From the NCBI RefSeq assembly GCF_019977735.1, contig NZ_AP025018.1, positions 4,154,001-4,218,000 on the forward strand: a stretch of DNA of 64,000 nucleotides. Reading direction: 5' to 3'. Source of the stretch: Calothrix sp. PCC 7716. GTDB lineage: Bacteria; Cyanobacteriota; Cyanobacteriia; Cyanobacteriales; Nostocaceae. The notes below the pieces were generated by a model that ran no database searches, was not told the DNA's origin, and was given only the letters and a program-made list of their open reading frames with translations. Position numbers and translations under genes: made by a program. Below, in pieces: positions 1 through 64,000 of the stretch (within the stretch, counting starts at the first letter, position 1; every line of letters begins with the position of its first letter).

Positions 1-1737
1 ACGGTTAAATGCTTCTACTACCAAAACGAAAGGCGCCTTACCAATTTTCGCTATCATTTCTTCATCGACAACGTTTAAAGTCGGTTTGTTGATTAACCCT
101 ACATCTATTCCTTCTTGCTTGAGACGTTCGACTGCATCTAGCGCGCGGTATAAACCATCGCCAAAGCTAACAATATAACCTTGTGTTCCTTCGCGTACTA
201 CTTCATCTTTGCCAGGAACGAATTTATAGCTATCTCCAAACAACTCTTTACCATCGTTACCTTTAATTGTCGGTACTTTAGAACGAGTTGAGAAAATAAA
301 TCGTAGTCCTGGGTCAGAGAATATTGCTTCTACACAAGCTGTCATTTGATTTGTGTCTGCTGGGAAGTATAGATGTGTTGGATGACCATCATCTAAACCG
401 TTGTCGGCAAACATATTATTTAAACCAAAGTGACAGGTGTTATCTGCCATGTCATCGATACCCGCATGAGAAAAGTGACATAACACGTTCGAGTAGTTCA
501 AGCGTGCCATCGTAATTTCGGATATACACATTTCTAAAAATGCCGAGAATGTGGCGAAAATTCCTTGCTTCCCAGCTTCCATACCAAACCCAGCAGCAGC
601 AGAGAAGTTACCACGCTCCATAATACCCGATGGTACAAACACTTCTGGATATGCATCGTGAATTTTCTTCAAACCACATGACCCTTCTAAGTCACTATCG
701 ATAACTTTGACTTTTTCCTTACGTTCTGCTTCGCTCATTCGACTTAATATATTTACCACCGCTTCACCAAAGACGTTACGGTTGGCGCCCCATTTATCGC
801 TAGAACCAAGGAATGTATAAGTTTGTTTGGGTTTTTCGATATTTTTGAGGTATTCGACTGCTGCACTGTGTCCGCGCGCTTCTAAATATTTAATTGCTAA
901 ATCTACAGATATTACATCATGACCATGAGTTGAGCCTTCTAAACCTTCAATTGCCGGACACATTGGACGCTTGTTAATAACAGCTATTGGTCCTGGGGTA
1001 TTTACAGCTTCACACAAACGACGATATAAATCATCTATATCTTCCCCGTCTCCCTCTAATACTTTTATACTATGACCTTCTAGAGTTTTAGCAACACTAA
1101 AGCCAGGTAGATATTTAGATGGGTGTCCAGCTATTGTTACATCATTATCATCAATGATTAATTTTACATTCAAATGTAAAGCGGCAGCTAAACGCGCGGC
1201 TTCAGCATCGTTACCTTCTTGTTGTGAACCATCAGAACCTAGACAGAAAACTGTTTTACCAGGATTTGCCATTGCTACACCGTTGACGTAAGGCCACATG
1301 TGACCCAGGCGCCCAGAACTAAATTTTACACCAGGAGTTAAGCCAAGTTCCGGGTGTCCTGGTAATTTAGAATGTGCTTCGCGATAACGTAGAAGTTGCT
1401 GTTCTGGTAAATCACCATGCAACGCTGACATTAAATATTGAGTACCAACTCTATGTCCAGCCTCATCAAAGAATATGGGCACAAACTGATCAGCGGCGCC
1501 ACGAAAAAATGCATCCAGAATCATTACCTCTGGGACTGTATCGTAGGGTCCACCCGTGTGACCACCCACTCCTCTAGCTGCTCCAGTGGCAGTGAAAAAC
1601 ACTATCGCATCGCGACAAAGTTGAATATTCGCTTTCAGTGCTTCTCTTTGTTCTGCTGTCAGTGTCGTATTTGCCGGATTGAGCGATAAATATTTGTAGG
1701 CGCCAAGATTTATTGGAAATTGAGTTGTTGTAGTCAT
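1..1737 (-). CDS. Transketolase-like thiamine diphosphate enzyme (partial, C-terminus off the left edge)
   Basis: I translated this open frame by hand from the ATG at 1737; it stays open to the window edge, giving about 579 residues. It has the transketolase order: an N-terminal diphosphate-binding half (GSDGSQQEGNDAEAA, then IIDDND, in place of the usual GDG...N motif), then a pyrimidine-binding half (DSDLEGSCG, GIMERGNFSAAAGFGMEAGK, FATFSAFLEM), then the start of the C-terminal domain (VGLINKPTLNVVDEE). The N-terminus (GGHTGGPYDTVPEVMILDAFF, DEAGHR) differs from the housekeeping transketolase, so I take it as a divergent paralogue. Substrates are not certain; transfer of two-carbon ketol units is the family reaction. 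It is divergent from a DeoR-type sugar regulator 123 bp away, which suggests sugar-phosphate control. Confidence 0.85.
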   Translation of the reverse strand, partial: MTTTTQFPINLGAYKYLSLNPANTTLTAEQREALKANIQLCRDAIVFFTATGAARGVGGHTGGPYDTVPEVMILDAFFRGAADQFVPIFFDEAGHRVGTQYLMSALHGDLPEQQLLRYREAHSKLPGHPELGLTPGVKFSSGRLGHMWPYVNGVAMANPGKTVFCLGSDGSQQEGNDAEAARLAAALHLNVKLIIDDNDVTIAGHPSKYLPGFSVAKTLEGHSIKVLEGDGEDIDDLYRRLCEAVNTPGPIAVINKRPMCPAIEGLEGSTHGHDVISVDLAIKYLEARGHSAAVEYLKNIEKPKQTYTFLGSSDKWGANRNVFGEAVVNILSRMSEAERKEKVKVIDSDLEGSCGLKKIHDAYPEVFVPSGIMERGNFSAAAGFGMEAGKQGIFATFSAFLEMCISEITMARLNYSNVLCHFSHAGIDDMADNTCHFGLNNMFADNGLDDGHPTHLYFPADTNQMTACVEAIFSDPGLRFIFSTRSKVPTIKGNDGKELFGDSYKFVPGKDEVVREGTQGYIVSFGDGLYRALDAVERLKQEGIDVGLINKPTLNVVDEEMIAKIGKAPFVLVVEAFNR

Positions 1738-1860
1738 AATTTGTCAACGGGTTGAATAACGCGAAAATGTTTGCTATGAACTTTTTGAGCTTATGCTATG
1801 AGTATAAACTCACAAACGTGCAATTTCAAGAAAAAAAACGCAACTTCCCGAAAATTAATT

Positions 1861-2640
1861 ATGTTGACTGCCGAACGAAGACAATTTATCTTGGAAATTC
1901 TTCGTCGTGACAAAAAGGTGCTTTCTTCCGAACTCAGTGCTGTTCTCAAAGTTTCAGAAGATACGATACGTCGCGATTTAAGAGAATTAGCTGAAACAGG
2001 TTTATTGCAGCGTGTGCATGGAGGCGCCTTATTAAGTTCTCCTGCAACAGCGAGTTATGCCGATAGAATACAGCAGGCGCCAGTAGAAAAGGAAGCAATA
2101 GCACGCGCGGCAGCTTCGTTAGTACGTCCAGGTCAAGTGATTATTTTAGATGGTGGTACAACAACGCTAACTGTAGCGCGGCATTTACCTATAGATTTAC
2201 AAGCCACAGTGATAACAAATAGTCCACCAATTGCTGTAGCTTTGGCAGAACATGCTCATATTGATGTTGTAATGTTGGGTGGACAGCTTTATAAAAAAGC
2301 TTTAGTCAATGTCGGTGCTGCGACTGTTGAAGGATTACAGATGATACGTGCGGATTTATGCATGTTAGGAGTATGTAGTTTGCATCCAGAAATTGGCATT
2401 AGCGTCACTAATTTGAATGAAGCTCATGTCAAACGGGCGATGATAAAGAGTGCTGCGGAAGTAGTCGGATTAGCAACTGCTGCAAAACTCGATACTGCGG
2501 CGCCTTATATAGTTGGGTCAATACATGCTTTAACTTATTTAGTCACGGCGCCTGTTGTACCATTAGAGGTGCTAACTTCCTATAAAGATTTAGGCTTAAC
2601 AATAATCCGTGAAGATTTGTCTTGTAGCACAGGCTTCTAG
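1861..2640 (+). CDS. DeoR/GlpR-family transcriptional regulator
   Basis: A 259-residue DeoR-family regulator. The N-terminus MLTAERRQFILEIL followed by a helix-turn-helix (VLKVSEDTIRRDLRELAETG) and RVHGGAL is the family hallmark. The C-terminal sensor domain has the sugar-phosphate isomerase-like fold motifs (ILDGGTTT, VITNSPPIA, VVMLGGQ, ADLCMLGVCSLH). A longer frame opens at 1798, but the added 21 residues are basic and unlike the family, so I choose the ATG at 1861. These proteins normally repress sugar genes and release DNA on binding a phosphorylated sugar. The divergent transketolase-like gene is the obvious target; autoregulation is an inference. The stop codon lies inside a hairpin repeat. 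Confidence 0.88.
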   Translation: MLTAERRQFILEILRRDKKVLSSELSAVLKVSEDTIRRDLRELAETGLLQRVHGGALLSSPATASYADRIQQAPVEKEAIARAAASLVRPGQVIILDGGTTTLTVARHLPIDLQATVITNSPPIAVALAEHAHIDVVMLGGQLYKKALVNVGAATVEGLQMIRADLCMLGVCSLHPEIGISVTNLNEAHVKRAMIKSAAEVVGLATAAKLDTAAPYIVGSIHALTYLVTAPVVPLEVLTSYKDLGLTIIREDLSCSTGF

Positions 2641-2647
2641 CCTGTGC
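2627..2647 (+). terminator. Hairpin repeat overlapping the DeoR stop codon
   Basis: GCACAGGCT (2627-2635), a 3-nt loop and AGCCTGTGC (2639-2647) form a perfect 9-bp stem. It spans the stop codon of the regulator. No T-tract follows directly, so it may be a weak terminator or one copy of a dispersed palindrome. Confidence 0.5.
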
Positions 2648-2695
2648 AGTGACATAATATTTTTACCACAGAGCCACGCTCGTACACAGAGTAAA

Positions 2696-2956
2696 ATGAT
2701 GAATAGCTTTGATAATAAAAGAAAATGGATTGGTTATGAGGTAATAACAGAAAGAGGTGTACTGTTGGGATGGGTAAAACAAATCAAACTTGATGCGGTT
2801 AGAACCAATCAGGCTACCATTACCATAGCCATTATTCCTATTTATTACCTTCCAGATATACTATCCAGCACCTATGAATTTTCTGGGTCTACGAAACCAC
2901 TACGACCAAGCCCAAAACCCAACGATAGCGCGGAAAACGAAATATCACTAGATTAA
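2696..2956 (+). pseudogene. Truncated PRC-barrel protein (remnant or very short gene)
   Basis: The frame encodes about 86 residues from the ATG at 2696. The segment KWIGYEVITERGVLLGWVKQI resembles the start of a cyanobacterial PRC-barrel domain, where IGYEVITERG followed by LGKV is typical; PRC-barrel proteins bind reaction-centre or RNA partners. The following part (IIPIYYLPDILSSTYEF) still matches the usual IPDQLLSTYEL stretch, but the rest of the barrel is replaced by a Ser/Pro/Asn-rich tail. The family is usually much longer, often with two barrels, so I read this as decayed. The upstream 2660-2695 stretch is a dispersed repeat that recurs near 62011. Confidence 0.45.
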
Positions 2957-3088
2957 TTGAGGTGTTTGATAGACTTGAAATTTTCCGCGACTTTGCTTTA
3001 ATAAAACTTTACAAAGGTCTAAATTGTAGCAGAATTATTAAAAAAACAATTATACTCATAATTAACAACCAGTTCTATAGGTGTATAT

Positions 3089-3829
3089 ATGGATGTAAAA
3101 TTAAATTTCACAGCAGAAGAAAGAAAGAAATTGCTAGAAGAAATGCAACTCCTTGAGCATAAGATTAGTATTTATTCTTGGGGACTACGAGGTTTAAGAA
3201 CTTATGTAAGTGGCGTTTTTACGTTACCACTAACAAATTTTATGCAGACGATTGGTTATAATAAAAAACTTATTAATTTAAAGAAGTCGGACACCGTAAT
3301 TCTTAATATTGGTTGTAGGGATGATATAAATAATGATTACATTAACGCCGAACTATTTCCTTCACTAGGAGAGATGTGGAGAATTGTAAGCGGCAAGCAG
3401 AAAATAAAATATGATTTATTTTTGAATATCTGTAATGAAGATAAAAATCTTTTAGAAGTCGCTGATGGAATTATTTTAAGTCATGTATTAGAACATATAC
3501 CTTTAAATTTAGCACTTGTTGCTTTAAAAAATTGTTTTAAGTATTTAAAAAAGAATGGATGTATACGTATTTGTGTTCCATATTTAGGAAAATACCAACA
3601 TCCGCCAGATACACCTTATGAAAAAGCAAAGAATATGTTAGCTATAAACACTGTAATTTATTGTTATGGTCACAAAGTAATGTATAATGCTGAACTGCTG
3701 AAATTACTAATGGCAGAAGCTGGATTTAGCCAAATTGAAGAAGTTAATTTTGGAGAAGGTTTGCTTAGGGTGTCAGACCTTCCTGAACGTGAATCAGAAT
3801 CAATATATTTGACTGGTGTCAAAATTTGA
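3089..3829 (+). CDS. SAM-dependent methyltransferase-like protein
   Basis: A 246-residue protein with a class I methyltransferase-like core. VILNIGCRDD resembles motif I (the SAM-binding glycine loop), INAEL motif II, and DGIILSHVLEHIPLNLALVALKNCFKYLKKNGCIRICVP is the typical motif IV to VI region with the HVLEH signature. The glycine loop is weak (NIGCRDD rather than GxGxG), so substrate and activity are open. The N-terminal 60 residues are helical. It is followed 7 bp downstream by a membrane protein gene, possibly one transcript. Base composition is very AT-rich compared with neighbours, which may mean recent acquisition. Confidence 0.65.
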   Translation: MDVKLNFTAEERKKLLEEMQLLEHKISIYSWGLRGLRTYVSGVFTLPLTNFMQTIGYNKKLINLKKSDTVILNIGCRDDINNDYINAELFPSLGEMWRIVSGKQKIKYDLFLNICNEDKNLLEVADGIILSHVLEHIPLNLALVALKNCFKYLKKNGCIRICVPYLGKYQHPPDTPYEKAKNMLAINTVIYCYGHKVMYNAELLKLLMAEAGFSQIEEVNFGEGLLRVSDLPERESESIYLTGVKI

Positions 3830-3836
3830 TTTTAGC

Positions 3837-4523
3837 ATGAATAAGTTAACTATCTTATGGGATGGGCGCCTATATTGCCCGTCCATTGCTGCATTCATAA
3901 ATGCCTCTGTCCAAATAGCGACTTTTATTGTCGTAATTTTTATAATTGGAATCCCTGCAATTACGGATGTAAATAAGTTTATCGACTTGGCAACTCACAA
4001 CCCTTTCCCCATACTTATCGAAGATTTATTAAAGTTTCTTTCTGCTGCACTCACCTGCGTGTTGATTTGGGTTTTTTATCAAAATTTGCATTCCTCTCGT
4101 CCAAAATTAATGTTTCTGGCTAATGTCTTTGGCTTTCTCTCTGTTCTATGTTTAGTCACAAATGCAACATTGAGTTTTTATACGATATTACAAGCTGCTT
4201 CTTATACTCAAGCGACAGATGAACTAGGTAATCAACTCAATACTAGTATTGGTGTACTTGGAGTAGGCGCCATTTTTTTTAATGGTGTATGGTATTTACT
4301 GGTGAGTTGGTCTGCACTCAAAAATGAGAAATTACCCAAATTGTTCAGTTATCTTGGATTAGGAATAGGAATTGTTAGTTTGATACCACTGTTAGGAATA
4401 TTTGTTTTAGTTCTGAGCGTGATATGGTCAATTTGGTTGGGTCTATTACTTTTGAAACAAAAGCCTACCGCTATACCAAAACGTTTAAATGCTCGGTTCG
4501 TCTTTGGGTTGCTAGTTCTCTGA
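3837..4523 (+). CDS. Multi-pass membrane protein, DUF4386-like
   Basis: About 228 residues from the ATG at 3837; an upstream in-frame start at 3816 overlaps the previous gene and is less likely. I see six hydrophobic segments: near IATFIVVIFIIGIPAI, LLKFLSAALTCVLIWVF, LMFLANVFGFLSVLCLV, VLGVGAIFFNGVWYLLV, YLGLGIGIVSLIPLL and LGIFVLVLSVIWSIWLG. The layout resembles DUF4386-type inner membrane proteins of unknown function. No catalytic motif is visible. Confidence 0.6.
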   Translation: MNKLTILWDGRLYCPSIAAFINASVQIATFIVVIFIIGIPAITDVNKFIDLATHNPFPILIEDLLKFLSAALTCVLIWVFYQNLHSSRPKLMFLANVFGFLSVLCLVTNATLSFYTILQAASYTQATDELGNQLNTSIGVLGVGAIFFNGVWYLLVSWSALKNEKLPKLFSYLGLGIGIVSLIPLLGIFVLVLSVIWSIWLGLLLLKQKPTAIPKRLNARFVFGLLVL

Positions 4524-4877
4524 TATTTTTTCCAGCCTTATTATAATTTTGTCAGTTATACAAAACCGTGCAGCTAATAGCTAGGAGCGTTGATATACAT
4601 TAGGGCGCCGTCTTTATATAGTGCGGTCGTATCTTAGCAGAATTTGCCCCTAGGAGTGCATAAACCCCTGACACCGGACATAAGTAAGAGTACAAGCTTA
4701 AAACTTATACGAAACAATCATGAAATCGAACTTTAATTTTCCCGTGCGTAGGGACATGAATGTTCATGTCCGCTCGTAAATTTTGAATTTTCGAGGTCAG
4801 TTTGCCAGCCCCGATAAAAACTCCCAAGACCTTAGCTCTTCTCAATACGGAAATTTTGAATAATGTGGAGATAAATT
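4524..4877. other. Intergenic region with a palindromic repeat
   Basis: 354 bp without a convincing gene. It holds an inverted repeat at 4752-4771 (GGACATGAA, TG, TTCATGTCC) within a GTAGGGACATGAATG context that looks like a dispersed cyanobacterial palindrome, and one GGCGCC near 4605. The promoter and ribosome site (GGAG at 4867) of the next gene must lie at the right end. Confidence 0.6.
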
Positions 4878-5411
4878 ATGAAGTTTTTTATGAGTTTTGG
4901 TCTTTGCTTGATTTCTAGTTTTGCAATGCTATGCGATGTTGCGAAGGCAGAACAAATATTATTGTTGAACCTCCAATACAAATCTGATAAAACCACGACT
5001 AAAGAGATTCATTTTTATGGCAATGACATCGATCCCAATTCTGTATCTATTGACGATCGTTTTTCGTTAACGATCGACGGAAAATCAATTCAGCTACCGA
5101 AGCAACTTTATAGACGACTCGATCAGTTAAGACGTAGTTTTAGCTATGACAGCCTTTCAGGAAGTATTCAGCAACCAAAAGAAGAAGAATCAGCTTGTGC
5201 ATTAGGAGGATCGGCTGAGGGAATTATCCTCAAAGCCCGCTATCTCACTTATAATAACCATAGGATTGTGAAGAATGAAATAAAACCTGTATTTGGTCTA
5301 GCTCAAAACTGTCTTTTCACAGATATTTATAAACCAGTTAATTCAAATGCCCAAGAGGATGCTCGAGCGGTATTTGAAATTTTGAATACCCTCAGTTTGC
5401 TAGAAGACTAA
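4878..5411 (+). CDS. Exported protein of unknown function
   Basis: A 177-residue protein with a clear signal peptide: MKFFMSFGLCLISSFAMLC followed by a likely cleavage after DVAKA. A GGAG ribosome site precedes the ATG. The mature part is polar and mixed alpha/beta, with two cysteines (SACALGG and QNCLF) that could form a disulfide in the periplasm. I do not recognise the family. It stands alone between two repeat-rich gaps. Confidence 0.6.
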   Translation: MKFFMSFGLCLISSFAMLCDVAKAEQILLLNLQYKSDKTTTKEIHFYGNDIDPNSVSIDDRFSLTIDGKSIQLPKQLYRRLDQLRRSFSYDSLSGSIQQPKEEESACALGGSAEGIILKARYLTYNNHRIVKNEIKPVFGLAQNCLFTDIYKPVNSNAQEDARAVFEILNTLSLLED

Positions 5412-6109
5412 TTGGGCTAGATATAGCGACAATTACTTAGGCAGTGTAGGATGTTTGGTAACTTATAATACTCGAATATCAAGGGTTATATTGAGGTTGT
5501 CGCGTTCTGTGACAACAAAACGGCGCCGTGAATAAGTGTTCGCCCTGTAGATGTGCGGAATTGTACGTTAGAGGAAGGTAATAATCTCTCAAACTCGGAG
5601 AAAGTTTCCCTTAATCGCGGCATGGAACAGAAGTATATTAGCTTACATCTTGCACATGCCCGCTTATTGAGAATAAGAGAGGTTGTAATGCTTATTCTTA
5701 CGTAGGGTGGGCACTGCTAGCCCTGTCAAGGTGTACCAATACAGTACTAGATAAAAGCCTTATTCTTACGTTGTACCCCCAACTCTGGAATATAAAATTG
5801 AGCGCAAATATTATTTTTTGCTTTCAAATTTTAATCAGTGAAAGGCTAAAACCCTTATAAATGGTTAGTACCCATGCTCACCTTGACAGGGCTAGGTGGG
5901 CACTGCCCACCTTACTCAGATTACTACGACACAAAAATAGCATGAATTTTTTTCGGCTAATTTCCCACAAAGTCAACACTTTAGTTTTAACCCTATGCGG
6001 GTAAGAACGAAGCCAATAATCTACTAAATACTCAGGTGCAAGATGTAAGGGACTTCCATATTAAAAAAATCTCCACAACATGAAGAATTTATTTTTTGGA
6101 AGTCCCTAA
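5412..6109. repeat. Repeat-rich gap with a 179-bp inverted-repeat unit
   Basis: No gene is visible. CTAGCCCTGTCAAGGTG at 5717-5733 is perfectly inverted at 5879-5895, bounding a 179-bp unit; both ends are joined to copies of the GTGGGCACTGC repeat, and at 5894-5910 this forms a full GGTGGGCA/TGCCCACC hairpin. A short sequence CTTATTCTTACG occurs at both 5691 and 5760. A second inverted repeat, AGGGACTTCC (about 6049) with GGAAGTCCCT (about 6098), abuts the hydrolase remnant. GGAAGTCCCTAAG recurs near 38561. Confidence 0.65.
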
Positions 6110-6337
6110 GATACGGGAGATATTAGGGAAAAGAATGGTTTGGGCGTGTATCCTTTAATAAATAACGATGGTAGAGTTATAGGTCATGATGGTCAAAATC
6201 CTGGTTATGTATCTTTGATGGCATATTTACCCGATGCTAAAATTGCAGCAGTTGCTTTAGTTAACGAACGTAATGACTATTTAGCTATCGACCCAAATAA
6301 AATTTTCCAAGGTCGGGTCGTTCCTCCCAAGAAGTGA
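6110..6337 (+). pseudogene. C-terminal remnant of a serine beta-lactamase-like hydrolase
   Basis: Only the last 75 or so residues are present. GLGVYPLINNDGRVIGHDGQ, NPGYVSLMAYLPDAKIA and AVALVNERND match the third active-site region (H-x-G-G-like box, here GHDGQ) and final strands of class C beta-lactamase or D-alanyl-D-alanine carboxypeptidase-like enzymes. The SxxK and YxN motifs are missing, and the frame begins directly at the edge of an inverted repeat. It corresponds to the end of the intact RTX hydrolase at 8987, so it is probably a decayed paralogue. The insertion sequence starts 21 bp after its stop and did not cause the truncation. Confidence 0.7.
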
Positions 6338-6358
6338 GAAACAATATTCTGTTAAGCA

Positions 6359-7820
6359 CAATACCTTCGCCAAAATAAAGAGGGCCTTCTGTAGTAGAGT
6401 TATGTTTACTAGACTACAACTCAAACATATACAGAAAGCCCATGCCAAATATATTAGCACTATTGGAATGCCTACAGCGACATACGACAAGAACAACTTT
6501 GAGACGGTGGGGTCGAATCATACCAGCAATACTAGCTATGAGTGGAAGAATAACTATGCTGGGCATATCACGGTGGTGTGGAAAAGGGGGGAGTTATCGA
6601 ACAATACAACGTTTTTTTGCTTCATCGCTACCTTGGGCAGTGTTGTTTTGGGTATTTTTTAAAGAACATATATTTAGAAGCAAAGAAACATATATACTAG
6701 CTGGTGATGAAGTAGTAATTAGTAAAGCAGGAGAAAAAAGCTACGGAATCGATAGATTTTTCTCATCCTTATATCAAAAACCAATACTCGGTTTATCTTT
6801 TTTTACTTTATCGCTTGTAAGTGTGGAGCAAAGAAGAGCATTTCCTATTAGCATAGAGCAAGTTATAAAGCCTAAAGAAGATAAAGCAAAAAAAATAATA
6901 GAAAAGCCTAAAGCGACTAAAGATGAGTCGAATAAAGAAGCTGTAAAAAAGAAAGGTGGGCGCCCAAAGGGTAGTAAGACAAGGGATAAGAAAGAAGTAA
7001 ATTTAACTCCCGACTTTTTACGTATTCGTCGTCTAGTTCAGGATTTACTTAAAAAAATCAGTAATTTTTTACCATTAACCTACTTAGTACTTGATGGTTA
7101 TTTTGGAAATAATAAAGCTGTAGTAATGGCTCGGCAGCTAGGTTTACACCTAATTTGTAAAATGCGCCATGACTCAGCATTATACATACCTTACGAAAAT
7201 CCAGACCCTACCCGTAAGTCTCGTCGTAAGTACGGGGAGAAAATAAACTATTCATTTATACCAGAGCGTTTTTTAAAAAAATCTAACATTGAAGATGACA
7301 TTCGTACAGATATTTACCAAGCACAACTTCTACACAAGGAGTATTGTCAAGCATTAAATGTCGTCATCATAGTACGAACAGATATTAAAACTTGTCATAG
7401 AACTCATGCTGTGTTATTTTCCACTGACTTAAATTTAAGCTATGACAAGTTAATTGATTATTACAGTCTCAGATTTCAAATTGAGTTCAATTACCGAGAT
7501 GCTAAACAATTTTGGGGGCTAGAAGATTTTATGAATGTTGGAAAAACAGCAGTTACAAACGCTGCTAATCTTGCATTTTTTATGGTTAGTGTTTCACAAG
7601 TTTTGCTTGTTCATTTTCGGAAATTTAATCCGGATTTTAGTGTTACGGACTTGAAGGCACTGTTCCGAGGTTATAAATATGTTGAGGAAACTATAAAACT
7701 CCTTCCCGAAAAACCAGACCCAGTTTTAATGGCAAATATTTTCCACAGAGTTACCAATTTAGGGCGCATACACCCTGCTAGTACTTGCTCCACCAGTTCT
7801 TAAATTTGGCGAAGGTATTG
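6359..7820 (+). mobile_element. Complete IS4-superfamily insertion sequence
   Basis: The element is 1462 bp. Perfect 16-bp terminal inverted repeats CAATACCTTCGCCAAA (6359-6374) and its complement (7805-7820) bound one transposase gene. The 5-bp sequence AAGCA lies directly outside both ends (6354-6358 and 7821-7825), as expected for a target duplication. Intact ends and an open transposase point to recent insertion. The subgroup within IS4 cannot be fixed by eye; the 5-bp duplication would fit an ISH3- or IS4-like group. Confidence 0.9.
6442..7803 (+). CDS. DDE transposase, IS4 superfamily
   Basis: A 453-residue transposase inside the insertion sequence. The first catalytic Asp is probably in LAGDEVVISKAG, the second in LVLDGYFGN, and the Glu lies in YSLRFQIEFNYRDAK, which fits the IS4 signature Y-x2-R-x3-E-x6-K exactly. 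A Lys-rich linker between the first and second Asp (roughly residues 140-190: PKEDKAKK, KKKGGRPKGS) is an insertion typical of some subgroups. The N-terminus (LRRWGRIIPAIL, SYRTIQRFF) is the DNA-binding part. The frame is uninterrupted, so the protein may be active. Confidence 0.9.
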   Translation: MPNILALLECLQRHTTRTTLRRWGRIIPAILAMSGRITMLGISRWCGKGGSYRTIQRFFASSLPWAVLFWVFFKEHIFRSKETYILAGDEVVISKAGEKSYGIDRFFSSLYQKPILGLSFFTLSLVSVEQRRAFPISIEQVIKPKEDKAKKIIEKPKATKDESNKEAVKKKGGRPKGSKTRDKKEVNLTPDFLRIRRLVQDLLKKISNFLPLTYLVLDGYFGNNKAVVMARQLGLHLICKMRHDSALYIPYENPDPTRKSRRKYGEKINYSFIPERFLKKSNIEDDIRTDIYQAQLLHKEYCQALNVVIIVRTDIKTCHRTHAVLFSTDLNLSYDKLIDYYSLRFQIEFNYRDAKQFWGLEDFMNVGKTAVTNAANLAFFMVSVSQVLLVHFRKFNPDFSVTDLKALFRGYKYVEETIKLLPEKPDPVLMANIFHRVTNLGRIHPASTCSTSS

Positions 7821-7865
7821 AAGCAGTATCAAAATTTTGCTCAAAGAAGGAAAAGGAGAGTGGAG

Positions 7866-8396
7866 ATGAAAAAAGTCGCAGTGTTTGGCAATGCAGGAGG
7901 TGGTAAATCTACTCTAAGTAAAAGATTATCGGAAATTTCAGGTTTGCCACTTTATATCTTAGATAAAATTCAATTTAAACCAGGTGGTATTGAGGTTCCA
8001 CAGGAAGAGTACAAGTGCATCCATCAGAAAATATTAGATGAAGACCAATGGATTATTGACGGATTTGGTTGCATGGAAACTCTATGGGTAAGATTGGATA
8101 AAGCCGATAGTTTGGTTTATGTCGATTTACCGATATATATACATTTTTGGTGGGTAACGAAACGATTTGTTACAGGTTACTTCAAATCGCCAGAAGGCTG
8201 GCCAGAAAATAGTTCAATATTGGAAAGTTCACTTAATAGCTACCGCGCGCTTTGGCTATGTGAAAGATATCTGGCGCCAAAATATCGTGAGTATATCAAG
8301 CAAGCAGAAAGCACCAAAACTGTTTATCACATCAGAACAACCAAACAGATTTCGCAATTTCTCTTCACAATGTCTACGATGCAGCCGATGAATTAA
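7866..8396 (+). CDS. P-loop nucleotide kinase-like protein (adenylate-kinase/FlaR-like)
   Basis: About 176 residues from the ATG at 7866, preceded by AAGGAGAG; the longer frame from 7785 would start inside the insertion sequence. The N-terminus VAVFGNAGGGKSTLSKRL is a Walker A loop directly on the first strand, followed by LYILDKIQF, DQWIIDGFG and DSLVYVDLP (Walker B-like). This layout is that of small kinases annotated as adenylate kinase or topology-modulation protein FlaR. The phosphate acceptor is unknown. Its promoter may have been changed by the insertion sequence just upstream. Confidence 0.75.
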   Translation: MKKVAVFGNAGGGKSTLSKRLSEISGLPLYILDKIQFKPGGIEVPQEEYKCIHQKILDEDQWIIDGFGCMETLWVRLDKADSLVYVDLPIYIHFWWVTKRFVTGYFKSPEGWPENSSILESSLNSYRALWLCERYLAPKYREYIKQAESTKTVYHIRTTKQISQFLFTMSTMQPMN

Positions 8397-8434
8397 CCAG
8401 CAGGCTCAATATTCAATTCTTTGAATTCTTTAGG

Positions 8435-8731
8435 TCAGTTTGACGGGTCTTTGCGTAAGTAGTAGCGCCGACGACGTTGTTCGACAGTCAAAACATCACG
8501 AATAGCTAAATAGCGGTCGAATTCTAATTCAGAAATTTTCTTCTGTAACTTGCTCACCTGACTTTGTTGCTTACTAATTTCGGCGGATTTTGCATCTCCT
8601 TCTAACATTTTTGTTAAAGTTTGGCTCCGAAGCTTTAATTCTGGAGATAATTTTTCCAAGTCAACTTCATATTGCTGCTGAATTGTTTGAATTTTCTCAG
8701 TTTGTTCGGAATTTAAGTTTAGCTTTTGCAA
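8435..8731 (-). CDS. Spy/CpxP-like helical protein, probably 5'-truncated
   Basis: A 98-residue frame from a TTG at 8731. NLNSEQTEKIQTIQQQYEVDLEKL and LTVEQRRRRYYL resemble the LTxxQ motifs of Spy/CpxP periplasmic chaperones, and the whole is heptad-rich helix. Such proteins need a signal peptide, but the frame can only be extended to 8809 (a stop codon follows at 8810-8812), adding KTLAELEARGDSVEKLF without any hydrophobic segment or ATG. So it is either a decayed gene that lost its 5' end or a cytoplasmic relative. The first is more likely. Confidence 0.5.
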   Translation of the reverse strand: MQKLNLNSEQTEKIQTIQQQYEVDLEKLSPELKLRSQTLTKMLEGDAKSAEISKQQSQVSKLQKKISELEFDRYLAIRDVLTVEQRRRRYYLRKDPSN

Positions 8732-8986
8732 TATGCTGTTTTCAAATCGTTCAAAAAGCTTCTCAACAGAATCTCCTCGCGCTTCAAGTTCAGCGAGCGT
8801 TTTCTGACCTTATCGATAGTTAATGTAAGGATATTTAATGATTAGCCAAATATATAATGATAATTTATATGACTTTAGTCATAACTTTTCATGACTTTTG
8901 ATAAATAATTACAACTGTGCAACTGTTTAAATTATAGTTAGGTCATCAAGACAATACTAAGGCACTATAATCCAGGGTAAATAGTT

Positions 8987-10684
8987 ATGTCTAATCAAAC
9001 TGAAATAAATACGTCTGCAAATTTTTTAGACCCGAACCAATTTCAGCAAACACTGACGGGAAGTCGAAACAATGATTACCTCTATGGTAATAATAAGAAC
9101 GACTACATCAATGGCGGACTGGGTAGTGATTATCTGTGGGGAAGGTCTGGTAATGATTTACTTATCGGTGGCGCCGGGGATGATTACTTAGTTGGTGGCG
9201 TCAATAATGACATATTAAAAGGCAGTTCAGGAAACGATGTTCTTTGGGGTGATAAAGGTAACGACCGTCTTGAAGGTGGTATCGGTAAAGATACACTTTT
9301 CGGAGGTTCAGGTAATGACATTGCTATTGACGCAGATGGAGGTGACCGCATTACAGGAGGTAGGGGGAACGATGAATTTTCTATTGGTAATGGGCAACTA
9401 GGAAGCACTGTAATAACAGATTTTAAAATTGGTATTGACCAAGTGAAATTCCAAGAATTAGGTATAACCTACGATAAGCTCAGTATTAAAGATATTCAAC
9501 AAGGAACTGCTATTAGTTTCCAAGGTCGAGAAATCGTTACTTTACTTGGTATCAAAACCAAAGATATCAAGCCCGACCAATTTATCTTTGGCAAAGCTGA
9601 ATTAGCTGGCGAATTAAAGTCCGCAATTGACCAAGTAATTAATACTACAGGAGTTCCTGGCGCCAGTGTTGCAGTAACAACAACTGATGGCTCAACATGG
9701 TTAGGTGTTGGAGGTTTATCTAATATTGCAGAAGTAACCCCAATGCAAACGGATGACCGCTTTTACATTGGCAGTGTTACTAAACCAATGGTATCAACGG
9801 TAGTATTGCAGTTATTGCAAGAAGGAACTTTGAATTTAGAAGATACCGTAAGTAAGTGGTTGCCAGACCTTGCTCGGCTAATTCCCAATAGCGATAGAAT
9901 TACCGTTCGCCAATTATTGAATCACACAAGTGGTGTTAAAGATTACCTTGCTGCTGGTTTGACACAGGATTTGCTCAACAATCCCGCTTTGGGATTTCAA
10001 CCCTGGACAGTCGAAGAAATACTTACTACATATGTAGCAGGTAAACCAGCAGACTTTAACCCTGGCGAACAATTTAACTATAGCAATACAGGGTATCGAC
10101 TGCTGGGAGAAATTATCGAAACAGCTACTAATACAACCCTCTCCCAGCAGCTACAAGAGCGTATATTTAAGCCTTTGGGGATGACTAACACATTCTATGA
10201 TAGAAGCGAGCGCATCAAGGGCGATATCACCCACGGCTATGTGGATTTTAATAATGATGGCAAAATAGATTTTACCAATGACCTCGACACCAGAAATGCT
10301 AATTTACTTGATATTGCAGGTTCTGCTGGTGCTGTAATTTCCACATCGGCAGATGTTAGTCGGTTTATTCAAGGTTTAACAGGGGGTGAATTACTGACTC
10401 CCCAAGCTTTCCAACAAATGCGAAATGATAACTATCCAGAAATTCCTTATGGGAGAGGACTTTTATCCACCACCCTATCTGACGGAACAGAAGTTGTTGG
10501 ACATAGCGGTGGAACTCCTGGTTGGAATACCTGGATGCTTTCTTATCCTCAAGTTGGCGCCACAGCAGTTGTCTTAACGAATGGTGTACTAGAGGTCAAC
10601 CCGAATGTGCTTTTGACCAAAAAAGTTGTTGAGACCTTATCCCAACGATATCCTTTTGACAATGACCCCAGAGGAAATGCCTAA
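8987..10684 (+). CDS. RTX calcium-binding repeat / serine beta-lactamase-like hydrolase fusion
   Basis: A 565-residue fusion. Residues 25-135 hold about ten GGxGxDxLx nonapeptides (GGLGSDYLW, GGAGDDYLV, GGSGNDIAI), which bind calcium outside the cell. Residues 136-202 (TVITDFKIGIDQVKF, IKPDQFIFG) are the domain that usually follows RTX repeats in cyanobacteria. Residues 205-555 are a class C beta-lactamase/D-alanyl-D-alanine peptidase fold with S263-V-T-K266, Y365-S-N367 and H506-S-G-G509 all present, so it should be an active serine hydrolase or esterase. No Sec signal is seen; RTX proteins are usually exported by type I secretion, but here the repeats are N-terminal, which is unusual. Substrate unknown. 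Confidence 0.88.
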   Translation: MSNQTEINTSANFLDPNQFQQTLTGSRNNDYLYGNNKNDYINGGLGSDYLWGRSGNDLLIGGAGDDYLVGGVNNDILKGSSGNDVLWGDKGNDRLEGGIGKDTLFGGSGNDIAIDADGGDRITGGRGNDEFSIGNGQLGSTVITDFKIGIDQVKFQELGITYDKLSIKDIQQGTAISFQGREIVTLLGIKTKDIKPDQFIFGKAELAGELKSAIDQVINTTGVPGASVAVTTTDGSTWLGVGGLSNIAEVTPMQTDDRFYIGSVTKPMVSTVVLQLLQEGTLNLEDTVSKWLPDLARLIPNSDRITVRQLLNHTSGVKDYLAAGLTQDLLNNPALGFQPWTVEEILTTYVAGKPADFNPGEQFNYSNTGYRLLGEIIETATNTTLSQQLQERIFKPLGMTNTFYDRSERIKGDITHGYVDFNNDGKIDFTNDLDTRNANLLDIAGSAGAVISTSADVSRFIQGLTGGELLTPQAFQQMRNDNYPEIPYGRGLLSTTLSDGTEVVGHSGGTPGWNTWMLSYPQVGATAVVLTNGVLEVNPNVLLTKKVVETLSQRYPFDNDPRGNA

Positions 10685-10795
10685 AAAGTTGAAGAATGTA
10701 AAAAATTCACACATGAAGCAAGGTGGCGATTATGGATAGCAGCGCTTACAGCAAATTAACAGAACCAGAGCAAGAAATTTTACAATATGCCTAAC

Positions 10796-12433
10796 CTACG
10801 AGTTTTGCGAGTTTCTGATTACTTGTATTAAGCTATACCCTTTTACTTTACCAATTACGCGGTATTGTACATGTGAATTTGAAGATTCATTAATTTGACT
10901 TTCTTCAACCCAAGCATAATTATTTACTGGTACTTCTCTAAGCGTATCAACTCTTGCTGCTATACTTTTAGTATAAAAATTAATGAGAACTCCTGCTTTA
11001 TCACCAACATCAACTAAGTGAATGGGAGATGATTTAATTATTGGCGCCACTTTTTCGCTTTCAATAAATTTACGGAACTTTGGGTTATAGTCATTAAAGG
11101 CGCCATTATATCCCAGTACTGCTAAACCTAGCCAAACTGGTACTAGCCAACCTGCTAACCAGCAGTTGAAGAATACTTGCTTATTATTAAAACGGTGACG
11201 CTGTATCCATAGAATCGGTAAAGTAAACCATCCGGCGCCTAATACTAGAATTACATTTGTATATTTATGGATTTCTGAATTACCTATAGATAACGCAATT
11301 ACACCTGCAAATAGTAATAAAATACTAACAACGCTAACGCCATAACTTAAATAACGGAGAATTGGTGTTTTTCGATGGGTAAGTGCATCGAGTCCAACAG
11401 CAGCAAGTAAGGCAATAAATGGATAAAGACAAAGACTATAGTGTGATAAGCGAGTTGAAATAACGCTGAGTTCGATAAATAAAATTACTGGGAAACCAAC
11501 TAATATTGATTTATATTTAGCTTGCGGGCGCCGAATAATTATAAACAAACCAAGCAGAGCAAAGAAGAACCAAGGAAAAGATTTAAGCGGAACATTCCAT
11601 ATATAGAAAATAATTCCATTTCCATGTCGTTCTATTGAACCAACTTGAAAGACAAAATCTAATAGCTGTAAAAAACTTCCGGTACCGTAATGCGAATAAC
11701 TAAGCCAAAGCCAAATAAAAGTGGGAATTAAGCCAACTATAAAGCCTACATAGAAATATAGATTATTTAACAAACGATGGCGCGTATGAAGGGAAATAAA
11801 AAAGGGGAACAAAGCCACAATAGGTAAAATAATCATGAAACTGCGGATTAGTAAACCTAAACCAAAACAGAATCCACTCAAAAAGCATAAAATATTATAG
11901 TATGTAAAGAATCGTTTAGAATATTGCTTAGGATATAGCTCTGCTTTTAATAAAAGTAAGATTCCCGAAAGAACTAAAAAAATCATTGTGACATCGGGAG
12001 TTCCCAAACGACAATATTGTAACCAAAGGAATTCTACGCTAAATATAGCAGCAGCCAGCCATGCTATTTTTCTGTCTAATATAATTTTGCCTATTTCATA
12101 TAAAATAAATATAGAGAGAGTGCCTAAAATCATGCTAGGGAGACGAACACTCAACTCGTTTACACCGAATAACTTGTAAAAAAGTGCAATTATCCAGTAA
12201 ATGCCGGGTGTTTTATGATGCGGACTATTCCAAGGATGTATCCATTCGCCAGAGTCGTACATGAGACGCGCGCGAGTTGCGTAAAGTCCTTCATCATGAG
12301 CCATCAAGCTGTTATTGCCAGAACTAAATAGTAATAAAGGTAGTATCAAAAATAACAAACTCACATGCGAAAATACTTGTGAGTATTGAAATTTTAACCA
12401 AAGGGAATGAATATTTTTTTCTAGGTGCAACAT
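10796..12433 (-). CDS. GT39/ArnT-like membrane glycosyltransferase
   Basis: About 545 residues from the ATG at 12433; the upstream extension to 12520 runs through a palindromic repeat and is unlikely. After a first membrane segment comes AHDEGLYATRARLMYDSGEW, the loop with the acidic pair typical of the dolichyl-phosphate-mannose/ArnT glycosyltransferase family, then about ten to twelve membrane segments and a soluble C-terminal domain facing the periplasm. Such enzymes transfer a sugar from a polyprenyl phosphate to lipid, protein or glycan on the outer face of the inner membrane. Acceptor and sugar cannot be told. It stands alone. Confidence 0.85.
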   Translation of the reverse strand: MLHLEKNIHSLWLKFQYSQVFSHVSLLFLILPLLLFSSGNNSLMAHDEGLYATRARLMYDSGEWIHPWNSPHHKTPGIYWIIALFYKLFGVNELSVRLPSMILGTLSIFILYEIGKIILDRKIAWLAAAIFSVEFLWLQYCRLGTPDVTMIFLVLSGILLLLKAELYPKQYSKRFFTYYNILCFLSGFCFGLGLLIRSFMIILPIVALFPFFISLHTRHRLLNNLYFYVGFIVGLIPTFIWLWLSYSHYGTGSFLQLLDFVFQVGSIERHGNGIIFYIWNVPLKSFPWFFFALLGLFIIIRRPQAKYKSILVGFPVILFIELSVISTRLSHYSLCLYPFIALLAAVGLDALTHRKTPILRYLSYGVSVVSILLLFAGVIALSIGNSEIHKYTNVILVLGAGWFTLPILWIQRHRFNNKQVFFNCWLAGWLVPVWLGLAVLGYNGAFNDYNPKFRKFIESEKVAPIIKSSPIHLVDVGDKAGVLINFYTKSIAARVDTLREVPVNNYAWVEESQINESSNSHVQYRVIGKVKGYSLIQVIRNSQNS

Positions 12434-12468
12434 GAAAGGATTGTATGCGAAAAATTGAATTGACACAC

Positions 12469-12536
12469 AAGAAACCGGGTTATTCAGCAAAATCGTTGTT
12501 TCATTGCAAGATATTAACAAACAAACCCGGTTTCTA
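12469..12536. repeat. Composite GAAACCGGG palindrome repeat
   Basis: GAAACCGGGT at 12471-12480 and AAACCCGGTTTC at 12523-12534 face each other around a spacer that includes GCAAGATATTAACAA. The same layout with a nearly identical spacer (CAAGATATTGACAA) occurs at 17911-17976, so this is one copy of a 65-70 bp dispersed unit. It lies just upstream of the glycosyltransferase start. Confidence 0.7.
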
Positions 12537-12691
12537 ACAGGTTTATTTGCTTGTCTTTTTTAATTGTGTTTTTTAAAATATATGAGGTACTAAAACGTAT
12601 CATACACATTTAATTGTGAGAAAAGACAATATCATATTTTTGCTTTTTTGCCAAAGAAATCTTGAAAACGTAAACGAAACCTAAGATATTT

Positions 12692-13345
12692 ATGCTCCTT
12701 AGACCAAATCAACGTACTAAGCTAGACGACAGTAACGATAAATTGTTCTATTCTGAACCACGCTTTGTCACCCATGTAGACGAAGGCTTTATTCAACAGC
12801 TTACAGATTTGTATCGCCAACTGTTAAAACCGAATACGCGCATTCTTGACATGATGAGTAGTTGGGTTTCGCATCTACCAGAAGAAATAGAATTTTCTCA
12901 TGTCGAGGGACATGGACTTAATGAAAAAGAACTCGCACGAAACCCCAGGTTGAACCACTATTTCGTTCAAAACCTGAATGAAAACCCAAAGTTACCGTTG
13001 CTTGACCAAGATTTTGACGCCGTTATCAACTGTGTCTCTGTACAATACATACAGTATCCAGAAGCAGTATTTTCAGAAATCCACAGAATTTTAAAACCTG
13101 GTGGCGTAGCAATATTTAGCTTTTCTAACCGCATGTTCTTCCAAAAAGCCATTGAAGCTTGGCGTGAAAATTCCGAGAAAGGCCGAGTTGAATTAGTCAA
13201 AAGCTACTTTAATAGTGTACCTGGCTTTACTTCTCCCGAAGTTATCGCCCGCCAATCCCAAGTTCCAAATTTACTACAATGGTTAGGCGCCGGTGGTGGT
13301 GACCCCTTTTACGCTGTAGTCGCTTATAAGAATAGTGCTGAGTAG
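12692..13345 (+). CDS. SAM-dependent methyltransferase, type 11
   Basis: A 217-residue methyltransferase-like protein. ILDMMSSWVSHLP is in the motif I position (unusual, since the GxGxG loop is replaced by DMMSSW), VEGHGLNEKEL motif II, LPLLDQDFDAVINCVSVQYI motif IV and EIHRILKPGGVAIFSFSN the post-IV signature of Methyltransf_11. The altered glycine loop is a known feature of a cyanobacterial group of these proteins. The target is unknown. Transcription may end in the heptamer repeat array just downstream. Confidence 0.8.
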   Translation: MLLRPNQRTKLDDSNDKLFYSEPRFVTHVDEGFIQQLTDLYRQLLKPNTRILDMMSSWVSHLPEEIEFSHVEGHGLNEKELARNPRLNHYFVQNLNENPKLPLLDQDFDAVINCVSVQYIQYPEAVFSEIHRILKPGGVAIFSFSNRMFFQKAIEAWRENSEKGRVELVKSYFNSVPGFTSPEVIARQSQVPNLLQWLGAGGGDPFYAVVAYKNSAE

Positions 13346-13472
13346 AAAGTGCTGAGTGCTGAGTGAAGTTAGGAGTTAGGAGTTAGGAGTTAGGAGTTCA
13401 GAATAAAAACTCAGCACTCAGCACTCATCACTCAGCACTCAGCACTCATCACTCAGCACTCAGCACTCATCA
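13346..13472. repeat. Heptameric tandem repeats (TTAGGAG and CTCAGCA)
   Basis: After the stop come GTGCTGAGTGCTGAGTG, four tandem TTAGGAG units, and then alternating CTCAGCA and CTCATCA units. The first and last parts are complementary, so the array can fold into a long hairpin that could end transcription from the left. Related CTCAGCA heptamers lie at 43054-43131 (inside a gene) and 54304-54352. Confidence 0.85.
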
Positions 13473-13572
13473 CTATTGTTTATATTTTCATGACATTAGC
13501 CACCATTAAGGTTAAATTCGAGGTAAAGCTTTAGTGACATCCGCTTTATGTGCAGTTCAAGGAGATAATACA

Positions 13573-14085
13573 ATGTCTTTTCCCCGTATACGTAGAATAT
13601 TAGCAGCCTTATTGCTATCTGTGATATTGATAACATCCACAACTGCTTGTGCAACAAAGCCGCCCGGAAGATTTGATGCCGTACAGCAAGAAAGCAGTCA
13701 AAAGCGTAGCGGTCAAGCCGTTGCGAAGAATGCGACTCAAGGTAGCGAATTTAACAAACTTTTCCCTTCAGATGGCGGTGGTTTTGACGTAGTATTCACT
13801 CAAGAGAAAAAAGGTTTCGCAGAAGCGAATTTAAAAGAAGGCGGTAAAGTAGTAGCACAATTAGCAATTTCCGATACTACCAGCACACCCGCAACTGCTG
13901 CTGGCTATAAGACTAGTACAAAACAGGTTGGTGGATATCCTGCAAAAACTTTGGGTAAAACTAAAACATCGATTTTAGTTGGTAAGTACCAAGTTTCTGC
14001 CATATCCAAAGACCCATCGTTTACCGAAACCGACAGAGAAGCTTGGCTTCAGAAATTTAACCTTACAAGGTTGTCAAAACTGTAA
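13573..14085 (+). CDS. Lipoprotein of unknown function
   Basis: A 170-residue protein from the ATG at 13573, chosen because AAGGAG lies at the right distance; an upstream start at 13534 has none. Residues 1-27 are a lipoprotein signal (RIRRILAALLLSVILI, then STTAC with Cys as the lipid site). The mature domain (GSEFNKLFPSDGGGFDVVFTQEKKGFAEA, YPAKTLGKTKTSILVGKYQV) is a small beta-rich fold seen in cyanobacterial lipoproteins of unknown role. The next gene follows after 58 bp on the same strand. Confidence 0.7.
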   Translation: MSFPRIRRILAALLLSVILITSTTACATKPPGRFDAVQQESSQKRSGQAVAKNATQGSEFNKLFPSDGGGFDVVFTQEKKGFAEANLKEGGKVVAQLAISDTTSTPATAAGYKTSTKQVGGYPAKTLGKTKTSILVGKYQVSAISKDPSFTETDREAWLQKFNLTRLSKL

Positions 14086-14143
14086 TAATTTGCCTCTCCA
14101 TTGACGACGCAATAAGTTAAACGTACTCTAAACGGGATTAATA

Positions 14144-15031
14144 ATGAGTAAACCAATTCAAGATTTAGTTGACCAGTTACCAACTGGTGGCTTGACAATT
14201 TCAATGTTAAATGCATTAGATTTTGCGGCGCCAGGTCAGTGGCAAAACATAACCGGTTTTGTCAACACAATTCAGCATGTTACAGGGGAAACAGACGACG
14301 ATGTAGTTCAGCAGATTGGCGAACGCGCGATATATTTATATAACGACCGTTCACAAGGATACCAAACTGCGATGTGGCTGTATCAAACTGTTGATGGTAC
14401 AGATAAAGCACTAGGCGCCGCAGCGTTAGCGAATAAAGTTGGCGAAACATTTTCGTTTTTGGGTTTTCTCGATAAAGTCACACCCAAACCCGACAAAGCT
14501 CAAACAATCGATTTATCTTTAAAACTTGTAACTGAGTTAGTTGCATTTTGCCAAATCAACGGTATTCCTGGTGATAGCATTGGTGACTTCGTAGCTGCAC
14601 TAGGAGAATATAGCGGTGAGTCATCTATCCGCATGGCAGCTTTGGTTTGCGTCGATGCTTTACTACCTTTAGGCCCCGACTTTATTCAGAAGGTAACATC
14701 GAGTCTTGGGGCAATGACACCGCAAGACTTAGAGCAAAACTCGACTTTCAACAACATCAAAGATACTATTCCTGGTCAAAGTTCAGGAGGTAAACTTGAT
14801 TTTATTGGTCAAAGCTTTGACTCAGTAAAAGGCTGGATGAGTGACTTAGTTGTTTCTCGTGGTCTAACACCTCAAAAGGTTTTAAACAACCTCAACAGCT
14901 TCATGCAAATTGCAGACGATAAGTTAGATTACGTCGCAGCGTTTATCGATGTGTCCACAAATTATTATGAACACACTGGTACACAAACTCTAGCACGGCG
15001 CCTTATTGAACGCGCATTTGCAGAACTGTAA
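14144..15031 (+). CDS. Conserved helical protein of unknown function
   Basis: A 295-residue protein, mainly helical, with no signal peptide and no membrane segment. I recognise it as cyanobacterial in style but cannot name a family. Visible features: a Gly/Asp-rich start (DQLPTGGLTISMLNALDF), two GExxxFLGFLDKV-like helices, and a Ser/Gly linker (PGQSSGGKLDF) near residue 212 separating two helical halves. It lies 58 bp behind the lipoprotein gene and ends at a strong hairpin, so the two may be cotranscribed. Confidence 0.6.
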   Translation: MSKPIQDLVDQLPTGGLTISMLNALDFAAPGQWQNITGFVNTIQHVTGETDDDVVQQIGERAIYLYNDRSQGYQTAMWLYQTVDGTDKALGAAALANKVGETFSFLGFLDKVTPKPDKAQTIDLSLKLVTELVAFCQINGIPGDSIGDFVAALGEYSGESSIRMAALVCVDALLPLGPDFIQKVTSSLGAMTPQDLEQNSTFNNIKDTIPGQSSGGKLDFIGQSFDSVKGWMSDLVVSRGLTPQKVLNNLNSFMQIADDKLDYVAAFIDVSTNYYEHTGTQTLARRLIERAFAEL

Positions 15032-15045
15032 TATGTAGAAACCCA

Positions 15046-15080
15046 GAAACCTGGTTTCTTCAAGAAACCAGGTTTCTTTT
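15046..15080. terminator. Bidirectional terminator hairpin
   Basis: GAAACCTGGTTTCTT (15046-15060), one base, and its perfect complement (15062-15076) followed by TTTT. The 15-bp stem lies between two convergent genes and probably ends both. It is built from the same GAAACC palindrome family as the dispersed repeats, so a repeat has been used as terminator. Confidence 0.8.
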
Positions 15081-15843
15081 AAGGTAACTTTAAATTAGAA
15101 GTAATTTCGCTCAAAAACGGCTCAAACACTGCCAAATTTTCGTACTTCTCAAATTTTGCGCTATCAGAAGCAGGGTTATACGCTGTATTAATTACATATA
15201 GTGAATTTCCATCGAATGCTACATATTTAAGATGTTGCTCACTAACTCCACCTTCGCGTTTAAGACTAGTGAAACCGTAGCGTACACCTTGGAGTTGTCC
15301 AATATTCATGAGTTGCGGTGGATAACCTGAAAAATTAACTTTATTTTTGTAACTTTTTTGACGCTTTTTAGAATTAACTGCGTATTCGTCTGTAACCCAA
15401 GCATTGAGCGCTTCTTTTATTTTGCCTTTGTAATTGGGATTTTGATAGTCAATTTTAGCATCAGCAGGAATACCCGCATTAATCAGCATTTTTTGAAACT
15501 TCGGTTGTTGAGAAAGTGGGTAAATTTCCATTTTGACGGAACCCAAGTTTTTACCATTAGAGGAAATGCATAATAATGGTGCGTCCCCCTTACATGGCGC
15601 AACATTCCAACCGACAGGCGCCGTTTTTGTTCTCAAGACATTGTTCCAAACGTTAGTAGACGCTTGGGATGGTTGTGTTGTTACAGCAGATGCAGGAGAA
15701 GCTGTTACAGTTGGCGTTATGCTAGACGGTGTTGGTTGCGGTCGTACATTGTTATCATTACTTGTATTTTTAAATACCGATTTCAATATGAATGGTGATA
15801 GCGCAAGTAAAATAAGACCGATTAATAGATGATAGACTCGCAA
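15079..15843 (-). CDS. Membrane-anchored exported protein of unknown function
   Basis: A 254-residue protein. Residues 4-24 form one hydrophobic anchor (HLLIGLILLALSPFILKSVF), residues 30-65 are a Pro/Thr/Ser/Ala-rich linker (PQPTPSSITPTVTASP), and the rest is a soluble domain with two nearby cysteines (APCKGDAPLLC) that may form a disulfide, so the domain is probably periplasmic. I do not recognise the fold. Confidence 0.6.
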   Translation of the reverse strand: MRVYHLLIGLILLALSPFILKSVFKNTSNDNNVRPQPTPSSITPTVTASPASAVTTQPSQASTNVWNNVLRTKTAPVGWNVAPCKGDAPLLCISSNGKNLGSVKMEIYPLSQQPKFQKMLINAGIPADAKIDYQNPNYKGKIKEALNAWVTDEYAVNSKKRQKSYKNKVNFSGYPPQLMNIGQLQGVRYGFTSLKREGGVSEQHLKYVAFDGNSLYVINTAYNPASDSAKFEKYENLAVFEPFLSEITSNLKLP

Positions 15844-15951
15844 AAATTTGCTCCTTCGCTGTTATGGTATCTGATTGTTAATTGCTGTGAACGTTTGTTG
15901 TATTTATAACACTGCAACATTAAATAAAGATACATAATAACCCACCCATAA

Positions 15952-15984
15952 AGAAACCGGGCTTCTTGTAAAAGCCCGGTTTCT
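15952..15984 (-). terminator. Terminator hairpin behind rpsU
   Basis: AGAAACCGGGCT (15952-15963) and AGCCCGGTTTCT (15973-15984) pair over 12 bp around a 9-nt loop, 19 bp past the rpsU stop on the minus strand, followed there by TTTA. Probably the transcript end of the rbp-rpsU unit. Confidence 0.65.
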
Positions 15985-16002
15985 ATTGGAGATGATATGC
16001 GC

Positions 16003-16197
16003 TTACTTAAAATGCTGGCGCATTCTGCGATTTTGCTTTCTGCGTGCAACAGCTTTACGCTTATGTTTTTGCAAGGGAGTCTCAAAGTGACGCTTGGTTC
16101 TAACATCTTGGAGAATACCCGCTTGCGAAACTTGACGCTTAAATCTCCGTAAAGCGGACTCTATTCCTTCATTTTCGCCTAAAACTACTTGCGTCAT
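16003..16197 (-). CDS. rpsU: Small ribosomal subunit protein bS21
   Basis: A 64-residue basic protein. [23 protein letters not shown] at the start and [20 protein letters not shown] near the end are diagnostic for bS21 of cyanobacteria, and the length is normal. It binds the 30S platform near the anti-Shine-Dalgarno region and helps initiation. It sits 136 bp behind an RRM RNA-binding protein gene on the same strand, an arrangement known from Anabaena, where cold raises both transcripts. A hairpin (16252-16289) lies in the gap. Confidence 0.95.
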
Positions 16198-16251
16198 TAG
16201 TACAACTCCTTATATTTGTGAATATTTTAACTCAAGTGTGAACAGTAAAAA

Positions 16252-16289
16252 CCAGCAGTTGAAGAGCGATGAAAGCTTATAACTGCTGG
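16252..16289 (-). promoter_or_regulatory. Hairpin in the rbp-rpsU intercistronic region
   Basis: CCAGCAGTT (16252-16260) and AACTGCTGG (16281-16289) form a 9-bp stem with a 20-nt loop between rbp and rpsU. No T-tract follows on the minus strand. It may set the ratio of the two products, as a processing site or partial attenuator; this role is inferred. Confidence 0.5.
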
Positions 16290-16333
16290 GGGAGTAATGA
16301 AATCAAAACTTGTGAAACCTTTGTGTTATAAGC

Positions 16334-16639
16334 TTAGTAACGACGACCACCACCTCGGTTGCCGCCACCCCAACCTTCGCGTGATGGGCTTCTTTCCTCG
16401 CGAGGTCTTGCTTTATTAACTTTTAAATCACGTCCCATCCATTCCGCTCCATCCAGAGCCTCGATTGCTGCATCTTCTTGCGAGCTGCTTTCCATCTCAA
16501 CAAATGCAAATCCGCGCATCCGACCTGTCTCACGGTCGGTGGGTACCTTGACACTACTGACTTTACCGTATTCTGCAAAAACACGCTTCAAATCATCTTC
16601 CGTAACTTGATAGGATAAGTTACCTACATAAATAGACAT
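16334..16639 (-). CDS. rbp: RNA-recognition-motif RNA-binding protein, glycine-rich C-terminus
   Basis: A 101-residue protein from the ATG at 16639 (four residues after an upstream ATG). It has one RRM: RNP2 IYVGNL at residues 3-8 and RNP1 RGFAFVEM at 42-49, followed by a short Arg/Gly tail (GWGGGNRGGGRRY). This is the cyanobacterial Rbp family, with members strongly induced by cold and acting as RNA chaperones; some also guide photosystem mRNA to thylakoids. The 5' side (16640-16913) is a long leader without a gene, in line with the cold-responsive leaders known for this family. Confidence 0.93.
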   Translation of the reverse strand: MSIYVGNLSYQVTEDDLKRVFAEYGKVSSVKVPTDRETGRMRGFAFVEMESSSQEDAAIEALDGAEWMGRDLKVNKARPREERSPSREGWGGGNRGGGRRY

Positions 16640-16913
16640 TGGGATCTCCAAAATCGGGACACGTAGAGAATTAGATTCGGAGAAACCGTTTTAAAAGCTA
16701 AAATGATTTTCACAACCGAATATAAATCTTAGATAGCCAGTATAGCAGATTATTCTAGCATGGTGGTCGGTTTTGAAGCAAACGTTAACCTTCGTATTCA
16801 AGGGTTTGACACGTTAATTGACGGCGCCTCAACCCGTCTGTACTATTACTGGTCTACACAATTATAGGGGCACTGAACGGCGCCCCTACGTGATTGAAAT
16901 ATGGTAATTATAA

Positions 16914-17723
16914 TTACGCTTCTTCCCAAAGTTTACGAACGTAGTCAGGTAGCCAACTAGCTATTTCCTGAATACGTTCTTGTGAAAGTTCTTCCTTGGT
17001 AGCAGAAAATACAGCCTTTACGACTTGTTCACGGTCTACTTCGTGCGAAAAACTGCTCTCGTTAGCAACCCGGAATAAGAAACGGTCGGAATCGATTTTA
17101 AAGATTCCGGGGCCTTGCCACGGTGGACGAACGCGACTCAGAAAGCCTACAATTGGATTTGTATCGTGCCATAAATCCGCTATTTCCATTTGCAGCGATT
17201 TATCTTCTGCTGGTAGTGCCTCTTTGTGCAGTTCTGCTTCAACTCGGTCAGCAGCTTCGGTTGTCATTAAGTCACGCATGACTCGGAAGACAACCTCGGT
17301 TACATCTCTAGCATCAAAAATATCTTCTAAACCACTTCTGAGCAACACTTTTTCTAAAAATGGCAAATCTTTAGAAGCGATATTAACTTCTGCCCCCCCT
17401 GATGCCTTTGATAACTCAGTTTCAATTTTATTAAGTAATTTGCGCCCTTTCTCAGTAATTTCGCCTCCCTCAAACCCTATTTTTTCTGGGTGCAAAATTT
17501 CTTCAGCTAATTTTTCTGGTTCTGCGTAAGCATTTCCAGAAAATTTAGCTTTGATAAAGTGATTTTGATTAAGATAATCTAAATGTCCTAAAAGGTCAGC
17601 TTCGGTGACATTTAACCCTGCTAAGTCAGCATCTTCAAATTTAACTTCATTCATTCCTTCCCCACTATCGCTAATTTTTTTTAGAATAGTGTAGGCAATA
17701 TCTTTCCGAATTGTAATCGGCAT
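16914..17723 (-). CDS. DUF2267-domain protein with N-terminal winged-helix-like part
   Basis: A 269-residue protein. Residues 1-95 look like a winged helix of the YjcQ type (AYTILKKISDSGEGMNEVKF, GHLDYLNQNHFIKA, EITEKGRKLL). Residues 110-190 carry the DUF2267 pattern (DARDVTEVVFRVMRDLMT followed by ADRVEAEL), a helical domain common in cyanobacteria and often linked to stress loci. Residues 190-269 have another DUF2267-like half (VDREQVVKAVFSATKEEL, IASWLPDYVRKLW). Function unknown. A dispersed GGTGGGCA palindrome lies just upstream at 17764-17780. Confidence 0.75.
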   Translation of the reverse strand: MPITIRKDIAYTILKKISDSGEGMNEVKFEDADLAGLNVTEADLLGHLDYLNQNHFIKAKFSGNAYAEPEKLAEEILHPEKIGFEGGEITEKGRKLLNKIETELSKASGGAEVNIASKDLPFLEKVLLRSGLEDIFDARDVTEVVFRVMRDLMTTEAADRVEAELHKEALPAEDKSLQMEIADLWHDTNPIVGFLSRVRPPWQGPGIFKIDSDRFLFRVANESSFSHEVDREQVVKAVFSATKEELSQERIQEIASWLPDYVRKLWEEA

Positions 17724-17763
17724 TCCACCCTCCGCAAATTATTTAATTAATACATAACCGTAG

Positions 17764-17976
17764 GGTGGGCATTGCCCACCATACTAAATCTATGACACAA
17801 ACAGCAAATTGCTAAAATACTCAAGTATGACTGTCTAAGTTATTAAATTATTAAAAAAAACATCTATTAACATCTATCAGTAGTAACACTGTTGTATCTA
17901 CCGATAGTTTGAGAAACCGGGTTTCTATGTAAAATATTGTTTTCTTACAAGATATTGACAAGAAACCCGGTTTCTA
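17764..17976. repeat. Two dispersed palindrome families between genes
   Basis: 17764-17780 is GGTGGGCA, T, TGCCCACC. 17911-17976 is the composite GAAACCGGGTTTC unit also found at 12469-12536; its right arm AGAAACCCGGTTTCT (17961-17975) lies 7 bp from the end of the ABC exporter gene and may act as its terminator. Confidence 0.7.
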
Positions 17977-17982
17977 GGGTTT

Positions 17983-19737
17983 CTAAGATTTATCAGTTCC
18001 TAGTTGCAAAGCATAGAGATTTGCATAAACTCCATTTAAAGCAATAAGTTCAGTATGGGTTCCCTGTTCCAGAATTTGCCCTTGTTGAATTACCATTACT
18101 TTATCGGCTTGCGTTACAGTACTAAGGCGATGAGCAATAACAAAGCTTGTACGATTTTGGAGAATTTTGGCTATTGCGTCTTGTACTAACTCTTCGGTGC
18201 GAGTATCAATGCTGCTAGTTGCTTCATCTAAAATTAAAATTCTTGGGTTGACCAAAACTGCCCGTGCAATACTAACGAGTTGTCTTTGTCCTTGGCTTAG
18301 GGTTACACCACGGGCGCCAACCACAGTATCATAACCTTGTGGCAACGTCATAATAAATTCGTGAACGTTAGCTACTTTAGCAGCAGTTTCAATTTCTGTA
18401 GTTGTTGCATCTGGGCGCCCAAAAGCAATATTCTCGGCAATGCTACCACTGAACAATATCATGTCCTGAAGCACAATCCCAATTTGAGAACGTAAAGAAG
18501 CTTGTTTAACAGAGCGAACATCTATACCATCGACTTTGACGGCACCGTTAGTAACGTCGTAAAAGCGTAATATCAAGTTAATAATTGTACTCTTTCCTGC
18601 CCCAGTGGCGCCGACAAGGGCTATCATTTGTCCTGGTGCAGTGCAAAAAGAGACATTTTTCAGCACCGTTTGATTAGCTTTATAGCCAAACGAAACATTT
18701 TCAAAACTAACTCCACCTTGAATTGGTGGCATTTCTCTAGCATCAGGAGCATCGAATAACTGTGACGGTTCGTCTAAAAGCAAGAAAATTCGCTCAAGTC
18801 CAGCAATTGCCGATTGCGCCTGCGTGTAAAATTGGCTTAATATTTGAATAGGTTGGAAAAACTGCTGAACGTAAAGAAGAAATGCCGTTACAGTTCCCAC
18901 CGTCATTTTACCTGCCACCGCAAGATAACCACCATATGCTAATACGCCTCCAAGCGAAAGCGTATTTAAAACATCAATAGTAGGTAAAAATGCTGCCGTT
19001 ATTGCCGTTGCTTGAATATTCGCATCTCGATTTATCGCATTCAAACGGCGAAAATCATTTATATTACGCTCAATTCGATTAAAAGCTTGTGCTTCTCTAA
19101 CGCTGCTTAAATCTTCTTCTAATCTACTAGATAATTCGCCTATACTAGTACGAGTCAAACGGAATTTAGCACGCGCCCATCCTCCAAACAAAGTAGTAAT
19201 AATAATTACTAATGGAACTAATATATTACTTAGTAGTCCTAATTGTAAATTTACAGCGAGCATAGCTAAAGCAATACCGACCAAGCTAAACAAACTGCTA
19301 ACAATTTGAGAAATAGCGAGTCCAAATACTTGGTTTACAGTACTAACATCGTTAAGCAAACGACTCATTAAGTCACCGGCTGAACTTGTATCAAAGAACG
19401 AAAGAGGTAAAGCTTGTATTTTTGTAAAAATATCTTGACGAAGTTGCGCGAGTACATTCTGAGTAATCCAGTTGGTGCGAAGAATATGTCCGCGAAACGC
19501 TGAAAATCCAATTAAATACACAGCTAGTACAACAACTAGCATTTGCATCAATCCAGAAAAATTACCCTTGGCAATCAGATTATCTATCGACCAACCAATC
19601 AAAAAAGGCGCCACACCTTGCGAACAGGCGCCGATAGAAACGAAAAAAACCGCCACAAGAATTTGACGACGGTAGGGAATAAGATATTGTGCAAAGCGTT
19701 GCAGTGTCGGGGGTTGAGAGTTGATATTTGCCGTCAT
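17983..19737 (-). CDS. ABC exporter half-transporter (permease plus ATPase), subunit with LSQGQ signature
   Basis: About 584 residues from the ATG at 19737. Residues 20-320 hold six membrane helices with the EEDLSSVREAQAF coupling region; the ATPase domain has Walker A GATGAGKS (376-383), Walker B LILDE (Glu 505) and an intact H-loop His (AHRLST, His 536). The ABC signature is LSQGQ (480-484) instead of LSGGQ. In heterodimeric exporters of the TM287/288 and BmrCD type, this altered signature occurs in the subunit that completes the non-hydrolysing site. The matching partner type is encoded at 39613. Substrate unknown; drugs, lipids or peptides are possible. Confidence 0.9.
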   Translation of the reverse strand: MTANINSQPPTLQRFAQYLIPYRRQILVAVFFVSIGACSQGVAPFLIGWSIDNLIAKGNFSGLMQMLVVVLAVYLIGFSAFRGHILRTNWITQNVLAQLRQDIFTKIQALPLSFFDTSSAGDLMSRLLNDVSTVNQVFGLAISQIVSSLFSLVGIALAMLAVNLQLGLLSNILVPLVIIITTLFGGWARAKFRLTRTSIGELSSRLEEDLSSVREAQAFNRIERNINDFRRLNAINRDANIQATAITAAFLPTIDVLNTLSLGGVLAYGGYLAVAGKMTVGTVTAFLLYVQQFFQPIQILSQFYTQAQSAIAGLERIFLLLDEPSQLFDAPDAREMPPIQGGVSFENVSFGYKANQTVLKNVSFCTAPGQMIALVGATGAGKSTIINLILRFYDVTNGAVKVDGIDVRSVKQASLRSQIGIVLQDMILFSGSIAENIAFGRPDATTTEIETAAKVANVHEFIMTLPQGYDTVVGARGVTLSQGQRQLVSIARAVLVNPRILILDEATSSIDTRTEELVQDAIAKILQNRTSFVIAHRLSTVTQADKVMVIQQGQILEQGTHTELIALNGVYANLYALQLGTDKS

Positions 19738-19741
19738 TAAT

Positions 19742-20005
19742 TTATTTAAATCTATAATATATTGCCAATAGAGTGACAATTGCACAGCTAATAAAACTAA
19801 TTATATTACCATACATCAAAATCATGTCGTTGTAGTAATAACCATATAAAATACCGTTAAATTGAATAATATTAAAGCCAGCAAAAGTTATTAACGAAAT
19901 ATTTCTAGAGCTTTTGGTTTGATAGACTCTAATTGCTTGTGGAACAAATAAACTAGCATTAAATATAAAACCTAAGCCAAATAAAAAGGTAACTATTTCT
20001 TTCAT
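19742..20005 (-). CDS. SemiSWEET-like PQ-loop membrane protein
   Basis: About 87 residues from an ATG at 20005 (an upstream ATG at 20050 is also possible). Three hydrophobic segments: IVTFLFGLGFIFNASLFVPQ, ISLITFAGFNIIQFNGILYGY and MYGNIISFISCAIVTLLAIY. VPQAIRVYQTKSSRNIS is the PQ-loop motif of SemiSWEET sugar transporters, which work as dimers. The length is normal. The stop lies 4 bp before the ABC exporter start on the same strand, so the two genes are probably one operon. Confidence 0.8.
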   Translation of the reverse strand: MKEIVTFLFGLGFIFNASLFVPQAIRVYQTKSSRNISLITFAGFNIIQFNGILYGYYYNDMILMYGNIISFISCAIVTLLAIYYRFK

Positions 20006-20522
20006 ATTATTTACTAAAGCTATTTTAATCATTAAGCTTAATTCACTCAATAAATATTGACGTTGTAGAGACGCAATATATTACGTCTGTACAATGTTAA
20101 TTTATATCAAATTTATTTAAAACACTATAATTATAAAATTATTATTTAACTTAAAAGTTAATCACGTCAAAAAATCATACTTTAGAAGTACTTAAAACTC
20201 ATGTTTTGTTTGTATCGGTTGAATGATGTTTGAAATGACAAATATTTGATATTTCACATCTTGCACCATTAAATTGGCTTGGGTAAGGTGGGCAGTGCCC
20301 CATCCTACGCAAAAATAGGTGTTACAAGCTTTTTTATTCTCAATAAGCTTAAGAACGAGAGTGGATATCCAAGTGGATAGTTTTATTTGCTCGATAGGAT
20401 ACCATCTGCATTCGGTGTGATTTTAGCCATCAGATAGTATTTAGTATCACTGTTTTGCGAGGAGACTATACTGAGATTTGCATGTAATTTCGCCAAAGTT
20501 TAACTTGAGAGGATTTTTTGTA
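20006..20522. other. Long leader of the exopolysaccharide cluster
   Basis: 517 bp without a gene between divergent transcripts. It holds a degenerate GTAGAGACG palindrome (about 20063-20091), a partial GGTGGGCAGTGCCCC repeat near 20282, and, from 20369 to about 20480, a stretch resembling the region upstream of the WecG-type gene at 32024 (see the regulatory entry). Confidence 0.7.
20369..20485 (+). promoter_or_regulatory. Shared upstream element, copy A
   Basis: CCAAGTGGATAG (20369-20380), AGATAGTATTT (from 20432), CACTGTT (20448) and ACTATAC (20465) occur in the same order upstream of the gene at 32024. The distance from AGATAG to ACTATAC is 33 bp in both. TATACT at 20468-20473 could be a -10 box. 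Probably a common promoter with an activator site. Confidence 0.6.
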
Positions 20523-21917
20523 ATGACCAATTATATACAAATTTCCGCTGGATACTCTGGCAAATCAGCTTTTTCTAGGCGTTGGCTAAGTTACTTGCTT
20601 TTAGGTCTTACTACTAATATCGCTTTTTGGGCTTCAGCTTTTCTCTATCTGAAGATTACACCATCAACTTACATCAGCTATTCGGCTGTTAATTTGCCGG
20701 GTTCAAGTACAAATGCCAATGTCAGCTTACCGGGGATTGGGCAAGCTTCTTATGAAAATATCTCTCCCTATGCTAGTAGTTCTTCTCAAGACCCAAGAGA
20801 AAATTATAAATTCATTGCACAGAGCGAACCTGTACTAAAAGCTGCTGCTGCTAATTTGAATATGTCTCTAGGAGAGTTTGGCGAACCACGTATTAAGGTA
20901 GTAGATAATACCACCGTCATGACTGTGGAATTCAAAGGTACGAGTCCTCACGAAGCTCAAAATAAATCTCTAGCTTTTCACAAAGCTTTGGAGGCTAGAC
21001 TTAATCAGTTAAGAACTCAAGAAGCTGTTCGACGAGATGTCGGTTTCCAAACGGGTCTAAATTCCTCGCAGAAAAAACTGCAAATAGCTCAGAAGAATCT
21101 TTCTGATTATAAAGCTAGCTCAGGTTTAAACTCTGACGCTCAAATTAAAGACCTGACGACCAATATTGAAGAATTACGCAGACAGCGAGCCGAAGTACTA
21201 GCGAGTCAGCAACAAACTAGTACTCGTTTACAGCAATTATCAGCTAATTTAAAACTATCGGCGCCGCAAGCTACAGATGCTTTTGCTCTTCAAACAGACC
21301 AGGTATTTCAGCAGAATTTAAAAAATTATAGTGATGCTAGTGCTAGTGTAATTGTTCTAGAATCTAAATATTTACCCGACCATCCAATATTAGTTTCTGA
21401 GAAAGCCAAACGAGATGCTGCTCAATCCGCTTTGCTCGCACGCAGTCAATTAATTTTAGGGCGCCCAGCTAACCTAGAAACTATAAAGACTCTTAATCTT
21501 AGTAGTGCCTCTGGTAACAGTCGGGAGCTTCTTTTACAACAACTAGTTACAGTTCAGGCAGATCAAAAAGGACTTGCAACTCAAGCTCAAGCAATAGACG
21601 AACAAATTAACTTGCTTGAAAGTAGACTTAAAAACCTGACGCAGCAAGAGTCTAAATTAGATGCACTCAAACGAGATATGCAAGTTGCTGAGGCAGTGTT
21701 TTCTTCTACTTTGACTCGATTGGATATTGGCAAGTCAAATACTTTTGGTTCTTATCCACTTATTCAAATTTTAACAGAGCCTAGTTTACCAGATGCTCCG
21801 ACTGAGCCAAAGAAAGCATATGTTTATTTAGGTGCTGTGCTTGGTTCACTTTTTTCAAGCACTGGTTTTTTACTGCTTTGGTTACGTGCAAATAAAAATA
21901 AACCTTCAAAAAACTAG
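20523..21917 (+). CDS. Polysaccharide chain-length/co-polymerase protein (Wzz-type)
   Basis: About 464 residues from the ATG at 20523. One membrane helix near the start (WLSYLLLGLTTNIAFWASAFLYL) and one near the end (YVYLGAVLGSLFSSTGFLLLWL) bracket a large periplasmic part with long coiled coils (residues 150-240 and 330-400), the plan of polysaccharide co-polymerases. The Pro-rich segment before the last helix (PSLPDAPTEPKKAY) is the family signature. No tyrosine kinase domain is attached. It likely sets chain length for the polymerase encoded next. First gene of the cluster; its leader resembles that of the gene at 32024. Confidence 0.85.
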   Translation: MTNYIQISAGYSGKSAFSRRWLSYLLLGLTTNIAFWASAFLYLKITPSTYISYSAVNLPGSSTNANVSLPGIGQASYENISPYASSSSQDPRENYKFIAQSEPVLKAAAANLNMSLGEFGEPRIKVVDNTTVMTVEFKGTSPHEAQNKSLAFHKALEARLNQLRTQEAVRRDVGFQTGLNSSQKKLQIAQKNLSDYKASSGLNSDAQIKDLTTNIEELRRQRAEVLASQQQTSTRLQQLSANLKLSAPQATDAFALQTDQVFQQNLKNYSDASASVIVLESKYLPDHPILVSEKAKRDAAQSALLARSQLILGRPANLETIKTLNLSSASGNSRELLLQQLVTVQADQKGLATQAQAIDEQINLLESRLKNLTQQESKLDALKRDMQVAEAVFSSTLTRLDIGKSNTFGSYPLIQILTEPSLPDAPTEPKKAYVYLGAVLGSLFSSTGFLLLWLRANKNKPSKN

Positions 21918-21935
21918 TTTTATAGTAACAATTAA

Positions 21936-23213
21936 ATGAAGCCTAATAACTTCCCAGAACGAATTATTTGGTACTCAATTATAAGTACTTATGGTTTTTA
22001 CCTGATTGGAGGTCTTTATATTGTAGCTCCAGTAATTGCTTGGATACTATTATTTTACATAGTTAAGAAACTATGGCAGCAAAACGAAAGCACTCCTGAA
22101 GCTGAAAAAATAATTATTCCTTGGACTGTTTGGTTATGGATAATAGGTATGCTAATTGAGGAGGTAGCTTTAATTATTGGGCATTTAGATTTTAATTTGG
22201 GAACTGCGCTGCTCATCAAATCTTCTATTGGTTGGGCTAGAAGCTGGGCTTTAATGGCTATATTTCCGCTTATTGGCTGTTTACCAATTCGTCCTCAATT
22301 ACTCTACCGTGCTGTTTGTATACTTGGTTTACAAACTTTAATTTTACTACCTATTTTTATACTTGCTTATATTCTGCATTTACCTAATCAACTTTATGTT
22401 TCACCACTCAAAATTGTCGGAGGACCAGGCCCGGAGTTTTTTGAAGTTTTGCTTTACGAAATTGATTTAGATGGTACACCGAGATGGCGCCTATTTACAC
22501 CTTGGGCGCCTGCTTTGGGACTTGTCGCTAATATTTACTTTGTTTTAGCCCTACAAGAAAAGAGCAAAAAATGGCGTTTATATGGCATTCTTGCTGGTTT
22601 AATTATGTCTTTAATTTCAAAATCTAGGCTAGCTTTATTAAGTCTCCCAGTAGTTTTAGTTACAAGTTGGTCTTTAAGCCAGTTGACTAAACCTATCATT
22701 CTAATTTCTATGGGTTTTATGTCATTTTTAACCAGTATATTTTCTTCACAAATTTTAAATGTGGTGAGTGAATTTTGGGATAAAGTCAAAGGCGCCCGTG
22801 CAGACTCTACGCGCGTTCGTGGCGCCTTATGGCGTATTGCTCTTGAACGCTGGCATGAAGCTCCTATTTGGGGTCATGGTGTCGTAGAGCGTGGACCACA
22901 CTTAGTAGAATATATGTTCATCGGTTCCCATAGTACTTGGGCTAGTCTTCTATTTGTAAAAGGCATCGTCGGATTTTTTGCATTTGCCATTCCTTTCTTA
23001 TTAAGTTTTTTACATTTACTGTTTAATACCCAAAAAAGCCAAACAGCAAGAGTCAGTTTAAGTATTATTCTAATCTTGTTTTTTGCTAGTTTTGGTGAAA
23101 ATTTAGAAACTTTAACATATCTTTTTTGGCCAGGATTAGTCATGATGGGCATTGCATTCAAAGAAAAAATACTTAGAAACCAGGTTTTTACACAAAGTTA
23201 TTATTCTCATTAA
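21936..23213 (+). CDS. O-antigen ligase/polymerase-like membrane protein (Wzy/WaaL type)
   Basis: A 425-residue protein with about ten membrane helices. The large periplasmic loop near residues 285-340 (RVRGALWRIALERW, PIWGHGVVERGPHLVEY, GSHSTWASLLFVKGI) carries the Arg and His positions typical of the Wzy_C domain, where HS...W...L in this place is common. These enzymes join polyprenyl-linked glycan units in the periplasm, as polymerase or ligase. Position between the co-polymerase and the flippase favours polymerase. The spacing to the previous gene is 18 bp. Confidence 0.85.
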   Translation: MKPNNFPERIIWYSIISTYGFYLIGGLYIVAPVIAWILLFYIVKKLWQQNESTPEAEKIIIPWTVWLWIIGMLIEEVALIIGHLDFNLGTALLIKSSIGWARSWALMAIFPLIGCLPIRPQLLYRAVCILGLQTLILLPIFILAYILHLPNQLYVSPLKIVGGPGPEFFEVLLYEIDLDGTPRWRLFTPWAPALGLVANIYFVLALQEKSKKWRLYGILAGLIMSLISKSRLALLSLPVVLVTSWSLSQLTKPIILISMGFMSFLTSIFSSQILNVVSEFWDKVKGARADSTRVRGALWRIALERWHEAPIWGHGVVERGPHLVEYMFIGSHSTWASLLFVKGIVGFFAFAIPFLLSFLHLLFNTQKSQTARVSLSIILILFFASFGENLETLTYLFWPGLVMMGIAFKEKILRNQVFTQSYYSH

Positions 23214-23232
23214 TATTTACTAAAAAAACCTG
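23170..23232. repeat. GAAACC-type palindrome at the polymerase/flippase junction
   Basis: AGAAACCAGG (about 23174) is complemented by CCTGG at about 23228 within AAAAAACCTGGTTT, the latter immediately before the flippase ATG. The left arm lies within the last codons of the polymerase gene, so the repeat encodes part of its C-terminus (RNQVFTQS). Confidence 0.5.
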
Positions 23233-23240
23233 GTTTATTT

Positions 23241-24512
23241 ATGTATAAGCTTAAACAAAAATTATCTGGACAATTTATTCGTAATGTTGGCTGGTTAGGA
23301 GGAGCAGAATTAGCAAATCGTATCTTCCGTTTAGGAACAACAGTGACTTTAGCGAGACTATTAAATGCTTATGATTATGGATTAGTTGCCATTGTGATGA
23401 CGACTTATGAATTTACAACTGTTTTTACCTTAAGAGCCGGGATTGGGTCTAAGATTATTCAGACTGAGGAGAAAAATTTAGATATTATATGCGAAACATC
23501 GTACTGGCTAAATTGGATTTTATCTATAGCACTTTTTCTAATTCAGTGCATTTTGGCATTTCCGGTTGCTTGGTTTTATGGGAATAACCAAGTTATTTTA
23601 CCTATCTGTGTAATGGCATTAGTTTATTTAATGCTGCCGATTTTCTCTGTACAGTCAGCATTAATTCAGCGAGAAAACCGTCTAAAAATTACTGCGATAT
23701 GCAATGCTGTTCAGTCGTTATTAAGTAATATTGTTACTATAATTTTAGCTTTATTGGGTATGGGGATATGGGCTATTGTCTTACCGATTGTCTTGACAAC
23801 CCCAGTATGGATTGTAATAAATTATATGAATCATTCCTGGCGCCCTAAGATGTCTTTCAGTCTTAACCAATGGCAAGAAATTATTAAGTTTGCTAAAAAT
23901 ATTCTCGGTGTTGAGTTACTAAATAAGTTAAGAGCTAATTTCGATTATTTACTTGTTGGGCGTTTTTTAGGTGTCGATGCTTTAGGAGTATATTATTTCG
24001 CTTTCAATGCAGGATTAGGAATTAGTATGAATGTGATTAATGCCTTAACTTGGTCTTTATACCCTCATCTTTGTGCAGTTCGTGAAAACTTCAAGCTATT
24101 GAAACAGCGTTATTTTAGTAGTTTGAAAACCATTTGTTTAATTGTGGTTCCGCTTGTTTTGCTACAATCAAGTTTAGCTCCGTTCTACGTACCAATTATT
24201 TTTGGGCATAAATGGGTAACAGCAATTCCCATACTTATACTTATCTGCCTTTCAGCGGCGCCACGTCCATTCGGTGATGCTGCCTCCATGCTACTAAACT
24301 CCGTAGATAAAAGTCATATAAATCTTTACTGGAACCTAATTTTTACTGTGTTTTTTGCAATTTCTTTGTTACTAGCTGTGAAATGGGGAATTTTTTGGGT
24401 AGCTGCAACCGTACTAATTACTCATGTAATAGCAATACCTATATTTACCGTCTGGGCTAGTAACTATGCTCTACAAAATAAACCAATTAAAGAAGTTATG
24501 AGTAATTACTAA
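23241..24512 (+). CDS. Polysaccharide flippase (Wzx/WzxC-like)
   Basis: A 423-residue protein with about twelve hydrophobic segments. NVGWLGGAELANRIFRLGTTVTLARLL, the first-helix motif, and YGLVAIVMTTYEFTTVF are typical of the WzxC group of the MOP flippase superfamily, which moves polyprenyl-linked sugar units across the inner membrane. ANFDYLLVGRFLGVDALGVYYFAF near residue 230 is the second signature. It lies between the polymerase and the glycosyltransferases, as in Wzx/Wzy pathways. Confidence 0.88.
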   Translation: MYKLKQKLSGQFIRNVGWLGGAELANRIFRLGTTVTLARLLNAYDYGLVAIVMTTYEFTTVFTLRAGIGSKIIQTEEKNLDIICETSYWLNWILSIALFLIQCILAFPVAWFYGNNQVILPICVMALVYLMLPIFSVQSALIQRENRLKITAICNAVQSLLSNIVTIILALLGMGIWAIVLPIVLTTPVWIVINYMNHSWRPKMSFSLNQWQEIIKFAKNILGVELLNKLRANFDYLLVGRFLGVDALGVYYFAFNAGLGISMNVINALTWSLYPHLCAVRENFKLLKQRYFSSLKTICLIVVPLVLLQSSLAPFYVPIIFGHKWVTAIPILILICLSAAPRPFGDAASMLLNSVDKSHINLYWNLIFTVFFAISLLLAVKWGIFWVAATVLITHVIAIPIFTVWASNYALQNKPIKEVMSNY

Positions 24513-24539
24513 TAAATTTTTTAAGGAGTACAAACTGCA

Positions 24540-25511
24540 ATGGAAACTATATCCGTCATTATTCCTACTTACAATGCTGAACGTTTTATTTTAGAAACAA
24601 TTGAATCAGTTCGTCAACAAACAGTCTCAAATATTGAGATAATTGTAATTGATGATGGCTCTACTGACCGAACTGTAGAACTACTGAATACAGTCAAAGA
24701 CTCTCGTCTTAAAATTTTTTCATACGAAAATGCTGGAGTTGCAGTTGCTCGTAATCGTGGTATTACTCATGCAACTGGTGACTACATTGCATTTCTTGAT
24801 TCTGATGATTTATGGAGTTCAGACAAGTTGGAATTACAACTTGCAGCTTTACAACACCATCCAGAAGCAGGAGTTGCTTATAGCTGGACTTGCTTTATAG
24901 ATGAACAAAGTAAGTTTTTATATCATCATGAAAAGTTTTTGTTTGAGGGTAATGTTTATTCCCAATTGTTAGTTAAAAACTTTTTTGGTTGTGGCTCAAT
25001 TCCACTAGTACGCAAACAAGCTATTGAATCGGTTGGTACATTTGATAGTTCTATAACACCTGTTGAAGATTGGGATTATTGGTTACGTTTAGCTGCTAAG
25101 TGGTCTTTTGTTGTAGTTCCGAAAACTCAGATTTTCTACCGTAAATCAACAAACTCATTATCAACAAAGATTGAGTTAATGAAAAAGAATTGTATTCAAG
25201 TTCATGACAATGCTTTTAAGAAAGCTGCACCAGAACTACAAGGTCTTAAAAATCAAAGTCTAGCAAACATTTATGAATATTTGACTCACATGAGTTTAGA
25301 AAATATTCCTGGTCAGCATGGAGCTAAAATAGCGAGTCAAGAGTTACAAACGGCTGTTCGATTAAATCCAAAGCTTTTGTTAAACAGAAAAGTTCAAAAG
25401 TTAGCTGCAAAATTAATATTGATGCAACTACTTTCACGTGAAATCACTAAAGATTTTACAGGATTTTTTCGCCTAATTTTTCGCCTAATTTTTCCAAACC
25501 CTGCAACTTAA
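24540..25511 (+). CDS. GT2 glycosyltransferase
   Basis: A 323-residue GT-A fold enzyme with a good AAGGAG site. Motifs: ISVIIPTYNAERFI at the start, VIDDGSTDRTVELL (nucleotide-sugar site), GVAVARNRGITHATGDYIAFLDSDDLW with the DxD-like metal site (SDD near residue 90), and VEDWDYWLRLA with the ED catalytic-base motif near residue 175. It uses a nucleotide sugar to extend the repeat unit on the cytoplasmic face. The C-terminal 100 residues are helical. Specificity cannot be read from sequence. Confidence 0.9.
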   Translation: METISVIIPTYNAERFILETIESVRQQTVSNIEIIVIDDGSTDRTVELLNTVKDSRLKIFSYENAGVAVARNRGITHATGDYIAFLDSDDLWSSDKLELQLAALQHHPEAGVAYSWTCFIDEQSKFLYHHEKFLFEGNVYSQLLVKNFFGCGSIPLVRKQAIESVGTFDSSITPVEDWDYWLRLAAKWSFVVVPKTQIFYRKSTNSLSTKIELMKKNCIQVHDNAFKKAAPELQGLKNQSLANIYEYLTHMSLENIPGQHGAKIASQELQTAVRLNPKLLLNRKVQKLAAKLILMQLLSREITKDFTGFFRLIFRLIFPNPAT

Positions 25512-25522
25512 CTAATTTGTAA

Positions 25523-25539
25523 GGTGGGCATTGCCCACC
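25523..25539. repeat. GGTGGGCA palindrome
   Basis: GGTGGGCA, T, TGCCCACC between two genes of the polysaccharide cluster; the same unit occurs at 5894-5910 and 17764-17780. It could form an 8-bp RNA hairpin. Confidence 0.8.
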
Positions 25540-25568
25540 CTACTTAAATAAAGCAAAGGTAAAGATAG

Positions 25569-26468
25569 ATGACATTTACAGAAAAGATTAAACGTGTTCC
25601 CAACAAAATCAAAAGAATTATTCTACAATTTGGATTGATTCGAGTTATCTCAGAATTTTTGTATCAAAGACGAATCAAAAAATATGTTAAATACTTACCA
25701 AAAATTGACTTAGAAGACTTAAAGAAAGTCGAGTCTTTACATAAAGAAGGAGTTTTTATTACCTCTTTAGAGGAATTAGCAATTCCTTCAACATCTTTAG
25801 TTAATGCTAGCGCCAAAAAGTTATTACCAGAATTATTAGCCGTTTCTAACTATGAATCTGACGATGGAAATTACGTAATCAGTCTACCTTTATTTAAATT
25901 AATGAAATATCCAGAAATTTTTTTGTGGGGACTCGAAGAACGATTACTCAATATTATTGAAAATTATATTGGTCTTCCTGTACTATATCACGGCGCCCAT
26001 TTTCGTAGGGAAGTTGCAAATGGAAAACTAATTGGTGTTAGACAATGGCATATAGATATAGAAGACCATCGTATGGTTAGAATCATCATTTATTTAAATA
26101 ATGTGACTTTGAATGGTGGACCCTTTGAATACATTTCAAAATCTTTAAGTACATCGTTACGTAAAACTCTTCAATATACCTCTGGTTTCATCTCTGATGA
26201 AATTATTAAAACAATTGTTTCTACATCTAATTGGAAACCGTGCCTTGGACGTGCTGGGACAGTAATTTTTAGTGATACAGGCAATATTTTTCACCGTGCC
26301 AAACCACCTGCAAAACTAGATAGATATTCAATCACTTATTCATACACATCTAGACGACCTATAACAATTTTTAACAAAGCTGTACTGACTAGAGATGAGT
26401 TATTAAAACTTTCTAGTAAACTATCACTACGTCAGAGACAGTGTATTTTAGGTTACAGCAATTTTTAG
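25569..26468 (+). CDS. Fe(II)/2-oxoglutarate oxygenase, phytanoyl-CoA dioxygenase-like
   Basis: A 299-residue protein. The double-stranded beta-helix metal site is visible as H161-x-D163 (RQWHIDIEDHR) and H242 (GNIFHRAKPP), with R252 (DRYSITYSY) in the place that binds 2-oxoglutarate; LNNVTLNGGPFEYISKS is the usual strand between them. This fits the PhyH-like group, whose members hydroxylate small molecules, lipids or sugars. Inside a glycan cluster it may modify a sugar, a lipid carrier or an attached group; this is inference. The first 60 residues are basic and helical, perhaps for membrane contact. Confidence 0.75.
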   Translation: MTFTEKIKRVPNKIKRIILQFGLIRVISEFLYQRRIKKYVKYLPKIDLEDLKKVESLHKEGVFITSLEELAIPSTSLVNASAKKLLPELLAVSNYESDDGNYVISLPLFKLMKYPEIFLWGLEERLLNIIENYIGLPVLYHGAHFRREVANGKLIGVRQWHIDIEDHRMVRIIIYLNNVTLNGGPFEYISKSLSTSLRKTLQYTSGFISDEIIKTIVSTSNWKPCLGRAGTVIFSDTGNIFHRAKPPAKLDRYSITYSYTSRRPITIFNKAVLTRDELLKLSSKLSLRQRQCILGYSNF

Positions 26469-26511
26469 AAACCTTAGAAACCGGGTTTCTTATCGCTCAT
26501 TATCTAACAAT

Positions 26512-27549
26512 ATGAAAAAAGTATCTGTCATTATTCCAGTTTATGGAGTCGAGAATTATATAGCTGCAACTATAGAATCTGTTCTCGCTCAAACCTATAC
26601 AAATTTTGAGTTACTAATTATTAACGATGCAACTCAAGATAAGAGTATAGAAATTTGTCAAAAATTTGTAGACCCTAGAATTAAAATCATTCACCAAGCA
26701 AATCGAGGACTAGCTGGAGCTAGGAATACTGGTATTCGCCATGCAACTGGAGAATATTTAGCCTTTATCGATGGAGATGACCTGTGGTTGCCACAAAAGT
26801 TAGAAAAACATATTGCTCACCTAGAAAAGGCGCCTGATATTGGAGTTAGTTTTAGCCGCTCTAGCTTTATCAACGAAGCTGGAAAATTAAGTACATACCT
26901 AATGCCTAAGCTTAAAGAAATCACTACACCTTATTTACTTGGTCGCAATCCTGTTGGCAATGGTTCGGCAGCAGTGGTTCGTAGTTCAGTTTTTGAAGAA
27001 ATTAAATTCCAAGATAATCTTGATGGCGCCGTAGAAAACTTTTATTTTGATGAAAACTTTAGCCGTGCGGAGGACATTGAATGTTGGATACGCATTTCCA
27101 TTCAGACCAAATGGCAAATAGAAGGCATTTCTGAAGCTCTAACTTTATATCGAGTTAATGCAGATGGACTTTCAGCAAATATTCTTAAACAGTTAGATTG
27201 CTGGGAACAAGTGATTGAAAAGACACGTTCCTACGCTCCACAAATAGTTACTCGTTGGGAACACCAAGCAAGAGCTTACCACTTACAGTATTTAGCTCGT
27301 AATGCAGTGCGTCTTCAATCTGGCTCAATAGCTGTGCAATTAATTAATCAAGCAATAAGTGCTAACTGGCGAATTCTTATTCTTGAACCGCGTCGCATGT
27401 TTTTAACGTTTGCTGCTGCCTATTCGCTTTGGCTTCTGCCACAGTCTATTTATAAATTAATTGAGACTCTAGGCTTAAAAATGACAGGAGCTAACCAAAA
27501 ACGGCGTATTCTTCAAGACAAGCTCGATTACCAACAAAGTTGTATTTAA
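26512..27549 (+). CDS. GT2 glycosyltransferase (first of a tandem pair)
   Basis: A 345-residue GT-A enzyme: VSVIIPVYGVENYIAATIES, LLIINDATQDKS, GLAGARNTGIRHATGEYLAF followed by IDGDDLW (metal-binding acidic pair), and RAEDIECWIRI with the ED base motif near residue 192. The nucleotide-site aspartates are slightly altered (INDATQD rather than IDDGSTD). It is very similar along its whole length to the next gene, so the pair arose by duplication. A GAAACCGGGTTTC repeat (about 26475-26490) lies upstream. Confidence 0.9.
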   Translation: MKKVSVIIPVYGVENYIAATIESVLAQTYTNFELLIINDATQDKSIEICQKFVDPRIKIIHQANRGLAGARNTGIRHATGEYLAFIDGDDLWLPQKLEKHIAHLEKAPDIGVSFSRSSFINEAGKLSTYLMPKLKEITTPYLLGRNPVGNGSAAVVRSSVFEEIKFQDNLDGAVENFYFDENFSRAEDIECWIRISIQTKWQIEGISEALTLYRVNADGLSANILKQLDCWEQVIEKTRSYAPQIVTRWEHQARAYHLQYLARNAVRLQSGSIAVQLINQAISANWRILILEPRRMFLTFAAAYSLWLLPQSIYKLIETLGLKMTGANQKRRILQDKLDYQQSCI

Positions 27550-27564
27550 CAGGAATATATCCAA

Positions 27565-28617
27565 ATGAAAAATCAAATGAAAAAAGTTTCTATTATTGTT
27601 CCAGTTTACAAAGCCGAAAAATATATAGCTGCTACCGTGCAATCGGTTCTTGAGCAAACTTACAAAAATTTTGAACTCCTAATTATTGACGATGGTTCTC
27701 CTGACCGAAGTATAGAAATTTGTCGGCAATTCACAGACCCTAGAATTAAAATTATACGTCAACAGAATCGCGGACTACCCGGAGCAAGGAACACAGGTAT
27801 TCGACATGCAACTGGAGAATATTTAACTTTTTTAGATGCTGATGACCTGTGGTTGCCCGAAAAACTAGAAAAACACGTAACTCATCTAGAAAATGCCCCA
27901 AAAGTCGGAGTTAGTTTTAGTCGCTCTGCTTTTATTGATGAAAATGGACAACACTTGGGTATCTATCAATTACCATTACTCACAGATATCACTCCATCTT
28001 TAGTTCTTTGCCGAAACCCAATTAGTAATGGGTCAGCAGCAGTAATGCGTAAATCAGTTTTAGAAGCGATTAAATTTCAAGATAATCTTTACGGTACTGT
28101 AGAAGATTTTTATTTTGATGAACATTTTCGCCGCTCAGAGGATATAGAATGTTGGATACGTATTTCTGTTCAGACTAATTGGCTTTTGGAAGGAATTCCT
28201 GAAGCGTTGACATTGTATCGAGTAACTTCAAGCGGTTTATCAGCTAATTTACTTGAACAATTAGACTCTTGGGAAAAGGTGATTTCCAAAGCTAGCTCAT
28301 ACGCACCAGAACTAGTTGATAAATGGGGAACACTAGCCAGAGCATATCAGTTAAGATATTTAGCTCGCAAAGCAGTTAGTCTTCAAGATGCTTCAATGGC
28401 TGTAGAATTCGTTAATGAAGCTTTATCTACAAACTGGCGTATCATCGTTTACGAACCACGTCGTACCCTTTTAACCTTAGTCGCTGCCTACCTCATTTTT
28501 CTTCTGCCTCAGTCTCTCTACAAATCAATTGAAGCTTTTGCACTCAAGAAAACAGGAGCTACCCAAAGGCGCCGCATCACCCAAGATATAATCACACAAA
28601 ATGTTGCATCAATCTAA
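27565..28617 (+). CDS. GT2 glycosyltransferase (second of a tandem pair)
   Basis: A 350-residue paralogue of the preceding gene, 15 bp downstream. The start may be at 27565 or at the in-frame ATG at 27577, which aligns with the paralogue. Motifs: VSIIVPVYKAEKYIAATVQS, LLIIDDGSPDRS (intact Asp pair), TFLDADDLW (metal site) and RSEDIECWIRI (catalytic base). The intact IDDGS box suggests this copy keeps the ancestral specificity while the first has drifted. It is the last gene of the block before a 525-bp gap. Confidence 0.9.
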   Translation: MKNQMKKVSIIVPVYKAEKYIAATVQSVLEQTYKNFELLIIDDGSPDRSIEICRQFTDPRIKIIRQQNRGLPGARNTGIRHATGEYLTFLDADDLWLPEKLEKHVTHLENAPKVGVSFSRSAFIDENGQHLGIYQLPLLTDITPSLVLCRNPISNGSAAVMRKSVLEAIKFQDNLYGTVEDFYFDEHFRRSEDIECWIRISVQTNWLLEGIPEALTLYRVTSSGLSANLLEQLDSWEKVISKASSYAPELVDKWGTLARAYQLRYLARKAVSLQDASMAVEFVNEALSTNWRIIVYEPRRTLLTLVAAYLIFLLPQSLYKSIEAFALKKTGATQRRRITQDIITQNVASI

Positions 28618-29142
28618 ATTAATGATTGTACATTACCAATCGGCGCCTTAGACTCTTTACAAAAGTGGTCAGGGTGCTTTTAGTATAGGCGAAAACTAGG
28701 ATAATGCTGTTTTAGTATAAGTAATTATGATGAATAGGCTTTGTTTATCTTGATTAAAAAATACCGTAACGTATCCCTGGCAACGAGTACAGCTTCATTT
28801 TAGTTGAATATACTTTTATCAACAATTAATATAGATTATGAGTGTTGTTTAATACTAATAAATTATTCATCCGCAAATATAATGGTATATAATATTACAT
28901 TATACTTGGCATAAATTCGCTTATCAGGCGCCTACAGCGTTTTATAGATAAAATAAATTCGATATATTGAGTATAAATGTAGAAAAGTAAAAGAAATAGA
29001 ATATTTTCATAAAAAGATAAATGGTAAATATTTATACTTATAAACCAAGATAAAAAGCGGTAGCAAGAATCTGTGTAGCTTTTGAGACCAAGGTTGACAA
29101 AAGATTTTTTACTTGCAATAGTGATATGAAGAATTTAGCAAT
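28618..29142. other. AT-rich intergenic region
   Basis: 525 bp, strongly AT-rich, without a convincing gene on either strand. Two GGCGCC hexamers (about 28641 and 28928) stand out. I see no clear terminator after the last glycosyltransferase and no promoter I would defend. Confidence 0.6.
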
Positions 29143-30708
29143 GTGTGCCAACTGTTTGACATCGCCTATGTAAGCTTACGGATTGGTAGAGTTGTGTTAA
29201 TTATTAATCTTTTTCATTCACTAACCAAAACTATCTCAAAAAGTCATTTATTCGCGCCTTTGTACACTAGCTTTTTAGTGTTGGTGTTATTAATCTTAGG
29301 GCAGCAAGGCTTTAACATCTGGGTAGAAAACCTTAATTATCAAGCGTCTGATTGGAAAACTCATAGCTTGATAGTACAGCATGAAGGGGAACGCCTATTA
29401 AATGCTGTAATAGATGAGCAAACAGCGATTTCTTTATATTACACTCACCAACAGTTGATTATAGAAAATTATGGTGAAAGTAGCTTCGCCTTTCGCGACA
29501 GCTTTAATAAACTATACGATTTAATGGAGGATAACCCTACTCAACTTCAAGAACTTAATAAAATTAAACATTTACATAACCACTGGCTTTTTAAGTTTAA
29601 CCAGAAAATGTTTTCTAATTATGTCAGTAGCTACCACATGACAGGAGGTACTTTATTCAGTTACTTGTGCAGTGAAATTAACGTTTTAATTAAGCGTGAG
29701 GAAATACTTTTAATAGAACGCACAAACAGTTTACAGCAATTAAACCACGTCAAGACTGTTATAAACATTTTCAGCACAGTGATGATTATAACGGGAGCTG
29801 TTTTAAACCTTCAGCGTTTGTATCGACGAGCAGAAATTCCTTTACAGCAGTTGACAGAAACAGGCAAACTTTGGCGCCAAGGTCAAATGTCAGTTCAGGT
29901 TGACTATTCATCACAAGACGAAATCGGTCAATTAGCTGTAGTTTTAGATGGAATGGCAGATGAAACTCGTCACCGTCAGGAACGCATTGAGGTACGTAAC
30001 CAACAGCTTGAGGATATGATTGGCGCCCTTTCTCATGACTTGCGTACTCCACTGCTTGCGACTCGTACCACCTTAGATGGAATGATTAAAGGAGCCTTTG
30101 GTACGGTCTCGGAAACTTGGAAAGAAATATTTGAACAGTACCGCGAAGCTAACGAGGATATTCTCAAACTTGTGGAAGTCCTTTTAGATGTCTCGCGCTA
30201 TGAATCTGGACGTGGCGCCTATTTAAACTACGACCCCCTTGACTGGGAAAAGATTTTTGTCAAAGTAATAGCTCAAATTAAAGCTTCTTCAAAGTGTGAA
30301 TTAAAGTTCACATTAGAAATATCTCAATCACTGCCAACCGTTTACGGTGATGAGTTAGAAATTCAACGAGTCGTGCAAAACCTAATTGATAACGCTGTGC
30401 GAGCTAGTTTACCATTATCGGAAATCTCACTTGGGGCAAAAAGCTTTGGGGAACAAGTACAGGTATACGTGCGCGATAAGGGTTCAGGAATTGCACCACA
30501 AGAGAAGGAGCGACTTTTTCACCGCTTTATTCAGGGAAAAGGTCGGCATGGCAAAGCAGGACTTGGGTTGTACTTGTGTCGTCAAATAATTGAATCTCAC
30601 TCTGGCACTATTGGGGTGGAAAGTTCGCCTGGAGAGGGTAGCACCTTTTGGTTCACCCTCCCAGTTGATAGAAGTAAAGCCTGGTTCCATCATCTGAAAG
30701 AAATGTAG
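29143..30708 (+). CDS. Membrane sensor histidine kinase
   Basis: About 521 residues from a GTG at 29143; a GTG at 29194 is an alternative. A first membrane helix (LFAPLYTSFLVLVLLILGQQ) is followed by a helical periplasmic sensor of the CHASE3 type (to about residue 200), a second helix (TVINIFSTVMIITGAVL), a HAMP linker (PLQQLTETGKLWRQGQ), the HisKA box with phospho-His near residue 297 (ALSHDLRTPL), and an ATPase domain (NLIDNAVRAS, RDKGSGIAP, GLGLYLC, GEGSTFWF). It is followed after 8 bp by a NarL-type regulator, its likely partner. Its place next to the polysaccharide cluster suggests, but does not prove, control of it. Confidence 0.9.
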   Translation: MCQLFDIAYVSLRIGRVVLIINLFHSLTKTISKSHLFAPLYTSFLVLVLLILGQQGFNIWVENLNYQASDWKTHSLIVQHEGERLLNAVIDEQTAISLYYTHQQLIIENYGESSFAFRDSFNKLYDLMEDNPTQLQELNKIKHLHNHWLFKFNQKMFSNYVSSYHMTGGTLFSYLCSEINVLIKREEILLIERTNSLQQLNHVKTVINIFSTVMIITGAVLNLQRLYRRAEIPLQQLTETGKLWRQGQMSVQVDYSSQDEIGQLAVVLDGMADETRHRQERIEVRNQQLEDMIGALSHDLRTPLLATRTTLDGMIKGAFGTVSETWKEIFEQYREANEDILKLVEVLLDVSRYESGRGAYLNYDPLDWEKIFVKVIAQIKASSKCELKFTLEISQSLPTVYGDELEIQRVVQNLIDNAVRASLPLSEISLGAKSFGEQVQVYVRDKGSGIAPQEKERLFHRFIQGKGRHGKAGLGLYLCRQIIESHSGTIGVESSPGEGSTFWFTLPVDRSKAWFHHLKEM

Positions 30709-30716
30709 GAGGCATC

Positions 30717-31391
30717 ATGACCACTGTAAAAGATGAAAAGAAAACTTTGCGGATTTTATTAGTCGATGACCATGCTTTAATTCGTCGAGGAATGAAAGGT
30801 CAATTTACCCTTGAACCTGGCTTTACTGTGGTTGGAGAAGCTTCGGACGGCGCCCAGGCTATTGAATTAGCAACTCAACTCGAACCAGATGTAGTATTGA
30901 TGGACATTGAGATGCCAGTCATGGATGGAATTACAGCTACCCAGCAAATAAAAAGCAGGCACCCTGAAACTCGTATTTTAGCGTTGAGTGCATTTGGCAA
31001 AGATACCCAGGTGATGGGTATGCTCGCAGCAGGTGCAGATGGTTATTGCCTTAAAAGCATTGAATGGGAACAACTTATCGCTGTAATTCAATTAATTCAA
31101 ATGGGTGGTGCTTATTTAGACCCACAAATAGCCCAACAAGTCGCTCGAATGCTCAACAAAAGCGTTGACACAGAAACTTCCTCTTCAGAAATTCAACAAC
31201 CAGTTCTTAGTAATCGTGAGCGCGAAATTCTTAAACTTATTGCTAAAGGATATTCAAACCAGCAGATTGCCGATAATCTTTACCTTTCGCTAGGAACCGT
31301 CAAGTCTTATGTACGTATGGTTCTCAACAAACTTAGCGTAGATGACCGCGTTCAGGCAGCAGCTTTAGCAGTGCGCGAAGGTTTAATTTAA
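30717..31391 (+). CDS. NarL/LuxR-type response regulator
   Basis: A 224-residue regulator. The receiver domain has the acidic pair VDDH (17-19), phospho-Asp D63 (VVLMDIEMP), a Ser (LALSAFG) and Lys (YCLKS). The C-terminal LuxR-type helix-turn-helix (LSNREREILKLIAKGYSNQQIADNLYLSLGTVKSYV, residues about 155-200) binds DNA. A ribosome site (AGGAGGC) overlaps the gap to the kinase gene, and the pair must be cotranscribed. The 3' end overlaps the convergent gene by 9 bp. Confidence 0.93.
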   Translation: MTTVKDEKKTLRILLVDDHALIRRGMKGQFTLEPGFTVVGEASDGAQAIELATQLEPDVVLMDIEMPVMDGITATQQIKSRHPETRILALSAFGKDTQVMGMLAAGADGYCLKSIEWEQLIAVIQLIQMGGAYLDPQIAQQVARMLNKSVDTETSSSEIQQPVLSNREREILKLIAKGYSNQQIADNLYLSLGTVKSYVRMVLNKLSVDDRVQAAALAVREGLI

Positions 31392-31679
31392 AGTTTGAAG
31401 AGCTTTTTGCACACAAATATACAATTCTTCTAATTCTTGCCCCTCCGAGATTTTCTGTTCTGACCAAAAAATGTAACGTTGATGTATCTGACAAAGTTGA
31501 AATTTCTCAGGTATAGGTAGACATAATACCACGACATGAGGGGCAAACAGAGTTATATCATCAACAACGGGAATACCATAGTAAGGAAAAACTTCTAAAT
31601 TCTTTTTCAAGCAGTAGCTGCTAACACGTTGCACGGTAGTCACATTACTACCAATAACCATAATACGATGCCTTTCCAT
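31383..31679 (-). CDS. Small receiver-like protein of unknown function
   Basis: A 98-residue protein, convergent with the response regulator and overlapping its stop by 9 bp. HRIMVIGSNVTTVQRVSSYCL followed by APHVVVLCLPIPEKF has the strand-helix rhythm of a receiver or Rossmann domain, but the phospho-Asp position is hydrophobic, so it could not be phosphorylated in the normal way. I recognise the style from cyanobacteria (FPYYGIPVVDD) but cannot name a family. Confidence 0.6.
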   Translation of the reverse strand: MERHRIMVIGSNVTTVQRVSSYCLKKNLEVFPYYGIPVVDDITLFAPHVVVLCLPIPEKFQLCQIHQRYIFWSEQKISEGQELEELYICVQKALQTLN

Positions 31680-32023
31680 AGCAGCTACAAGTTAATTCAA
31701 TAATTTTTAATGACATCGTAGAGACGCGATTAATCGCGTCTCTACAAATCGCGTCTCTACAAATAATGTGGTGTCGTCGTAATCGCATCTATTTATCTAT
31801 TTATAGATGATGACATTATGGAGTTAAAACTATTTACACACTACTACCAAGTGGATAGCTACATGGACAATTTTATCTTGCCATGAGGATGCTTTAAACC
31901 TGAGCTTGTGAATAGTCATTAGATAGTATTTTTCACTGTTATTAAAAGAGCAAACTATACAAAGACTTACGTGAATAAACAGGGTTTATCACTAGCTTCA
32001 AATTAGCTTCAAATTATATATAT
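31680..32023. other. Intergenic region with a 28-bp perfect palindrome and a shared upstream element
   Basis: 31718-31745 is a perfect palindrome whose left half is GTAGAGACGCGATT; its right half is repeated once more at 31746-31760. The right part of the gap (31847-31975) is the second copy of the element seen upstream of the chain-length gene. Two copies of AGCTTCAAATTA lie close to the next gene. Confidence 0.8.
31847..31975 (+). promoter_or_regulatory. Shared upstream element, copy B
   Basis: CCAAGTGGATAG (31847-31858), CATTAGATAGTATTT (from 31917), CACTGTT (31934) and ACTATAC (31954) match copy A at 20369 in order; AGATAG to ACTATAC is again 33 bp, while the first box lies 11 bp (one helical turn) farther away. 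The possible -10 box is TATACA at 31957. Confidence 0.6.
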
Positions 32024-32782
32024 ATGGCAGACAGAGTTAGTTTTCTGAACATCAATTTTGATCGGATGCCCGAATCTGAAGCAATCGAAGTACTATTAGC
32101 GCGGTTACTCAAGCGGCAAGGTGGTCGTGTATATTATGGCAACGCGCATACTATGGTAACTGCTGCCAGAAACCCAGCACTCGCACAAGCATTGGAGCAA
32201 GGTGATTTGTTACTTGCAGACGGAAGTGGAGTTCGCTGGGGTAGTGCCTTTTTGGGTACACCGCTAGTGCATAATCTCAATGGCACCGACTTAGTTCCAT
32301 CTCTGTGCAAAAACGGCGCCGCCAAAAATCTATCAATATATCTTCTTGGCGCCAAGCCGAACGTAGCTTCCATAGCAGCAGCAAACCTAAAAAAAGCTTA
32401 TCCTGGCTTAATAATTGCAGGAACTCAGCACGGGTATTTCTCTGACTCAGAAACCCCACAAATATTAGAAGCAATTAGGGTAGCTCGTCCACATCTACTG
32501 TTAGTAGCAATGGGCGTACCATTACAAGAAATTTGGATTGACCAACACGCAAATCTCCTGCCTGGAATTACTTGTATGGGTGTTGGAGGTCTATTTGATT
32601 TTGTCGCTCTTCGTATAGCTCGCGCACCATACTTCATTCGTGTGATTGGTATGGAATGGTTGTGGCGCCTAGCAATGGAACCAAACCGAATGTGGCGCCG
32701 CTACATCATAGGTAATCTTGTCTTCTTAAGTTTAGTGCTATCTTTCGCCTCCACTTTAAACCAAGGCGAACAAACAACCTAA
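32024..32782 (+). CDS. WecG/TagA/CpsF-family glycosyltransferase (GT26)
   Basis: A 252-residue GT26 enzyme. YYGNAHTMVTAARNPALAQAL, LLLADGSGVRWGSAFLGTPL with the conserved Asp, NLNGTDLVPSLC, IYLLGAKPNVASIAAANLKK, LLLVAMGVPLQEIWI and MGVGGLFDFVAL follow the family order. These enzymes add the second sugar (often ManNAc or glucose) to a polyprenyl-diphosphate-linked primer. It likely belongs to the polysaccharide pathway 4 kb upstream, supported by the shared upstream element. The C-terminal part (MEWLWRLAMEPNRMWRRY) is the usual membrane-contacting tail. Confidence 0.93.
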   Translation: MADRVSFLNINFDRMPESEAIEVLLARLLKRQGGRVYYGNAHTMVTAARNPALAQALEQGDLLLADGSGVRWGSAFLGTPLVHNLNGTDLVPSLCKNGAAKNLSIYLLGAKPNVASIAAANLKKAYPGLIIAGTQHGYFSDSETPQILEAIRVARPHLLLVAMGVPLQEIWIDQHANLLPGITCMGVGGLFDFVALRIARAPYFIRVIGMEWLWRLAMEPNRMWRRYIIGNLVFLSLVLSFASTLNQGEQTT

Positions 32783-32828
32783 AAACACAAAACTTAAAAA
32801 TTCTAAAAATTACATGGCTCAATTTAAC

Positions 32829-32856
32829 TCTTGTGGAGCGGGCATCCTTGCCCGCC
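32829..32856. repeat. GGGCATCCTTGCCC palindrome
   Basis: The unit TTGTGGAGCGGGCATCCTTG followed by CCCGCC lies behind the GT26 gene and can form a GCGGGCA/TGCCCGC-like hairpin. Related copies occur at 43604-43632 and 58137-58164, with a degenerate one near 38480. It may act as terminator here. Confidence 0.75.
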
Positions 32857-32891
32857 TTTGATATGAATTGTGGGATGGGCGCCAAAATTAA

Positions 32892-33494
32892 TTATTCATC
32901 TTTTAATCCTAAACTCAAAATGCCCAGAATCTTACCAACTTGGTTTATGAAGTATTCGTTTAAATCAACTTCTATTGTTTGCTCTTGAAGTCGCATAAAC
33001 TTCCAGCTACTTCCAGTAGTTACGGCGCCAAGTATTGTACTAACAGATTTTCCTTTGCGTTGATTAAAAATTTGAGCAGCTATCATTTCCGCCATACACT
33101 GCCCTAAACCTGATTCTATATTTTCATTCTTCGCTTCTACTATTGTAATTACAGGTGATGTAATAACTAATTGTTCTGGCGAACTACTAATTAAATAATC
33201 ACAAAAGCCATTAAGACCTTTTTCAACATCTACTGTAAAGTCTCTTCCTGAAAATAAACTTGATTTTTGAGGATATAAACGTTTTAATTCTAACAAAATT
33301 GGTGTAATCACCATTTCTGAACGCGATTTTTCAGAATTAATAGCTAAAGCAATAGGTGTATTAAAACGTAAAGTTTCTGCAAGAAAATCACTATAGCTTA
33401 TCTCCTGCACAGTAGCAAATGTACCAACGCTTTCAATTATAGTGATGTTAAAATTGTCTCGAATTGACTCGATATCAAATTGGCTGTAAGGCAT
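32892..33494 (-). CDS. PD-(D/E)XK nuclease-fold protein of unknown role
   Basis: A 200-residue protein. GFCDYLISSS (Asp 99) followed 20 residues later by ITIVEAKNE (Glu 120, Lys 122) is a D...ExK nuclease core, and GLGQCMAEMIAAQIF with Gln 132 is the helix that commonly follows. The family occurs in cyanobacteria in many copies; relatives are described only as restriction-endonuclease-like. There is no methyltransferase or other defence gene nearby, so I make no claim of restriction activity. DNA or RNA cleavage is possible. Confidence 0.65.
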   Translation of the reverse strand: MPYSQFDIESIRDNFNITIIESVGTFATVQEISYSDFLAETLRFNTPIALAINSEKSRSEMVITPILLELKRLYPQKSSLFSGRDFTVDVEKGLNGFCDYLISSSPEQLVITSPVITIVEAKNENIESGLGQCMAEMIAAQIFNQRKGKSVSTILGAVTTGSSWKFMRLQEQTIEVDLNEYFINQVGKILGILSLGLKDE

Positions 33495-33614
33495 TACTAT
33501 TACCTATCACTATAATTATTAGAATGGTGCGTTACTGCACTAGAATTTTGCGTATTTAGTAGATTGTTCAAGCAGTAACACACCCTACTCAAATCTTTAG
33601 CAGACAATTATGTA

Positions 33615-33803
33615 TTAGCCCATCAATTTAATGATACCTTGATTAACCAGAGACTCTAACTTGTCATCAAGCAATATTTGCTCACGTAGCAACTTCATCT
33701 GTTGATGCGAGAGGATATGTAATCCTGGATGGACAACATAACCTTTTATGTCGATGCTTTGCGGTTGCTTGCTGTCAGTACGGTTGTATGTAATTGAAGG
33801 CAT
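33615..33803 (-). CDS. Small protein of unknown function
   Basis: A 62-residue frame from an ATG. SIDIKGYVVHPGLHILSHQQ reads like a real fold (beta strands), followed by a helix LLREQILLDDKLESLVNQGI. I recognise no family. It is retained because codon use looks coding and there is a CDS-free gap on both sides. Confidence 0.4.
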   Translation of the reverse strand: MPSITYNRTDSKQPQSIDIKGYVVHPGLHILSHQQMKLLREQILLDDKLESLVNQGIIKLMG

Positions 33804-33984
33804 ACTTGCATTGAACCTCTGGGCTTAATATTACCTCCAGTATAGAGCATCTTGACATAACAATTAACTTTTGATATTATTCCTCGATTTTTATGCTATA
33901 GTGAATAAGTATTCTAACCGTTAACGCGGTAAGCATAGCACCATCTTTGGCTAAACCAATTTTATTAATGAGGCTAAGTATAAA

Positions 33985-34194
33985 TTGAAAATTAAAGCGT
34001 TGGATATAAAGGATGGTGACCGCATCATTGCTTACTGTAAGAACAAAAGGCAAATCTGCAAGGTGAAACAAATTTTAGATGCTGGGCAGACCAGTGTCAC
34101 CCTTGCAGTATTCACAACTGAAAATTACCGTGGCTGCTCGGTCTCACACGTAGTCCGGTTTCAATGGGATGCTTTGGTTGAATTAGTAAGTTAG
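33985..34194 (+). CDS. Small conserved-looking protein, TTG start
   Basis: A 69-residue frame starting at a TTG; no ATG is in a better place. IKALDIKDGDRIIAYCKNKRQICKV followed by VTLAVFTTENYRG and VSHVVRFQWDALVELV looks like a small beta-barrel such as an SH3-like fold. The overlapping antisense frame is AT-biased and less protein-like, so I prefer this strand. Function unknown. Confidence 0.5.
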   Translation: MKIKALDIKDGDRIIAYCKNKRQICKVKQILDAGQTSVTLAVFTTENYRGCSVSHVVRFQWDALVELVS

Positions 34195-34233
34195 AAACTC
34201 TTGTTTCTCAACATAAATTAATTATTCGATAAT

Positions 34234-34701
34234 TTACCGCTTTGCATAAGCAACTAACGAAACTCCTAATATAACCATTACTACTCCTGCAATTCTCTCT
34301 GGACTTGCGGGATATTTGGCAAGACCAATGGCGCCATAATTATCGAGAAAAAGTGCCGCTATCATTTGACCTGCAATTGTAAGTCCGAGTGTAAGTGCTG
34401 CCCCAATTTGGGGTGTAGCAAAAATTGTTGACCATACATATAAAGTTCCTAAGCAACCCCCAATCCACATCCACCAAGAGGTTTGGGATAGTGAAGTCCA
34501 AGCTGGAATTGGATATCGCGCGAACAAGCAAATAATAAGTGATGTCAAAGTTCCAGCTAGGTATGAAACGAATGTAACTTGCATCGGTTCACCTATATGG
34601 CGCCTAAGTAGTGTGTTTAGTGCAACCTGAATTGGTAAAATGGCGCCACCAACTAGCGCTGACAACAAATAAATCGTTCTTCCACCCATATTCATACCCA
34701 T
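34234..34701 (-). CDS. YdcZ-family (DUF606) membrane transporter
   Basis: A 155-residue membrane protein with five hydrophobic segments. GGAILPIQVALNTLLRRHIGEP at the start and WWMWIGGCLGTLYVWSTIFATPQIGAALTLGLTIAGQ in the middle are the pattern of the DUF606/YdcZ family, a short branch of the drug/metabolite transporter superfamily. Two ATGs lie at 34701 and 34689. It is divergent from a MarR regulator with palindromes between, so it is probably repressed by it and released by its own substrate. Confidence 0.85.
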   Translation of the reverse strand: MGMNMGGRTIYLLSALVGGAILPIQVALNTLLRRHIGEPMQVTFVSYLAGTLTSLIICLFARYPIPAWTSLSQTSWWMWIGGCLGTLYVWSTIFATPQIGAALTLGLTIAGQMIAALFLDNYGAIGLAKYPASPERIAGVVMVILGVSLVAYAKR

Positions 34702-34714
34702 ACCTTCCTATATA

Positions 34715-34787
34715 ATCTTGACATCAAGATACTTTATATCAAGATTATAGCTTTTATTTTGATGTCAAGATATTTAATATCAAGTTA
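34715..34787. promoter_or_regulatory. MarR-type operator palindromes
   Basis: ATCTTGACATCAAGAT (34715-34730), TTGATGTCAAGAT (34759-34771) and two ATATCAAG half sites (about 34737 and 34778) fill the 107-bp gap between the transporter and regulator genes. TTGA-N2-TCAA palindromes of this size fit a MarR dimer, and their place would block both promoters. Confidence 0.75.
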
Positions 34788-34808
34788 TTTATATAAGCGA
34801 GTGGGATA

Positions 34809-35300
34809 ATGGATTCTGACCCAGTTGATATGATTTTGGCGCAGTGGCATCGTGAACGTCCTGACTTAGATGTTTCGCCAATGGGTGTAATTGGGCGAAT
34901 GGGGCGATTATCCAAGCATTTAGAACGAGCCATCCAAAACACTTTTTCTGAGTTTGGATTGAATTCTGGAGAATTTGACGTGCTAGCGACATTACGTCGT
35001 TCTGGTAAACCTTATCAGCTTTCACCTACACAATTGTTTAATACGTTGATGGTTACATCTGGTACAATGACGCATCGTATTGATTGCTTAGAAAAATCTG
35101 AACTCGTTAGGCGCCTATCTGACCCTAACGACCGTCGGGGAACACTAATTGAACTTACAGAAAAAGGGTTTAATCTAATTGAAAAGGCTGTAGAAGCTCA
35201 TGTAAAAAATGAACATAGTATTCTTGGAATTTTAGATGAGTCAGAACGTCAAGCACTTACAAGCTTACTTCGTAAACTTTTAGTTTCGTTTGAGCAATAG
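34809..35300 (+). CDS. MarR-family transcriptional regulator
   Basis: A 163-residue MarR protein. Helical dimer part (MGRLSKHLERAIQNTFSEFGLNSGEFDVLATL), winged helix (LSPTQLFNTLMVTSGTMTHRIDCLEKSELVRRL, wing DPNDRRGTLIELTEKG) and C-terminal dimer helices are all in the usual order and length. The wing has the DRR motif that contacts DNA. It likely represses itself and the divergent YdcZ-like transporter through the palindromes between them. The ligand is unknown. Confidence 0.93.
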   Translation: MDSDPVDMILAQWHRERPDLDVSPMGVIGRMGRLSKHLERAIQNTFSEFGLNSGEFDVLATLRRSGKPYQLSPTQLFNTLMVTSGTMTHRIDCLEKSELVRRLSDPNDRRGTLIELTEKGFNLIEKAVEAHVKNEHSILGILDESERQALTSLLRKLLVSFEQ

Positions 35301-35660
35301 GTGATAAATAATTGTACGGTACGTTGATGCACTTTAAGTTTGCATTTGTCAAGCTACTTTAGAAGTAAATAATGTAAGCAACACCTTTCAAAAGATAGAA
35401 ATGTGAATCACTCCAAAGTAGTAAATTGTATAAGTGTTGTGCCCAGATGCTGCATAGAATAAGCAATGCCTAAATTAGAGATTGTAATACCTCTTGCAAA
35501 TCAAAGGGTGTCAGGTCAAAATAAAGTTTACCGCTTGTGACATAATATGTACTTTTAATTCTAGGTTTAAGCATTTCTGAAGTTTTGAATCTAAAAGTTA
35601 AGGCAATTACTATCCTGTTTTGCAACTGTAACCACTTGTAACTGGATATTGAGGAAAAAA
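35301..35660. other. Intergenic region without a visible gene
   Basis: 360 bp between the MarR gene and the hybrid kinase. I see no repeat family or hairpin that I would defend. A purine-rich GAGG stretch at 35651-35654 serves the kinase start at 35661. Confidence 0.6.
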
Positions 35661-38462
35661 ATGGCAACACAGCAAAACCGTACTATTTTGATTATTAGTG
35701 ATTGTGCTGAAGACCGCGTGGCTTATCGGCACTGTCTTCTCGAAGAATCAAAGTATAATTATCAAATTTTAGAAGCAGAATCAACAGTGGGGTTGACTTT
35801 GTGTTGTGAGGCTAAACCAGATTGCGTTTTGCTTGATTTTATCGAGTCAAAGACAGGTGGATTTGAATTTATATCAAATTTACAGGCTCAGATGGGTAAA
35901 TCATATTTGCCACCATTAATAGGAATAACAGAATATCGAGACGAAATGGTGGGCGCCTGTAATTGTTCAGTTCGCCATTTAGTTAGGGAGTACTTAGTAA
36001 AAACTAGTTCACCTGATACCTTACGCATAGCAGTACGCAGTGCAATTGAGATTAACGAGCTACGACACAAATTACAAGTAAGTGAAGCACGTTTTCGCAG
36101 TTCTGAACAATTTGAACTGGCAGCAGAGGCAGTTAACTGCTTGATATTTGATTTCGACTTACAAACCAACACTGTAGAAAGAACGCGCGGTTTAATGGAA
36201 TTAGTGGGTTATACATTATCCGAGGCTGAACCAACTGCACAATGGTGGCATCAACTTATACACCCTAATGATATAAACTACATCAATGGTCAACAGTTGA
36301 CGACTATTTTAGAATCAAAGCACCGCTATACTGGGGAGTATCGCGTTCGCCATAAGCAAGGTCATTACCTGTGGGTACAAGAACAAGGAATTATTTTACG
36401 AGATGCGAATGGTCAAGCAGTGAGAATAGTTGGTAGCACAGTTGATATTACTCGACGTAAACAAGCAGAAGAAGCATTGCAACGTTCTGAGGAGAAGTTA
36501 GCTTTTGTCCTTAATAATGTAGATGCTTCAATTAGCAGATTTTGGGTATTTCCAAATCAAGATTGGAAGTCTGATTATTATTCTCCTGGGTGTGAGAAAA
36601 TTTTTGGTTACACAAGTGAAGAATTATTGCAGGATAAAAAACTTTGGTTGTCAAGAGTGGCGCCATCCGATTTAGAAAATGTGATTTTACCTAAGTTTGA
36701 AAATATTTTCGCCGAACAAACAGTAAGTTATGAGTATAAATTTTACCATAAAGATGGTAGCTTGCGATGGATTAATGATACTTTAACTTCTCAGTTCGAT
36801 AAAACTGAAAATGCATGGATTGTTACTATTATAGGTGTGGATATTACCGAGCGGAAACAAGTGTTAGAGGCACTGTGGGAGAGTACAGAACGCTATCGTT
36901 ATGTAGTGGAAACTGTTCCAAACATAGTGTGGAGAGCTTGTTCAGATGGTAATAGCGACTTTGTTAATCATCGTTGGGTTGAATATACAGGATTCGGCGT
37001 TGAGCAAGCGCTACAGATGGGGTGGTTACAATTTATTCATCCAGATGATGTATTGCGAGTTCAAGCTTTTTGGCAATCAACAACGAGTAATACAAATTCA
37101 TTATACGAAATACAATACCGCTTAAAATATATTGACGGCACTTACCGTTGGAATTTAGTTAGAGGCTACCCAATTATAGATGAGCAGGGTAACGTTATTA
37201 AATGGTTTGGTAGCTGCACAGATATTCATGACCAAAAAGAATTAGAAGCGCAAAGGAACCAACTTTTAGCAGAAGCACAAGCAGCACGTGAAGAAGCAGA
37301 ACTTGCTAACCGCACAAAAGACGAATTTCTTGCTATTGTTTCTCATGAGTTACGAAGTCCTCTCAATGCAATTTTAGGTTGGACAAAGTTATTAAAAACT
37401 CGTAACTTCGATAGCGCGAATACTGCACGCGCGTTGGAAGTTATTGAACGTAACACAGTTGCACAGGTACAGTTAATAGAAGATTTGCTAGATATTTCGC
37501 GGATGATTCGGGGTAATTTACGTTTAACATTACAACCTGTTAATCTTGCTACGACTATTGAAACTACAGTTAATAATCTACGTCTATCGGCAGATGCGAA
37601 AAAAATAGACTTGCAAATAAAAAATTATGCAACGAAGTGTTTAGTTTTAGGTGATATGAATCGGTTGCAGCAGATAGTTAGTAATTTACTTACCAATGCG
37701 ATTAAATTTACACCTTCTTTAGGACGGGTTGAGATTTGTCTTGAAATTGTTAATTGTAAAGACGTGACATGTCACGTCTCTACAGCAGCGCAAATAACAG
37801 TTACCGACACAGGTAAAGGTATTAGCGCAGATTTTTTACCTTATATATTTGAACGCTTCCGTCAAGTAGAAAACACCACAACACGTGCCAAAGATGGGTT
37901 AGGTTTAGGGCTTGCGATTGTTCGTCACCTTGTAGAATTACATAATGGCGCCATTACAGCTTCTAGTTTAGGGAAAGGACAGGGAGCGACGTTTACTGTA
38001 ACCCTACCACTATTGGAAGAGGAAGCAACGAGACAAGAGGAACAAACAGGACAAGAGGAAATATCTCCTACTCTTTTATCCAACAAAAAAATCTTAGTTG
38101 TAGATGATGAACCCGATAACTGTACTTATTTAAGTTGCGCTTTAGAAGAATATGGAGCAATAGTAACAACAGCATCCTGTGCAAAAGAAGCCTTAGCAAT
38201 TTTTGAAGAATTTCAACCTGATATTATTATCAGTGATATCGGGATGCCAGAAGAAGACGGTCACACACTAATACGAAAAATACGTCAACTAACAACACAC
38301 AACTGTAACATTCCTGCTATTGCACTAACAGCTTATATAAAACAAGAAGATAGAGAACGCTCTCGAAATGCTGGTTTTCAACTTCACATGACAAAACCTG
38401 TCGAACCAACTGAGTTAATTAAAGCTATTTCCAACCTAATTAAGGAACTTCCAAAAATTTAA
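35661..38462 (+). CDS. Hybrid histidine kinase with N- and C-terminal receivers and three PAS domains
   Basis: 933 residues from the ATG at 35661, preferred over the TTG at 35649 since GAGG lies in front. Order: receiver-like domain (1-125, DCVLLDF), three PAS/PAC units (about 150-275, 280-400 and 405-530, ending VDITRRK, VDITERK, CTDIHDQK), HisKA (IVSHELRSPLNAI, near 560), ATPase (NLLTNAIKF, TDTGKGIS, GLGLGLAIV; 660-790) and a full receiver (VVDDEPDN, ISDIGMPEEDG; 805-930). There is no membrane segment, so it is cytoplasmic. Codons near residue 698-707 (CKDVTCHVST) are encoded by a dispersed palindrome inserted in frame between strand and N-box loop of the ATPase. Input signal unknown. Confidence 0.93.
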   Translation: MATQQNRTILIISDCAEDRVAYRHCLLEESKYNYQILEAESTVGLTLCCEAKPDCVLLDFIESKTGGFEFISNLQAQMGKSYLPPLIGITEYRDEMVGACNCSVRHLVREYLVKTSSPDTLRIAVRSAIEINELRHKLQVSEARFRSSEQFELAAEAVNCLIFDFDLQTNTVERTRGLMELVGYTLSEAEPTAQWWHQLIHPNDINYINGQQLTTILESKHRYTGEYRVRHKQGHYLWVQEQGIILRDANGQAVRIVGSTVDITRRKQAEEALQRSEEKLAFVLNNVDASISRFWVFPNQDWKSDYYSPGCEKIFGYTSEELLQDKKLWLSRVAPSDLENVILPKFENIFAEQTVSYEYKFYHKDGSLRWINDTLTSQFDKTENAWIVTIIGVDITERKQVLEALWESTERYRYVVETVPNIVWRACSDGNSDFVNHRWVEYTGFGVEQALQMGWLQFIHPDDVLRVQAFWQSTTSNTNSLYEIQYRLKYIDGTYRWNLVRGYPIIDEQGNVIKWFGSCTDIHDQKELEAQRNQLLAEAQAAREEAELANRTKDEFLAIVSHELRSPLNAILGWTKLLKTRNFDSANTARALEVIERNTVAQVQLIEDLLDISRMIRGNLRLTLQPVNLATTIETTVNNLRLSADAKKIDLQIKNYATKCLVLGDMNRLQQIVSNLLTNAIKFTPSLGRVEICLEIVNCKDVTCHVSTAAQITVTDTGKGISADFLPYIFERFRQVENTTTRAKDGLGLGLAIVRHLVELHNGAITASSLGKGQGATFTVTLPLLEEEATRQEEQTGQEEISPTLLSNKKILVVDDEPDNCTYLSCALEEYGAIVTTASCAKEALAIFEEFQPDIIISDIGMPEEDGHTLIRKIRQLTTHNCNIPAIALTAYIKQEDRERSRNAGFQLHMTKPVEPTELIKAISNLIKELPKI
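37755..37783. repeat. Dispersed palindrome inside the hybrid kinase gene
   Basis: GTAAAGACGTGACA and TGTCACGTCTCTAC are complementary halves with one mismatch. The unit belongs to the GTAGAGACG...CGTCTCTAC family seen at 31718-31745, near 20063 and near 63938. It keeps the reading frame and adds about ten residues to the ATPase domain. Confidence 0.85.
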
Positions 38463-38785
38463 TTCTCCATAAAAGTGGAATGGGCATCCTTGCCCTGTCA
38501 AACTGTAGGTGTAAGCGAAGGATGCCCACCCCACAAGAAATTGTTGAGTATTTTTTTATTTGGAAGTCCCTAAGTAAAATGCATCCGCTTGTAAAGCTTG
38601 TTTTTGCGTAGTAGGGTGGGCACTGCCAGCCCAGTCCCAATACTGCAAGGGATAGCTATTTTCTTGGAACTAATCCCCCCTGACCCCCCTTAATAAGGGG
38701 GGAAAATAGCGGCTTTTAGCCCCCCGCGATTTCGGGGGGGTTGGGGGATTTTATTCTTCACCGAGTAGTATTGAACCCAGTCCTT
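38463..38785. repeat. Repeat-filled gap behind the hybrid kinase
   Basis: Three families in 323 bp: a degenerate GGGCATCCTTGCCC unit with an inverted partner (about 38480 and 38520), the GGAAGTCCCTAAG sequence shared with 6098 followed by a partial GGTGGGCACTGCC unit, and at 38670-38750 a C-run/G-run array (CCCCCCTGACCCCCCTTAAT and its complement) that also appears at 41760-41880. No gene is visible. Confidence 0.75.
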
Positions 38786-39208
38786 TCAATTTACAGTCCA
38801 ATCTTCAATTCTCAAATTTGGAATTTTTGCAAAATCCTTATAATTCCGTGTAACAATAATTCCATTCACAGAAAGTGTTATAGCAGCTATTCGCAAATCG
38901 CGCGTACCAATACGAATTCTTTCCCGAAGCAATCCTTCATAAATATTAGAAGCCTCTGGAGTAAAATCAAGAAGATTAAGCTGTTTAAAATCTTCTAATG
39001 TATTCCATAGTCTCACATACGCTAATGTCAAATCATTTCCAGAAGATGCTCTTCTAATGGTATCAAGGCGCCCGCGTAATTGCTCCTCCGCCGTAACAAT
39101 TGTAACAGCAATTTGTTCAGGGTTAATAGCACTAATACGTCGGGTTAAATTAAGATTTTCTCTTTGTAGAAGTGACAAAGAGTCGGTATCAAGTATCCAT
39201 AAACTCAC
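38786..39208 (-). CDS. vapC: PIN-domain toxin, VapC-like
   Basis: A 140-residue PIN nuclease. Catalytic acids are in place: D7 (ILDTDSLSLL), E41/E42 (TAEEQLRG), D104 (IGTRDLRIAAI) and D125 (TRNYKDFAKIP). The sequence IGTxDLRIAAI followed by GIIVTRNYKDF is the cyanobacterial VapC type; such toxins cleave RNA, often tRNA or rRNA. It begins 2 bp after the stop of an upstream gene with a HicB-like fold, its likely antitoxin. Confidence 0.88.
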   Translation of the reverse strand: MSLWILDTDSLSLLQRENLNLTRRISAINPEQIAVTIVTAEEQLRGRLDTIRRASSGNDLTLAYVRLWNTLEDFKQLNLLDFTPEASNIYEGLLRERIRIGTRDLRIAAITLSVNGIIVTRNYKDFAKIPNLRIEDWTVN

Positions 39209-39210
39209 TT

Positions 39211-39585
39211 TTATTTATCCTGAGCATCCAATTGTTGATAATACGATTCCGTTTCAGCATCAAGTTCACGACGGTCAGCTTCTATATATTTCAACATTGC
39301 GTCAAACTGGGGGTCATCCTTATACTTACCAGCCAATTTCATCCAAGGATTTTCTTCTTTGGAAGGCTCCATTTTCATTGAAACAATTTTAGCATTTGCA
39401 AAACGTGCTTCGATACCAGAACGTAAATTATTTAGGGCTTCTTCTTCTGTACCACCAGAAGCTCTGCATTCTGGCATACTTAGAACTGTCGCAATAACTT
39501 TGTCATCTGAACCACGTTCGATTAATACGTCGTATGTTAAGTCCGATAAATTTTTATGTACAGAGTTCATAAAGGATAAGTTCAT
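39211..39585 (-). CDS. HicB-like antitoxin of the VapC toxin
   Basis: A 124-residue protein; the start may be 39585 or the ATG at 39570. The first 80 residues (TYDVLIERGSDDKVIATVLSMPECRASGGTEEEALNNLRSGIEARF) follow the HicB fold: a short beta sheet with the P-x-C-x-A-x-G-x-T-x-E-E-A pattern. The C-terminal tail (YKDDPQFDAMLKYIEADRREL) is acidic and helical, like toxin-binding tails. It is the first gene of a two-gene unit with VapC, spaced 2 bp. HicB normally pairs with HicA, so this is a mixed pair. Confidence 0.75.
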   Translation of the reverse strand: MNLSFMNSVHKNLSDLTYDVLIERGSDDKVIATVLSMPECRASGGTEEEALNNLRSGIEARFANAKIVSMKMEPSKEENPWMKLAGKYKDDPQFDAMLKYIEADRRELDAETESYYQQLDAQDK

Positions 39586-39612
39586 AGTGAAGTATGCAAG
39601 TAAACTTCTATT

Positions 39613-41424
39613 CTAATCATAACTGTAATTGGTGATTGGTGAGACGTTATTGGCATTCTCCAAGGCGCCTTGTTTTTGTTGCGAAGCTAAAATAGCTGCA
39701 TATAATTTATTACTTAACAACTCTTCGTGTGTACCCTGTGCGACTAACTTACCTTTATCAAGAAGTAAAATGCGGTCAGCATTGCGGATACTACTGAGTC
39801 TTTGAGCAACCATTATTACTGTACAACGGCGCCGCCGCATTAAGTCATTCAAAGACTCTTGAATTAATGTTGCTGTTTTCGCATCGACAGCAGAAGTACT
39901 ATCATCGAGAATGAGAATACTAAAATCAGTAAGTACAGTACGTGCAATAGCTATTCGCTGTTTTTGTCCTCCTGATAACCCAATACCCCGCTCGCCAACA
40001 ATTGTGTCGTAACCATCGGGTAAACTACTAATAAAGTCATCAATAGCTGCAAATTTAGCCGCTTCGATTATTTTGTTTAAAGGCGCCTCTGGTACAGCAT
40101 ATGCGATATTATCGCGAATAGTTCCTGAAAATAAAGTTGCATCTTGAAAGACTACACCAACATGCGAACGCAAACTATCAACCGTTAAATCACGCACATC
40201 GTAGCCATCTATTCTCACGGCACCTGATGTAACATCATAAAAGCGGGGAATTAAATTAACAATTGTGCTTTTGCCTGTTCCTGTCATCCCAACAATAGCA
40301 GTAAATTCACCTGGTTGCACTGTAAAAGAAACTTTAGAGAGCGCATTAGTATTTGCTTCTGGGTAACGAAAATCTACATCTTCAAATTCTACTTTACCAG
40401 CACATGTTTCTAAAGTAATAGGATTTGCGCGGTTGTGAATATCCACTTGTGTATCGATAACTTCATATACACGTCCTGCTGAAGCTGATGCTTGGGCAAT
40501 AACTCCAGATGCAAAACCTATTTGTAACACTGGTTGGATAATAAATGCTAAATACGAATTAAATGCAACTAACTCACCTAAAGATAGTTGTTTGTTGATT
40601 ACTTCGGCGCCGCCAAATCCTAAAACTGCTAGAGTAATAAAATTACTCAGTAAAAACAAAACAGGGAAAACATTTCGCAGCACCCTTACAGTCTTCATAT
40701 TCGACTCTAACAACTCACCGTTAAGGTTTGTATATCTTGATACTTCAGATTGTTCGCGTACAAATGCTTTTACCACCCGCACACCTAGCAAATTCTCTTC
40801 AAGAACACCATTCAAGTTTGCTAGTTGTGTTTGGACTAATCTAAATAACTGTGAGTTATTTTTAAAGAACCTTCCTACAATAAATCCTGCGACTGGTATT
40901 GAAAGCAATGTTATCAGTGCTAACTTCCAATTCATTGCAAGTACAATAGTCGCACTCGTAACTAAAGTAATTAGTCCGCTAAACACTTGTAGTAAGCTCG
41001 TACCAACAAAGGTCCGAATTTGGTCGATATCGCTAGTAACGCGCGTTAGTAACTGTCCGCTTGTTGTGCGGTTATAGTAGTTCTGACTCAAATACTGAGT
41101 TTGAGTAAAAATTTGATTACGAAGATTGTAAGCGACATTTTGCGAAGTTGCTTCTGCGAAAAAATTCTGCCCAAAGCTAAATAATCCTCGTCCAACTGCT
41201 GCTAAAACAAGAAACAGCGCGCATTTGTATACAACATCTAGATTACCCTTGGCAATACCTTGGTCAATTCCCCACCTAAAAAGCTGTGGAGTTATGGCAT
41301 TGATTGTAATTAGTAGTAATAAACTAGTGATGGCGCCTAACACAAGTAAGCGATAAGTATTTAAAATGCCCAGCACCCGCTTTAGAGAAGGCATCGAGGA
41401 TTTACGTTTTGGTTCGTGTCGCAT
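39613..41424 (-). CDS. ABC exporter half-transporter with degenerate ATP site
   Basis: A 603-residue half-transporter (start at 41424 or the ATG at 41394). Six membrane helices in the first 320 residues; ATPase with Walker A GMTGTGKS (379-386) and a canonical LSGGQ (483-487). The catalytic Glu after Walker B is Asp (LILDDSTS, D508) and the H-loop His is Gln (VAQRLSS, Q541). This pair of changes is the mark of the subunit carrying the degenerate site in heterodimeric exporters such as LmrCD, BmrCD and TM287/288. Alone it should hydrolyse ATP poorly; the gene at 17983 encodes the matching type of partner. Confidence 0.9.
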   Translation of the reverse strand: MRHEPKRKSSMPSLKRVLGILNTYRLLVLGAITSLLLLITINAITPQLFRWGIDQGIAKGNLDVVYKCALFLVLAAVGRGLFSFGQNFFAEATSQNVAYNLRNQIFTQTQYLSQNYYNRTTSGQLLTRVTSDIDQIRTFVGTSLLQVFSGLITLVTSATIVLAMNWKLALITLLSIPVAGFIVGRFFKNNSQLFRLVQTQLANLNGVLEENLLGVRVVKAFVREQSEVSRYTNLNGELLESNMKTVRVLRNVFPVLFLLSNFITLAVLGFGGAEVINKQLSLGELVAFNSYLAFIIQPVLQIGFASGVIAQASASAGRVYEVIDTQVDIHNRANPITLETCAGKVEFEDVDFRYPEANTNALSKVSFTVQPGEFTAIVGMTGTGKSTIVNLIPRFYDVTSGAVRIDGYDVRDLTVDSLRSHVGVVFQDATLFSGTIRDNIAYAVPEAPLNKIIEAAKFAAIDDFISSLPDGYDTIVGERGIGLSGGQKQRIAIARTVLTDFSILILDDSTSAVDAKTATLIQESLNDLMRRRRCTVIMVAQRLSSIRNADRILLLDKGKLVAQGTHEELLSNKLYAAILASQQKQGALENANNVSPITNYSYD

Positions 41425-41517
41425 TTTACAGAAGTAACCACAGGCAGAAGTACTATGATACTACGGAGAAAGGCGCCGTTCATTCCTTCTCTGGGTTAAA
41501 AAAGCTAAAATTACGTT

Positions 41518-41745
41518 ATGACGCAAATCTCTATTGCTGAAGCATCCAAAAATCTAACTCAATATATTGACGCAGCCCTTACAGGTGAGGAAATTATAAT
41601 TACTAAGGATAACCAGCCCGTTGTAAGATTGGCGCCAGTTACACAAAGTATAAAGCGTGACCGTCAACCAGGTAGCGCAAAAGGTTCGGTTTGGATGTCA
41701 GACGATTTTGACGAACCGTTAGAAGAATTCCAGGAATATATGTAA
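41518..41745 (+). CDS. Phd/YefM-type antitoxin without a visible toxin
   Basis: A 75-residue protein. TQISIAEASKNLTQYIDAALTGEEIIITKDNQPVVRLAPV is the Phd/YefM fold that binds operator DNA, and the acidic tail (MSDDFDEPLEEFQEYM) is the cyanobacterial toxin-binding type that normally pairs with a PIN toxin encoded just downstream. Here the next 280 bp hold only repeats, so the toxin gene seems lost. Confidence 0.88.
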   Translation: MTQISIAEASKNLTQYIDAALTGEEIIITKDNQPVVRLAPVTQSIKRDRQPGSAKGSVWMSDDFDEPLEEFQEYM

Positions 41746-41756
41746 CAAAGTATGTT

Positions 41757-41885
41757 TTATCCCCCCAACCCCCCTTAATAAGGGGGCTTAAAATCTTAAA
41801 AAAAGGTTACAAATCTCGTGCTTTCTTAAATAAGCTAAAACACTCTTATTCCCCCCTTATTAAGGGGGGTTAGGGGGGATTTTAA
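41757..41885. repeat. C-run/G-run inverted repeat
   Basis: CCCCCCAACCCCCCTTAATA with GGGGGC at the left and CCCCCCTTATTAAGGGGGG with GGGGGGAT at the right form short hairpins and together a large inverted repeat. The same family lies at 38670-38750. It occupies the place where the toxin gene would be expected. Confidence 0.8.
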
Positions 41886-42029
41886 ACGCTATGTACTTGC
41901 TTGCACATACTCTAGTAGCGGCGGAAAAATTCTAGATTTATCGCTAGAAACCTGATAGATGCTTCGTGCCTCAGTATGGTATGACATAAGTCTATATTTT
42001 TCTTATGCTGTCCCTCCAAAAATATTAGC

Positions 42030-43502
42030 TTACTCGTGACTCTTAACAATAGGTAAAGTAACGATAAACGTTGTACCTCTACCAACTGTACTTTCAACTT
42101 GAATTTGACCTTGATGAAGTTCTACTATAGCTTGGGCAATAGCTAAACCTAAACCTGAACCAGTTGCTTTTTCAGTAATTTCACTCTGGTTATGTGCGCG
42201 CGCTGGGTCTGCTCGGTAAAAACGGTCAAATAATTTTGGTAAAGCTTCAGTAGGAATACCGATGCCAGTGTCATTCACTTTTACTTTCAGCAAAGGAGTC
42301 AGATAACGCAGTCCAGATACTCGATAAATAGATTCGATACGTGTCAATTCTACATCTACTGTTCCACCAGATGGAGTATAGCGTAATGCGTTGCCGATTA
42401 AATTTGTAAATAATCGCGCAAGTTGACCCCAGTCACCATTTAGCGCAAACCAGTTGTCAAGAACTTCTGGGTTGGTTTCTGTCTCAGGTGGGTCAATTAA
42501 TGTCAATGAAAGCGCAATTTTTTTATCTTTTGCAAACAACTGCTGTTCTTCCACTACTTCCATCAGTAGAGCATCGAGTGGGCAAGATGAAAATATATCT
42601 TTGCTGATACCGCTATCTTGACGCGCGAGGAATAGTAAGTCATTAACTAGCTTACCTAAACGCTGCGTAAGTTTTTCGATTATTTTTAATTGTTGCTTGT
42701 AGTGTGACTTAGTGGCGCCGTTTGTTTCATTTGCTTGTAAATTTGACTCTAAATCAGATAGCGCAACCTGCACATTGGTTTGAATTAGGGCAATAGGACT
42801 TCGCAACTCATGGGAAGCATCAGCGGTAAACTGTTTCAAGCGTTGGTAAGACTCGTTTACAGGTTCCATAGCTTTGCCAGAGAGAAACCAACCACAGTAA
42901 GCAACCGAAAGCACCATTAAACTAGTACCCAAAGCCAAATCAAACATTAATTGCCGACTAGGTTTTGACACTTCAAACCAAGGATGACTCACACGTAAAT
43001 ATCCTAAAACCTGGCGCCCAATTTCTACACGGTCGGTAACTTGACGCAATAATAGTGATGAGTGCTGAGTTCTGAGTTCTGAGTTACTTTTTTCTTCACA
43101 CTCAGCACTCAGCACTTTGCACTCAGCACTGTTTTTGATGCGAACAGTCTCACCATTACGGTTTGAGTGAATAGGAATATTTATAGGTTCAGGAAACGTC
43201 GTCCAAAGTAGCTCTCCCGTAGGACTAAACCATTCGATATCAATACGGTCATCTTCTACCGAATTAGCATTATTGCGAAAACTCGCCTCTATATTTATAC
43301 GGTATTCCTTCTTTTGACGATTTACCTGTTCAATTACAAGCGCGCGCTCAACGACTTCGACCACATGATTCAAAGTATCATCAACACGTTCAACTAATGT
43401 ACTACGGACGTACAAGTATACTCCGCTTGCAAACAATAGCAGTAATACGGCTGTAATTGAAGTGTACCAGAGCGCTAGGCGCCGACGAGTCGCTTGAAAC
43501 AT
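42030..43502 (-). CDS. Sensor histidine kinase, RppB/NrsS-like
   Basis: About 490 residues from the ATG at 43502; the longer frame enters tandem repeats. MFQATRRRLALWYTSITAVLLLLFASGVYLYVRSTL is typical of the cyanobacterial RppB/NrsS kinases, which sense redox or nickel. A periplasmic loop, a second helix (LALGTSLMVLSVAYCGWFL), HisKA (TADASHELRSPIALI) and ATPase (NLIGNALRYTPSGGTV, NDTGIGIP, GSGLGLAIA) follow. The loop holds an extra Ser/Glu/Cys-rich stretch (SAECKVLSAECEEKSNSELR) encoded by heptamer repeats at 43054-43131. RppB normally follows a response regulator gene rppA, but none is next to it here. Confidence 0.9.
   Translation of the reverse strand: MFQATRRRLALWYTSITAVLLLLFASGVYLYVRSTLVERVDDTLNHVVEVVERALVIEQVNRQKKEYRINIEASFRNNANSVEDDRIDIEWFSPTGELLWTTFPEPINIPIHSNRNGETVRIKNSAECKVLSAECEEKSNSELRTQHSSLLLRQVTDRVEIGRQVLGYLRVSHPWFEVSKPSRQLMFDLALGTSLMVLSVAYCGWFLSGKAMEPVNESYQRLKQFTADASHELRSPIALIQTNVQVALSDLESNLQANETNGATKSHYKQQLKIIEKLTQRLGKLVNDLLFLARQDSGISKDIFSSCPLDALLMEVVEEQQLFAKDKKIALSLTLIDPPETETNPEVLDNWFALNGDWGQLARLFTNLIGNALRYTPSGGTVDVELTRIESIYRVSGLRYLTPLLKVKVNDTGIGIPTEALPKLFDRFYRADPARAHNQSEITEKATGSGLGLAIAQAIVELHQGQIQVESTVGRGTTFIVTLPIVKSHE
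43054..43131. repeat. Heptamer repeats inside the RppB-like kinase gene
   Basis: GATGAGTGCTGAGTTCTGAG on the left and CACTCAGCACTCAGCAC on the right are copies of the CTCAGCA heptamer in opposite orientation, forming a hairpin-like array of 78 bp. The length is a multiple of three and the array is read through in frame. Confidence 0.85.
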
Positions 43503-44251
43503 TTTTGTGTAGCAGCTATTTAGTACTAAAACATTCAAAAATTCTTGTGGAGTAGGCAATATTCAAAAATTCTTGTGGAGTGGGCAATATTCAAAAATTC
43601 TTGTGGAGTGGGCATCCTTGCCCGCCCTTGATATTGAGACTCATAAGGTTGTTAGTTTTGTTTTATTCCTGTTTATAAATATTCGATTACGTAAAAAATA
43701 TTAGTATGTAAAGCTTCTGTTGTGCTACCCAGATTCTCAATTTTTTCACTTCATTAGCACATTGACAGCAGAAATTGTAAATGTTAAAGGCTCCAACTGC
43801 CAACACCCTAGAATCATATATAACTCAGGCGGTTGTCCATACTCAGTGTTGTTACTGAGTATTTTTTGTCGTCAATGCCTCATAATTCCATATTCTTACT
43901 GAAGGTAGTTTGAGTTTAAAAGAGTTAAATTCTTTATGTAATCGAGCGATGTAAAGAAATAAAAATTACACGCGAAGGTTGTTGTGGTGTTTTGTGTGGT
44001 ATTTACTGTTTTTTATATAAAGAGGAGTGCTGTATAGGCAAAAGTTCATATATAGAAAATAAATCATTAACATCTACTTGATGTTAAGACATTGTATTTC
44101 ATCGCAAACTCTCCGGCTTGCCAGGGAAAGCTCTATCAACAAATAATTAACAAAAAAATTATTAGCTTTGATGAGTACAAAGCGAGAGTTCATCAAACTT
44201 AAAAATCTGACTCTACTAACTCAATTGCAAATTTTTGGAGAAATTTTTCAC
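43503..44251. other. Intergenic region with tandem repeats and a possible small RNA
   Basis: 749 bp. 43533-43616 has three tandem 28-bp units (ATTCAAAAATTCTTGTGGAG plus GGGCAAT), the last fused to a GGGCATCCTTGCCC palindrome. Farther right lie a promoter-like TTGACA and a strong terminator with no gene before it (see next entry). The region from 43870 to 44251 is the leader of the usher locus; GGAG at 44237 serves its first ATG. Confidence 0.7.
43762..43868 (+). ncRNA. Candidate small RNA with own promoter and terminator
   Basis: TTGACA at 43762-43767 and TTAAAG at 43784-43789 (16-bp spacing, with TG just upstream) could be a promoter. 43839-43867 is a textbook terminator: ATACTCAGT, loop GTTGTT, ACTGAGTAT and six T residues. 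No plus-strand gene precedes it; a 60-codon frame at 43720 looks spurious. The transcript would be about 70-75 nt. Confidence 0.4.
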
Positions 44252-44824
44252 ATGAATAAGAAGATTTTAGGCATCATCGCAGGCAGCGTAGCAGCATTAG
44301 GTAGCGCAATTGTAGCGGCGCCTGCTCAAGCGCAAGTTACAATGCCAGTTACAGTTGAAGTGCAACCACAAATTTATTTAAGCACATACAAAGACTTAAA
44401 TTTTGTGATTACTCAAAAGGATATAGCAGGGGTTCTTCCTGATCAAAGTGTATCCTACGATGAAAAAACTGGAGTAGTACCACCAAAAATGGTAAGGCCT
44501 ACTTCAGGTTCAGCACCTAGTGCAATTACAAGAGACATTGAACCTCTGTATTATGTCTGGGCAACAAACGGTACTCAAGTTAATGTTATTGTTGAAGCTA
44601 AAGAAGAAACATTGTCCCGCGTAGGTTCAACCGACCCTGAAGACACTGTTACAATGTCGGTTTTAACTCCCAATCCTACTTCTATTACTGGTGCAGGTTT
44701 AGCAAATTCTGCTGCTCGACCTGGTAGCGTAAAACTTGGTTTTGAATTTCAGAACGGTACTGCTGGTCTTAGCGCAGGTAAATACGAAGGTGGTCAATTA
44801 GGAATTACTGTTTCTACTCCTTAA
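44252..44824 (+). CDS. Exported fibre-subunit candidate (DUF4402/pilin-like)
   Basis: About 190 residues from the ATG at 44252, chosen because GGAGAA precedes it and the protein then begins with a clean signal peptide (KKILGIIAGSVAALGSAIVA, cleavage after PAQAQ). The mature part is all beta: VTMPVTVEVQPQIYLSTYKDLNF at the start and a C-terminal GLSAGKYEGGQLGITVSTP that matches the last strands of DUF4402-type subunits of chaperone-usher systems. It is the first gene of a run that continues with a second exported protein, a PapD-like chaperone and an usher, so I take it as the major subunit. There is no cysteine. Confidence 0.7.
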   Translation: MNKKILGIIAGSVAALGSAIVAAPAQAQVTMPVTVEVQPQIYLSTYKDLNFVITQKDIAGVLPDQSVSYDEKTGVVPPKMVRPTSGSAPSAITRDIEPLYYVWATNGTQVNVIVEAKEETLSRVGSTDPEDTVTMSVLTPNPTSITGAGLANSAARPGSVKLGFEFQNGTAGLSAGKYEGGQLGITVSTP

Positions 44825-44848
44825 ACTAACACTGTAAATGTCTATGGT

Positions 44849-44865
44849 GCAGGCAAAATGCCTGC
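44849..44865 (+). terminator. Hairpin behind the subunit gene
   Basis: GCAGGCA, AAA, TGCCTGC gives a 7-bp stem 24 bp after the stop, without a T-tract. A partial stop here would give more subunit than chaperone or usher mRNA; this role is inferred. Confidence 0.4.
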
Positions 44866-45096
44866 GTCCATATCCTTTGAATAACAATTAAGTTTAAAGG
44901 CATCAAGTTAATTGTATCTCAATTGCAAATTTTATTTTTGTTATTAATTATCATACTTTGACAACTTATCATTATATCCAAAATATTGATGAATGATTGT
45001 TAAAATCGTTTGTAATTAATATGTTCATAAATTAAATTAGCAATTAATATTGATAAACAATTGTCAATTTTAAACTATAAAGTTTATTTCTTAAAA

Positions 45097-45672
45097 ATGA
45101 GTTGCTCACAGATTATAAAATGCTACTTAAGTATATTTGTAGCGCTATTATTTACACCACATTCCAAAGCTTTTGCACAACAATCAAGTTCTCCTTTGAC
45201 TGTATGCAACCTAGAACTAAACCAAGTACAGCTGATTGATGAAAAACCAAGAAAGCTGACAGTTTTAAAATCTGATGTAATAAATGATTCGGATTTTTTT
45301 GTACAAGTAGGTTCTTTTAAAGAATCCACACAAGCAAGTGGTCAACAACGATTATTGTCAGGTAAACCGCCTATAAAAGATTATTTTGCTGGAAGTTTGG
45401 AAGGAATTTGGCAGATGCGCGTGAATCAGGCAGATTTACAGTTTGTTAAGGCTAAATATACTGTTGCAGTAACTGAAACCGAAACTGGTAGCCCTTTTAA
45501 TAAGCTTGAAACACAACCTTTAGAAGTTAAACAGGCTAGAGTTTGTCCCGATAATACAGTTGTCGTGCAGAGTGGAGTAATTTTAAAATTTAGCGAATTG
45601 TTAAAATTCGCAGAAGGAAGCTTTGATGCTCAAGTTAATGTGTGTGTAGCAACAAAGGATAGAAACTGTTAG
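45097..45672 (+). CDS. Second exported protein of the usher locus (minor subunit candidate)
   Basis: About 191 residues from the ATG at 45097; a TTG at 45061 is possible. A signal peptide (CYLSIFVALLFTPHSKAFA, cleavage before QQSSS) is followed by a beta-rich protein with four cysteines in the mature part (TVCNLEL, ARVCPDN, VNVCVATKDRNC). The C-terminal strand FDAQVNVCVA resembles the end of fibre subunits. I do not recognise a family; its place between the first subunit and the chaperone suggests a tip or adaptor subunit. Confidence 0.55.
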   Translation: MSCSQIIKCYLSIFVALLFTPHSKAFAQQSSSPLTVCNLELNQVQLIDEKPRKLTVLKSDVINDSDFFVQVGSFKESTQASGQQRLLSGKPPIKDYFAGSLEGIWQMRVNQADLQFVKAKYTVAVTETETGSPFNKLETQPLEVKQARVCPDNTVVVQSGVILKFSELLKFAEGSFDAQVNVCVATKDRNC

Positions 45673-45719
45673 TCAAATTTTCGGTTCATTATTTATTCTG
45701 CAAGGAGTTGTAATTTAAG

Positions 45720-46622
45720 ATGTTAAATAAAACTATTTATTCATGTATTGCACTTAGCTTAATTAGTTCGATTACTTTAGGAGTATCTAGTGCAAATGCA
45801 ATGGAAATTACGGTCACTCCCCCTCGCTTTGAGTTAGATATAAATGCAAAACAATCTCGTTCTAATTCTATTAAAATCACCAACTTATCAGATAAGCCTT
45901 TAGAAATGAAGGCTTATGTGCGAAATTGGATGATGGATGAGAATAATACTTTAAAAGATGCACCGTCTAGTGAGCAATCTTTAGACCAATGGATTGTTTT
46001 TACCCCATCTAGATTTACAATTCCACCCCGTGGTACTCAAAGTGTTCGCTTTGCAATCCGTCCAAAAATAAAGCCTTCTGGGGGCGAATATCGTGCTGTA
46101 GTTTATTTAGAAGAAGCTGCAAATAAAGTCCGCAACTCAGAGAATATAAAGACTGTTGGTCGTGTAGGAATCGTTGTATATGGGTATGCTGGAGATGTGA
46201 AACGGGTTGGAACTGTAAACTCTGTGAATATCGATAGCAAACCAAGCTTAACGAAGGCTGTATTTGATATTTCTAACCAAGGTACCGCATACGTTAGAAT
46301 GGGCGGTCAATACGCTATTTGGCGTGCTGCGAATTATCCAGGTGCGAAAACTACACAACCTATTGCTGGTGCAGGTAATCCAAAGACGAAGCTACCAGCA
46401 AATGTTATTCAAGTCGGCAAAATAGAATTACCACCAGTTTTACCAAGTAATCGCCGCCAACTTATATTACCTTTAGCTGAAAAGTTACCCCCTGGTAACT
46501 ACGTTTTAGATATAAATGGAGACTTGAGTGGAATGGCAGTTGATAAGGGTATTCCTTTTACTGTTCCTGCAAATAGTGCCTCACAACCTATTCCTAAAAC
46601 TATAAATCTTTCTACTAAGTAG
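45720..46622 (+). CDS. PapD-like periplasmic fibre chaperone
   Basis: A 300-residue protein with a signal peptide (SCIALSLISSITLGVSSANA, cleavage near residue 27). The first immunoglobulin-like domain shows the chaperone pattern: ITVTPPRFELDI, SNSIKITNLSDKPLEMKAYVRNW and FTPSRFTIPPRGTQSVRFAIRP, the last matching the G1 region that donates a strand to subunits. A second domain follows from about residue 150. It is followed after 150 bp by the usher gene, so the function as a subunit chaperone is well supported by context. Longer than the usual 230-250 residues. Confidence 0.8.
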   Translation: MLNKTIYSCIALSLISSITLGVSSANAMEITVTPPRFELDINAKQSRSNSIKITNLSDKPLEMKAYVRNWMMDENNTLKDAPSSEQSLDQWIVFTPSRFTIPPRGTQSVRFAIRPKIKPSGGEYRAVVYLEEAANKVRNSENIKTVGRVGIVVYGYAGDVKRVGTVNSVNIDSKPSLTKAVFDISNQGTAYVRMGGQYAIWRAANYPGAKTTQPIAGAGNPKTKLPANVIQVGKIELPPVLPSNRRQLILPLAEKLPPGNYVLDINGDLSGMAVDKGIPFTVPANSASQPIPKTINLSTK

Positions 46623-46773
46623 TTTTGTTGCAATGCTTATTACTTTTCATGATAATTTGATTGCCGCTCTGAATGAATTTAGTCCTAAAAATTATCAACT
46701 ATAACTCTCAAGCATTAAACAGTGCTGAGTTCTAAGCCCATAAGTTCCAAAAATATTTTTTAGCTATATTAAA

Positions 46774-49700
46774 TTGCTGTTGGATTTTAATTACTGTTCC
46801 CAGATTGTTTCAAGGCTTAATATTCCAATATTTGTGTTTATGCTCTACCTAGCTTTACCACCCACCCCACCCCCAATATTTGCAACGTTGGCGCCTCAAG
46901 AAGTAAGAAGCGAAGCAATGCTTGCTAAAACTTCTCCGAATAGTCAGCGCTTCAAAGCTTTGACACGGAATGATGGCACTGCTAGGGTAGCAACCGCACA
47001 ACCCTCAGCTTGTCAGTCTTCTAATATATCAGAGCAATCAGATTTAGTTAGTAATTTACTAAATAAAATATTGAATAATCCTAGTCGGATTAAAACTTCA
47101 GCGACTAATACTGTTGTAAGTAATTGTAATTCTGTTAAACGCACTCAAAATTCTAGTAAGTTTATAGATGGCGTTCAAGCAGCAACTGATGAACAACAGG
47201 TGATAAAAGGTTTTTCACCAATACCTTCGCTCAATAAGTCAGTAAATTCTGTCAAAGCTACAACCACTGTTACAGATAGTAAAAACATAAATCAAAATAC
47301 AACTGAGCAACAACCAGGTCTTAATGACACAGATATTAATAAACAGACTAAGCAAGAGAAAGCTGTTGATAAAAATCCTATTGGTCAAATTCTTGAAACA
47401 GTTCAAGAGTTGATTAGTGCGTCTTTATATGCTTCAGTAAATAGTAGTATAGAAAATAATACAAAAAATACGACCACAGAAGAAAGCCAAGAACCTGAAA
47501 AAATAGCTGCTGCTGGTGATACTTCAAGCAGTACTTCTACATCCGGGCAAGATGAAGATAATACTAATACACAAGTTGCTAGTGCTTCACCTAGAAACAA
47601 CAGTACACAAAAAATATTAGCAGTTGTTCAAGAACTTATTAGTGCTTCTTTAAACGCCTCGCTTAACAATACTTTGAACAATGCTGTGAAGGCAGGAACT
47701 GAAACAGCAGAAATTGCACTCACTCCACCGAAAGCATCGGATTCTGATAGTTCTAAAATAGCAGTAAGGAATCAAGCTTCTGTTACTAATCAACAAGTAG
47801 ATAAAAAGCAAAGTTTAATTACAGCACTCAAAAACTCAACAGGCTCAACTAATAATTCTTCAAATCAAACCAATAAGCCAGCCTTAGAATTAGCGCAAAT
47901 ACCAGATGCTCCTTTTTTGGTAGGTGTACTAATTAATGGTAAAGAAGCTGGTACTATAGATGTTCTGATTCAAAATAATACTTTATTTATTCCTTTAGAA
48001 AGCTTTGCACAAATTGCTGGTTTTACAATTGAACAAAACAATCGAGTGTTAAGTGCAAAGACTCCATTAGGTACTGTTAATTTACAGCCGAATGACTTAA
48101 GGCAAATTAATGGAGTTATTTATATTACCAAGTTTGCTTTACAACAACAGTTAAAAGTAGATGTAGAATTAAATACTGCTGATATTAATTTGCTCGTAGA
48201 ATTACCTTGGCGTGGGGGCGGACAAACTCGTTCTGCGGCACAACTCAAGCCAGATGTACTTCCACCAAATACGGCTTTTTCGACTTTACAGCAAGATTTA
48301 AATATCACAACCTCTTCTAATCGGACTGATATTCGAGCTTCTACCCAGTTAGGTGGAAGATTAGCAGGTGGTTCTTGGCGTGCGCGTTTAGAAAATGACT
48401 TTGAAAACGCACCAAATCTGAGTGAGTACTTTTACTATAAACGTGACGGTCAATTCCGTTATCAAATTGGTAGACAACTTTTGGGCTTAAACCCACTGTT
48501 GGATGGTCTTAGTTTGACTGGTTTGCAATTTGGTTACACTAATTTACCAGCAGATAATTTTAATACAAGCTATAGTGCAAATGAGCTACTACCAAGACGC
48601 TCTAGACCAGTTCAAACATTCCGTGGTACGGCGCCCCCAGCTAGCCTAGTACAACTAAGAGTCGGTAGTTCGATAGTTGCACAGCAGCAAGTCGGATTTA
48701 ATGGGCAGTACGAATTCTTAGACGTAAATTTACCAGTTGGTCAAAACAACGATGTTGAAATCTTGATTTTTGACCGTAATAACTTACGTGCTCCTAGAGA
48801 AATTCGTACCGTCAGAATTAATGCTTCTGACTTACTACTGCCAGCAGGAGGAAATGTACAGTTAGCAGGTGTAGGATTCACAGGTAACTTAGCTCAAACT
48901 TCTTTATTTGGAGATTCAAGATTTAGATTAGAAAACGACGGACAATTTGCTGGTTTTTATCAAATGCGGCAAGGTCTTACCAATAGTTTAACTTTTGAGG
49001 GTGGAGTTCAAGCTTTACCAGATACACTCCAAGCTCAAGCTGGTTTAGTGTGGCGCCTAGCAAACCCAGCAATTCTTTCTGCTAGCGTTGGTAGTTCCAA
49101 CGATAAACTTGGCTATAATGCTGATTTAGATATACAGTTAGACCGCTTACAAATTAGCGCTAACTCCCAATCTTTGCCACAGAAATACTTCTCTAACTTT
49201 AGAAACTCTAGAGAATACTTTAATCATAGTTTAGAAGTTAAATATAATTTTGGTAATCGATTAGATTTAGGATTTATCGCGCGCAGTCGTCAGTCAGAAA
49301 GTGATTCAGCTAATTACATTCTGCCGACTTTTTCAGCGCGTCCTTTCTCTTCACTTTTTCTAAGCGGTAGACCTGACTTTGAAGGAAGATATTTATTTAA
49401 TGCTTTCTATCAGCCAACTTGGGCGACTAGATTATCTTTTAATACTTACGGTGATAATTATATATCTGATTTTAGCTATAAATTCAGTAATAATTACCAG
49501 ATGTCTTTAGGTAGCGAATTTGGTGGTAATGATGCTGCTCGTTATACTGCTCGTATCGGTTATAGTCCCAATGACTTTAGAGCATTCAGTTGGAATGTTG
49601 GACTGGGAGTAACCGCAGATGGACAAATTGGACCAGTTGCTGGTGCTAGTATGCAAGTACTTCCTGGTTTGCTGGGAAGAATTGAATATCAAGGTATTCC

Positions 49701-50397
49701 TTCGAGAAGTTTAAGTTATCTTGGTGGTTTTGGTGACGACCGTTTATCAATTTCCCTTGTGTCTGATTTATCTTTCGGTGGTGGTCGAATTGCTCCTGCT
49801 TGGAGTGGTGGTGTTAACAAAGAACGTGGCGCCATTTCTGGACAGCTAGCTGTTGGACGCAGTGGGAAAAACTTTGATTTGAGTGGCTCGAATGTGCTAG
49901 TTTACAATAACCGCAACCAGTTAATGGGCAGTGCAAAAACAGACTCGACAGGTGGCTTCATGGTTGGAAATTTACCAGAAGGTACTTATGTTGTTGAACT
50001 CGAGCCTGATGAGTTACCTGTAGAACTTTCAGTACCCAAAACAAGTATAATCGCTCAAGTTGCAAACTCCGCTGTCACTCGTTTAGATTTTCCTGTCAGA
50101 ATTGAATACGGTTTAGCAGGTAAAATTACTGATGTTGCAGGTCAACCATTAGCACAGGTACGAGTTGAGTTAAATAATCTTGAAGGAGCAAGAGTAATTT
50201 CTGCTGTGACTGATCAGTTTGGTTTATACCGTCTTGATGGTGTTCCTGTAGGTAAATATACATTGCGTGTGTCACTGCAAGATGAACTAAACCGTAATGA
50301 CTCGCTGCCCAAGCGTCAAATTGAGATTAGTAACGAATTTGTTTATAATCAGAATCTACAATTACCAGTTTCTGCGGCAGCGAAAAAGAAACAATAA
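46774..50397 (+). CDS. Chaperone-usher outer membrane usher with long N-terminal extension
   Basis: About 1207 residues from a TTG at 46774. A hydrophobic start (LNIPIFVFMLYLALPPTPPP) looks like a signal. Residues 60-375 are a Ser/Thr/Asn/Gln-rich extension with a repeated helix (ILETVQELISASLYASVNSS at 206-225 and ILAVVQELISASLNASLNNT at 281-300). Residues 380-480 match the usher N-terminal domain (VGVLINGKEAGTIDVLI). From 505 on comes a beta barrel with a plug domain at about 620-690 (FRGTAPPASLVQLRVG, GQYEFLDVNLPVG). The end (1065-1195) has two carboxypeptidase-regulatory-like beta domains (DSTGGFMVGNLPEGTYVVEL, DQFGLYRLDGVPVGKYTL). It should export the subunits encoded upstream. Classical ushers have about 800-850 residues. 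Confidence 0.82.
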   Translation: MLLDFNYCSQIVSRLNIPIFVFMLYLALPPTPPPIFATLAPQEVRSEAMLAKTSPNSQRFKALTRNDGTARVATAQPSACQSSNISEQSDLVSNLLNKILNNPSRIKTSATNTVVSNCNSVKRTQNSSKFIDGVQAATDEQQVIKGFSPIPSLNKSVNSVKATTTVTDSKNINQNTTEQQPGLNDTDINKQTKQEKAVDKNPIGQILETVQELISASLYASVNSSIENNTKNTTTEESQEPEKIAAAGDTSSSTSTSGQDEDNTNTQVASASPRNNSTQKILAVVQELISASLNASLNNTLNNAVKAGTETAEIALTPPKASDSDSSKIAVRNQASVTNQQVDKKQSLITALKNSTGSTNNSSNQTNKPALELAQIPDAPFLVGVLINGKEAGTIDVLIQNNTLFIPLESFAQIAGFTIEQNNRVLSAKTPLGTVNLQPNDLRQINGVIYITKFALQQQLKVDVELNTADINLLVELPWRGGGQTRSAAQLKPDVLPPNTAFSTLQQDLNITTSSNRTDIRASTQLGGRLAGGSWRARLENDFENAPNLSEYFYYKRDGQFRYQIGRQLLGLNPLLDGLSLTGLQFGYTNLPADNFNTSYSANELLPRRSRPVQTFRGTAPPASLVQLRVGSSIVAQQQVGFNGQYEFLDVNLPVGQNNDVEILIFDRNNLRAPREIRTVRINASDLLLPAGGNVQLAGVGFTGNLAQTSLFGDSRFRLENDGQFAGFYQMRQGLTNSLTFEGGVQALPDTLQAQAGLVWRLANPAILSASVGSSNDKLGYNADLDIQLDRLQISANSQSLPQKYFSNFRNSREYFNHSLEVKYNFGNRLDLGFIARSRQSESDSANYILPTFSARPFSSLFLSGRPDFEGRYLFNAFYQPTWATRLSFNTYGDNYISDFSYKFSNNYQMSLGSEFGGNDAARYTARIGYSPNDFRAFSWNVGLGVTADGQIGPVAGASMQVLPGLLGRIEYQGIPSRSLSYLGGFGDDRLSISLVSDLSFGGGRIAPAWSGGVNKERGAISGQLAVGRSGKNFDLSGSNVLVYNNRNQLMGSAKTDSTGGFMVGNLPEGTYVVELEPDELPVELSVPKTSIIAQVANSAVTRLDFPVRIEYGLAGKITDVAGQPLAQVRVELNNLEGARVISAVTDQFGLYRLDGVPVGKYTLRVSLQDELNRNDSLPKRQIEISNEFVYNQNLQLPVSAAAKKKQ

Positions 50398-50850
50398 TGA
50401 TTTACTTATAAGATGTTAAAAATTCTTTAAGGAAGCAGAGCTTTATTTAATATACTTCTTGTGGGATGGGCAGAGAAAGCCCGTCTTTATACACACTTCT
50501 ACCCGTTCTATGCTAAAAGCTTGTTACAAGTTGACTTTTTAATTGGGTGGAAATCTTGAAGATGCTACCTTAAAGGAAAACTGCGCCCTTCGTTTCTCAG
50601 CATGACATTATAGAGATGCTTCGTTCCTCAGCATGACATTATAGAGATGCTTCGTTCCTCAGCATGACATTATAGAGATGCTTCGTTCCTCAGCATGACA
50701 CCTGTATTTGTTCCAATAGACAACCTAATTTTGAAATAATCTCACAAAACGTCAGGTTTTGTCTTCTACCATCAGAGAATTACCCGCCATAGCGCTTCTA
50801 CTATAGAATATTGCTAAATTCATCTATAAGCGTGGGTGTTAAAAGTACAC
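50398..50850. repeat. Intergenic region with four 31-bp tandem repeats
   Basis: TCAGCATGACATTATAGAGA followed by TGCTTCGTTCC is repeated with a 31-bp period at about 50597, 50628, 50659 and 50690. A degenerate relative (ATGCTTCGTGCCTCAGTATG) lies at 41958. A degenerate GATGGGCA...GCCCGTC palindrome is at about 50466-50485. The ppk promoter must lie in the last 150 bp. Confidence 0.85.
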
Positions 50851-53052
50851 ATGGCTAAACCAAAAAAAAGCGCTAATTCTCTCAACCTCAGAGACCCACA
50901 GTACTACAACAGTCGCGAGCTAAGTTGGTTAGAATTTAATAACCGTGTCTTGCATGAAGCACTTGACCCACGTACTCCCCTGTTAGAACGTCTCAAGTTC
51001 ATGGCGATATTTTGTTCTAACTTGGACGAATTCTTTATGGTGCGGGTTGCTGTACTAATGCAGCAGGTAGAAGCAAAAGTTACCCAGTTAGGACTTGACG
51101 GACGAACCCCACAGCAGCAGTTAGATGATATTAGTTTTTCGCTGCGTCCTTTAGTTATTCAGCAGCACCAACATTTTGAAAAAGTTTTGCGACCACAGCT
51201 AGCACAAAACGGTATTTATTTAGTTAATTATATTGAACTTAACGATAAGCAGCGCACTTATCTTGATAATTACTACGAAGAACAGATATTTCCCGTAATT
51301 ACACCGTTGGCAGTTGACCCGTCGCACCCATTCCCCTACATTTCTAATCTCAGTTTAAATTTGGCTGTTGTCGTCAAAAACCCCGACACCGATGAAGAAT
51401 TTTTTGCACGTGTAAAAGTCCCCAAGGTATTACCGCGATTTTTAGCTTTACCCCCTGAATTAGGAATGACTCATAATGGCAAACCTGCATATTGGACGGG
51501 TATTCCGTTGGAACAAGCTATAGCTCATAATTTGGAATCTTTGTTTCCAGGTATGACTATTCAGGATTATCATACTTTCCGCATTACCCGTGATGCTGAT
51601 TTAGAAGTTGAAGAAGATGAAGCTGATGACCTGTTACTTGCTATCGAGCAGGAATTGCGAAAACGTCGTGTTGGTGGAAACCCTGTACGCTTAGAAATTC
51701 AAGCTCAAACTCCAGAGTCTGTGCGTTCTCGACTTTTAGAAGATTTAGAATTGGATGAAATTGATTGTTACGAAGTTGAAGGTTTATTAGGTTTACGGGA
51801 TTTAATGTATTTTATGTCACTCCCGTTACCTGAACATAAAGACCGTCCTTGGCAAGCAGTAGTCCCTTCAAGATTACAGCGTATTCGTGAACCAAATCCC
51901 AATAACCCCCAGGTACACGACGTTGAAGATGGTAAAGATATTTTTACTGTAATTCGCGAACGCGACATATTAGTTCATCATCCTTATCAATCTTTCTCAG
52001 CATCTGTTGTTAAATTTATTTCTAGTGCAGCGCAAGACTCAGATGTACTCGCGATTAAAATGACGCTTTACCGCACTTCTGGCGATTCTCCTATTGTAAA
52101 TGCTTTAATCGCTGCCGCTGAAAATGGTAAACAAGTATCAGTACTCGTTGAACTTAAAGCCCGCTTTGATGAAGAGAATAATATATACTGGGCACGGCGC
52201 CTAGAAAGTGTTGGTGTACACGTTGTTTATGGTTTAGTTGGCTTAAAAACACACTGCAAAACTATACTAATTGTGCGACGTGAAAAAGACCGTATTCGTC
52301 GTTATGTACATATTGGTACAGGTAACTATAATCATAAAACCGCACGGCTATATACCGATTTAGGATTATTTAGCTGTCGCGATGAATTAGGCGCCGATTT
52401 AACCGACTTGTATAATTATCTAACTGGTTACTCGCGACAAAAATCTTACAGGCAGTTACTTGTTGCTCCGGTGAATATGCGCGACCGCTTTTTAACTCTT
52501 ATTCGTCGCGAAATCGAAAATGCTCAGAATGGATTATCGGGACGCATCGTTGCGAAAATGAATTCATTAGTAGACTCAGAAATTATTGCCTGTTTATATG
52601 AAGCATCGCGTGCGGGAGTACAAATTGATTTAATAATTCGCGGTGTTTGCTGCTTGCGTCCGCAATTGAAAGATATCAGTGAGAACATTCGCGTTATTAG
52701 CATCATTGGTAGTTTTTTGGAACATTCTCGCATTTATTATTTTTATAACAATGGTCAGGAAGAAATATTTATTGGCAGTGCTGATTGGATGCCACGTAAT
52801 TTAGACCGTCGTGTCGAAGCAATTACTCCAATTCTAGATATGGATATTGCCAAAGATTTGCAAGAAATATTAGGAATAATGCTTGCTGATAACCGTTTAG
52901 CTTGGGAATTACAATCTGATGGTACCTATATTCAACGGCGCCCAGGCGATAATTGTCCAGAATCTAACTCACAGAAAGCTTTAATGGCAATGGCATTGGG
53001 GTCAAATTCGGTTGTCTCAAATATAGAACCAATAACTGCTGTGCGAAATTAA
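50851..53052 (+). CDS. ppk1: Polyphosphate kinase 1
   Basis: A 733-residue PPK1, full length. The N-terminal domain starts with YNSRELSWLEFNNRVLHEA and SNLDEFFMVRVA; the ATP-binding catalytic half shows IKMTLYRTSGDSPIVNALI, ARFDEENNIYWARRLESVGV, the GLKTHCKT segment with the His that is phosphorylated, RRYVHIGTGNYNHKTARLYTD, and GSADWMPRNLDRRVE. The enzyme reversibly builds polyphosphate from ATP at the inner membrane. The ATG at 50851 fits the family N-terminus better than the GTG at 50836. It stands alone, behind tandem repeats and before a palindrome array. Confidence 0.97.
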   Translation: MAKPKKSANSLNLRDPQYYNSRELSWLEFNNRVLHEALDPRTPLLERLKFMAIFCSNLDEFFMVRVAVLMQQVEAKVTQLGLDGRTPQQQLDDISFSLRPLVIQQHQHFEKVLRPQLAQNGIYLVNYIELNDKQRTYLDNYYEEQIFPVITPLAVDPSHPFPYISNLSLNLAVVVKNPDTDEEFFARVKVPKVLPRFLALPPELGMTHNGKPAYWTGIPLEQAIAHNLESLFPGMTIQDYHTFRITRDADLEVEEDEADDLLLAIEQELRKRRVGGNPVRLEIQAQTPESVRSRLLEDLELDEIDCYEVEGLLGLRDLMYFMSLPLPEHKDRPWQAVVPSRLQRIREPNPNNPQVHDVEDGKDIFTVIRERDILVHHPYQSFSASVVKFISSAAQDSDVLAIKMTLYRTSGDSPIVNALIAAAENGKQVSVLVELKARFDEENNIYWARRLESVGVHVVYGLVGLKTHCKTILIVRREKDRIRRYVHIGTGNYNHKTARLYTDLGLFSCRDELGADLTDLYNYLTGYSRQKSYRQLLVAPVNMRDRFLTLIRREIENAQNGLSGRIVAKMNSLVDSEIIACLYEASRAGVQIDLIIRGVCCLRPQLKDISENIRVISIIGSFLEHSRIYYFYNNGQEEIFIGSADWMPRNLDRRVEAITPILDMDIAKDLQEILGIMLADNRLAWELQSDGTYIQRRPGDNCPESNSQKALMAMALGSNSVVSNIEPITAVRN

Positions 53053-53060
53053 AAACCCTA

Positions 53061-53232
53061 GAAACCGGGTTTCTTTATCGAGAATTTGTAATCCTTACAA
53101 CGATTTCGGAACAGAAACCCGGTTTCTTCGTCGAAAACTTGTAATTTAAACAGCGATTTTGGAACAGAAACCGGGTTTCTTTATCGAGAATTTGTAATCC
53201 TTACAACGATTTGGCTTAGAAACCCGGTTTCT
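53061..53232. repeat. Four GAAACC palindromes at 51-54 bp spacing
   Basis: GAAACCGGGTTTC or GAAACCCGGTTTC occurs at about 53061, 53113, 53167 and 53219, joined by a nearly identical spacer (TTATCGAGAATTTGTAATCC and TTACAACGATTT). The first copy, 8 bp past the ppk stop and followed by TTTAT, may be its terminator. Confidence 0.9.
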
Positions 53233-53467
53233 TATTTGTTCTTGATGTGAATTTTATATAGCCGAATGAATTATGAAAAACACTTAAAGTTTGATAATTC
53301 TTTTCAACGATTTTGAAATGTTTTGAAATAATTCAAAAATATTTAACCCCAATATCAGTGGTAATAGTCCATGTTAGCAATTTATTCACCCATTAGATAG
53401 AGTTGATTTGAATGAATGTTCCTTTAAACTATAAGGGTTATATTATATTATTCGTTCATTAAACTGG
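53233..53467. promoter_or_regulatory. Leader of the single-domain regulator, with a possible third shared element
   Basis: CATTAGATAG at 53391-53400 and ACTATAA at 53428 repeat the CATTAGATAG/ACTATAC pair of the upstream elements at 31917 and 20428, again with 33 bp between AGATAG and ACTATA. The other boxes are not clear, so this copy is tentative. Nothing else is visible. Confidence 0.35.
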
Positions 53468-53881
53468 ATGTTAATGTTGTCCTGTGAGCCTTCTACCCTG
53501 CGGGTGTTAGTAGTTGATGACCACGAACTAACTCGTATGACCCTGCAAATGGTACTTTCCTGCCAAAAGAACATGCAAGTAGTTGGTTTAGCAACCAATG
53601 GTCAAGAAGCTGTTGATATGGTAAAACGCCACCGACCAGACGTAATCGTCCTGGACTTACAAATGCCAGTTATGGATGGTTGGACGGCATCGGGTAAAAT
53701 CAAGGAAATTGCTCCTGATACGCAAATTATCGCCTACTCTTCGGTAGAAGACGCTAAAAACGTAGGTGCTAATAACGATATGGGTCGTTGGGATGTTTTT
53801 TGTAAAAAGGACGTACCCACTACTGAGTTAATTGCCCTGGTGCGTGAATTGGGAAACGGAAATAACGAATCCGCAGCTTGA
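53468..53881 (+). CDS. Single-domain response regulator
   Basis: A 137-residue receiver without output domain; the start may be 53468 or the ATG at 53474. Acidic pair VDDHE, phospho-Asp D63 (IVLDLQMP), Ser (IAYSSVED) and Lys (FCKKDV) are in place, so it should be phosphorylated. It has no kinase beside it and may serve one of the lone kinases, for example by phosphotransfer or protein binding. A Cys in FCKKD is a detail shared by cyanobacterial relatives as I remember them. Confidence 0.88.
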   Translation: MLMLSCEPSTLRVLVVDDHELTRMTLQMVLSCQKNMQVVGLATNGQEAVDMVKRHRPDVIVLDLQMPVMDGWTASGKIKEIAPDTQIIAYSSVEDAKNVGANNDMGRWDVFCKKDVPTTELIALVRELGNGNNESAA

Positions 53882-54046
53882 TAATTGCAATGCCTATGAA
53901 TCAGTTCAAGAGCCATATATTTCATCAATTGTCAAGAGTATTTTATCTACAAGTACTCCTGGCTAAAGCATTGGTAATTATCTAGTATGTGATAAGTACC
54001 AATGCTCTTTTAATATATCAGGGCGCCTATTTCAAATCATAATCGT

Positions 54047-54229
54047 CTATAAACTTCCTGTTTGTGGGAAAGTGCGTCTATATTCATCAATTAAATCATC
54101 CATTTCTTCCAAGGCTTGATTGACATCAACTCTCAACGTACCTAAATTAGGCTGCTCCAAAAGTTGTAGCAGGTATTCTCGTTTGGTTTCAACTTGGGCA
54201 ATGCGTGCTTTGAGTGTTTGTAAGTCCAT
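54047..54229 (-). CDS. Small coiled-coil protein
   Basis: A 60-residue frame, MDLQTLKARIAQVETKREYL then VDVNQALEEMDDLIDEYRRTF, almost wholly helical with heptads. It reads as a real small cyanobacterial protein and its codon use looks coding, but I cannot name the family. It is isolated, in the same direction as the next two genes. Confidence 0.55.
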   Translation of the reverse strand: MDLQTLKARIAQVETKREYLLQLLEQPNLGTLRVDVNQALEEMDDLIDEYRRTFPQTGSL

Positions 54230-54303
54230 ATGTTTTAATACCTTTATTAGAGCCTCACTGTATACTTTTAACTTAACGCAAAAATTCTTAATATTTACAA
54301 ATA

Positions 54304-54352
54304 CTCAGCACTCAGCACTCAGCACTCAGCACTCAGCACTCAGCACTCAGCA
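54304..54352. repeat. Seven tandem CTCAGCA heptamers
   Basis: Exactly seven perfect units. The right part forms the last codons and the stop of the DUF309 gene on the minus strand (frame GTG CTG AGT GCT GAG TGC TGA). Confidence 0.97.
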
Positions 54353-54728
54353 CTATTTTTGGAATAGGAAATCTTTCATCTTTACCGAGTATGAGATTTG
54401 TAATCATTTCTGGTTGAGTGTGTTGAAGTATTTTTAATAAAGCTACACTTTGGTCTAAGAATTCATCTACATCAACACCACCAAAAACAGATGGGTAACG
54501 TCGCAAGCGGTTAGTGCCTTCTCCAAGTAAAATGGTGGCGCCGCGTAAATTACCGTTACCCAAGTGATACAAAGCAACAGCAACTTGCAGTATACCTTGG
54601 TAAAAAGTTTTTTCCGGCTCCAGGGCTTCTATCCATAAAGCTTCTAAGGTATCGTGGCAGGCGTAGAACGCGAGCGTATTGAACTGTTCTACACCTTGCC
54701 AATATTCCGAAGGCATTTCTTGGTTCAC
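54333..54728 (-). CDS. DUF309 protein with repeat-encoded C-terminus
   Basis: A 131-residue protein starting with GTG at 54728 (overlapping the ftrC stop) or ATG at 54716. EYWQGVEQFNTLAFYACHDTLEALWIE and FYQGILQVAVALYHLGNGNLRGATILLGEG are the DUF309 signature (H-x2-LE-x-LW). The family is found in plants and cyanobacteria and its role is unknown. The final residues VLSAEC come from the CTCAGCA heptamer array, which has replaced the original end. Translationally coupled with ftrC. Confidence 0.88.
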   Translation of the reverse strand: MNQEMPSEYWQGVEQFNTLAFYACHDTLEALWIEALEPEKTFYQGILQVAVALYHLGNGNLRGATILLGEGTNRLRRYPSVFGGVDVDEFLDQSVALLKILQHTQPEMITNLILGKDERFPIPKIVLSAEC

Positions 54729-55099
54729 GCCATGCTTTCCCGCACTTCCTTAATGGTTTCGAGCGAGATGTCTTGTTTATCACCTGCAAATTCGTTGTCT
54801 GGGGTAAGAAATAACATGCAGTGACATTCTTTACGTTCGCGCATTGGTACACAGGGGCAGTTCCAAAAAGTAGCAGCCACTTCAGCTTCTTTATCTTCGT
54901 AGTGCCGACAAGGGCATAAAGGCGCCCCTAGTTCATCTTTATGTTTAGCGAGTCCTTCGATTACAACAGCAGTAACCGAAGGTTCGGAACAGAAGTAAGT
55001 ACCAGTGCGCTTTGCATATTGCTCCGAAAAATGGCGCATTGCTTCAAGATTCTTATCGCTGGACTTTGAATTAACTTCTGATGCGTCTGATGCAATCAT
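54725..55099 (-). CDS. ftrC: Ferredoxin:thioredoxin reductase, catalytic subunit
   Basis: A 124-residue protein from the ATG at 55099. Seven cysteines are in the family pattern: Cys37, then CPC (62, 64), CPC (81, 83) and CHC (92, 94). By comparison with the Synechocystis enzyme, Cys62, 81, 83 and 92 hold the 4Fe-4S cluster and Cys64/Cys94 form the redox disulfide. The enzyme passes electrons from ferredoxin to thioredoxin in the light. The variable subunit is not in this window. It overlaps the downstream DUF309 gene by 4 bp. Confidence 0.97.
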   Translation of the reverse strand: MIASDASEVNSKSSDKNLEAMRHFSEQYAKRTGTYFCSEPSVTAVVIEGLAKHKDELGAPLCPCRHYEDKEAEVAATFWNCPCVPMRERKECHCMLFLTPDNEFAGDKQDISLETIKEVRESMA

Positions 55100-55329
55100 A
55101 GGACTTGTGTTAGAAGAGTTGAGTTTGAATACATATGCAGCATTGTACCGCACCCTACAACTCAAAACTTGGGTGATACTCCCCTTTCTTTATACGAGTC
55201 GAGCGAGCGACTTGCCTTGAATGTATCACCAATTAACTAGTTTTAGACAAGCACAGTAACCTTTTCATACCAGCATTGAAATATTGAATGCATACAATTA
55301 GAGATACTTAAACCGTCCGTTACATCCGT

Positions 55330-56496
55330 TCATAATCCGTTGCCAAGGCGCTTTTGTAATTGAACTTGCAGTTGTTCATCATGACTCAAAATAATACCTG
55401 GCACCTCTCGATTTATTACCTCTTGTGTCTCAGGTGATTTTGGTTGCCACAATAGCCAACGACTACCATTATTTATTGAAGATAGTGTAACTGGGTTTTG
55501 CGACAGCCAAATTATCGGCAATTTGGGTAGCTCCGCGATTACTTCGTCTTGTAACGGCGTAGTTGCTGCTAAAGTTTCAAGTACAGAACGTTCCCCTTTA
55601 ACTAAACCTGTGTCTTTTGTCCACAACTGTACGTTCATTTGTTGATGCATGGCATAAAAGTACAGCGATGCAGCAGCAATAACAGCTTGTTCAAAGTTCT
55701 CTTCATCCCACTTTCCCCCACTATCTAGGGCAATAATAATATCTTGCCCACCAGTAATTGTCTCAAACTCACGTACTCTTAGTTCGCCATAACGGGCACT
55801 AGTACGCCAATGTACTAATCGAATTGGGTCCATGACGTGGTAAGGACGTAAAGAACGCATGAGTCCTTCTGTTGCTTGCATTAAAGGGTTTCCTTGCGGG
55901 TTGCCTCTACAACTAGAATCCAAACCAATCTCATCAATTAAGGGGCAAGTCGTTAGGGGTAAAATCTGCGGGTAAACAATAGAGTAGGCTGGACAATTAT
56001 GTTCGCGTCTGCTCCAAAATAACCCAAACGGCGCCCCACTTCTAAACTCAACTGTATGCCAACGATATAAACCTCGACGTTCGGCATTTATATGGTAAGA
56101 AAACGAGTAACTACTTTTGGCGCCGATTATATTGATTGCATGTTGGTTGCTTACAACTGGTAGAGTATTGAGTGTATAGGGTAATATATCTTTTACGCTC
56201 AACAAACTTACATCTTGTTTTGATTGATTAGTTATTTCAAACTCCACCACCAAATCATCACCCGCCGTTACAGGTTCTATTGGATGGCGCCTGATAGATA
56301 GTCGCTTCAATGAACTACTCGGTAAAACAGCAGCAATAACCAACAGCGCACAACTTACACCGCTAATAACATACAACCAACCAGCCATAGTATTAATCGC
56401 GGCGCCGAAAAAGCAAATTGTAATTCCACTCAATACCCAACCACTATAAGCAGGGGCACAAGCGCGAGTTTCAAAATAATTAATAATACGCTTCAT
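55330..56496 (-). CDS. DUF58-domain protein
   Basis: A 388-residue protein from the ATG at 56496. Two close membrane helices at the start (AYSGWVLSGITICFFGAAINTMAGWLYVISG and following) are followed by an Ig-like domain (AGDDLVVEFEITNQSKQDVSLL) and a von Willebrand-like domain with the DUF58 signature (SLRPYHVMDPIRLVHWRTSARYGELRVREFE) and an Asp after the strand IIIALDSGG. Such proteins are commonly encoded with MoxR ATPases and transglutaminase-like proteins; neither partner is next to it here. Confidence 0.88.
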   Translation of the reverse strand: MKRIINYFETRACAPAYSGWVLSGITICFFGAAINTMAGWLYVISGVSCALLVIAAVLPSSSLKRLSIRRHPIEPVTAGDDLVVEFEITNQSKQDVSLLSVKDILPYTLNTLPVVSNQHAINIIGAKSSYSFSYHINAERRGLYRWHTVEFRSGAPFGLFWSRREHNCPAYSIVYPQILPLTTCPLIDEIGLDSSCRGNPQGNPLMQATEGLMRSLRPYHVMDPIRLVHWRTSARYGELRVREFETITGGQDIIIALDSGGKWDEENFEQAVIAAASLYFYAMHQQMNVQLWTKDTGLVKGERSVLETLAATTPLQDEVIAELPKLPIIWLSQNPVTLSSINNGSRWLLWQPKSPETQEVINREVPGIILSHDEQLQVQLQKRLGNGL

Positions 56497-56814
56497 AAAT
56501 ATAGCTTTTCTAATGTAAAAAAAAATCACATTTACTCGCTCTGCTATCAGTTAGCAGCATAGTATCCACTCAAGATTAACCTATCAACATAGCTAGTTCA
56601 CACTAACCATGCTATTTAATGAAATGACTGTAAAGATGGGTTGAGAGCCGTAGAAATTAACTAAGATAGATGTACATTAGCAATAGCAATCTAAGTAAGT
56701 TTACGGTCAATGAAAAGACAGTAAATATTTATGTATCAGTAATGGTACTGAATAAAATATAACTTTTTAGATTGAAAAATAGTTACAACCTGCAATCGGC
56801 GAAAGGACGCAGTC
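56497..56814. other. Divergent intergenic region
   Basis: 318 bp between the divergent DUF58 and PilT-like genes; AT-rich, with no repeat family, hairpin or frame that I would defend. GAAAGGAC at 56800 is the likely ribosome site of the pilus ATPase gene. Confidence 0.6.
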
Positions 56815-58107
56815 ATGGACGAATCTACAACGTCCCCGTTACAAAATCCCAAACTAGAGCATCTACCCGCAAAAGCCATGACGGGTCAAAACCCTATGGA
56901 TAACTCACGAGTATCCACAGGGAAGCGTTGCTCACCTCCACCACCACCTGTACTGCAAGTAGTCGGTCAAGCGCCTTTTATAAGCGTTACCGTTCAACAA
57001 ATGGTGCGCGATGCTTATGCCCAACAAGCTTCAGATATACATGTTCGTGTTGGAGAAGTACCAAGATTTCGGATTCGGGGTCACATGGTGGTTTACAGCA
57101 AAGGCGAAATAGTCTCACCTCAAACTTTTGAAACTTATTTAACCGAAGTTCTTACCCCATCGCAACGACAACGGTTTACCGAAACCAAAGAACTCGATAC
57201 AGGAATTTTCTATCCTGGCTTTTTACGTTGTAGAGTCAATTGTTTTGAAACCCTGACAGGCGGTGCAATGGTGCTGCGGTTAATAACCTTAGAAGTACCA
57301 TCAATTGACAGCTTGCGCTTACCAGCTGTTCTCAAAGACATTGTTTCCAAAAAACAGGGTTTAATTTTAGTTACAGGCCCAACGGGTTCGGGTAAATCGA
57401 CCACAATTGCGTCAATGATTCGCTTTCTCAACGAAACAGCGCAAAAACATATTGTTACGATTGAAGACCCGATTGAATATGTCCACACTTCACAAAAATG
57501 TTTAATAAGTCAGCGTGAAGTTGGATTACACACCTACGAATTTCATGATGCTCTACGGTCAGTATTGCGTGAAGACCCAGATGTAATTTTAATCGGGGAA
57601 ATGCGCGACCGTATAACTGTAGATACAGCCTTAAAAGCAGCGCAAACAGGGCATTTAGTTTTAGGCACATTGCACACCAAAAACGCAATGGCTGTTATTA
57701 ACAGACTACTAAATATCTACAACCCTGACGAACAAGCTGCGATGCGAGTGCAAATTGTAGATTCGCTAGTTGCCGTTGTTGCCCAGCAGTTAATTCCTAC
57801 AACCGATGCTCGAAGAGTTGCCGCAATGGAAATATTGCTCAACACTCCTACAATGCAAGACTTCTTGCTTAAAGGTGAAGATATTCAAGCTTACCAACTT
57901 ATGGAGGATAGTACTTCGGATGGAATGCAGGTTATGAACCATGCACTATGCGAATTAATGCTAACCGGGCAAATTCGCGTCGAAGATGCAGTTAATGCTT
58001 CCCCTGATGTTGGTGACTTAAGGCGCCGTGCCCGAAACGACGGGTATAATCCATCACAATCTACACGACGCGAAAAGCAAGAAGCCTACAACTTCACCCC
58101 TCGCTAA
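56815..58107 (+). CDS. PilT-like type IV pilus ATPase
   Basis: A 430-residue GspE/PilT ATPase. N-terminal domain: VRDAYAQQASDIHVRVGEVPRFRIRGHMV; ATPase: Walker A GPTGSGKS (188-195), the acidic box TIEDPIEYVH, Walker B DPDVILIGEMRD, and the His box GHLVLGTLHT. The C-terminal AIRNLIREG motif of the main PilT is not seen; a basic tail (RRRARNDG, RREKQEAYNF) is in its place, and a Pro-rich stretch (PPPPPV) precedes the core. These features suggest a PilT2-type paralogue, which in cyanobacteria affects motility direction, rather than the principal retraction motor. Confidence 0.88.
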   Translation: MDESTTSPLQNPKLEHLPAKAMTGQNPMDNSRVSTGKRCSPPPPPVLQVVGQAPFISVTVQQMVRDAYAQQASDIHVRVGEVPRFRIRGHMVVYSKGEIVSPQTFETYLTEVLTPSQRQRFTETKELDTGIFYPGFLRCRVNCFETLTGGAMVLRLITLEVPSIDSLRLPAVLKDIVSKKQGLILVTGPTGSGKSTTIASMIRFLNETAQKHIVTIEDPIEYVHTSQKCLISQREVGLHTYEFHDALRSVLREDPDVILIGEMRDRITVDTALKAAQTGHLVLGTLHTKNAMAVINRLLNIYNPDEQAAMRVQIVDSLVAVVAQQLIPTTDARRVAAMEILLNTPTMQDFLLKGEDIQAYQLMEDSTSDGMQVMNHALCELMLTGQIRVEDAVNASPDVGDLRRRARNDGYNPSQSTRREKQEAYNFTPR

Positions 58108-58136
58108 AATCATTATCTTACATAGCTCTTTAGCTC

Positions 58137-58230
58137 TTGTGGAGCGGGCATCCCTGCCCGCCTCTACCCTATATTTCACAACCTAAAAATATATTTTTAA
58201 ATTGTATGACGGGCAAGGATGCTCCGAACT
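58137..58230. repeat. GGGCATCCCTGCCC palindrome and a degenerate second copy
   Basis: TTGTGGAGCGGGCATCCCTG with CCCGCC lies 29 bp past the PilT-like gene, and ACGGGCAAGGATGCTCC (about 58209) is an inverted partner, so the two can pair into a larger hairpin. It may end transcription. Confidence 0.7.
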
Positions 58231-58339
58231 TTGCCAGAAGAATAATCTCCTGGCAAGTTCTCTCCATCCCACAAGATTGGTACTACTGGTTAATCTAAAC
58301 CAGTAGTACTGTTAAAAAACTATAGAAAATCTAAACCTT

Positions 58340-58693
58340 CTAAGCAGATTTTGGTTCTTTACAGTAATTTCTAATACCTATCTTGAGTATGTATAAAGTT
58401 ACTGGAACAGCAAGAGAAACAGGTGGAGGTAAAAACCCTGCTACTAAATTTAACAACCCTAAAAAATCTTCTGCTGGTTGACTACATACAGTTTCACGGC
58501 ATTTTCGTGCTAACTCATCTAAATCAACTTCTCGAAATTGGGCGCCATCTTGTTTTGATAACTCTGTAAATGCAGCCTCAAGATTACCATTATATTTCTC
58601 AATAGTGTCAAGTGCAGTTTTGGCACCCGCATCAGGATAATTAGATAACTGCGTGCGATAGTGCTGAAGTTCTTCTTTTGAAATAGATGCCAT
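58340..58693 (-). CDS. Small protein of unknown function with hydrophobic C-terminus
   Basis: A 117-residue protein. Residues 1-50 are helical (EELQHYRTQLSNYPDAGAKTAL, DTIEKYNGNLEAAFTELS), rather like a UBA-type helical bundle; residues 80-108 are hydrophobic (FLGLLNLVAGFLPPPVSLAVPVTLYILKIG) and could be a membrane hairpin. Not recognised. It lies 19 bp behind the next upstream gene on the same strand, possibly in one transcript. Confidence 0.55.
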   Translation of the reverse strand: MASISKEELQHYRTQLSNYPDAGAKTALDTIEKYNGNLEAAFTELSKQDGAQFREVDLDELARKCRETVCSQPAEDFLGLLNLVAGFLPPPVSLAVPVTLYILKIGIRNYCKEPKSA

Positions 58694-58712
58694 GTTTTTA
58701 CAACGAGAAATA

Positions 58713-59348
58713 TTATTTTTTAAGAACGACGTTGAATGAATTTAAATAACCTGCAATACTTTTGGTTAAAAACTTTTGCTGTCTTTTGGTGGTGATGACC
58801 ATGACTTGATACAGGCGCCCTTCAGCAAAGTATAAACGGTTTCTAGTAATTTTGCCCCCAGCGTTGATGTATTCAATTTCTCGTCCTGGATGTCCATTGG
58901 AGCTACGAATGCTTTTTTCGGTTAAAAGATTACTTTTGGTTGTTTTTAATGCCATTTCTTGAGCATTTTTTAGTACTTCTTCGGGGTCTGCCATTTGTCC
59001 ATAGCTGTCGGGGAAGTCGTTAAATGCGACTACATAAGCAACTTCTTGTCTGGGAGGTTGGGCAATAAACACCTGTAGGTTTATTTCTCCCATAAAGGTT
59101 CTTTGTGTCTGGGATGTTACCTTTGGTTGACCCGGCATTAAAACGCTGAAACGTCCATCAGAGGGAGTAAATACTTTCCATCGGAATTTTTCTACCTCTG
59201 ATGCGTCTGGTTTTGGTGCTGATGGTTTACGTGAGGAACGTGCTTCTACAGCTGTAGTGAGCGCAAAAATTAAAGCTGCGGTCAAAAAAGGTAGAAAACC
59301 CTGAATTTTATTTCTGAATTTTAGTCGAGTCAAAGGTGTTAATGTCAT
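58713..59348 (-). CDS. Exported protein of unknown function
   Basis: A 211-residue protein with a signal peptide (RNKIQGFLPFLTAALIFALTTAVEA, cleavage near residue 36). The mature domain begins FRWKVFTPSDGRFSVLMPGQPKVTSQTQRT and continues with YVVAFNDFP and GHPGREIEYINAGGKITRNRLYFAEGRLYQVMV, a layout common in cyanobacterial periplasmic proteins of unknown role. No catalytic residues are obvious. Confidence 0.65.
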   Translation of the reverse strand: MTLTPLTRLKFRNKIQGFLPFLTAALIFALTTAVEARSSRKPSAPKPDASEVEKFRWKVFTPSDGRFSVLMPGQPKVTSQTQRTFMGEINLQVFIAQPPRQEVAYVVAFNDFPDSYGQMADPEEVLKNAQEMALKTTKSNLLTEKSIRSSNGHPGREIEYINAGGKITRNRLYFAEGRLYQVMVITTKRQQKFLTKSIAGYLNSFNVVLKK

Positions 59349-59403
59349 AGATTTGGCTATTGTGATGCTAATATCACGTACATGCCAATCTGTTATAACT
59401 CAC

Positions 59404-60429
59404 CTATAACCTAGCTGCACGAATAGCGGCGCCAATTAGTCCAACTTGTTGATTAAGAATAATTTTTACTGGTATGTCTTCTAAGATGCTTCGCATTCTT
59501 CCTTTTTGGCTGAAGTGCAGTAGAAAATCACCACCTTCAATAAGTGGCAGAATCTTAGGAGCAATACCACCAGCAATATATAATCCGCCGTATGGCAAAA
59601 GCTTTAACGCAAGGTTTCCAGCTTCGGCGCCGTAAGCTTCGACAAATAACTGCATTGCTTGTTCAGATAAATTATCAGTTTTATTGAGTGCAGCATTACC
59701 AATAGCGGCGCCTGGGTCTACACTTTTCTCTTGTTGTCCTGCTTGTTGTTCCCAAGCGCGAACTACTTGTGCAATGTCGGGAGACTCAGTAGCTATTTTA
59801 CGGTCTCTCAAAAATTGATAAATCGAGACAAGTCCTAAACCAGAGACAACCCGTTCGACAGAAACCCGTTGAATATCATGTTTATCGAGTAAATATTTTA
59901 ATAATTGAAACTCTAATTCTGTGCGTGGTGCAAAGTCGGCGTGTCCTCCTTCAGAAGGATACACATAGTACTCTTGTCCTTGCTTGATTAAAAAACCTTG
60001 CCCTAAACCTGTGCCGGCGCCAATAATGGCAATTGGAGCATCATCACGAGGATTTCCATCTTGTAACGTAAACAAATCTTGACTTTCGAGTCCTAAAATT
60101 CCATAACCAACAGCAGCAAAATCGTTAATTAGAGCTACATGAGGTATATTAAGTTCCTCTTGAAGACGCTCACAATCAAGATACCAAGCCAAATTGGTTA
60201 ATTTAGCAGTATCACCAACAACAGGCCCAGCTATACCAAAACACGCTTTTTGTGGATGGTCAGAATTAGCTTCAGCAAGAAACTGCTTGACCATAGGTAC
60301 CAAATCGACAAAATCGCCACTACGATAAGCATTCTCGTACACAGTTTGTAGTGATGACTTCTCGGTTGCATCAACCAATCGTAAAATCGTCTTGGTTCCG
60401 CCAATATCGCCGGCTAGTAATAAAGTCAT
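59404..60429 (-). CDS. glk: Glucokinase
   Basis: A 341-residue glucokinase from the ATG at 60429. The phosphate-1 motif LAGDIGGTKTILRLV opens the protein; ACFGIAGPVVGDTAKLTNLAWYLD, the catalytic Asp in LINDFAAVGYG, IGAGTGLGQGFLI (phosphate-2) and GGLYIAGGIAPKIL (adenosine motif) follow. It makes glucose 6-phosphate from glucose and ATP in the cytoplasm. The length is usual for the bacterial Glk family. It is 67 bp behind a histidine phosphatase gene on the same strand. Confidence 0.95.
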   Translation of the reverse strand: MTLLLAGDIGGTKTILRLVDATEKSSLQTVYENAYRSGDFVDLVPMVKQFLAEANSDHPQKACFGIAGPVVGDTAKLTNLAWYLDCERLQEELNIPHVALINDFAAVGYGILGLESQDLFTLQDGNPRDDAPIAIIGAGTGLGQGFLIKQGQEYYVYPSEGGHADFAPRTELEFQLLKYLLDKHDIQRVSVERVVSGLGLVSIYQFLRDRKIATESPDIAQVVRAWEQQAGQQEKSVDPGAAIGNAALNKTDNLSEQAMQLFVEAYGAEAGNLALKLLPYGGLYIAGGIAPKILPLIEGGDFLLHFSQKGRMRSILEDIPVKIILNQQVGLIGAAIRAARL

Positions 60430-60496
60430 AATATTTGTACAGCTAGTAGTCAAGAGTTAATGGTTAATAGCAATTAACCATTATTCCATTACTCTT

Positions 60497-61144
60497 CTAA
60501 TTAAATCGAACCATTTCTTCCACCTCAGTCAAGTGCGATGTATCTCCTTTTAGCTCAATCCACCACTCAGGGTGCTGACGAACAAGCTTAAACAAACTAC
60601 ACAACCTAACTTTTTCAGCTTGGTAAATAGATTCTCCTGCAATTCCCATTACAGCACCGTTGACTGATGCACCGTGTGCCACTAACAGTATATTTTCAGG
60701 TGAGTACTCAGTAGCCAAACATCTGGCTGTTTGTCCAGCACGTGCGCGAACTTGCGCTCGTGTTTCTGGATACCTAGCAGCAATGACAGGTGTGTAGCTA
60801 GCGTCTATACGGGGATAAAATTTGACCAATTCGCGAATCGAGTGTAGTTGTGGTTCTTCATCCATCCAATCAGGATTTAGCCATTCGCTCAAGCCTGTTT
60901 CTAACTTTATTGGTAAATTTAGGACATCAGCGATGGCATGTGCTGTTTGCACAGTTCGCAAAAACGGTGATACAAATATATGATGAATTTTTTCGCCTTT
61001 AAGACGATTTGCTAATTGTTGTGCTTGAATAAACCCATCTTCACTAAGTGGTGGATCATAACGACGTTCAGCAGTGAGAAACCAGTCGGGGTTTACAAAG
61101 TCGAGACGGTTAGCGTGTCTGGCAATCCAAATTATCTGAGACAT
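60497..61144 (-). CDS. Histidine phosphatase family protein
   Basis: A 215-residue member of the phosphoglycerate mutase/acid phosphatase superfamily. The active-site motif is IARHANRLDF (RHA instead of RHG), followed by SPFLRTVQTA with the second Arg and LVAHGASVNG with the second His. This variant resembles the fungal and plant Ais/UBASH3-like branch. The substrate is unknown; a sugar phosphate would fit the neighbouring glucokinase, but that is only context. Confidence 0.85.
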   Translation of the reverse strand: MSQIIWIARHANRLDFVNPDWFLTAERRYDPPLSEDGFIQAQQLANRLKGEKIHHIFVSPFLRTVQTAHAIADVLNLPIKLETGLSEWLNPDWMDEEPQLHSIRELVKFYPRIDASYTPVIAARYPETRAQVRARAGQTARCLATEYSPENILLVAHGASVNGAVMGIAGESIYQAEKVRLCSLFKLVRQHPEWWIELKGDTSHLTEVEEMVRFN

Positions 61145-61360
61145 TCACTCTAATTTCCAGCGAGTGCGAGGATAAACGCAGGGTGGGAAATATATATAAT
61201 GACATGTTTCGTTATGTTAAGCATTGAAACCCTTAGACAAATTTTGTGGTTTTACATGATGCTTTGTTTGCTACACCAGGCAAAAAGCGCTGTTCACAGT
61301 TTAAAAATTGCAAACGGCGCCTTTATTACAGATAATTTTTGCTTGGTTCAAAAATAAAAG

Positions 61361-61552
61361 TTAAGATGGCTCTAAGTTCTGGCGCCGTTTTCGTTCAACA
61401 AATTGCCTTAATTCATCAATAGAATTGAGAGTTACACCGTTATTTTGCACCCTTATTACCGCTTCTGACACAGCATCTGCATCATCACGGTGGTTTAAAA
61501 TATAATCTCTTAACTCCTGTTGCGTCATTTCTTGATAATTCGGTTTAGTCAT
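61361..61552 (-). CDS. DUF6887-like small protein
   Basis: A 63-residue protein, MTKPNYQEMTQQELRDYILN, HRDDADAVSEAVIRVQ. I recognise the PNYxxMTQxELRxYxLxHRDD pattern as the small cyanobacterial family I know as DUF6887. Its ATG overlaps the stop of the next upstream gene (ATGA), so the two are coupled. Function unknown; such paired small genes have been suspected to be toxin-antitoxin-like, but I know of no proof. Confidence 0.75.
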   Translation of the reverse strand: MTKPNYQEMTQQELRDYILNHRDDADAVSEAVIRVQNNGVTLNSIDELRQFVERKRRQNLEPS

Positions 61553-61725
61553 ACTATAGTTACCTCGCCGTATATATTTATCAAAATCTCTAATCCTTCA
61601 CCAGCCAAGATATACAGATTCCTTGTTCTATCATCTATCGTTACCAAATTAATAGATGAATACATTTGTGTTAAATTCTGACACATTTTGTACAACTCTA
61701 TCGCCTGTTCTACTGTTGGACTCAT
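61549..61725 (-). CDS. DUF6888-like small protein
   Basis: A 58-residue gene that I translated by hand: MSPTVEQAIELYKMCQNLTQ, then MYSSINLVTIDDRTRNLYILA and GEGLEILINIYGEVTIV. The pattern matches the small family I know as DUF6888, the usual neighbour of DUF6887. Start ATG at 61725, stop TGA at 61549-61551, overlapping the next ATG. Function unknown. Confidence 0.75.
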   Translation of the reverse strand: MSPTVEQAIELYKMCQNLTQMYSSINLVTIDDRTRNLYILAGEGLEILINIYGEVTIV

Positions 61726-62128
61726 TAATACACTGCCTGTTGAGATTACCTAATCATGATTATAATCCTGCCTTAGCAATTGAATCAAATATGAATCGTT
61801 AATTTTTATGTATAACCTAGCTTCTGTGCTATTAATTAGAGATTTTAGCATATTTTGATTCATTATCAAGTATATAGTGTATATTTTCTTATACGATATG
61901 AGTCAAAAATGCTACAGTCAGATGTAAAGCAATTACTATTGGTCTGTGTCATAAAATTTGGGGTGTTTTAGCATAGGCATTCGGCGCCTGTGCAGTCTAT
62001 ATATTTTTTTACCACAGAGACGCAAAGTACACGGAGTGAAGAGAATTTAACCACATAATCCGGAGGATTTCCCGCTTTCTTAGGCACGCTCGTACACAAA
62101 GAAAAAATTATTAGGTATTAGCTGGCGC
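61726..62128. repeat. Gap with a dispersed TTACCACAGAGACGCAAAG unit
   Basis: 403 bp without a gene. The stretch 62011-62105 (TTTTACCACAGAGACGCAAA, then GGCACGCTCGTACACAAAG) shares blocks with 2660-2695, where ACCACAGAGCCACGCTCGTA is present. Such ACCACAGAGACGCAGAG-type units are common mobile debris in cyanobacteria. Confidence 0.65.
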
Positions 62129-62455
62129 CTATAATGAAGCAATTAAAACATCAATTAAAAAAGAATAATAGCGTCGAAGTGCAATATATGTAATAGCAAC
62201 GCTTGCGGTAATTATATCTACCCCTATTTGAAATTTAAGTGACAGTGAAGAATGGTAACTACTCAACATCATCAAAACATGGGCGCCATGTCCTAGACCG
62301 CAACTAAAAAATACGCACATAGTAGCCAGCGCAAGCGGAGCCTTCTGTTGCCCTCGTATAAATGGCAACAAAATCATCAGAGCAATTATAAAATAGCAAA
62401 GCGAAATAACGCTATTTGCACCAATTAGCAGTCCATTCAACATTCGCAGTACCAT
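62129..62455 (-). pseudogene. Membrane sensor domain, probably cut off from its output
   Basis: About 108 residues from the ATG at 62455. Three hydrophobic segments, including NSVISLCYFIIALMILLPFI, LALATMCVFFSCGLGHGAHVLMML and FQIGVDIITASVAITYIAL. The order, and CGLGH in the second segment, resemble the membrane input domain that begins some cyanobacterial histidine kinases, similar in plan to the ethylene-receptor domain (CGxxH). The kinase part is missing: the frame stops right after the third helix and repeats follow. Probably a remnant; a small stand-alone membrane protein is the alternative. Confidence 0.5.
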
Positions 62456-62733
62456 AACTTTATATCGAAACACAAAAATTGCCGATATTTGCAGCAATCC
62501 TTAACAAGCTTATGATACCCATGAGTATAGTGCTTGTAACATTTGTGCTTACACTTTTATGCTAAAATATGCCCATTTTTGCCCGTAATACTCTATATAA
62601 AGCAGTTGAACACGTTCGATAGGCGCCAATGAACGAGTCAAGATATTTTTGTTACAAGCCGTACATTTACTTAGATAATAGTGGGATGTTATTGTTATAA
62701 AGGATACGAAAACTACTCAGCCTACAAGAGTAA

Positions 62734-63357
62734 ATGAAAGTTCATCGACTTCTTTTGATATTTATCCTTTTTTGTTTAGCTTTGATATGCGTTATCGCTT
62801 TTGCTAACTTTCAAACACCGAATAATAAACGCTCTACATTGTGCCACAGTACTAAACTTCTGACTCAAATTGAAGTTAAAAACTACGATGCTAGTGGGGT
62901 TAAGTTACGTGATGGCACATTTATTAGAAAAGTTTCCCTCGATAACAATAGAAAACTAAAAGTCATTATTTTTCCTAGAGCTATTTCTCCCCAAACTTGG
63001 CTAAAGATACCTCAATCATCGATTCAATATATCGGTAAAGGTGGCGATGACAGTTGGGAAGAATGGCTGCGTCCCGACTATTTTTATTTACTCCAAGTTC
63101 CTCCAAAAGCAACAGGTTTAGCTTTTGGAAGACTATGTTATCGCAATGGAGATGTTGAGGTTGAGGCTATTAAAAAATTGAAAAAAATTTATAAAGGAAA
63201 GATAAATATCAATGACAAAATAAATCTTTCAATTGAAGAGCCTATACTAACTATTAATCCATATAGCGTTATCGTCAATACTGGAAGTAATCGTCGAGAT
63301 GCCCTAGGTAGTGAAACAGAAGTATATTTTACAACACAAGACCTGAAGCTTGATTGA
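62734..63357 (+). CDS. Exported or membrane-anchored protein of unknown function
   Basis: A 207-residue protein with a hydrophobic start (LLLIFILFCLALICVIAFANF), a signal or anchor. The mature part is beta-rich (NYDASGVKLRDGTFIRKVSL, KLKVIIFPRAISPQTWLKI) with two cysteines. I do not recognise it. The region before it has one GGCGCC and no clear hairpin. Confidence 0.55.
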   Translation: MKVHRLLLIFILFCLALICVIAFANFQTPNNKRSTLCHSTKLLTQIEVKNYDASGVKLRDGTFIRKVSLDNNRKLKVIIFPRAISPQTWLKIPQSSIQYIGKGGDDSWEEWLRPDYFYLLQVPPKATGLAFGRLCYRNGDVEVEAIKKLKKIYKGKININDKINLSIEEPILTINPYSVIVNTGSNRRDALGSETEVYFTTQDLKLD

Positions 63358-63381
63358 ATATGAGTTTATTTAGACAAAGTG

Positions 63382-63819
63382 TTAAGCATTTAAAGACTTT
63401 GATGAGGAAAGCGACATCATTATAATGTCCGAGCGCTGGCGCCAACCTTGCTTCGACCAAAACGAAGATGCTGCATCGTTTTCGCTAAGTATAAATAAAT
63501 GACATTTATCAATACCTTGCTTTTGTAGCTGTGATAAGCATGATTGAACAAGTTTGGTGGCGATACCTTGCCTACGGTAATCTGGTAAAACAGCCAAATG
63601 GTTGAGATAACCTCGGCGCCCGTCATGACCACATAATACGGCGCCGACAATTTTACCATTGTGGCAAGCAATATAACTTAAACCTGGGTTACGGTGTAGA
63701 TAACGTTCGATATTTTCTCTAGAGTCAGCATCACGTAAACGTACACCTTGACTATTTTCCCAAAGAGTTATTACTTCTTCATAATCCGTAATTTTTAACT
63801 CTATTATTTCTACTTCCAT
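63382..63819 (-). CDS. GNAT acetyltransferase (YpeA-like)
   Basis: A 145-residue GNAT protein. IVGAVLCGHDGRRGYLNHLAVLPDYRRQGIATKLV contains the acetyl-CoA loop R-R-Q-G-I-A, and WSKQGWRQRSDIIMM is the C-terminal part. The pattern is that of the YpeA subgroup, with unknown substrate. It is convergent with the preceding gene, 24 bp apart. Confidence 0.88.
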   Translation of the reverse strand: MEVEIIELKITDYEEVITLWENSQGVRLRDADSRENIERYLHRNPGLSYIACHNGKIVGAVLCGHDGRRGYLNHLAVLPDYRRQGIATKLVQSCLSQLQKQGIDKCHLFILSENDAASSFWSKQGWRQRSDIIMMSLSSSKSLNA

Positions 63820-63929
63820 ATTTTATAACTTTAGCCATCCGAATAGTTGCCCTACTGTTAATTTCTTTACTGCTGATGTAACCATAGATATTATTTATAC
63901 GTATGTAATTCAGTATATTGATTATTCGT

Positions 63930-63995
63930 ATAGCTGTGGAGACGTGATATATTCCCTGCGGGACACTGCGTGAACACGTCTCTACATTTAATGAT
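63930..63995. repeat. GTAGAGACG-type palindrome, right edge
   Basis: GTGGAGACGTGATATATTCC at about 63936 and GAACACGTCTCTACATTT at about 63972 are inverted copies around a GC-rich loop (CCCTGCGGGACACTG). Same family as 31718-31745 and 37755-37783. Confidence 0.75.
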
Positions 63996-64000
63996 GATAA

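Follow-up and report, generated by a model that had tools for sequence, protein, structure and literature searches.

GGCGCC stands in for HIP1 across the sampled genomes of a cyanobacterial genus and is retained at synonymous positions

Introduction

A 64-kb stretch of Calothrix sp. PCC 7716 (contig NZ_AP025018.1, positions 4,154,001 to 4,218,000), hereafter the window, is crowded with the hexamer GGCGCC and lacks HIP1, the palindrome GCGATCGC. It raises the question of whether one highly iterated palindrome (HIP) has given way to another, and what holds the second in place. To our knowledge, the function of HIP1 is still open. A genus that carries GGCGCC for HIP1 amounts to a natural experiment, with several species, orthologous sites and one conserved solitary methyltransferase; comparison of the relatives points to the cytosine that should be methylated and reveals synonymous retention, and thereby makes selection and repair bias testable against each other.

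The swap is not new in kind. In Elhai 2015 (PMC4390886), GGCGCC serves as alternate HIP in two Calothrix strains, PCC 7103 and D253, HIP1 occurs 14 times per Mb in PCC 7103, the methyltransferases of that strain are assigned to a GRCGYC-specific group, alternate HIPs are confined to genomes with little or almost no HIP1, and HIP1 alone is argued to persist for a whole clade; the parts of the paper covered here hold no site-by-site comparison of relatives. We add that the swap is genus-wide, that the enzyme has a conserved place, that sites are retained synonymously with C>T leakage, and that losses exceed gains.

Results

The window, with a GC content of 38.2%, contains 107 copies of GGCGCC, where about 105 had been counted by eye in a preliminary description. 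Base composition predicts 3.09, so the excess is real but, at 34.7-fold, larger than the 20- to 30-fold first proposed. Counted from 1 to 64000 in the window and without strand, the sites begin at 32, 784, 1308 and 1495 and end at 63438, 63615 and 63640, with a mean spacing of about 600 bp. One lies at 18313–18318 within an ABC transporter gene on the minus strand (17983–19785), another at 13286–13291 within an unannotated plus-strand ORF (12692–13345). Coding and intergenic DNA are both enriched, as had been supposed, with observed-to-expected ratios (O/E) of 34.0 and 35.7, respectively, in 400 kb around the window. A fourth-order (maximal-order) Markov model fitted to the window predicts 60 copies; we dropped this figure as a null, since the sub-words GGCGC and GCGCC are themselves raised by GGCGCC and the estimate consequently says little. 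The plus-strand DDE transposase gene at 6442–7803 (PF13546), which we take to be the insertion sequence once described as poor in the hexamer, has a single site at 6959. One copy in 1.46 kb, against 2.4 expected (P = 0.31), does not bear out that rarity.

Two outcomes had been named as fatal to the idea of a swap, a genome-wide count near expectation and an abundance of GCGATCGC elsewhere in the genome. Neither came about. The 12.37-Mb genome holds 20,380 copies of GGCGCC, far more than expected, compared with 7 of a reversed control word, and GCGATCGC, with 0 copies in the window, stands genome-wide at the level of its reversed control (66 against 64). GGCGCC stands in for HIP1 in the source genome and equally in the whole sampled genus, in seven of the seven genomes examined, counted whole in three and in 179–400 kb of the other four. 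One site occurs per roughly 600 to 800 letters in the source genome and its six relatives. The three genomes counted whole carry 1,545–1,711 sites per Mb, and three plasmid stretches 1,200–1,667; stretches of six of the seven genomes give an O/E of 24.6–35.2. GGCGCC thus has the abundance of a highly iterated palindrome, about 1,000–2,000 per Mb and far above expectation. HIP1 is low or nearly absent in all seven genus members, the setting in which alternate HIPs occur, with 31–163 copies per genome versus 4,296–6,611 in three other members of the family. Its counts are at most 3-fold those of the control word in six genomes and 4-fold in G391; the residual excess is 163:58 in G389 and 147:37 in G391. 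The word-frequency (O/E) analysis was run without G008, G037 and G116. The G008 stretches read as GC = 0.

The sites are conserved between close relatives. Across five close pairs, with the first genome of the two as the reference, GGCGCC was kept in 0.79–0.90 of cases, compared with 0.58–0.73 for other all-GC hexamers, and 0.78–0.90 of alignable G000 sites were present in the four relatives compared; these are site-by-pair counts with G000 in most pairs, and are not independent. Of five genomes set against G000, four show the peak of conservation on the six bases, whereas against G391, the most distant (78 sites), the six bases fare no better than their flanks. For the G353 pair, intergenic sites were kept in 8 of 12 cases, no better than other hexamers (0.655). 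GGCGCC is nevertheless kept above background at synonymous positions. The alanine codon GCC differs in 2.7% of cases when it follows GGC and in 25% elsewhere. In a codon-controlled comparison, on which Fisher tests were run, C was found in 98% and 93% of cases at the synonymous positions of the site versus 24% and 19% elsewhere, giving log-odds for C of about 5 and 4.

Where the sites do differ, the changes are concentrated on one base pair of each half-site. Of 237 single differences, 160 were C3>T or G4>A and 15 fell at positions 2 and 5; a further 94 differing cases carried several differences. At sites encoding Gly-Ala, a C/T difference had 4.7-fold higher odds at C3 than at C6, although both positions are equally synonymous. 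C>T at GCG was also frequent outside the site (0.0217, compared with 0.0300 inside), and the footprint is therefore strong when set against other positions of the site, but not against GCG in general. For G>C at position 2, the value was 0.0014 in both site and background (2 and 5 events), not below background. This leakage at the inner cytosine is the footprint expected of GG(5mC)GCC, were the site methylated there.

A related C5-methyltransferase is present in all seven genus genomes, with six relatives at 82–92% identity to the G000 copy. Six carry it at one conserved place; in G380 this place runs off the contig end. By eye, a RuBisCO-like gene adjoins it on one side in each of the six readable genomes, and no restriction gene was recognised beside it in six genomes (by eye, with Pfam used for the G000 neighbours). 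In six genomes the PF00145 domain retains the catalytic motifs PPCQ, ENV and QSRKR, and dN/dS is 0.05–0.14. With an intact domain and no restriction gene recognised alongside in these six, the protein has the features of a solitary (orphan) C5 methyltransferase, a kind of enzyme that the preliminary description had suggested seeking and that would there recognise GGCGCC. The clustering covered a subset of the C5 enzymes of the genus. By sequence, its nearest solved chain is M.HaeIII (residues 18–188), followed by an unnamed cytosine methyltransferase, 3g7u, and M.HhaI. It shares PF00145 and intact motifs with these solved enzymes, yet the best M.HaeIII and M.HhaI matches end near residue 180–190, short of the half that recognises the target, and are therefore no guide to specificity. 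The GRCGYC grouping is Elhai's assignment for PCC 7103 and would carry over to the genus enzyme by relatedness. Together, the conserved solitary enzyme and the C>T footprint at one cytosine lend indirect support to the link with methylation first suggested for the window, and the enzyme may be the one that methylates GGCGCC. On the link with repair suggested alongside it, the analysis covered the Vsr and MutH families, neither of which had a member in any of 13 genomes.

The enzyme family reaches well beyond the genus; within the order, 103 of 388 genomes carry it. Outside the genus, 28 of 68 sampled family members have it, and their median is 0.85 GGCGCC per Mb against 4.2 in those without. 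The proposal that GGCGCC rises wherever an L002-type methyltransferase, named for the enzyme at L002:1417–2424, is present was therefore rejected, the association being reversed in these 68 genomes; the enzyme alone does not drive accumulation of the palindrome, and the family is not sufficient for the swap. A second C5 enzyme, L005, was set aside as the likely partner, as it also occurs in Brasilonema, Trichodesmium, Moorena and other genera.

Gains and losses were then polarised. Strict polarisation counted 64 losses over 733 site-branches, with no gain in a single step; relaxed polarisation gave 54 losses and 15 gains, compared with 128 losses and 300 gains for 19 control hexamers. In 40 events GGCGCC occurred in one genome only. 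Many such sites lie in locally divergent stretches (flanks read for four close genomes), and few clean point gains are therefore left. The imbalance could also reflect a scarcity of sequences one change away from the site (102 opportunities). The gaps between sites, described at first as even, are random to slightly clustered, with coefficients of variation (CV) of 1.03, 1.03, 1.19 and 1.21 in four genomes and 1.00 in simulation. A mild shortage of pairs closer than 100 bp appears in three of the four, with 84 such pairs versus 107 simulated in the source genome of the window. With losses exceeding gains and spacing uneven, the present phase looks like retention rather than build-up.

Discussion

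GGCGCC is the alternate HIP of this genus, and we think it probable that its inner cytosine is methylated by a solitary enzyme and that its sites are now kept and slowly lost. HIP1 would have been lost in an ancestor of the genus, and GGCGCC would have accumulated, on both chromosome and plasmids, to about 1,200–1,700 per Mb. Within each half-site, the inner cytosine would be 5-methylated (GG-5mC-GCC) by the C5-methyltransferase beside the RuBisCO-like gene, putatively a member of Elhai's GRCGYC-specific group. What retains the sites may be weak purifying selection acting on them in their methylated form, or else a repair bias linked to methylation and similar in strength; accumulation would be finished, with sites now inherited, kept and slowly lost. 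More tentatively, and with somewhat less than even confidence, the methylated palindrome could have taken over the role of HIP1, some 20,000 sites per genome being individually held by weak purifying selection of scaled strength about 4–5. What counts for HIP function would then be the regular availability of methylated GC palindromes rather than the HIP1 sequence, and an alternate HIP could last throughout a clade, contrary to what was argued in 2015.

The strongest rival, which we regard as unlikely, is Elhai's ratchet, in which mismatch repair directed by G-5mC keeps new methylated GC and the palindrome is a functionless by-product with a ceiling near one site per kb. Palindrome and methyltransferase group are the same as here and 1,200–1,700 sites per Mb fall within his range; the footprint places the methyl group on the cytosine that the model needs. 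However, the bias stops at the ceiling, whereas retention of the sites is well above background, and present-day gains are few. Saturation near one site per kb predicts, on our own reading, under-dispersed gaps; the shortage of close pairs in three genomes goes that way, but the gaps overall do not. The intermediates GGCGTC, GACGCC and GACGTC are scarce in the genus stretches (O/E 0–0.47), and no MutH family member was found in 13 genomes, though Elhai postulates an unknown analogue.

The same scarcity, together with that of GATC (O/E 0.06–0.22) and GGCC (0.10–0.15), would suit a history in which restriction enzymes removed GATC, GGCC and the remaining GRCGYC words while GGCGCC rose as a protected remnant. 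The methyltransferase has several paralogues, one of which adjoins a 368-aa ORF without a Pfam family. We find this account improbable: avoidance lowers words but cannot lift one to 25–35 times expectation, nor would it hold synonymous positions constant.

Very-short-patch repair of the Vsr type, restoring GGCGCC from GGTGCC and so pushing the sequence up, accords with the preponderance of C/T differences at the inner cytosine, with the 6 of 15 relaxed gains in which the nearest relative has GGTGCC or GGCACC, and with a stationary two-state reading of the codon-controlled data, which by hand arithmetic needs fast T>C reversion. It is nonetheless very improbable, as Vsr (PF03852) was found in none of 13 genomes and, under strict polarisation, 0 of 18 GGTGCC or GGCACC opportunities had reverted. 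Equally hard to credit is enrichment of GGCGCC by biased uptake as a DNA-uptake or recombination signal, for which many apparent gains do lie in divergent, recombined-looking stretches. The palindromic symmetry of the word and its equal density in plasmid stretches are neutral in this regard.

Among known systems, Elhai's PCC 7103 and D253 are closest, with the same hexamer, near absence of HIP1, similar density and the same proposed methyltransferase group. His GGCGCC case is sporadic, whereas here it is common to all seven genus genomes. G389 has 14 HIP1 per Mb in our counts, equal to Elhai's figure for PCC 7103, and may be that strain. HIP1 itself, as Elhai presents it, is likewise a GC-rich palindrome at about one per kb genome-wide within which methyltransferases are expected to act, but its sequence differs and its enzymes are GATC and CGATCG methyltransferases. 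Elhai also gives rCCGGy in Oscillatoria PCC 10802 and GCsGC in Cyanothece PCC 7822, where HIP1 is low and another methylatable GC palindrome is high; both differ from GGCGCC in sequence and enzymes.

Abundance of GGCGCC and loss of HIP1

The window, at 38.2% GC, holds 107 copies of GGCGCC against 3.09 expected from base composition, a 34.7-fold excess that confirms the observation in the preliminary description, and it contains no copy of GCGATCGC, the HIP1 octamer. Across the whole genome (G000; 12,367,066 bases in 10 contigs), GGCGCC occurs 20,380 times and its reversed control 7 times, and GCGATCGC has 66 copies, close to the 64 of its own reversed control. As described, coding and intergenic DNA are alike, with observed/expected ratios (O/E) of 34.0 and 35.7 in 400 kb around the window (mechanically called ORFs); coding copies there use all three codon phases (341/116/157). 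Two details are not borne out: the sites, said to be evenly spread, are spaced at random or slightly clustered, and one copy within the insertion sequence, taken as a sign of rarity, is no significant shortage. The smaller contigs carry 1,200–1,667 copies per Mb (three 15-kb stretches), and the cause of the abundance therefore seems to act in trans on replicons.

The reading of GGCGCC as a replacement for HIP1 is supported, yet such a swap is of a known kind, published for one strain. The passages on alternate palindromes in Elhai 2015 (PMC4390886) give GGCGCC for Calothrix PCC 7103 and D253, a case in which HIP1 is almost lost and two methyltransferases are assigned to GRCGYC. Besides that paper, a search of titles and abstract openings, with most subscription journals outside its reach, found none reporting a HIP1-to-GGCGCC switch. 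What we add is the persistence of the trait, a mutation footprint, codon-controlled retention and an imbalance of losses and gains.

Persistence across the genus

Seven genomes of the genus were sampled: G000, G353, G380, G388 (Dulcicalothrix desertica PCC 7102), G389, G390 (Calothrix NIES-4105) and G391 (MAG Calothrix C42_A2020_038). Whole-genome counts, made for three of them, gave 14,889 GGCGCC in G353 and 15,449 in G380 beside those of G000, and O/E was 24.6–35.2 in the six with counted stretches of 179–400 kb (all but G380). HIP1 numbers 31–163 per genome in all seven, against 4,296–6,611 in three other family members tested. Outside the genus, 68 sampled family members hold 0–530 GGCGCC, at most 108 per Mb. 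Among 388 genomes of the order, G116, G170, G008 and G194 reach several hundred per Mb or above, with 1,980–15,293 copies of HIP1 co-present; in G170 (51% GC), the one of these analysed, GGCGCC is only 1.8 times expectation. The swap is common to a genus in which five genomes align to G000 at 82–93% identity, and the trait has therefore persisted through its divergence, contrary to the remark in Elhai 2015 (PMC4390886) that exceptional HIPs are sporadic and without persistence.

Retention of sites between relatives

Conservation among close relatives, a point raised in the preliminary description, is evident: in five close pairs, 0.79–0.90 of the first genome's GGCGCC sites are identical in the second (0.87–0.92 with the second as reference), against 0.58–0.73 for other all-GC hexamers. 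Between G000 and G390 the values are 0.78 and 0.50. The strongest evidence for retention is a codon-controlled comparison at Gly-Ala pairs. After GGC, Ala codons GCC/GCT end in C in 98.1% of cases, against 24.3% elsewhere, and show C/T differences in 2.7% (11 of 401 C-containing pairs) against 25.2%. Before GCC, Gly codons GGC/GGT end in C in 92.7%, against 19.0% elsewhere, with C/T differences in 11.8% (52/442) against 31.1% (Fisher P = 6e-27 for Ala and 8e-14 for Gly, uncorrected, with G000 sites shared among pairs). The six site bases are more conserved than their flanks against G388, G389, G353 and G390, and are not distinct from them against G391 (78 sites). Intergenic sites, few in number, were kept in 20/22, 11/14, 8/12 and 2/3 cases in four pairs, the third showing no excess above other hexamers. 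Selection or methylation-linked repair may underlie the retention; selection on HIP1 was reportedly examined by Xu, Lawrence and Durand in 2018.

Mutation footprint and balance of losses and gains

C>T at the inner cytosine (C3), or the matching G>A, accounts for 160 of the 237 pooled single differences at GGCGCC; 54 lie at positions 1/6, 15 at positions 2/5, and 8 are other inner-cytosine changes. A further 94 cases are multi-base. Changes at C3 and at the last cytosine (C6) are both synonymous in the Gly-Ala phase, yet the odds that genomes differ by C/T at C3 exceed those at C6 by a factor of 4.7. Methylation of C3 at the 5 position would leave such an excess of C>T. Because GCG>GTG is also common outside the site (0.0217, against 0.0300 inside), the case for a footprint depends on how C3 compares with the remaining positions of the site. 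Relative to background, G>A is 0.12 at position 2 and 0.38 at position 1; G>C shows no reduction at position 2.

Under strict polarisation, in which every other genome must agree, 733 site-branches show 64 losses by a single base change (G000 11/234, G388 13/230, G389 21/131, G353 19/138), and none of 102 opportunities yielded a gain in one step. A relaxed rule with similar flanks gave 54 losses and 15 gains (31 and 10 with stricter flanks), the reverse of control hexamers under the relaxed rule (128 losses and 300 gains; 19 words, six pairs among them reverse complements). We therefore read the build-up of GGCGCC as finished, and the present phase looks like retention with slow leakage. Loss per site-branch is faster in G389 and G353. 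The one-step variants GGTGCC/GGCACC stand at O/E 1.7–2.3 in G389, G353 and G391 (L067–L086, L127–L145) against 1.05–1.33 in G000. Lineages of the genus may differ in how well sites are held.

A conserved C5-methyltransferase

PF00145 has 16 matches in G000, some of them fragments of one gene. One group, L002, is represented in all seven genus genomes, at 82–92% identity to the G000 copy; in G380 it is a fragment at a contig end, with a second copy elsewhere. In the six genomes with a complete locus, inspection by eye (with Pfam for the G000 neighbours) placed a RuBisCO-like gene to one side of the enzyme and revealed no recognisable restriction gene beside it. These six copies keep the motifs PPCQ, ENV and QSRKR intact and have dN/dS of 0.05–0.14. 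It is a candidate for the solitary methyltransferase envisaged in the preliminary description, its putative specificity resting on relatedness to the group assigned to GRCGYC in Elhai 2015. Paralogues lie at about 60%; one adjoins a 368-aa ORF that matched no Pfam family.

The group is present in 103 of the 388 genomes of the order (E <= 1e-70). Outside the genus, the 28 of 68 family members that carry it have a median of 0.85 GGCGCC per Mb against 4.2 without it (P = 0.023), in agreement with what Elhai 2015 notes for GRCGYC. An L002-type enzyme may be needed for GGCGCC to accumulate; alone, it is not sufficient.

Other palindromes and features

G059, from another family, possibly presents an independent parallel of HIP1 replacement. 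It holds 4,834 copies of CGGCGCCG (1,272 per Mb; L146–L150), 9,489 GGCGCC and almost no HIP1 (74 copies). Its four genus mates have 18–32 CGGCGCCG each, leaving the octamer abundant in one of five genomes, and the one tested for HIP1 (G036) has 3,110 copies. G059 carries an L002-group methyltransferase (54% identity) with no restriction gene recognised by eye in the flanking ORFs; none of its genus mates is among the group's matches in the 388-genome search (E <= 1e-70). CGGCGCCG is absent from the alternates in the relevant passages of Elhai 2015 (PMC4390886). In G136 (L154–L157), GCCGGC has O/E 8.5 in 80 kb, with 81 HIP1 in 6.6 Mb, and looks like the rCCGGy-type alternate given there for Oscillatoria PCC 10802. 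Across six genus genomes sampled (window and L047–L145), GATC (O/E 0.06–0.22) and GGCC (0.10–0.15) are strongly avoided, and CGCGCG is 5–12 times above expectation.

The window also encodes a protein (8987–10684) in which RTX calcium-binding repeats precede a beta-lactamase-family domain (PF00144). At 38438–38776 lie two ~135-bp units of a dispersed repeat, with many further copies of ~80–91% identity in other parts of the genome and in the genus.
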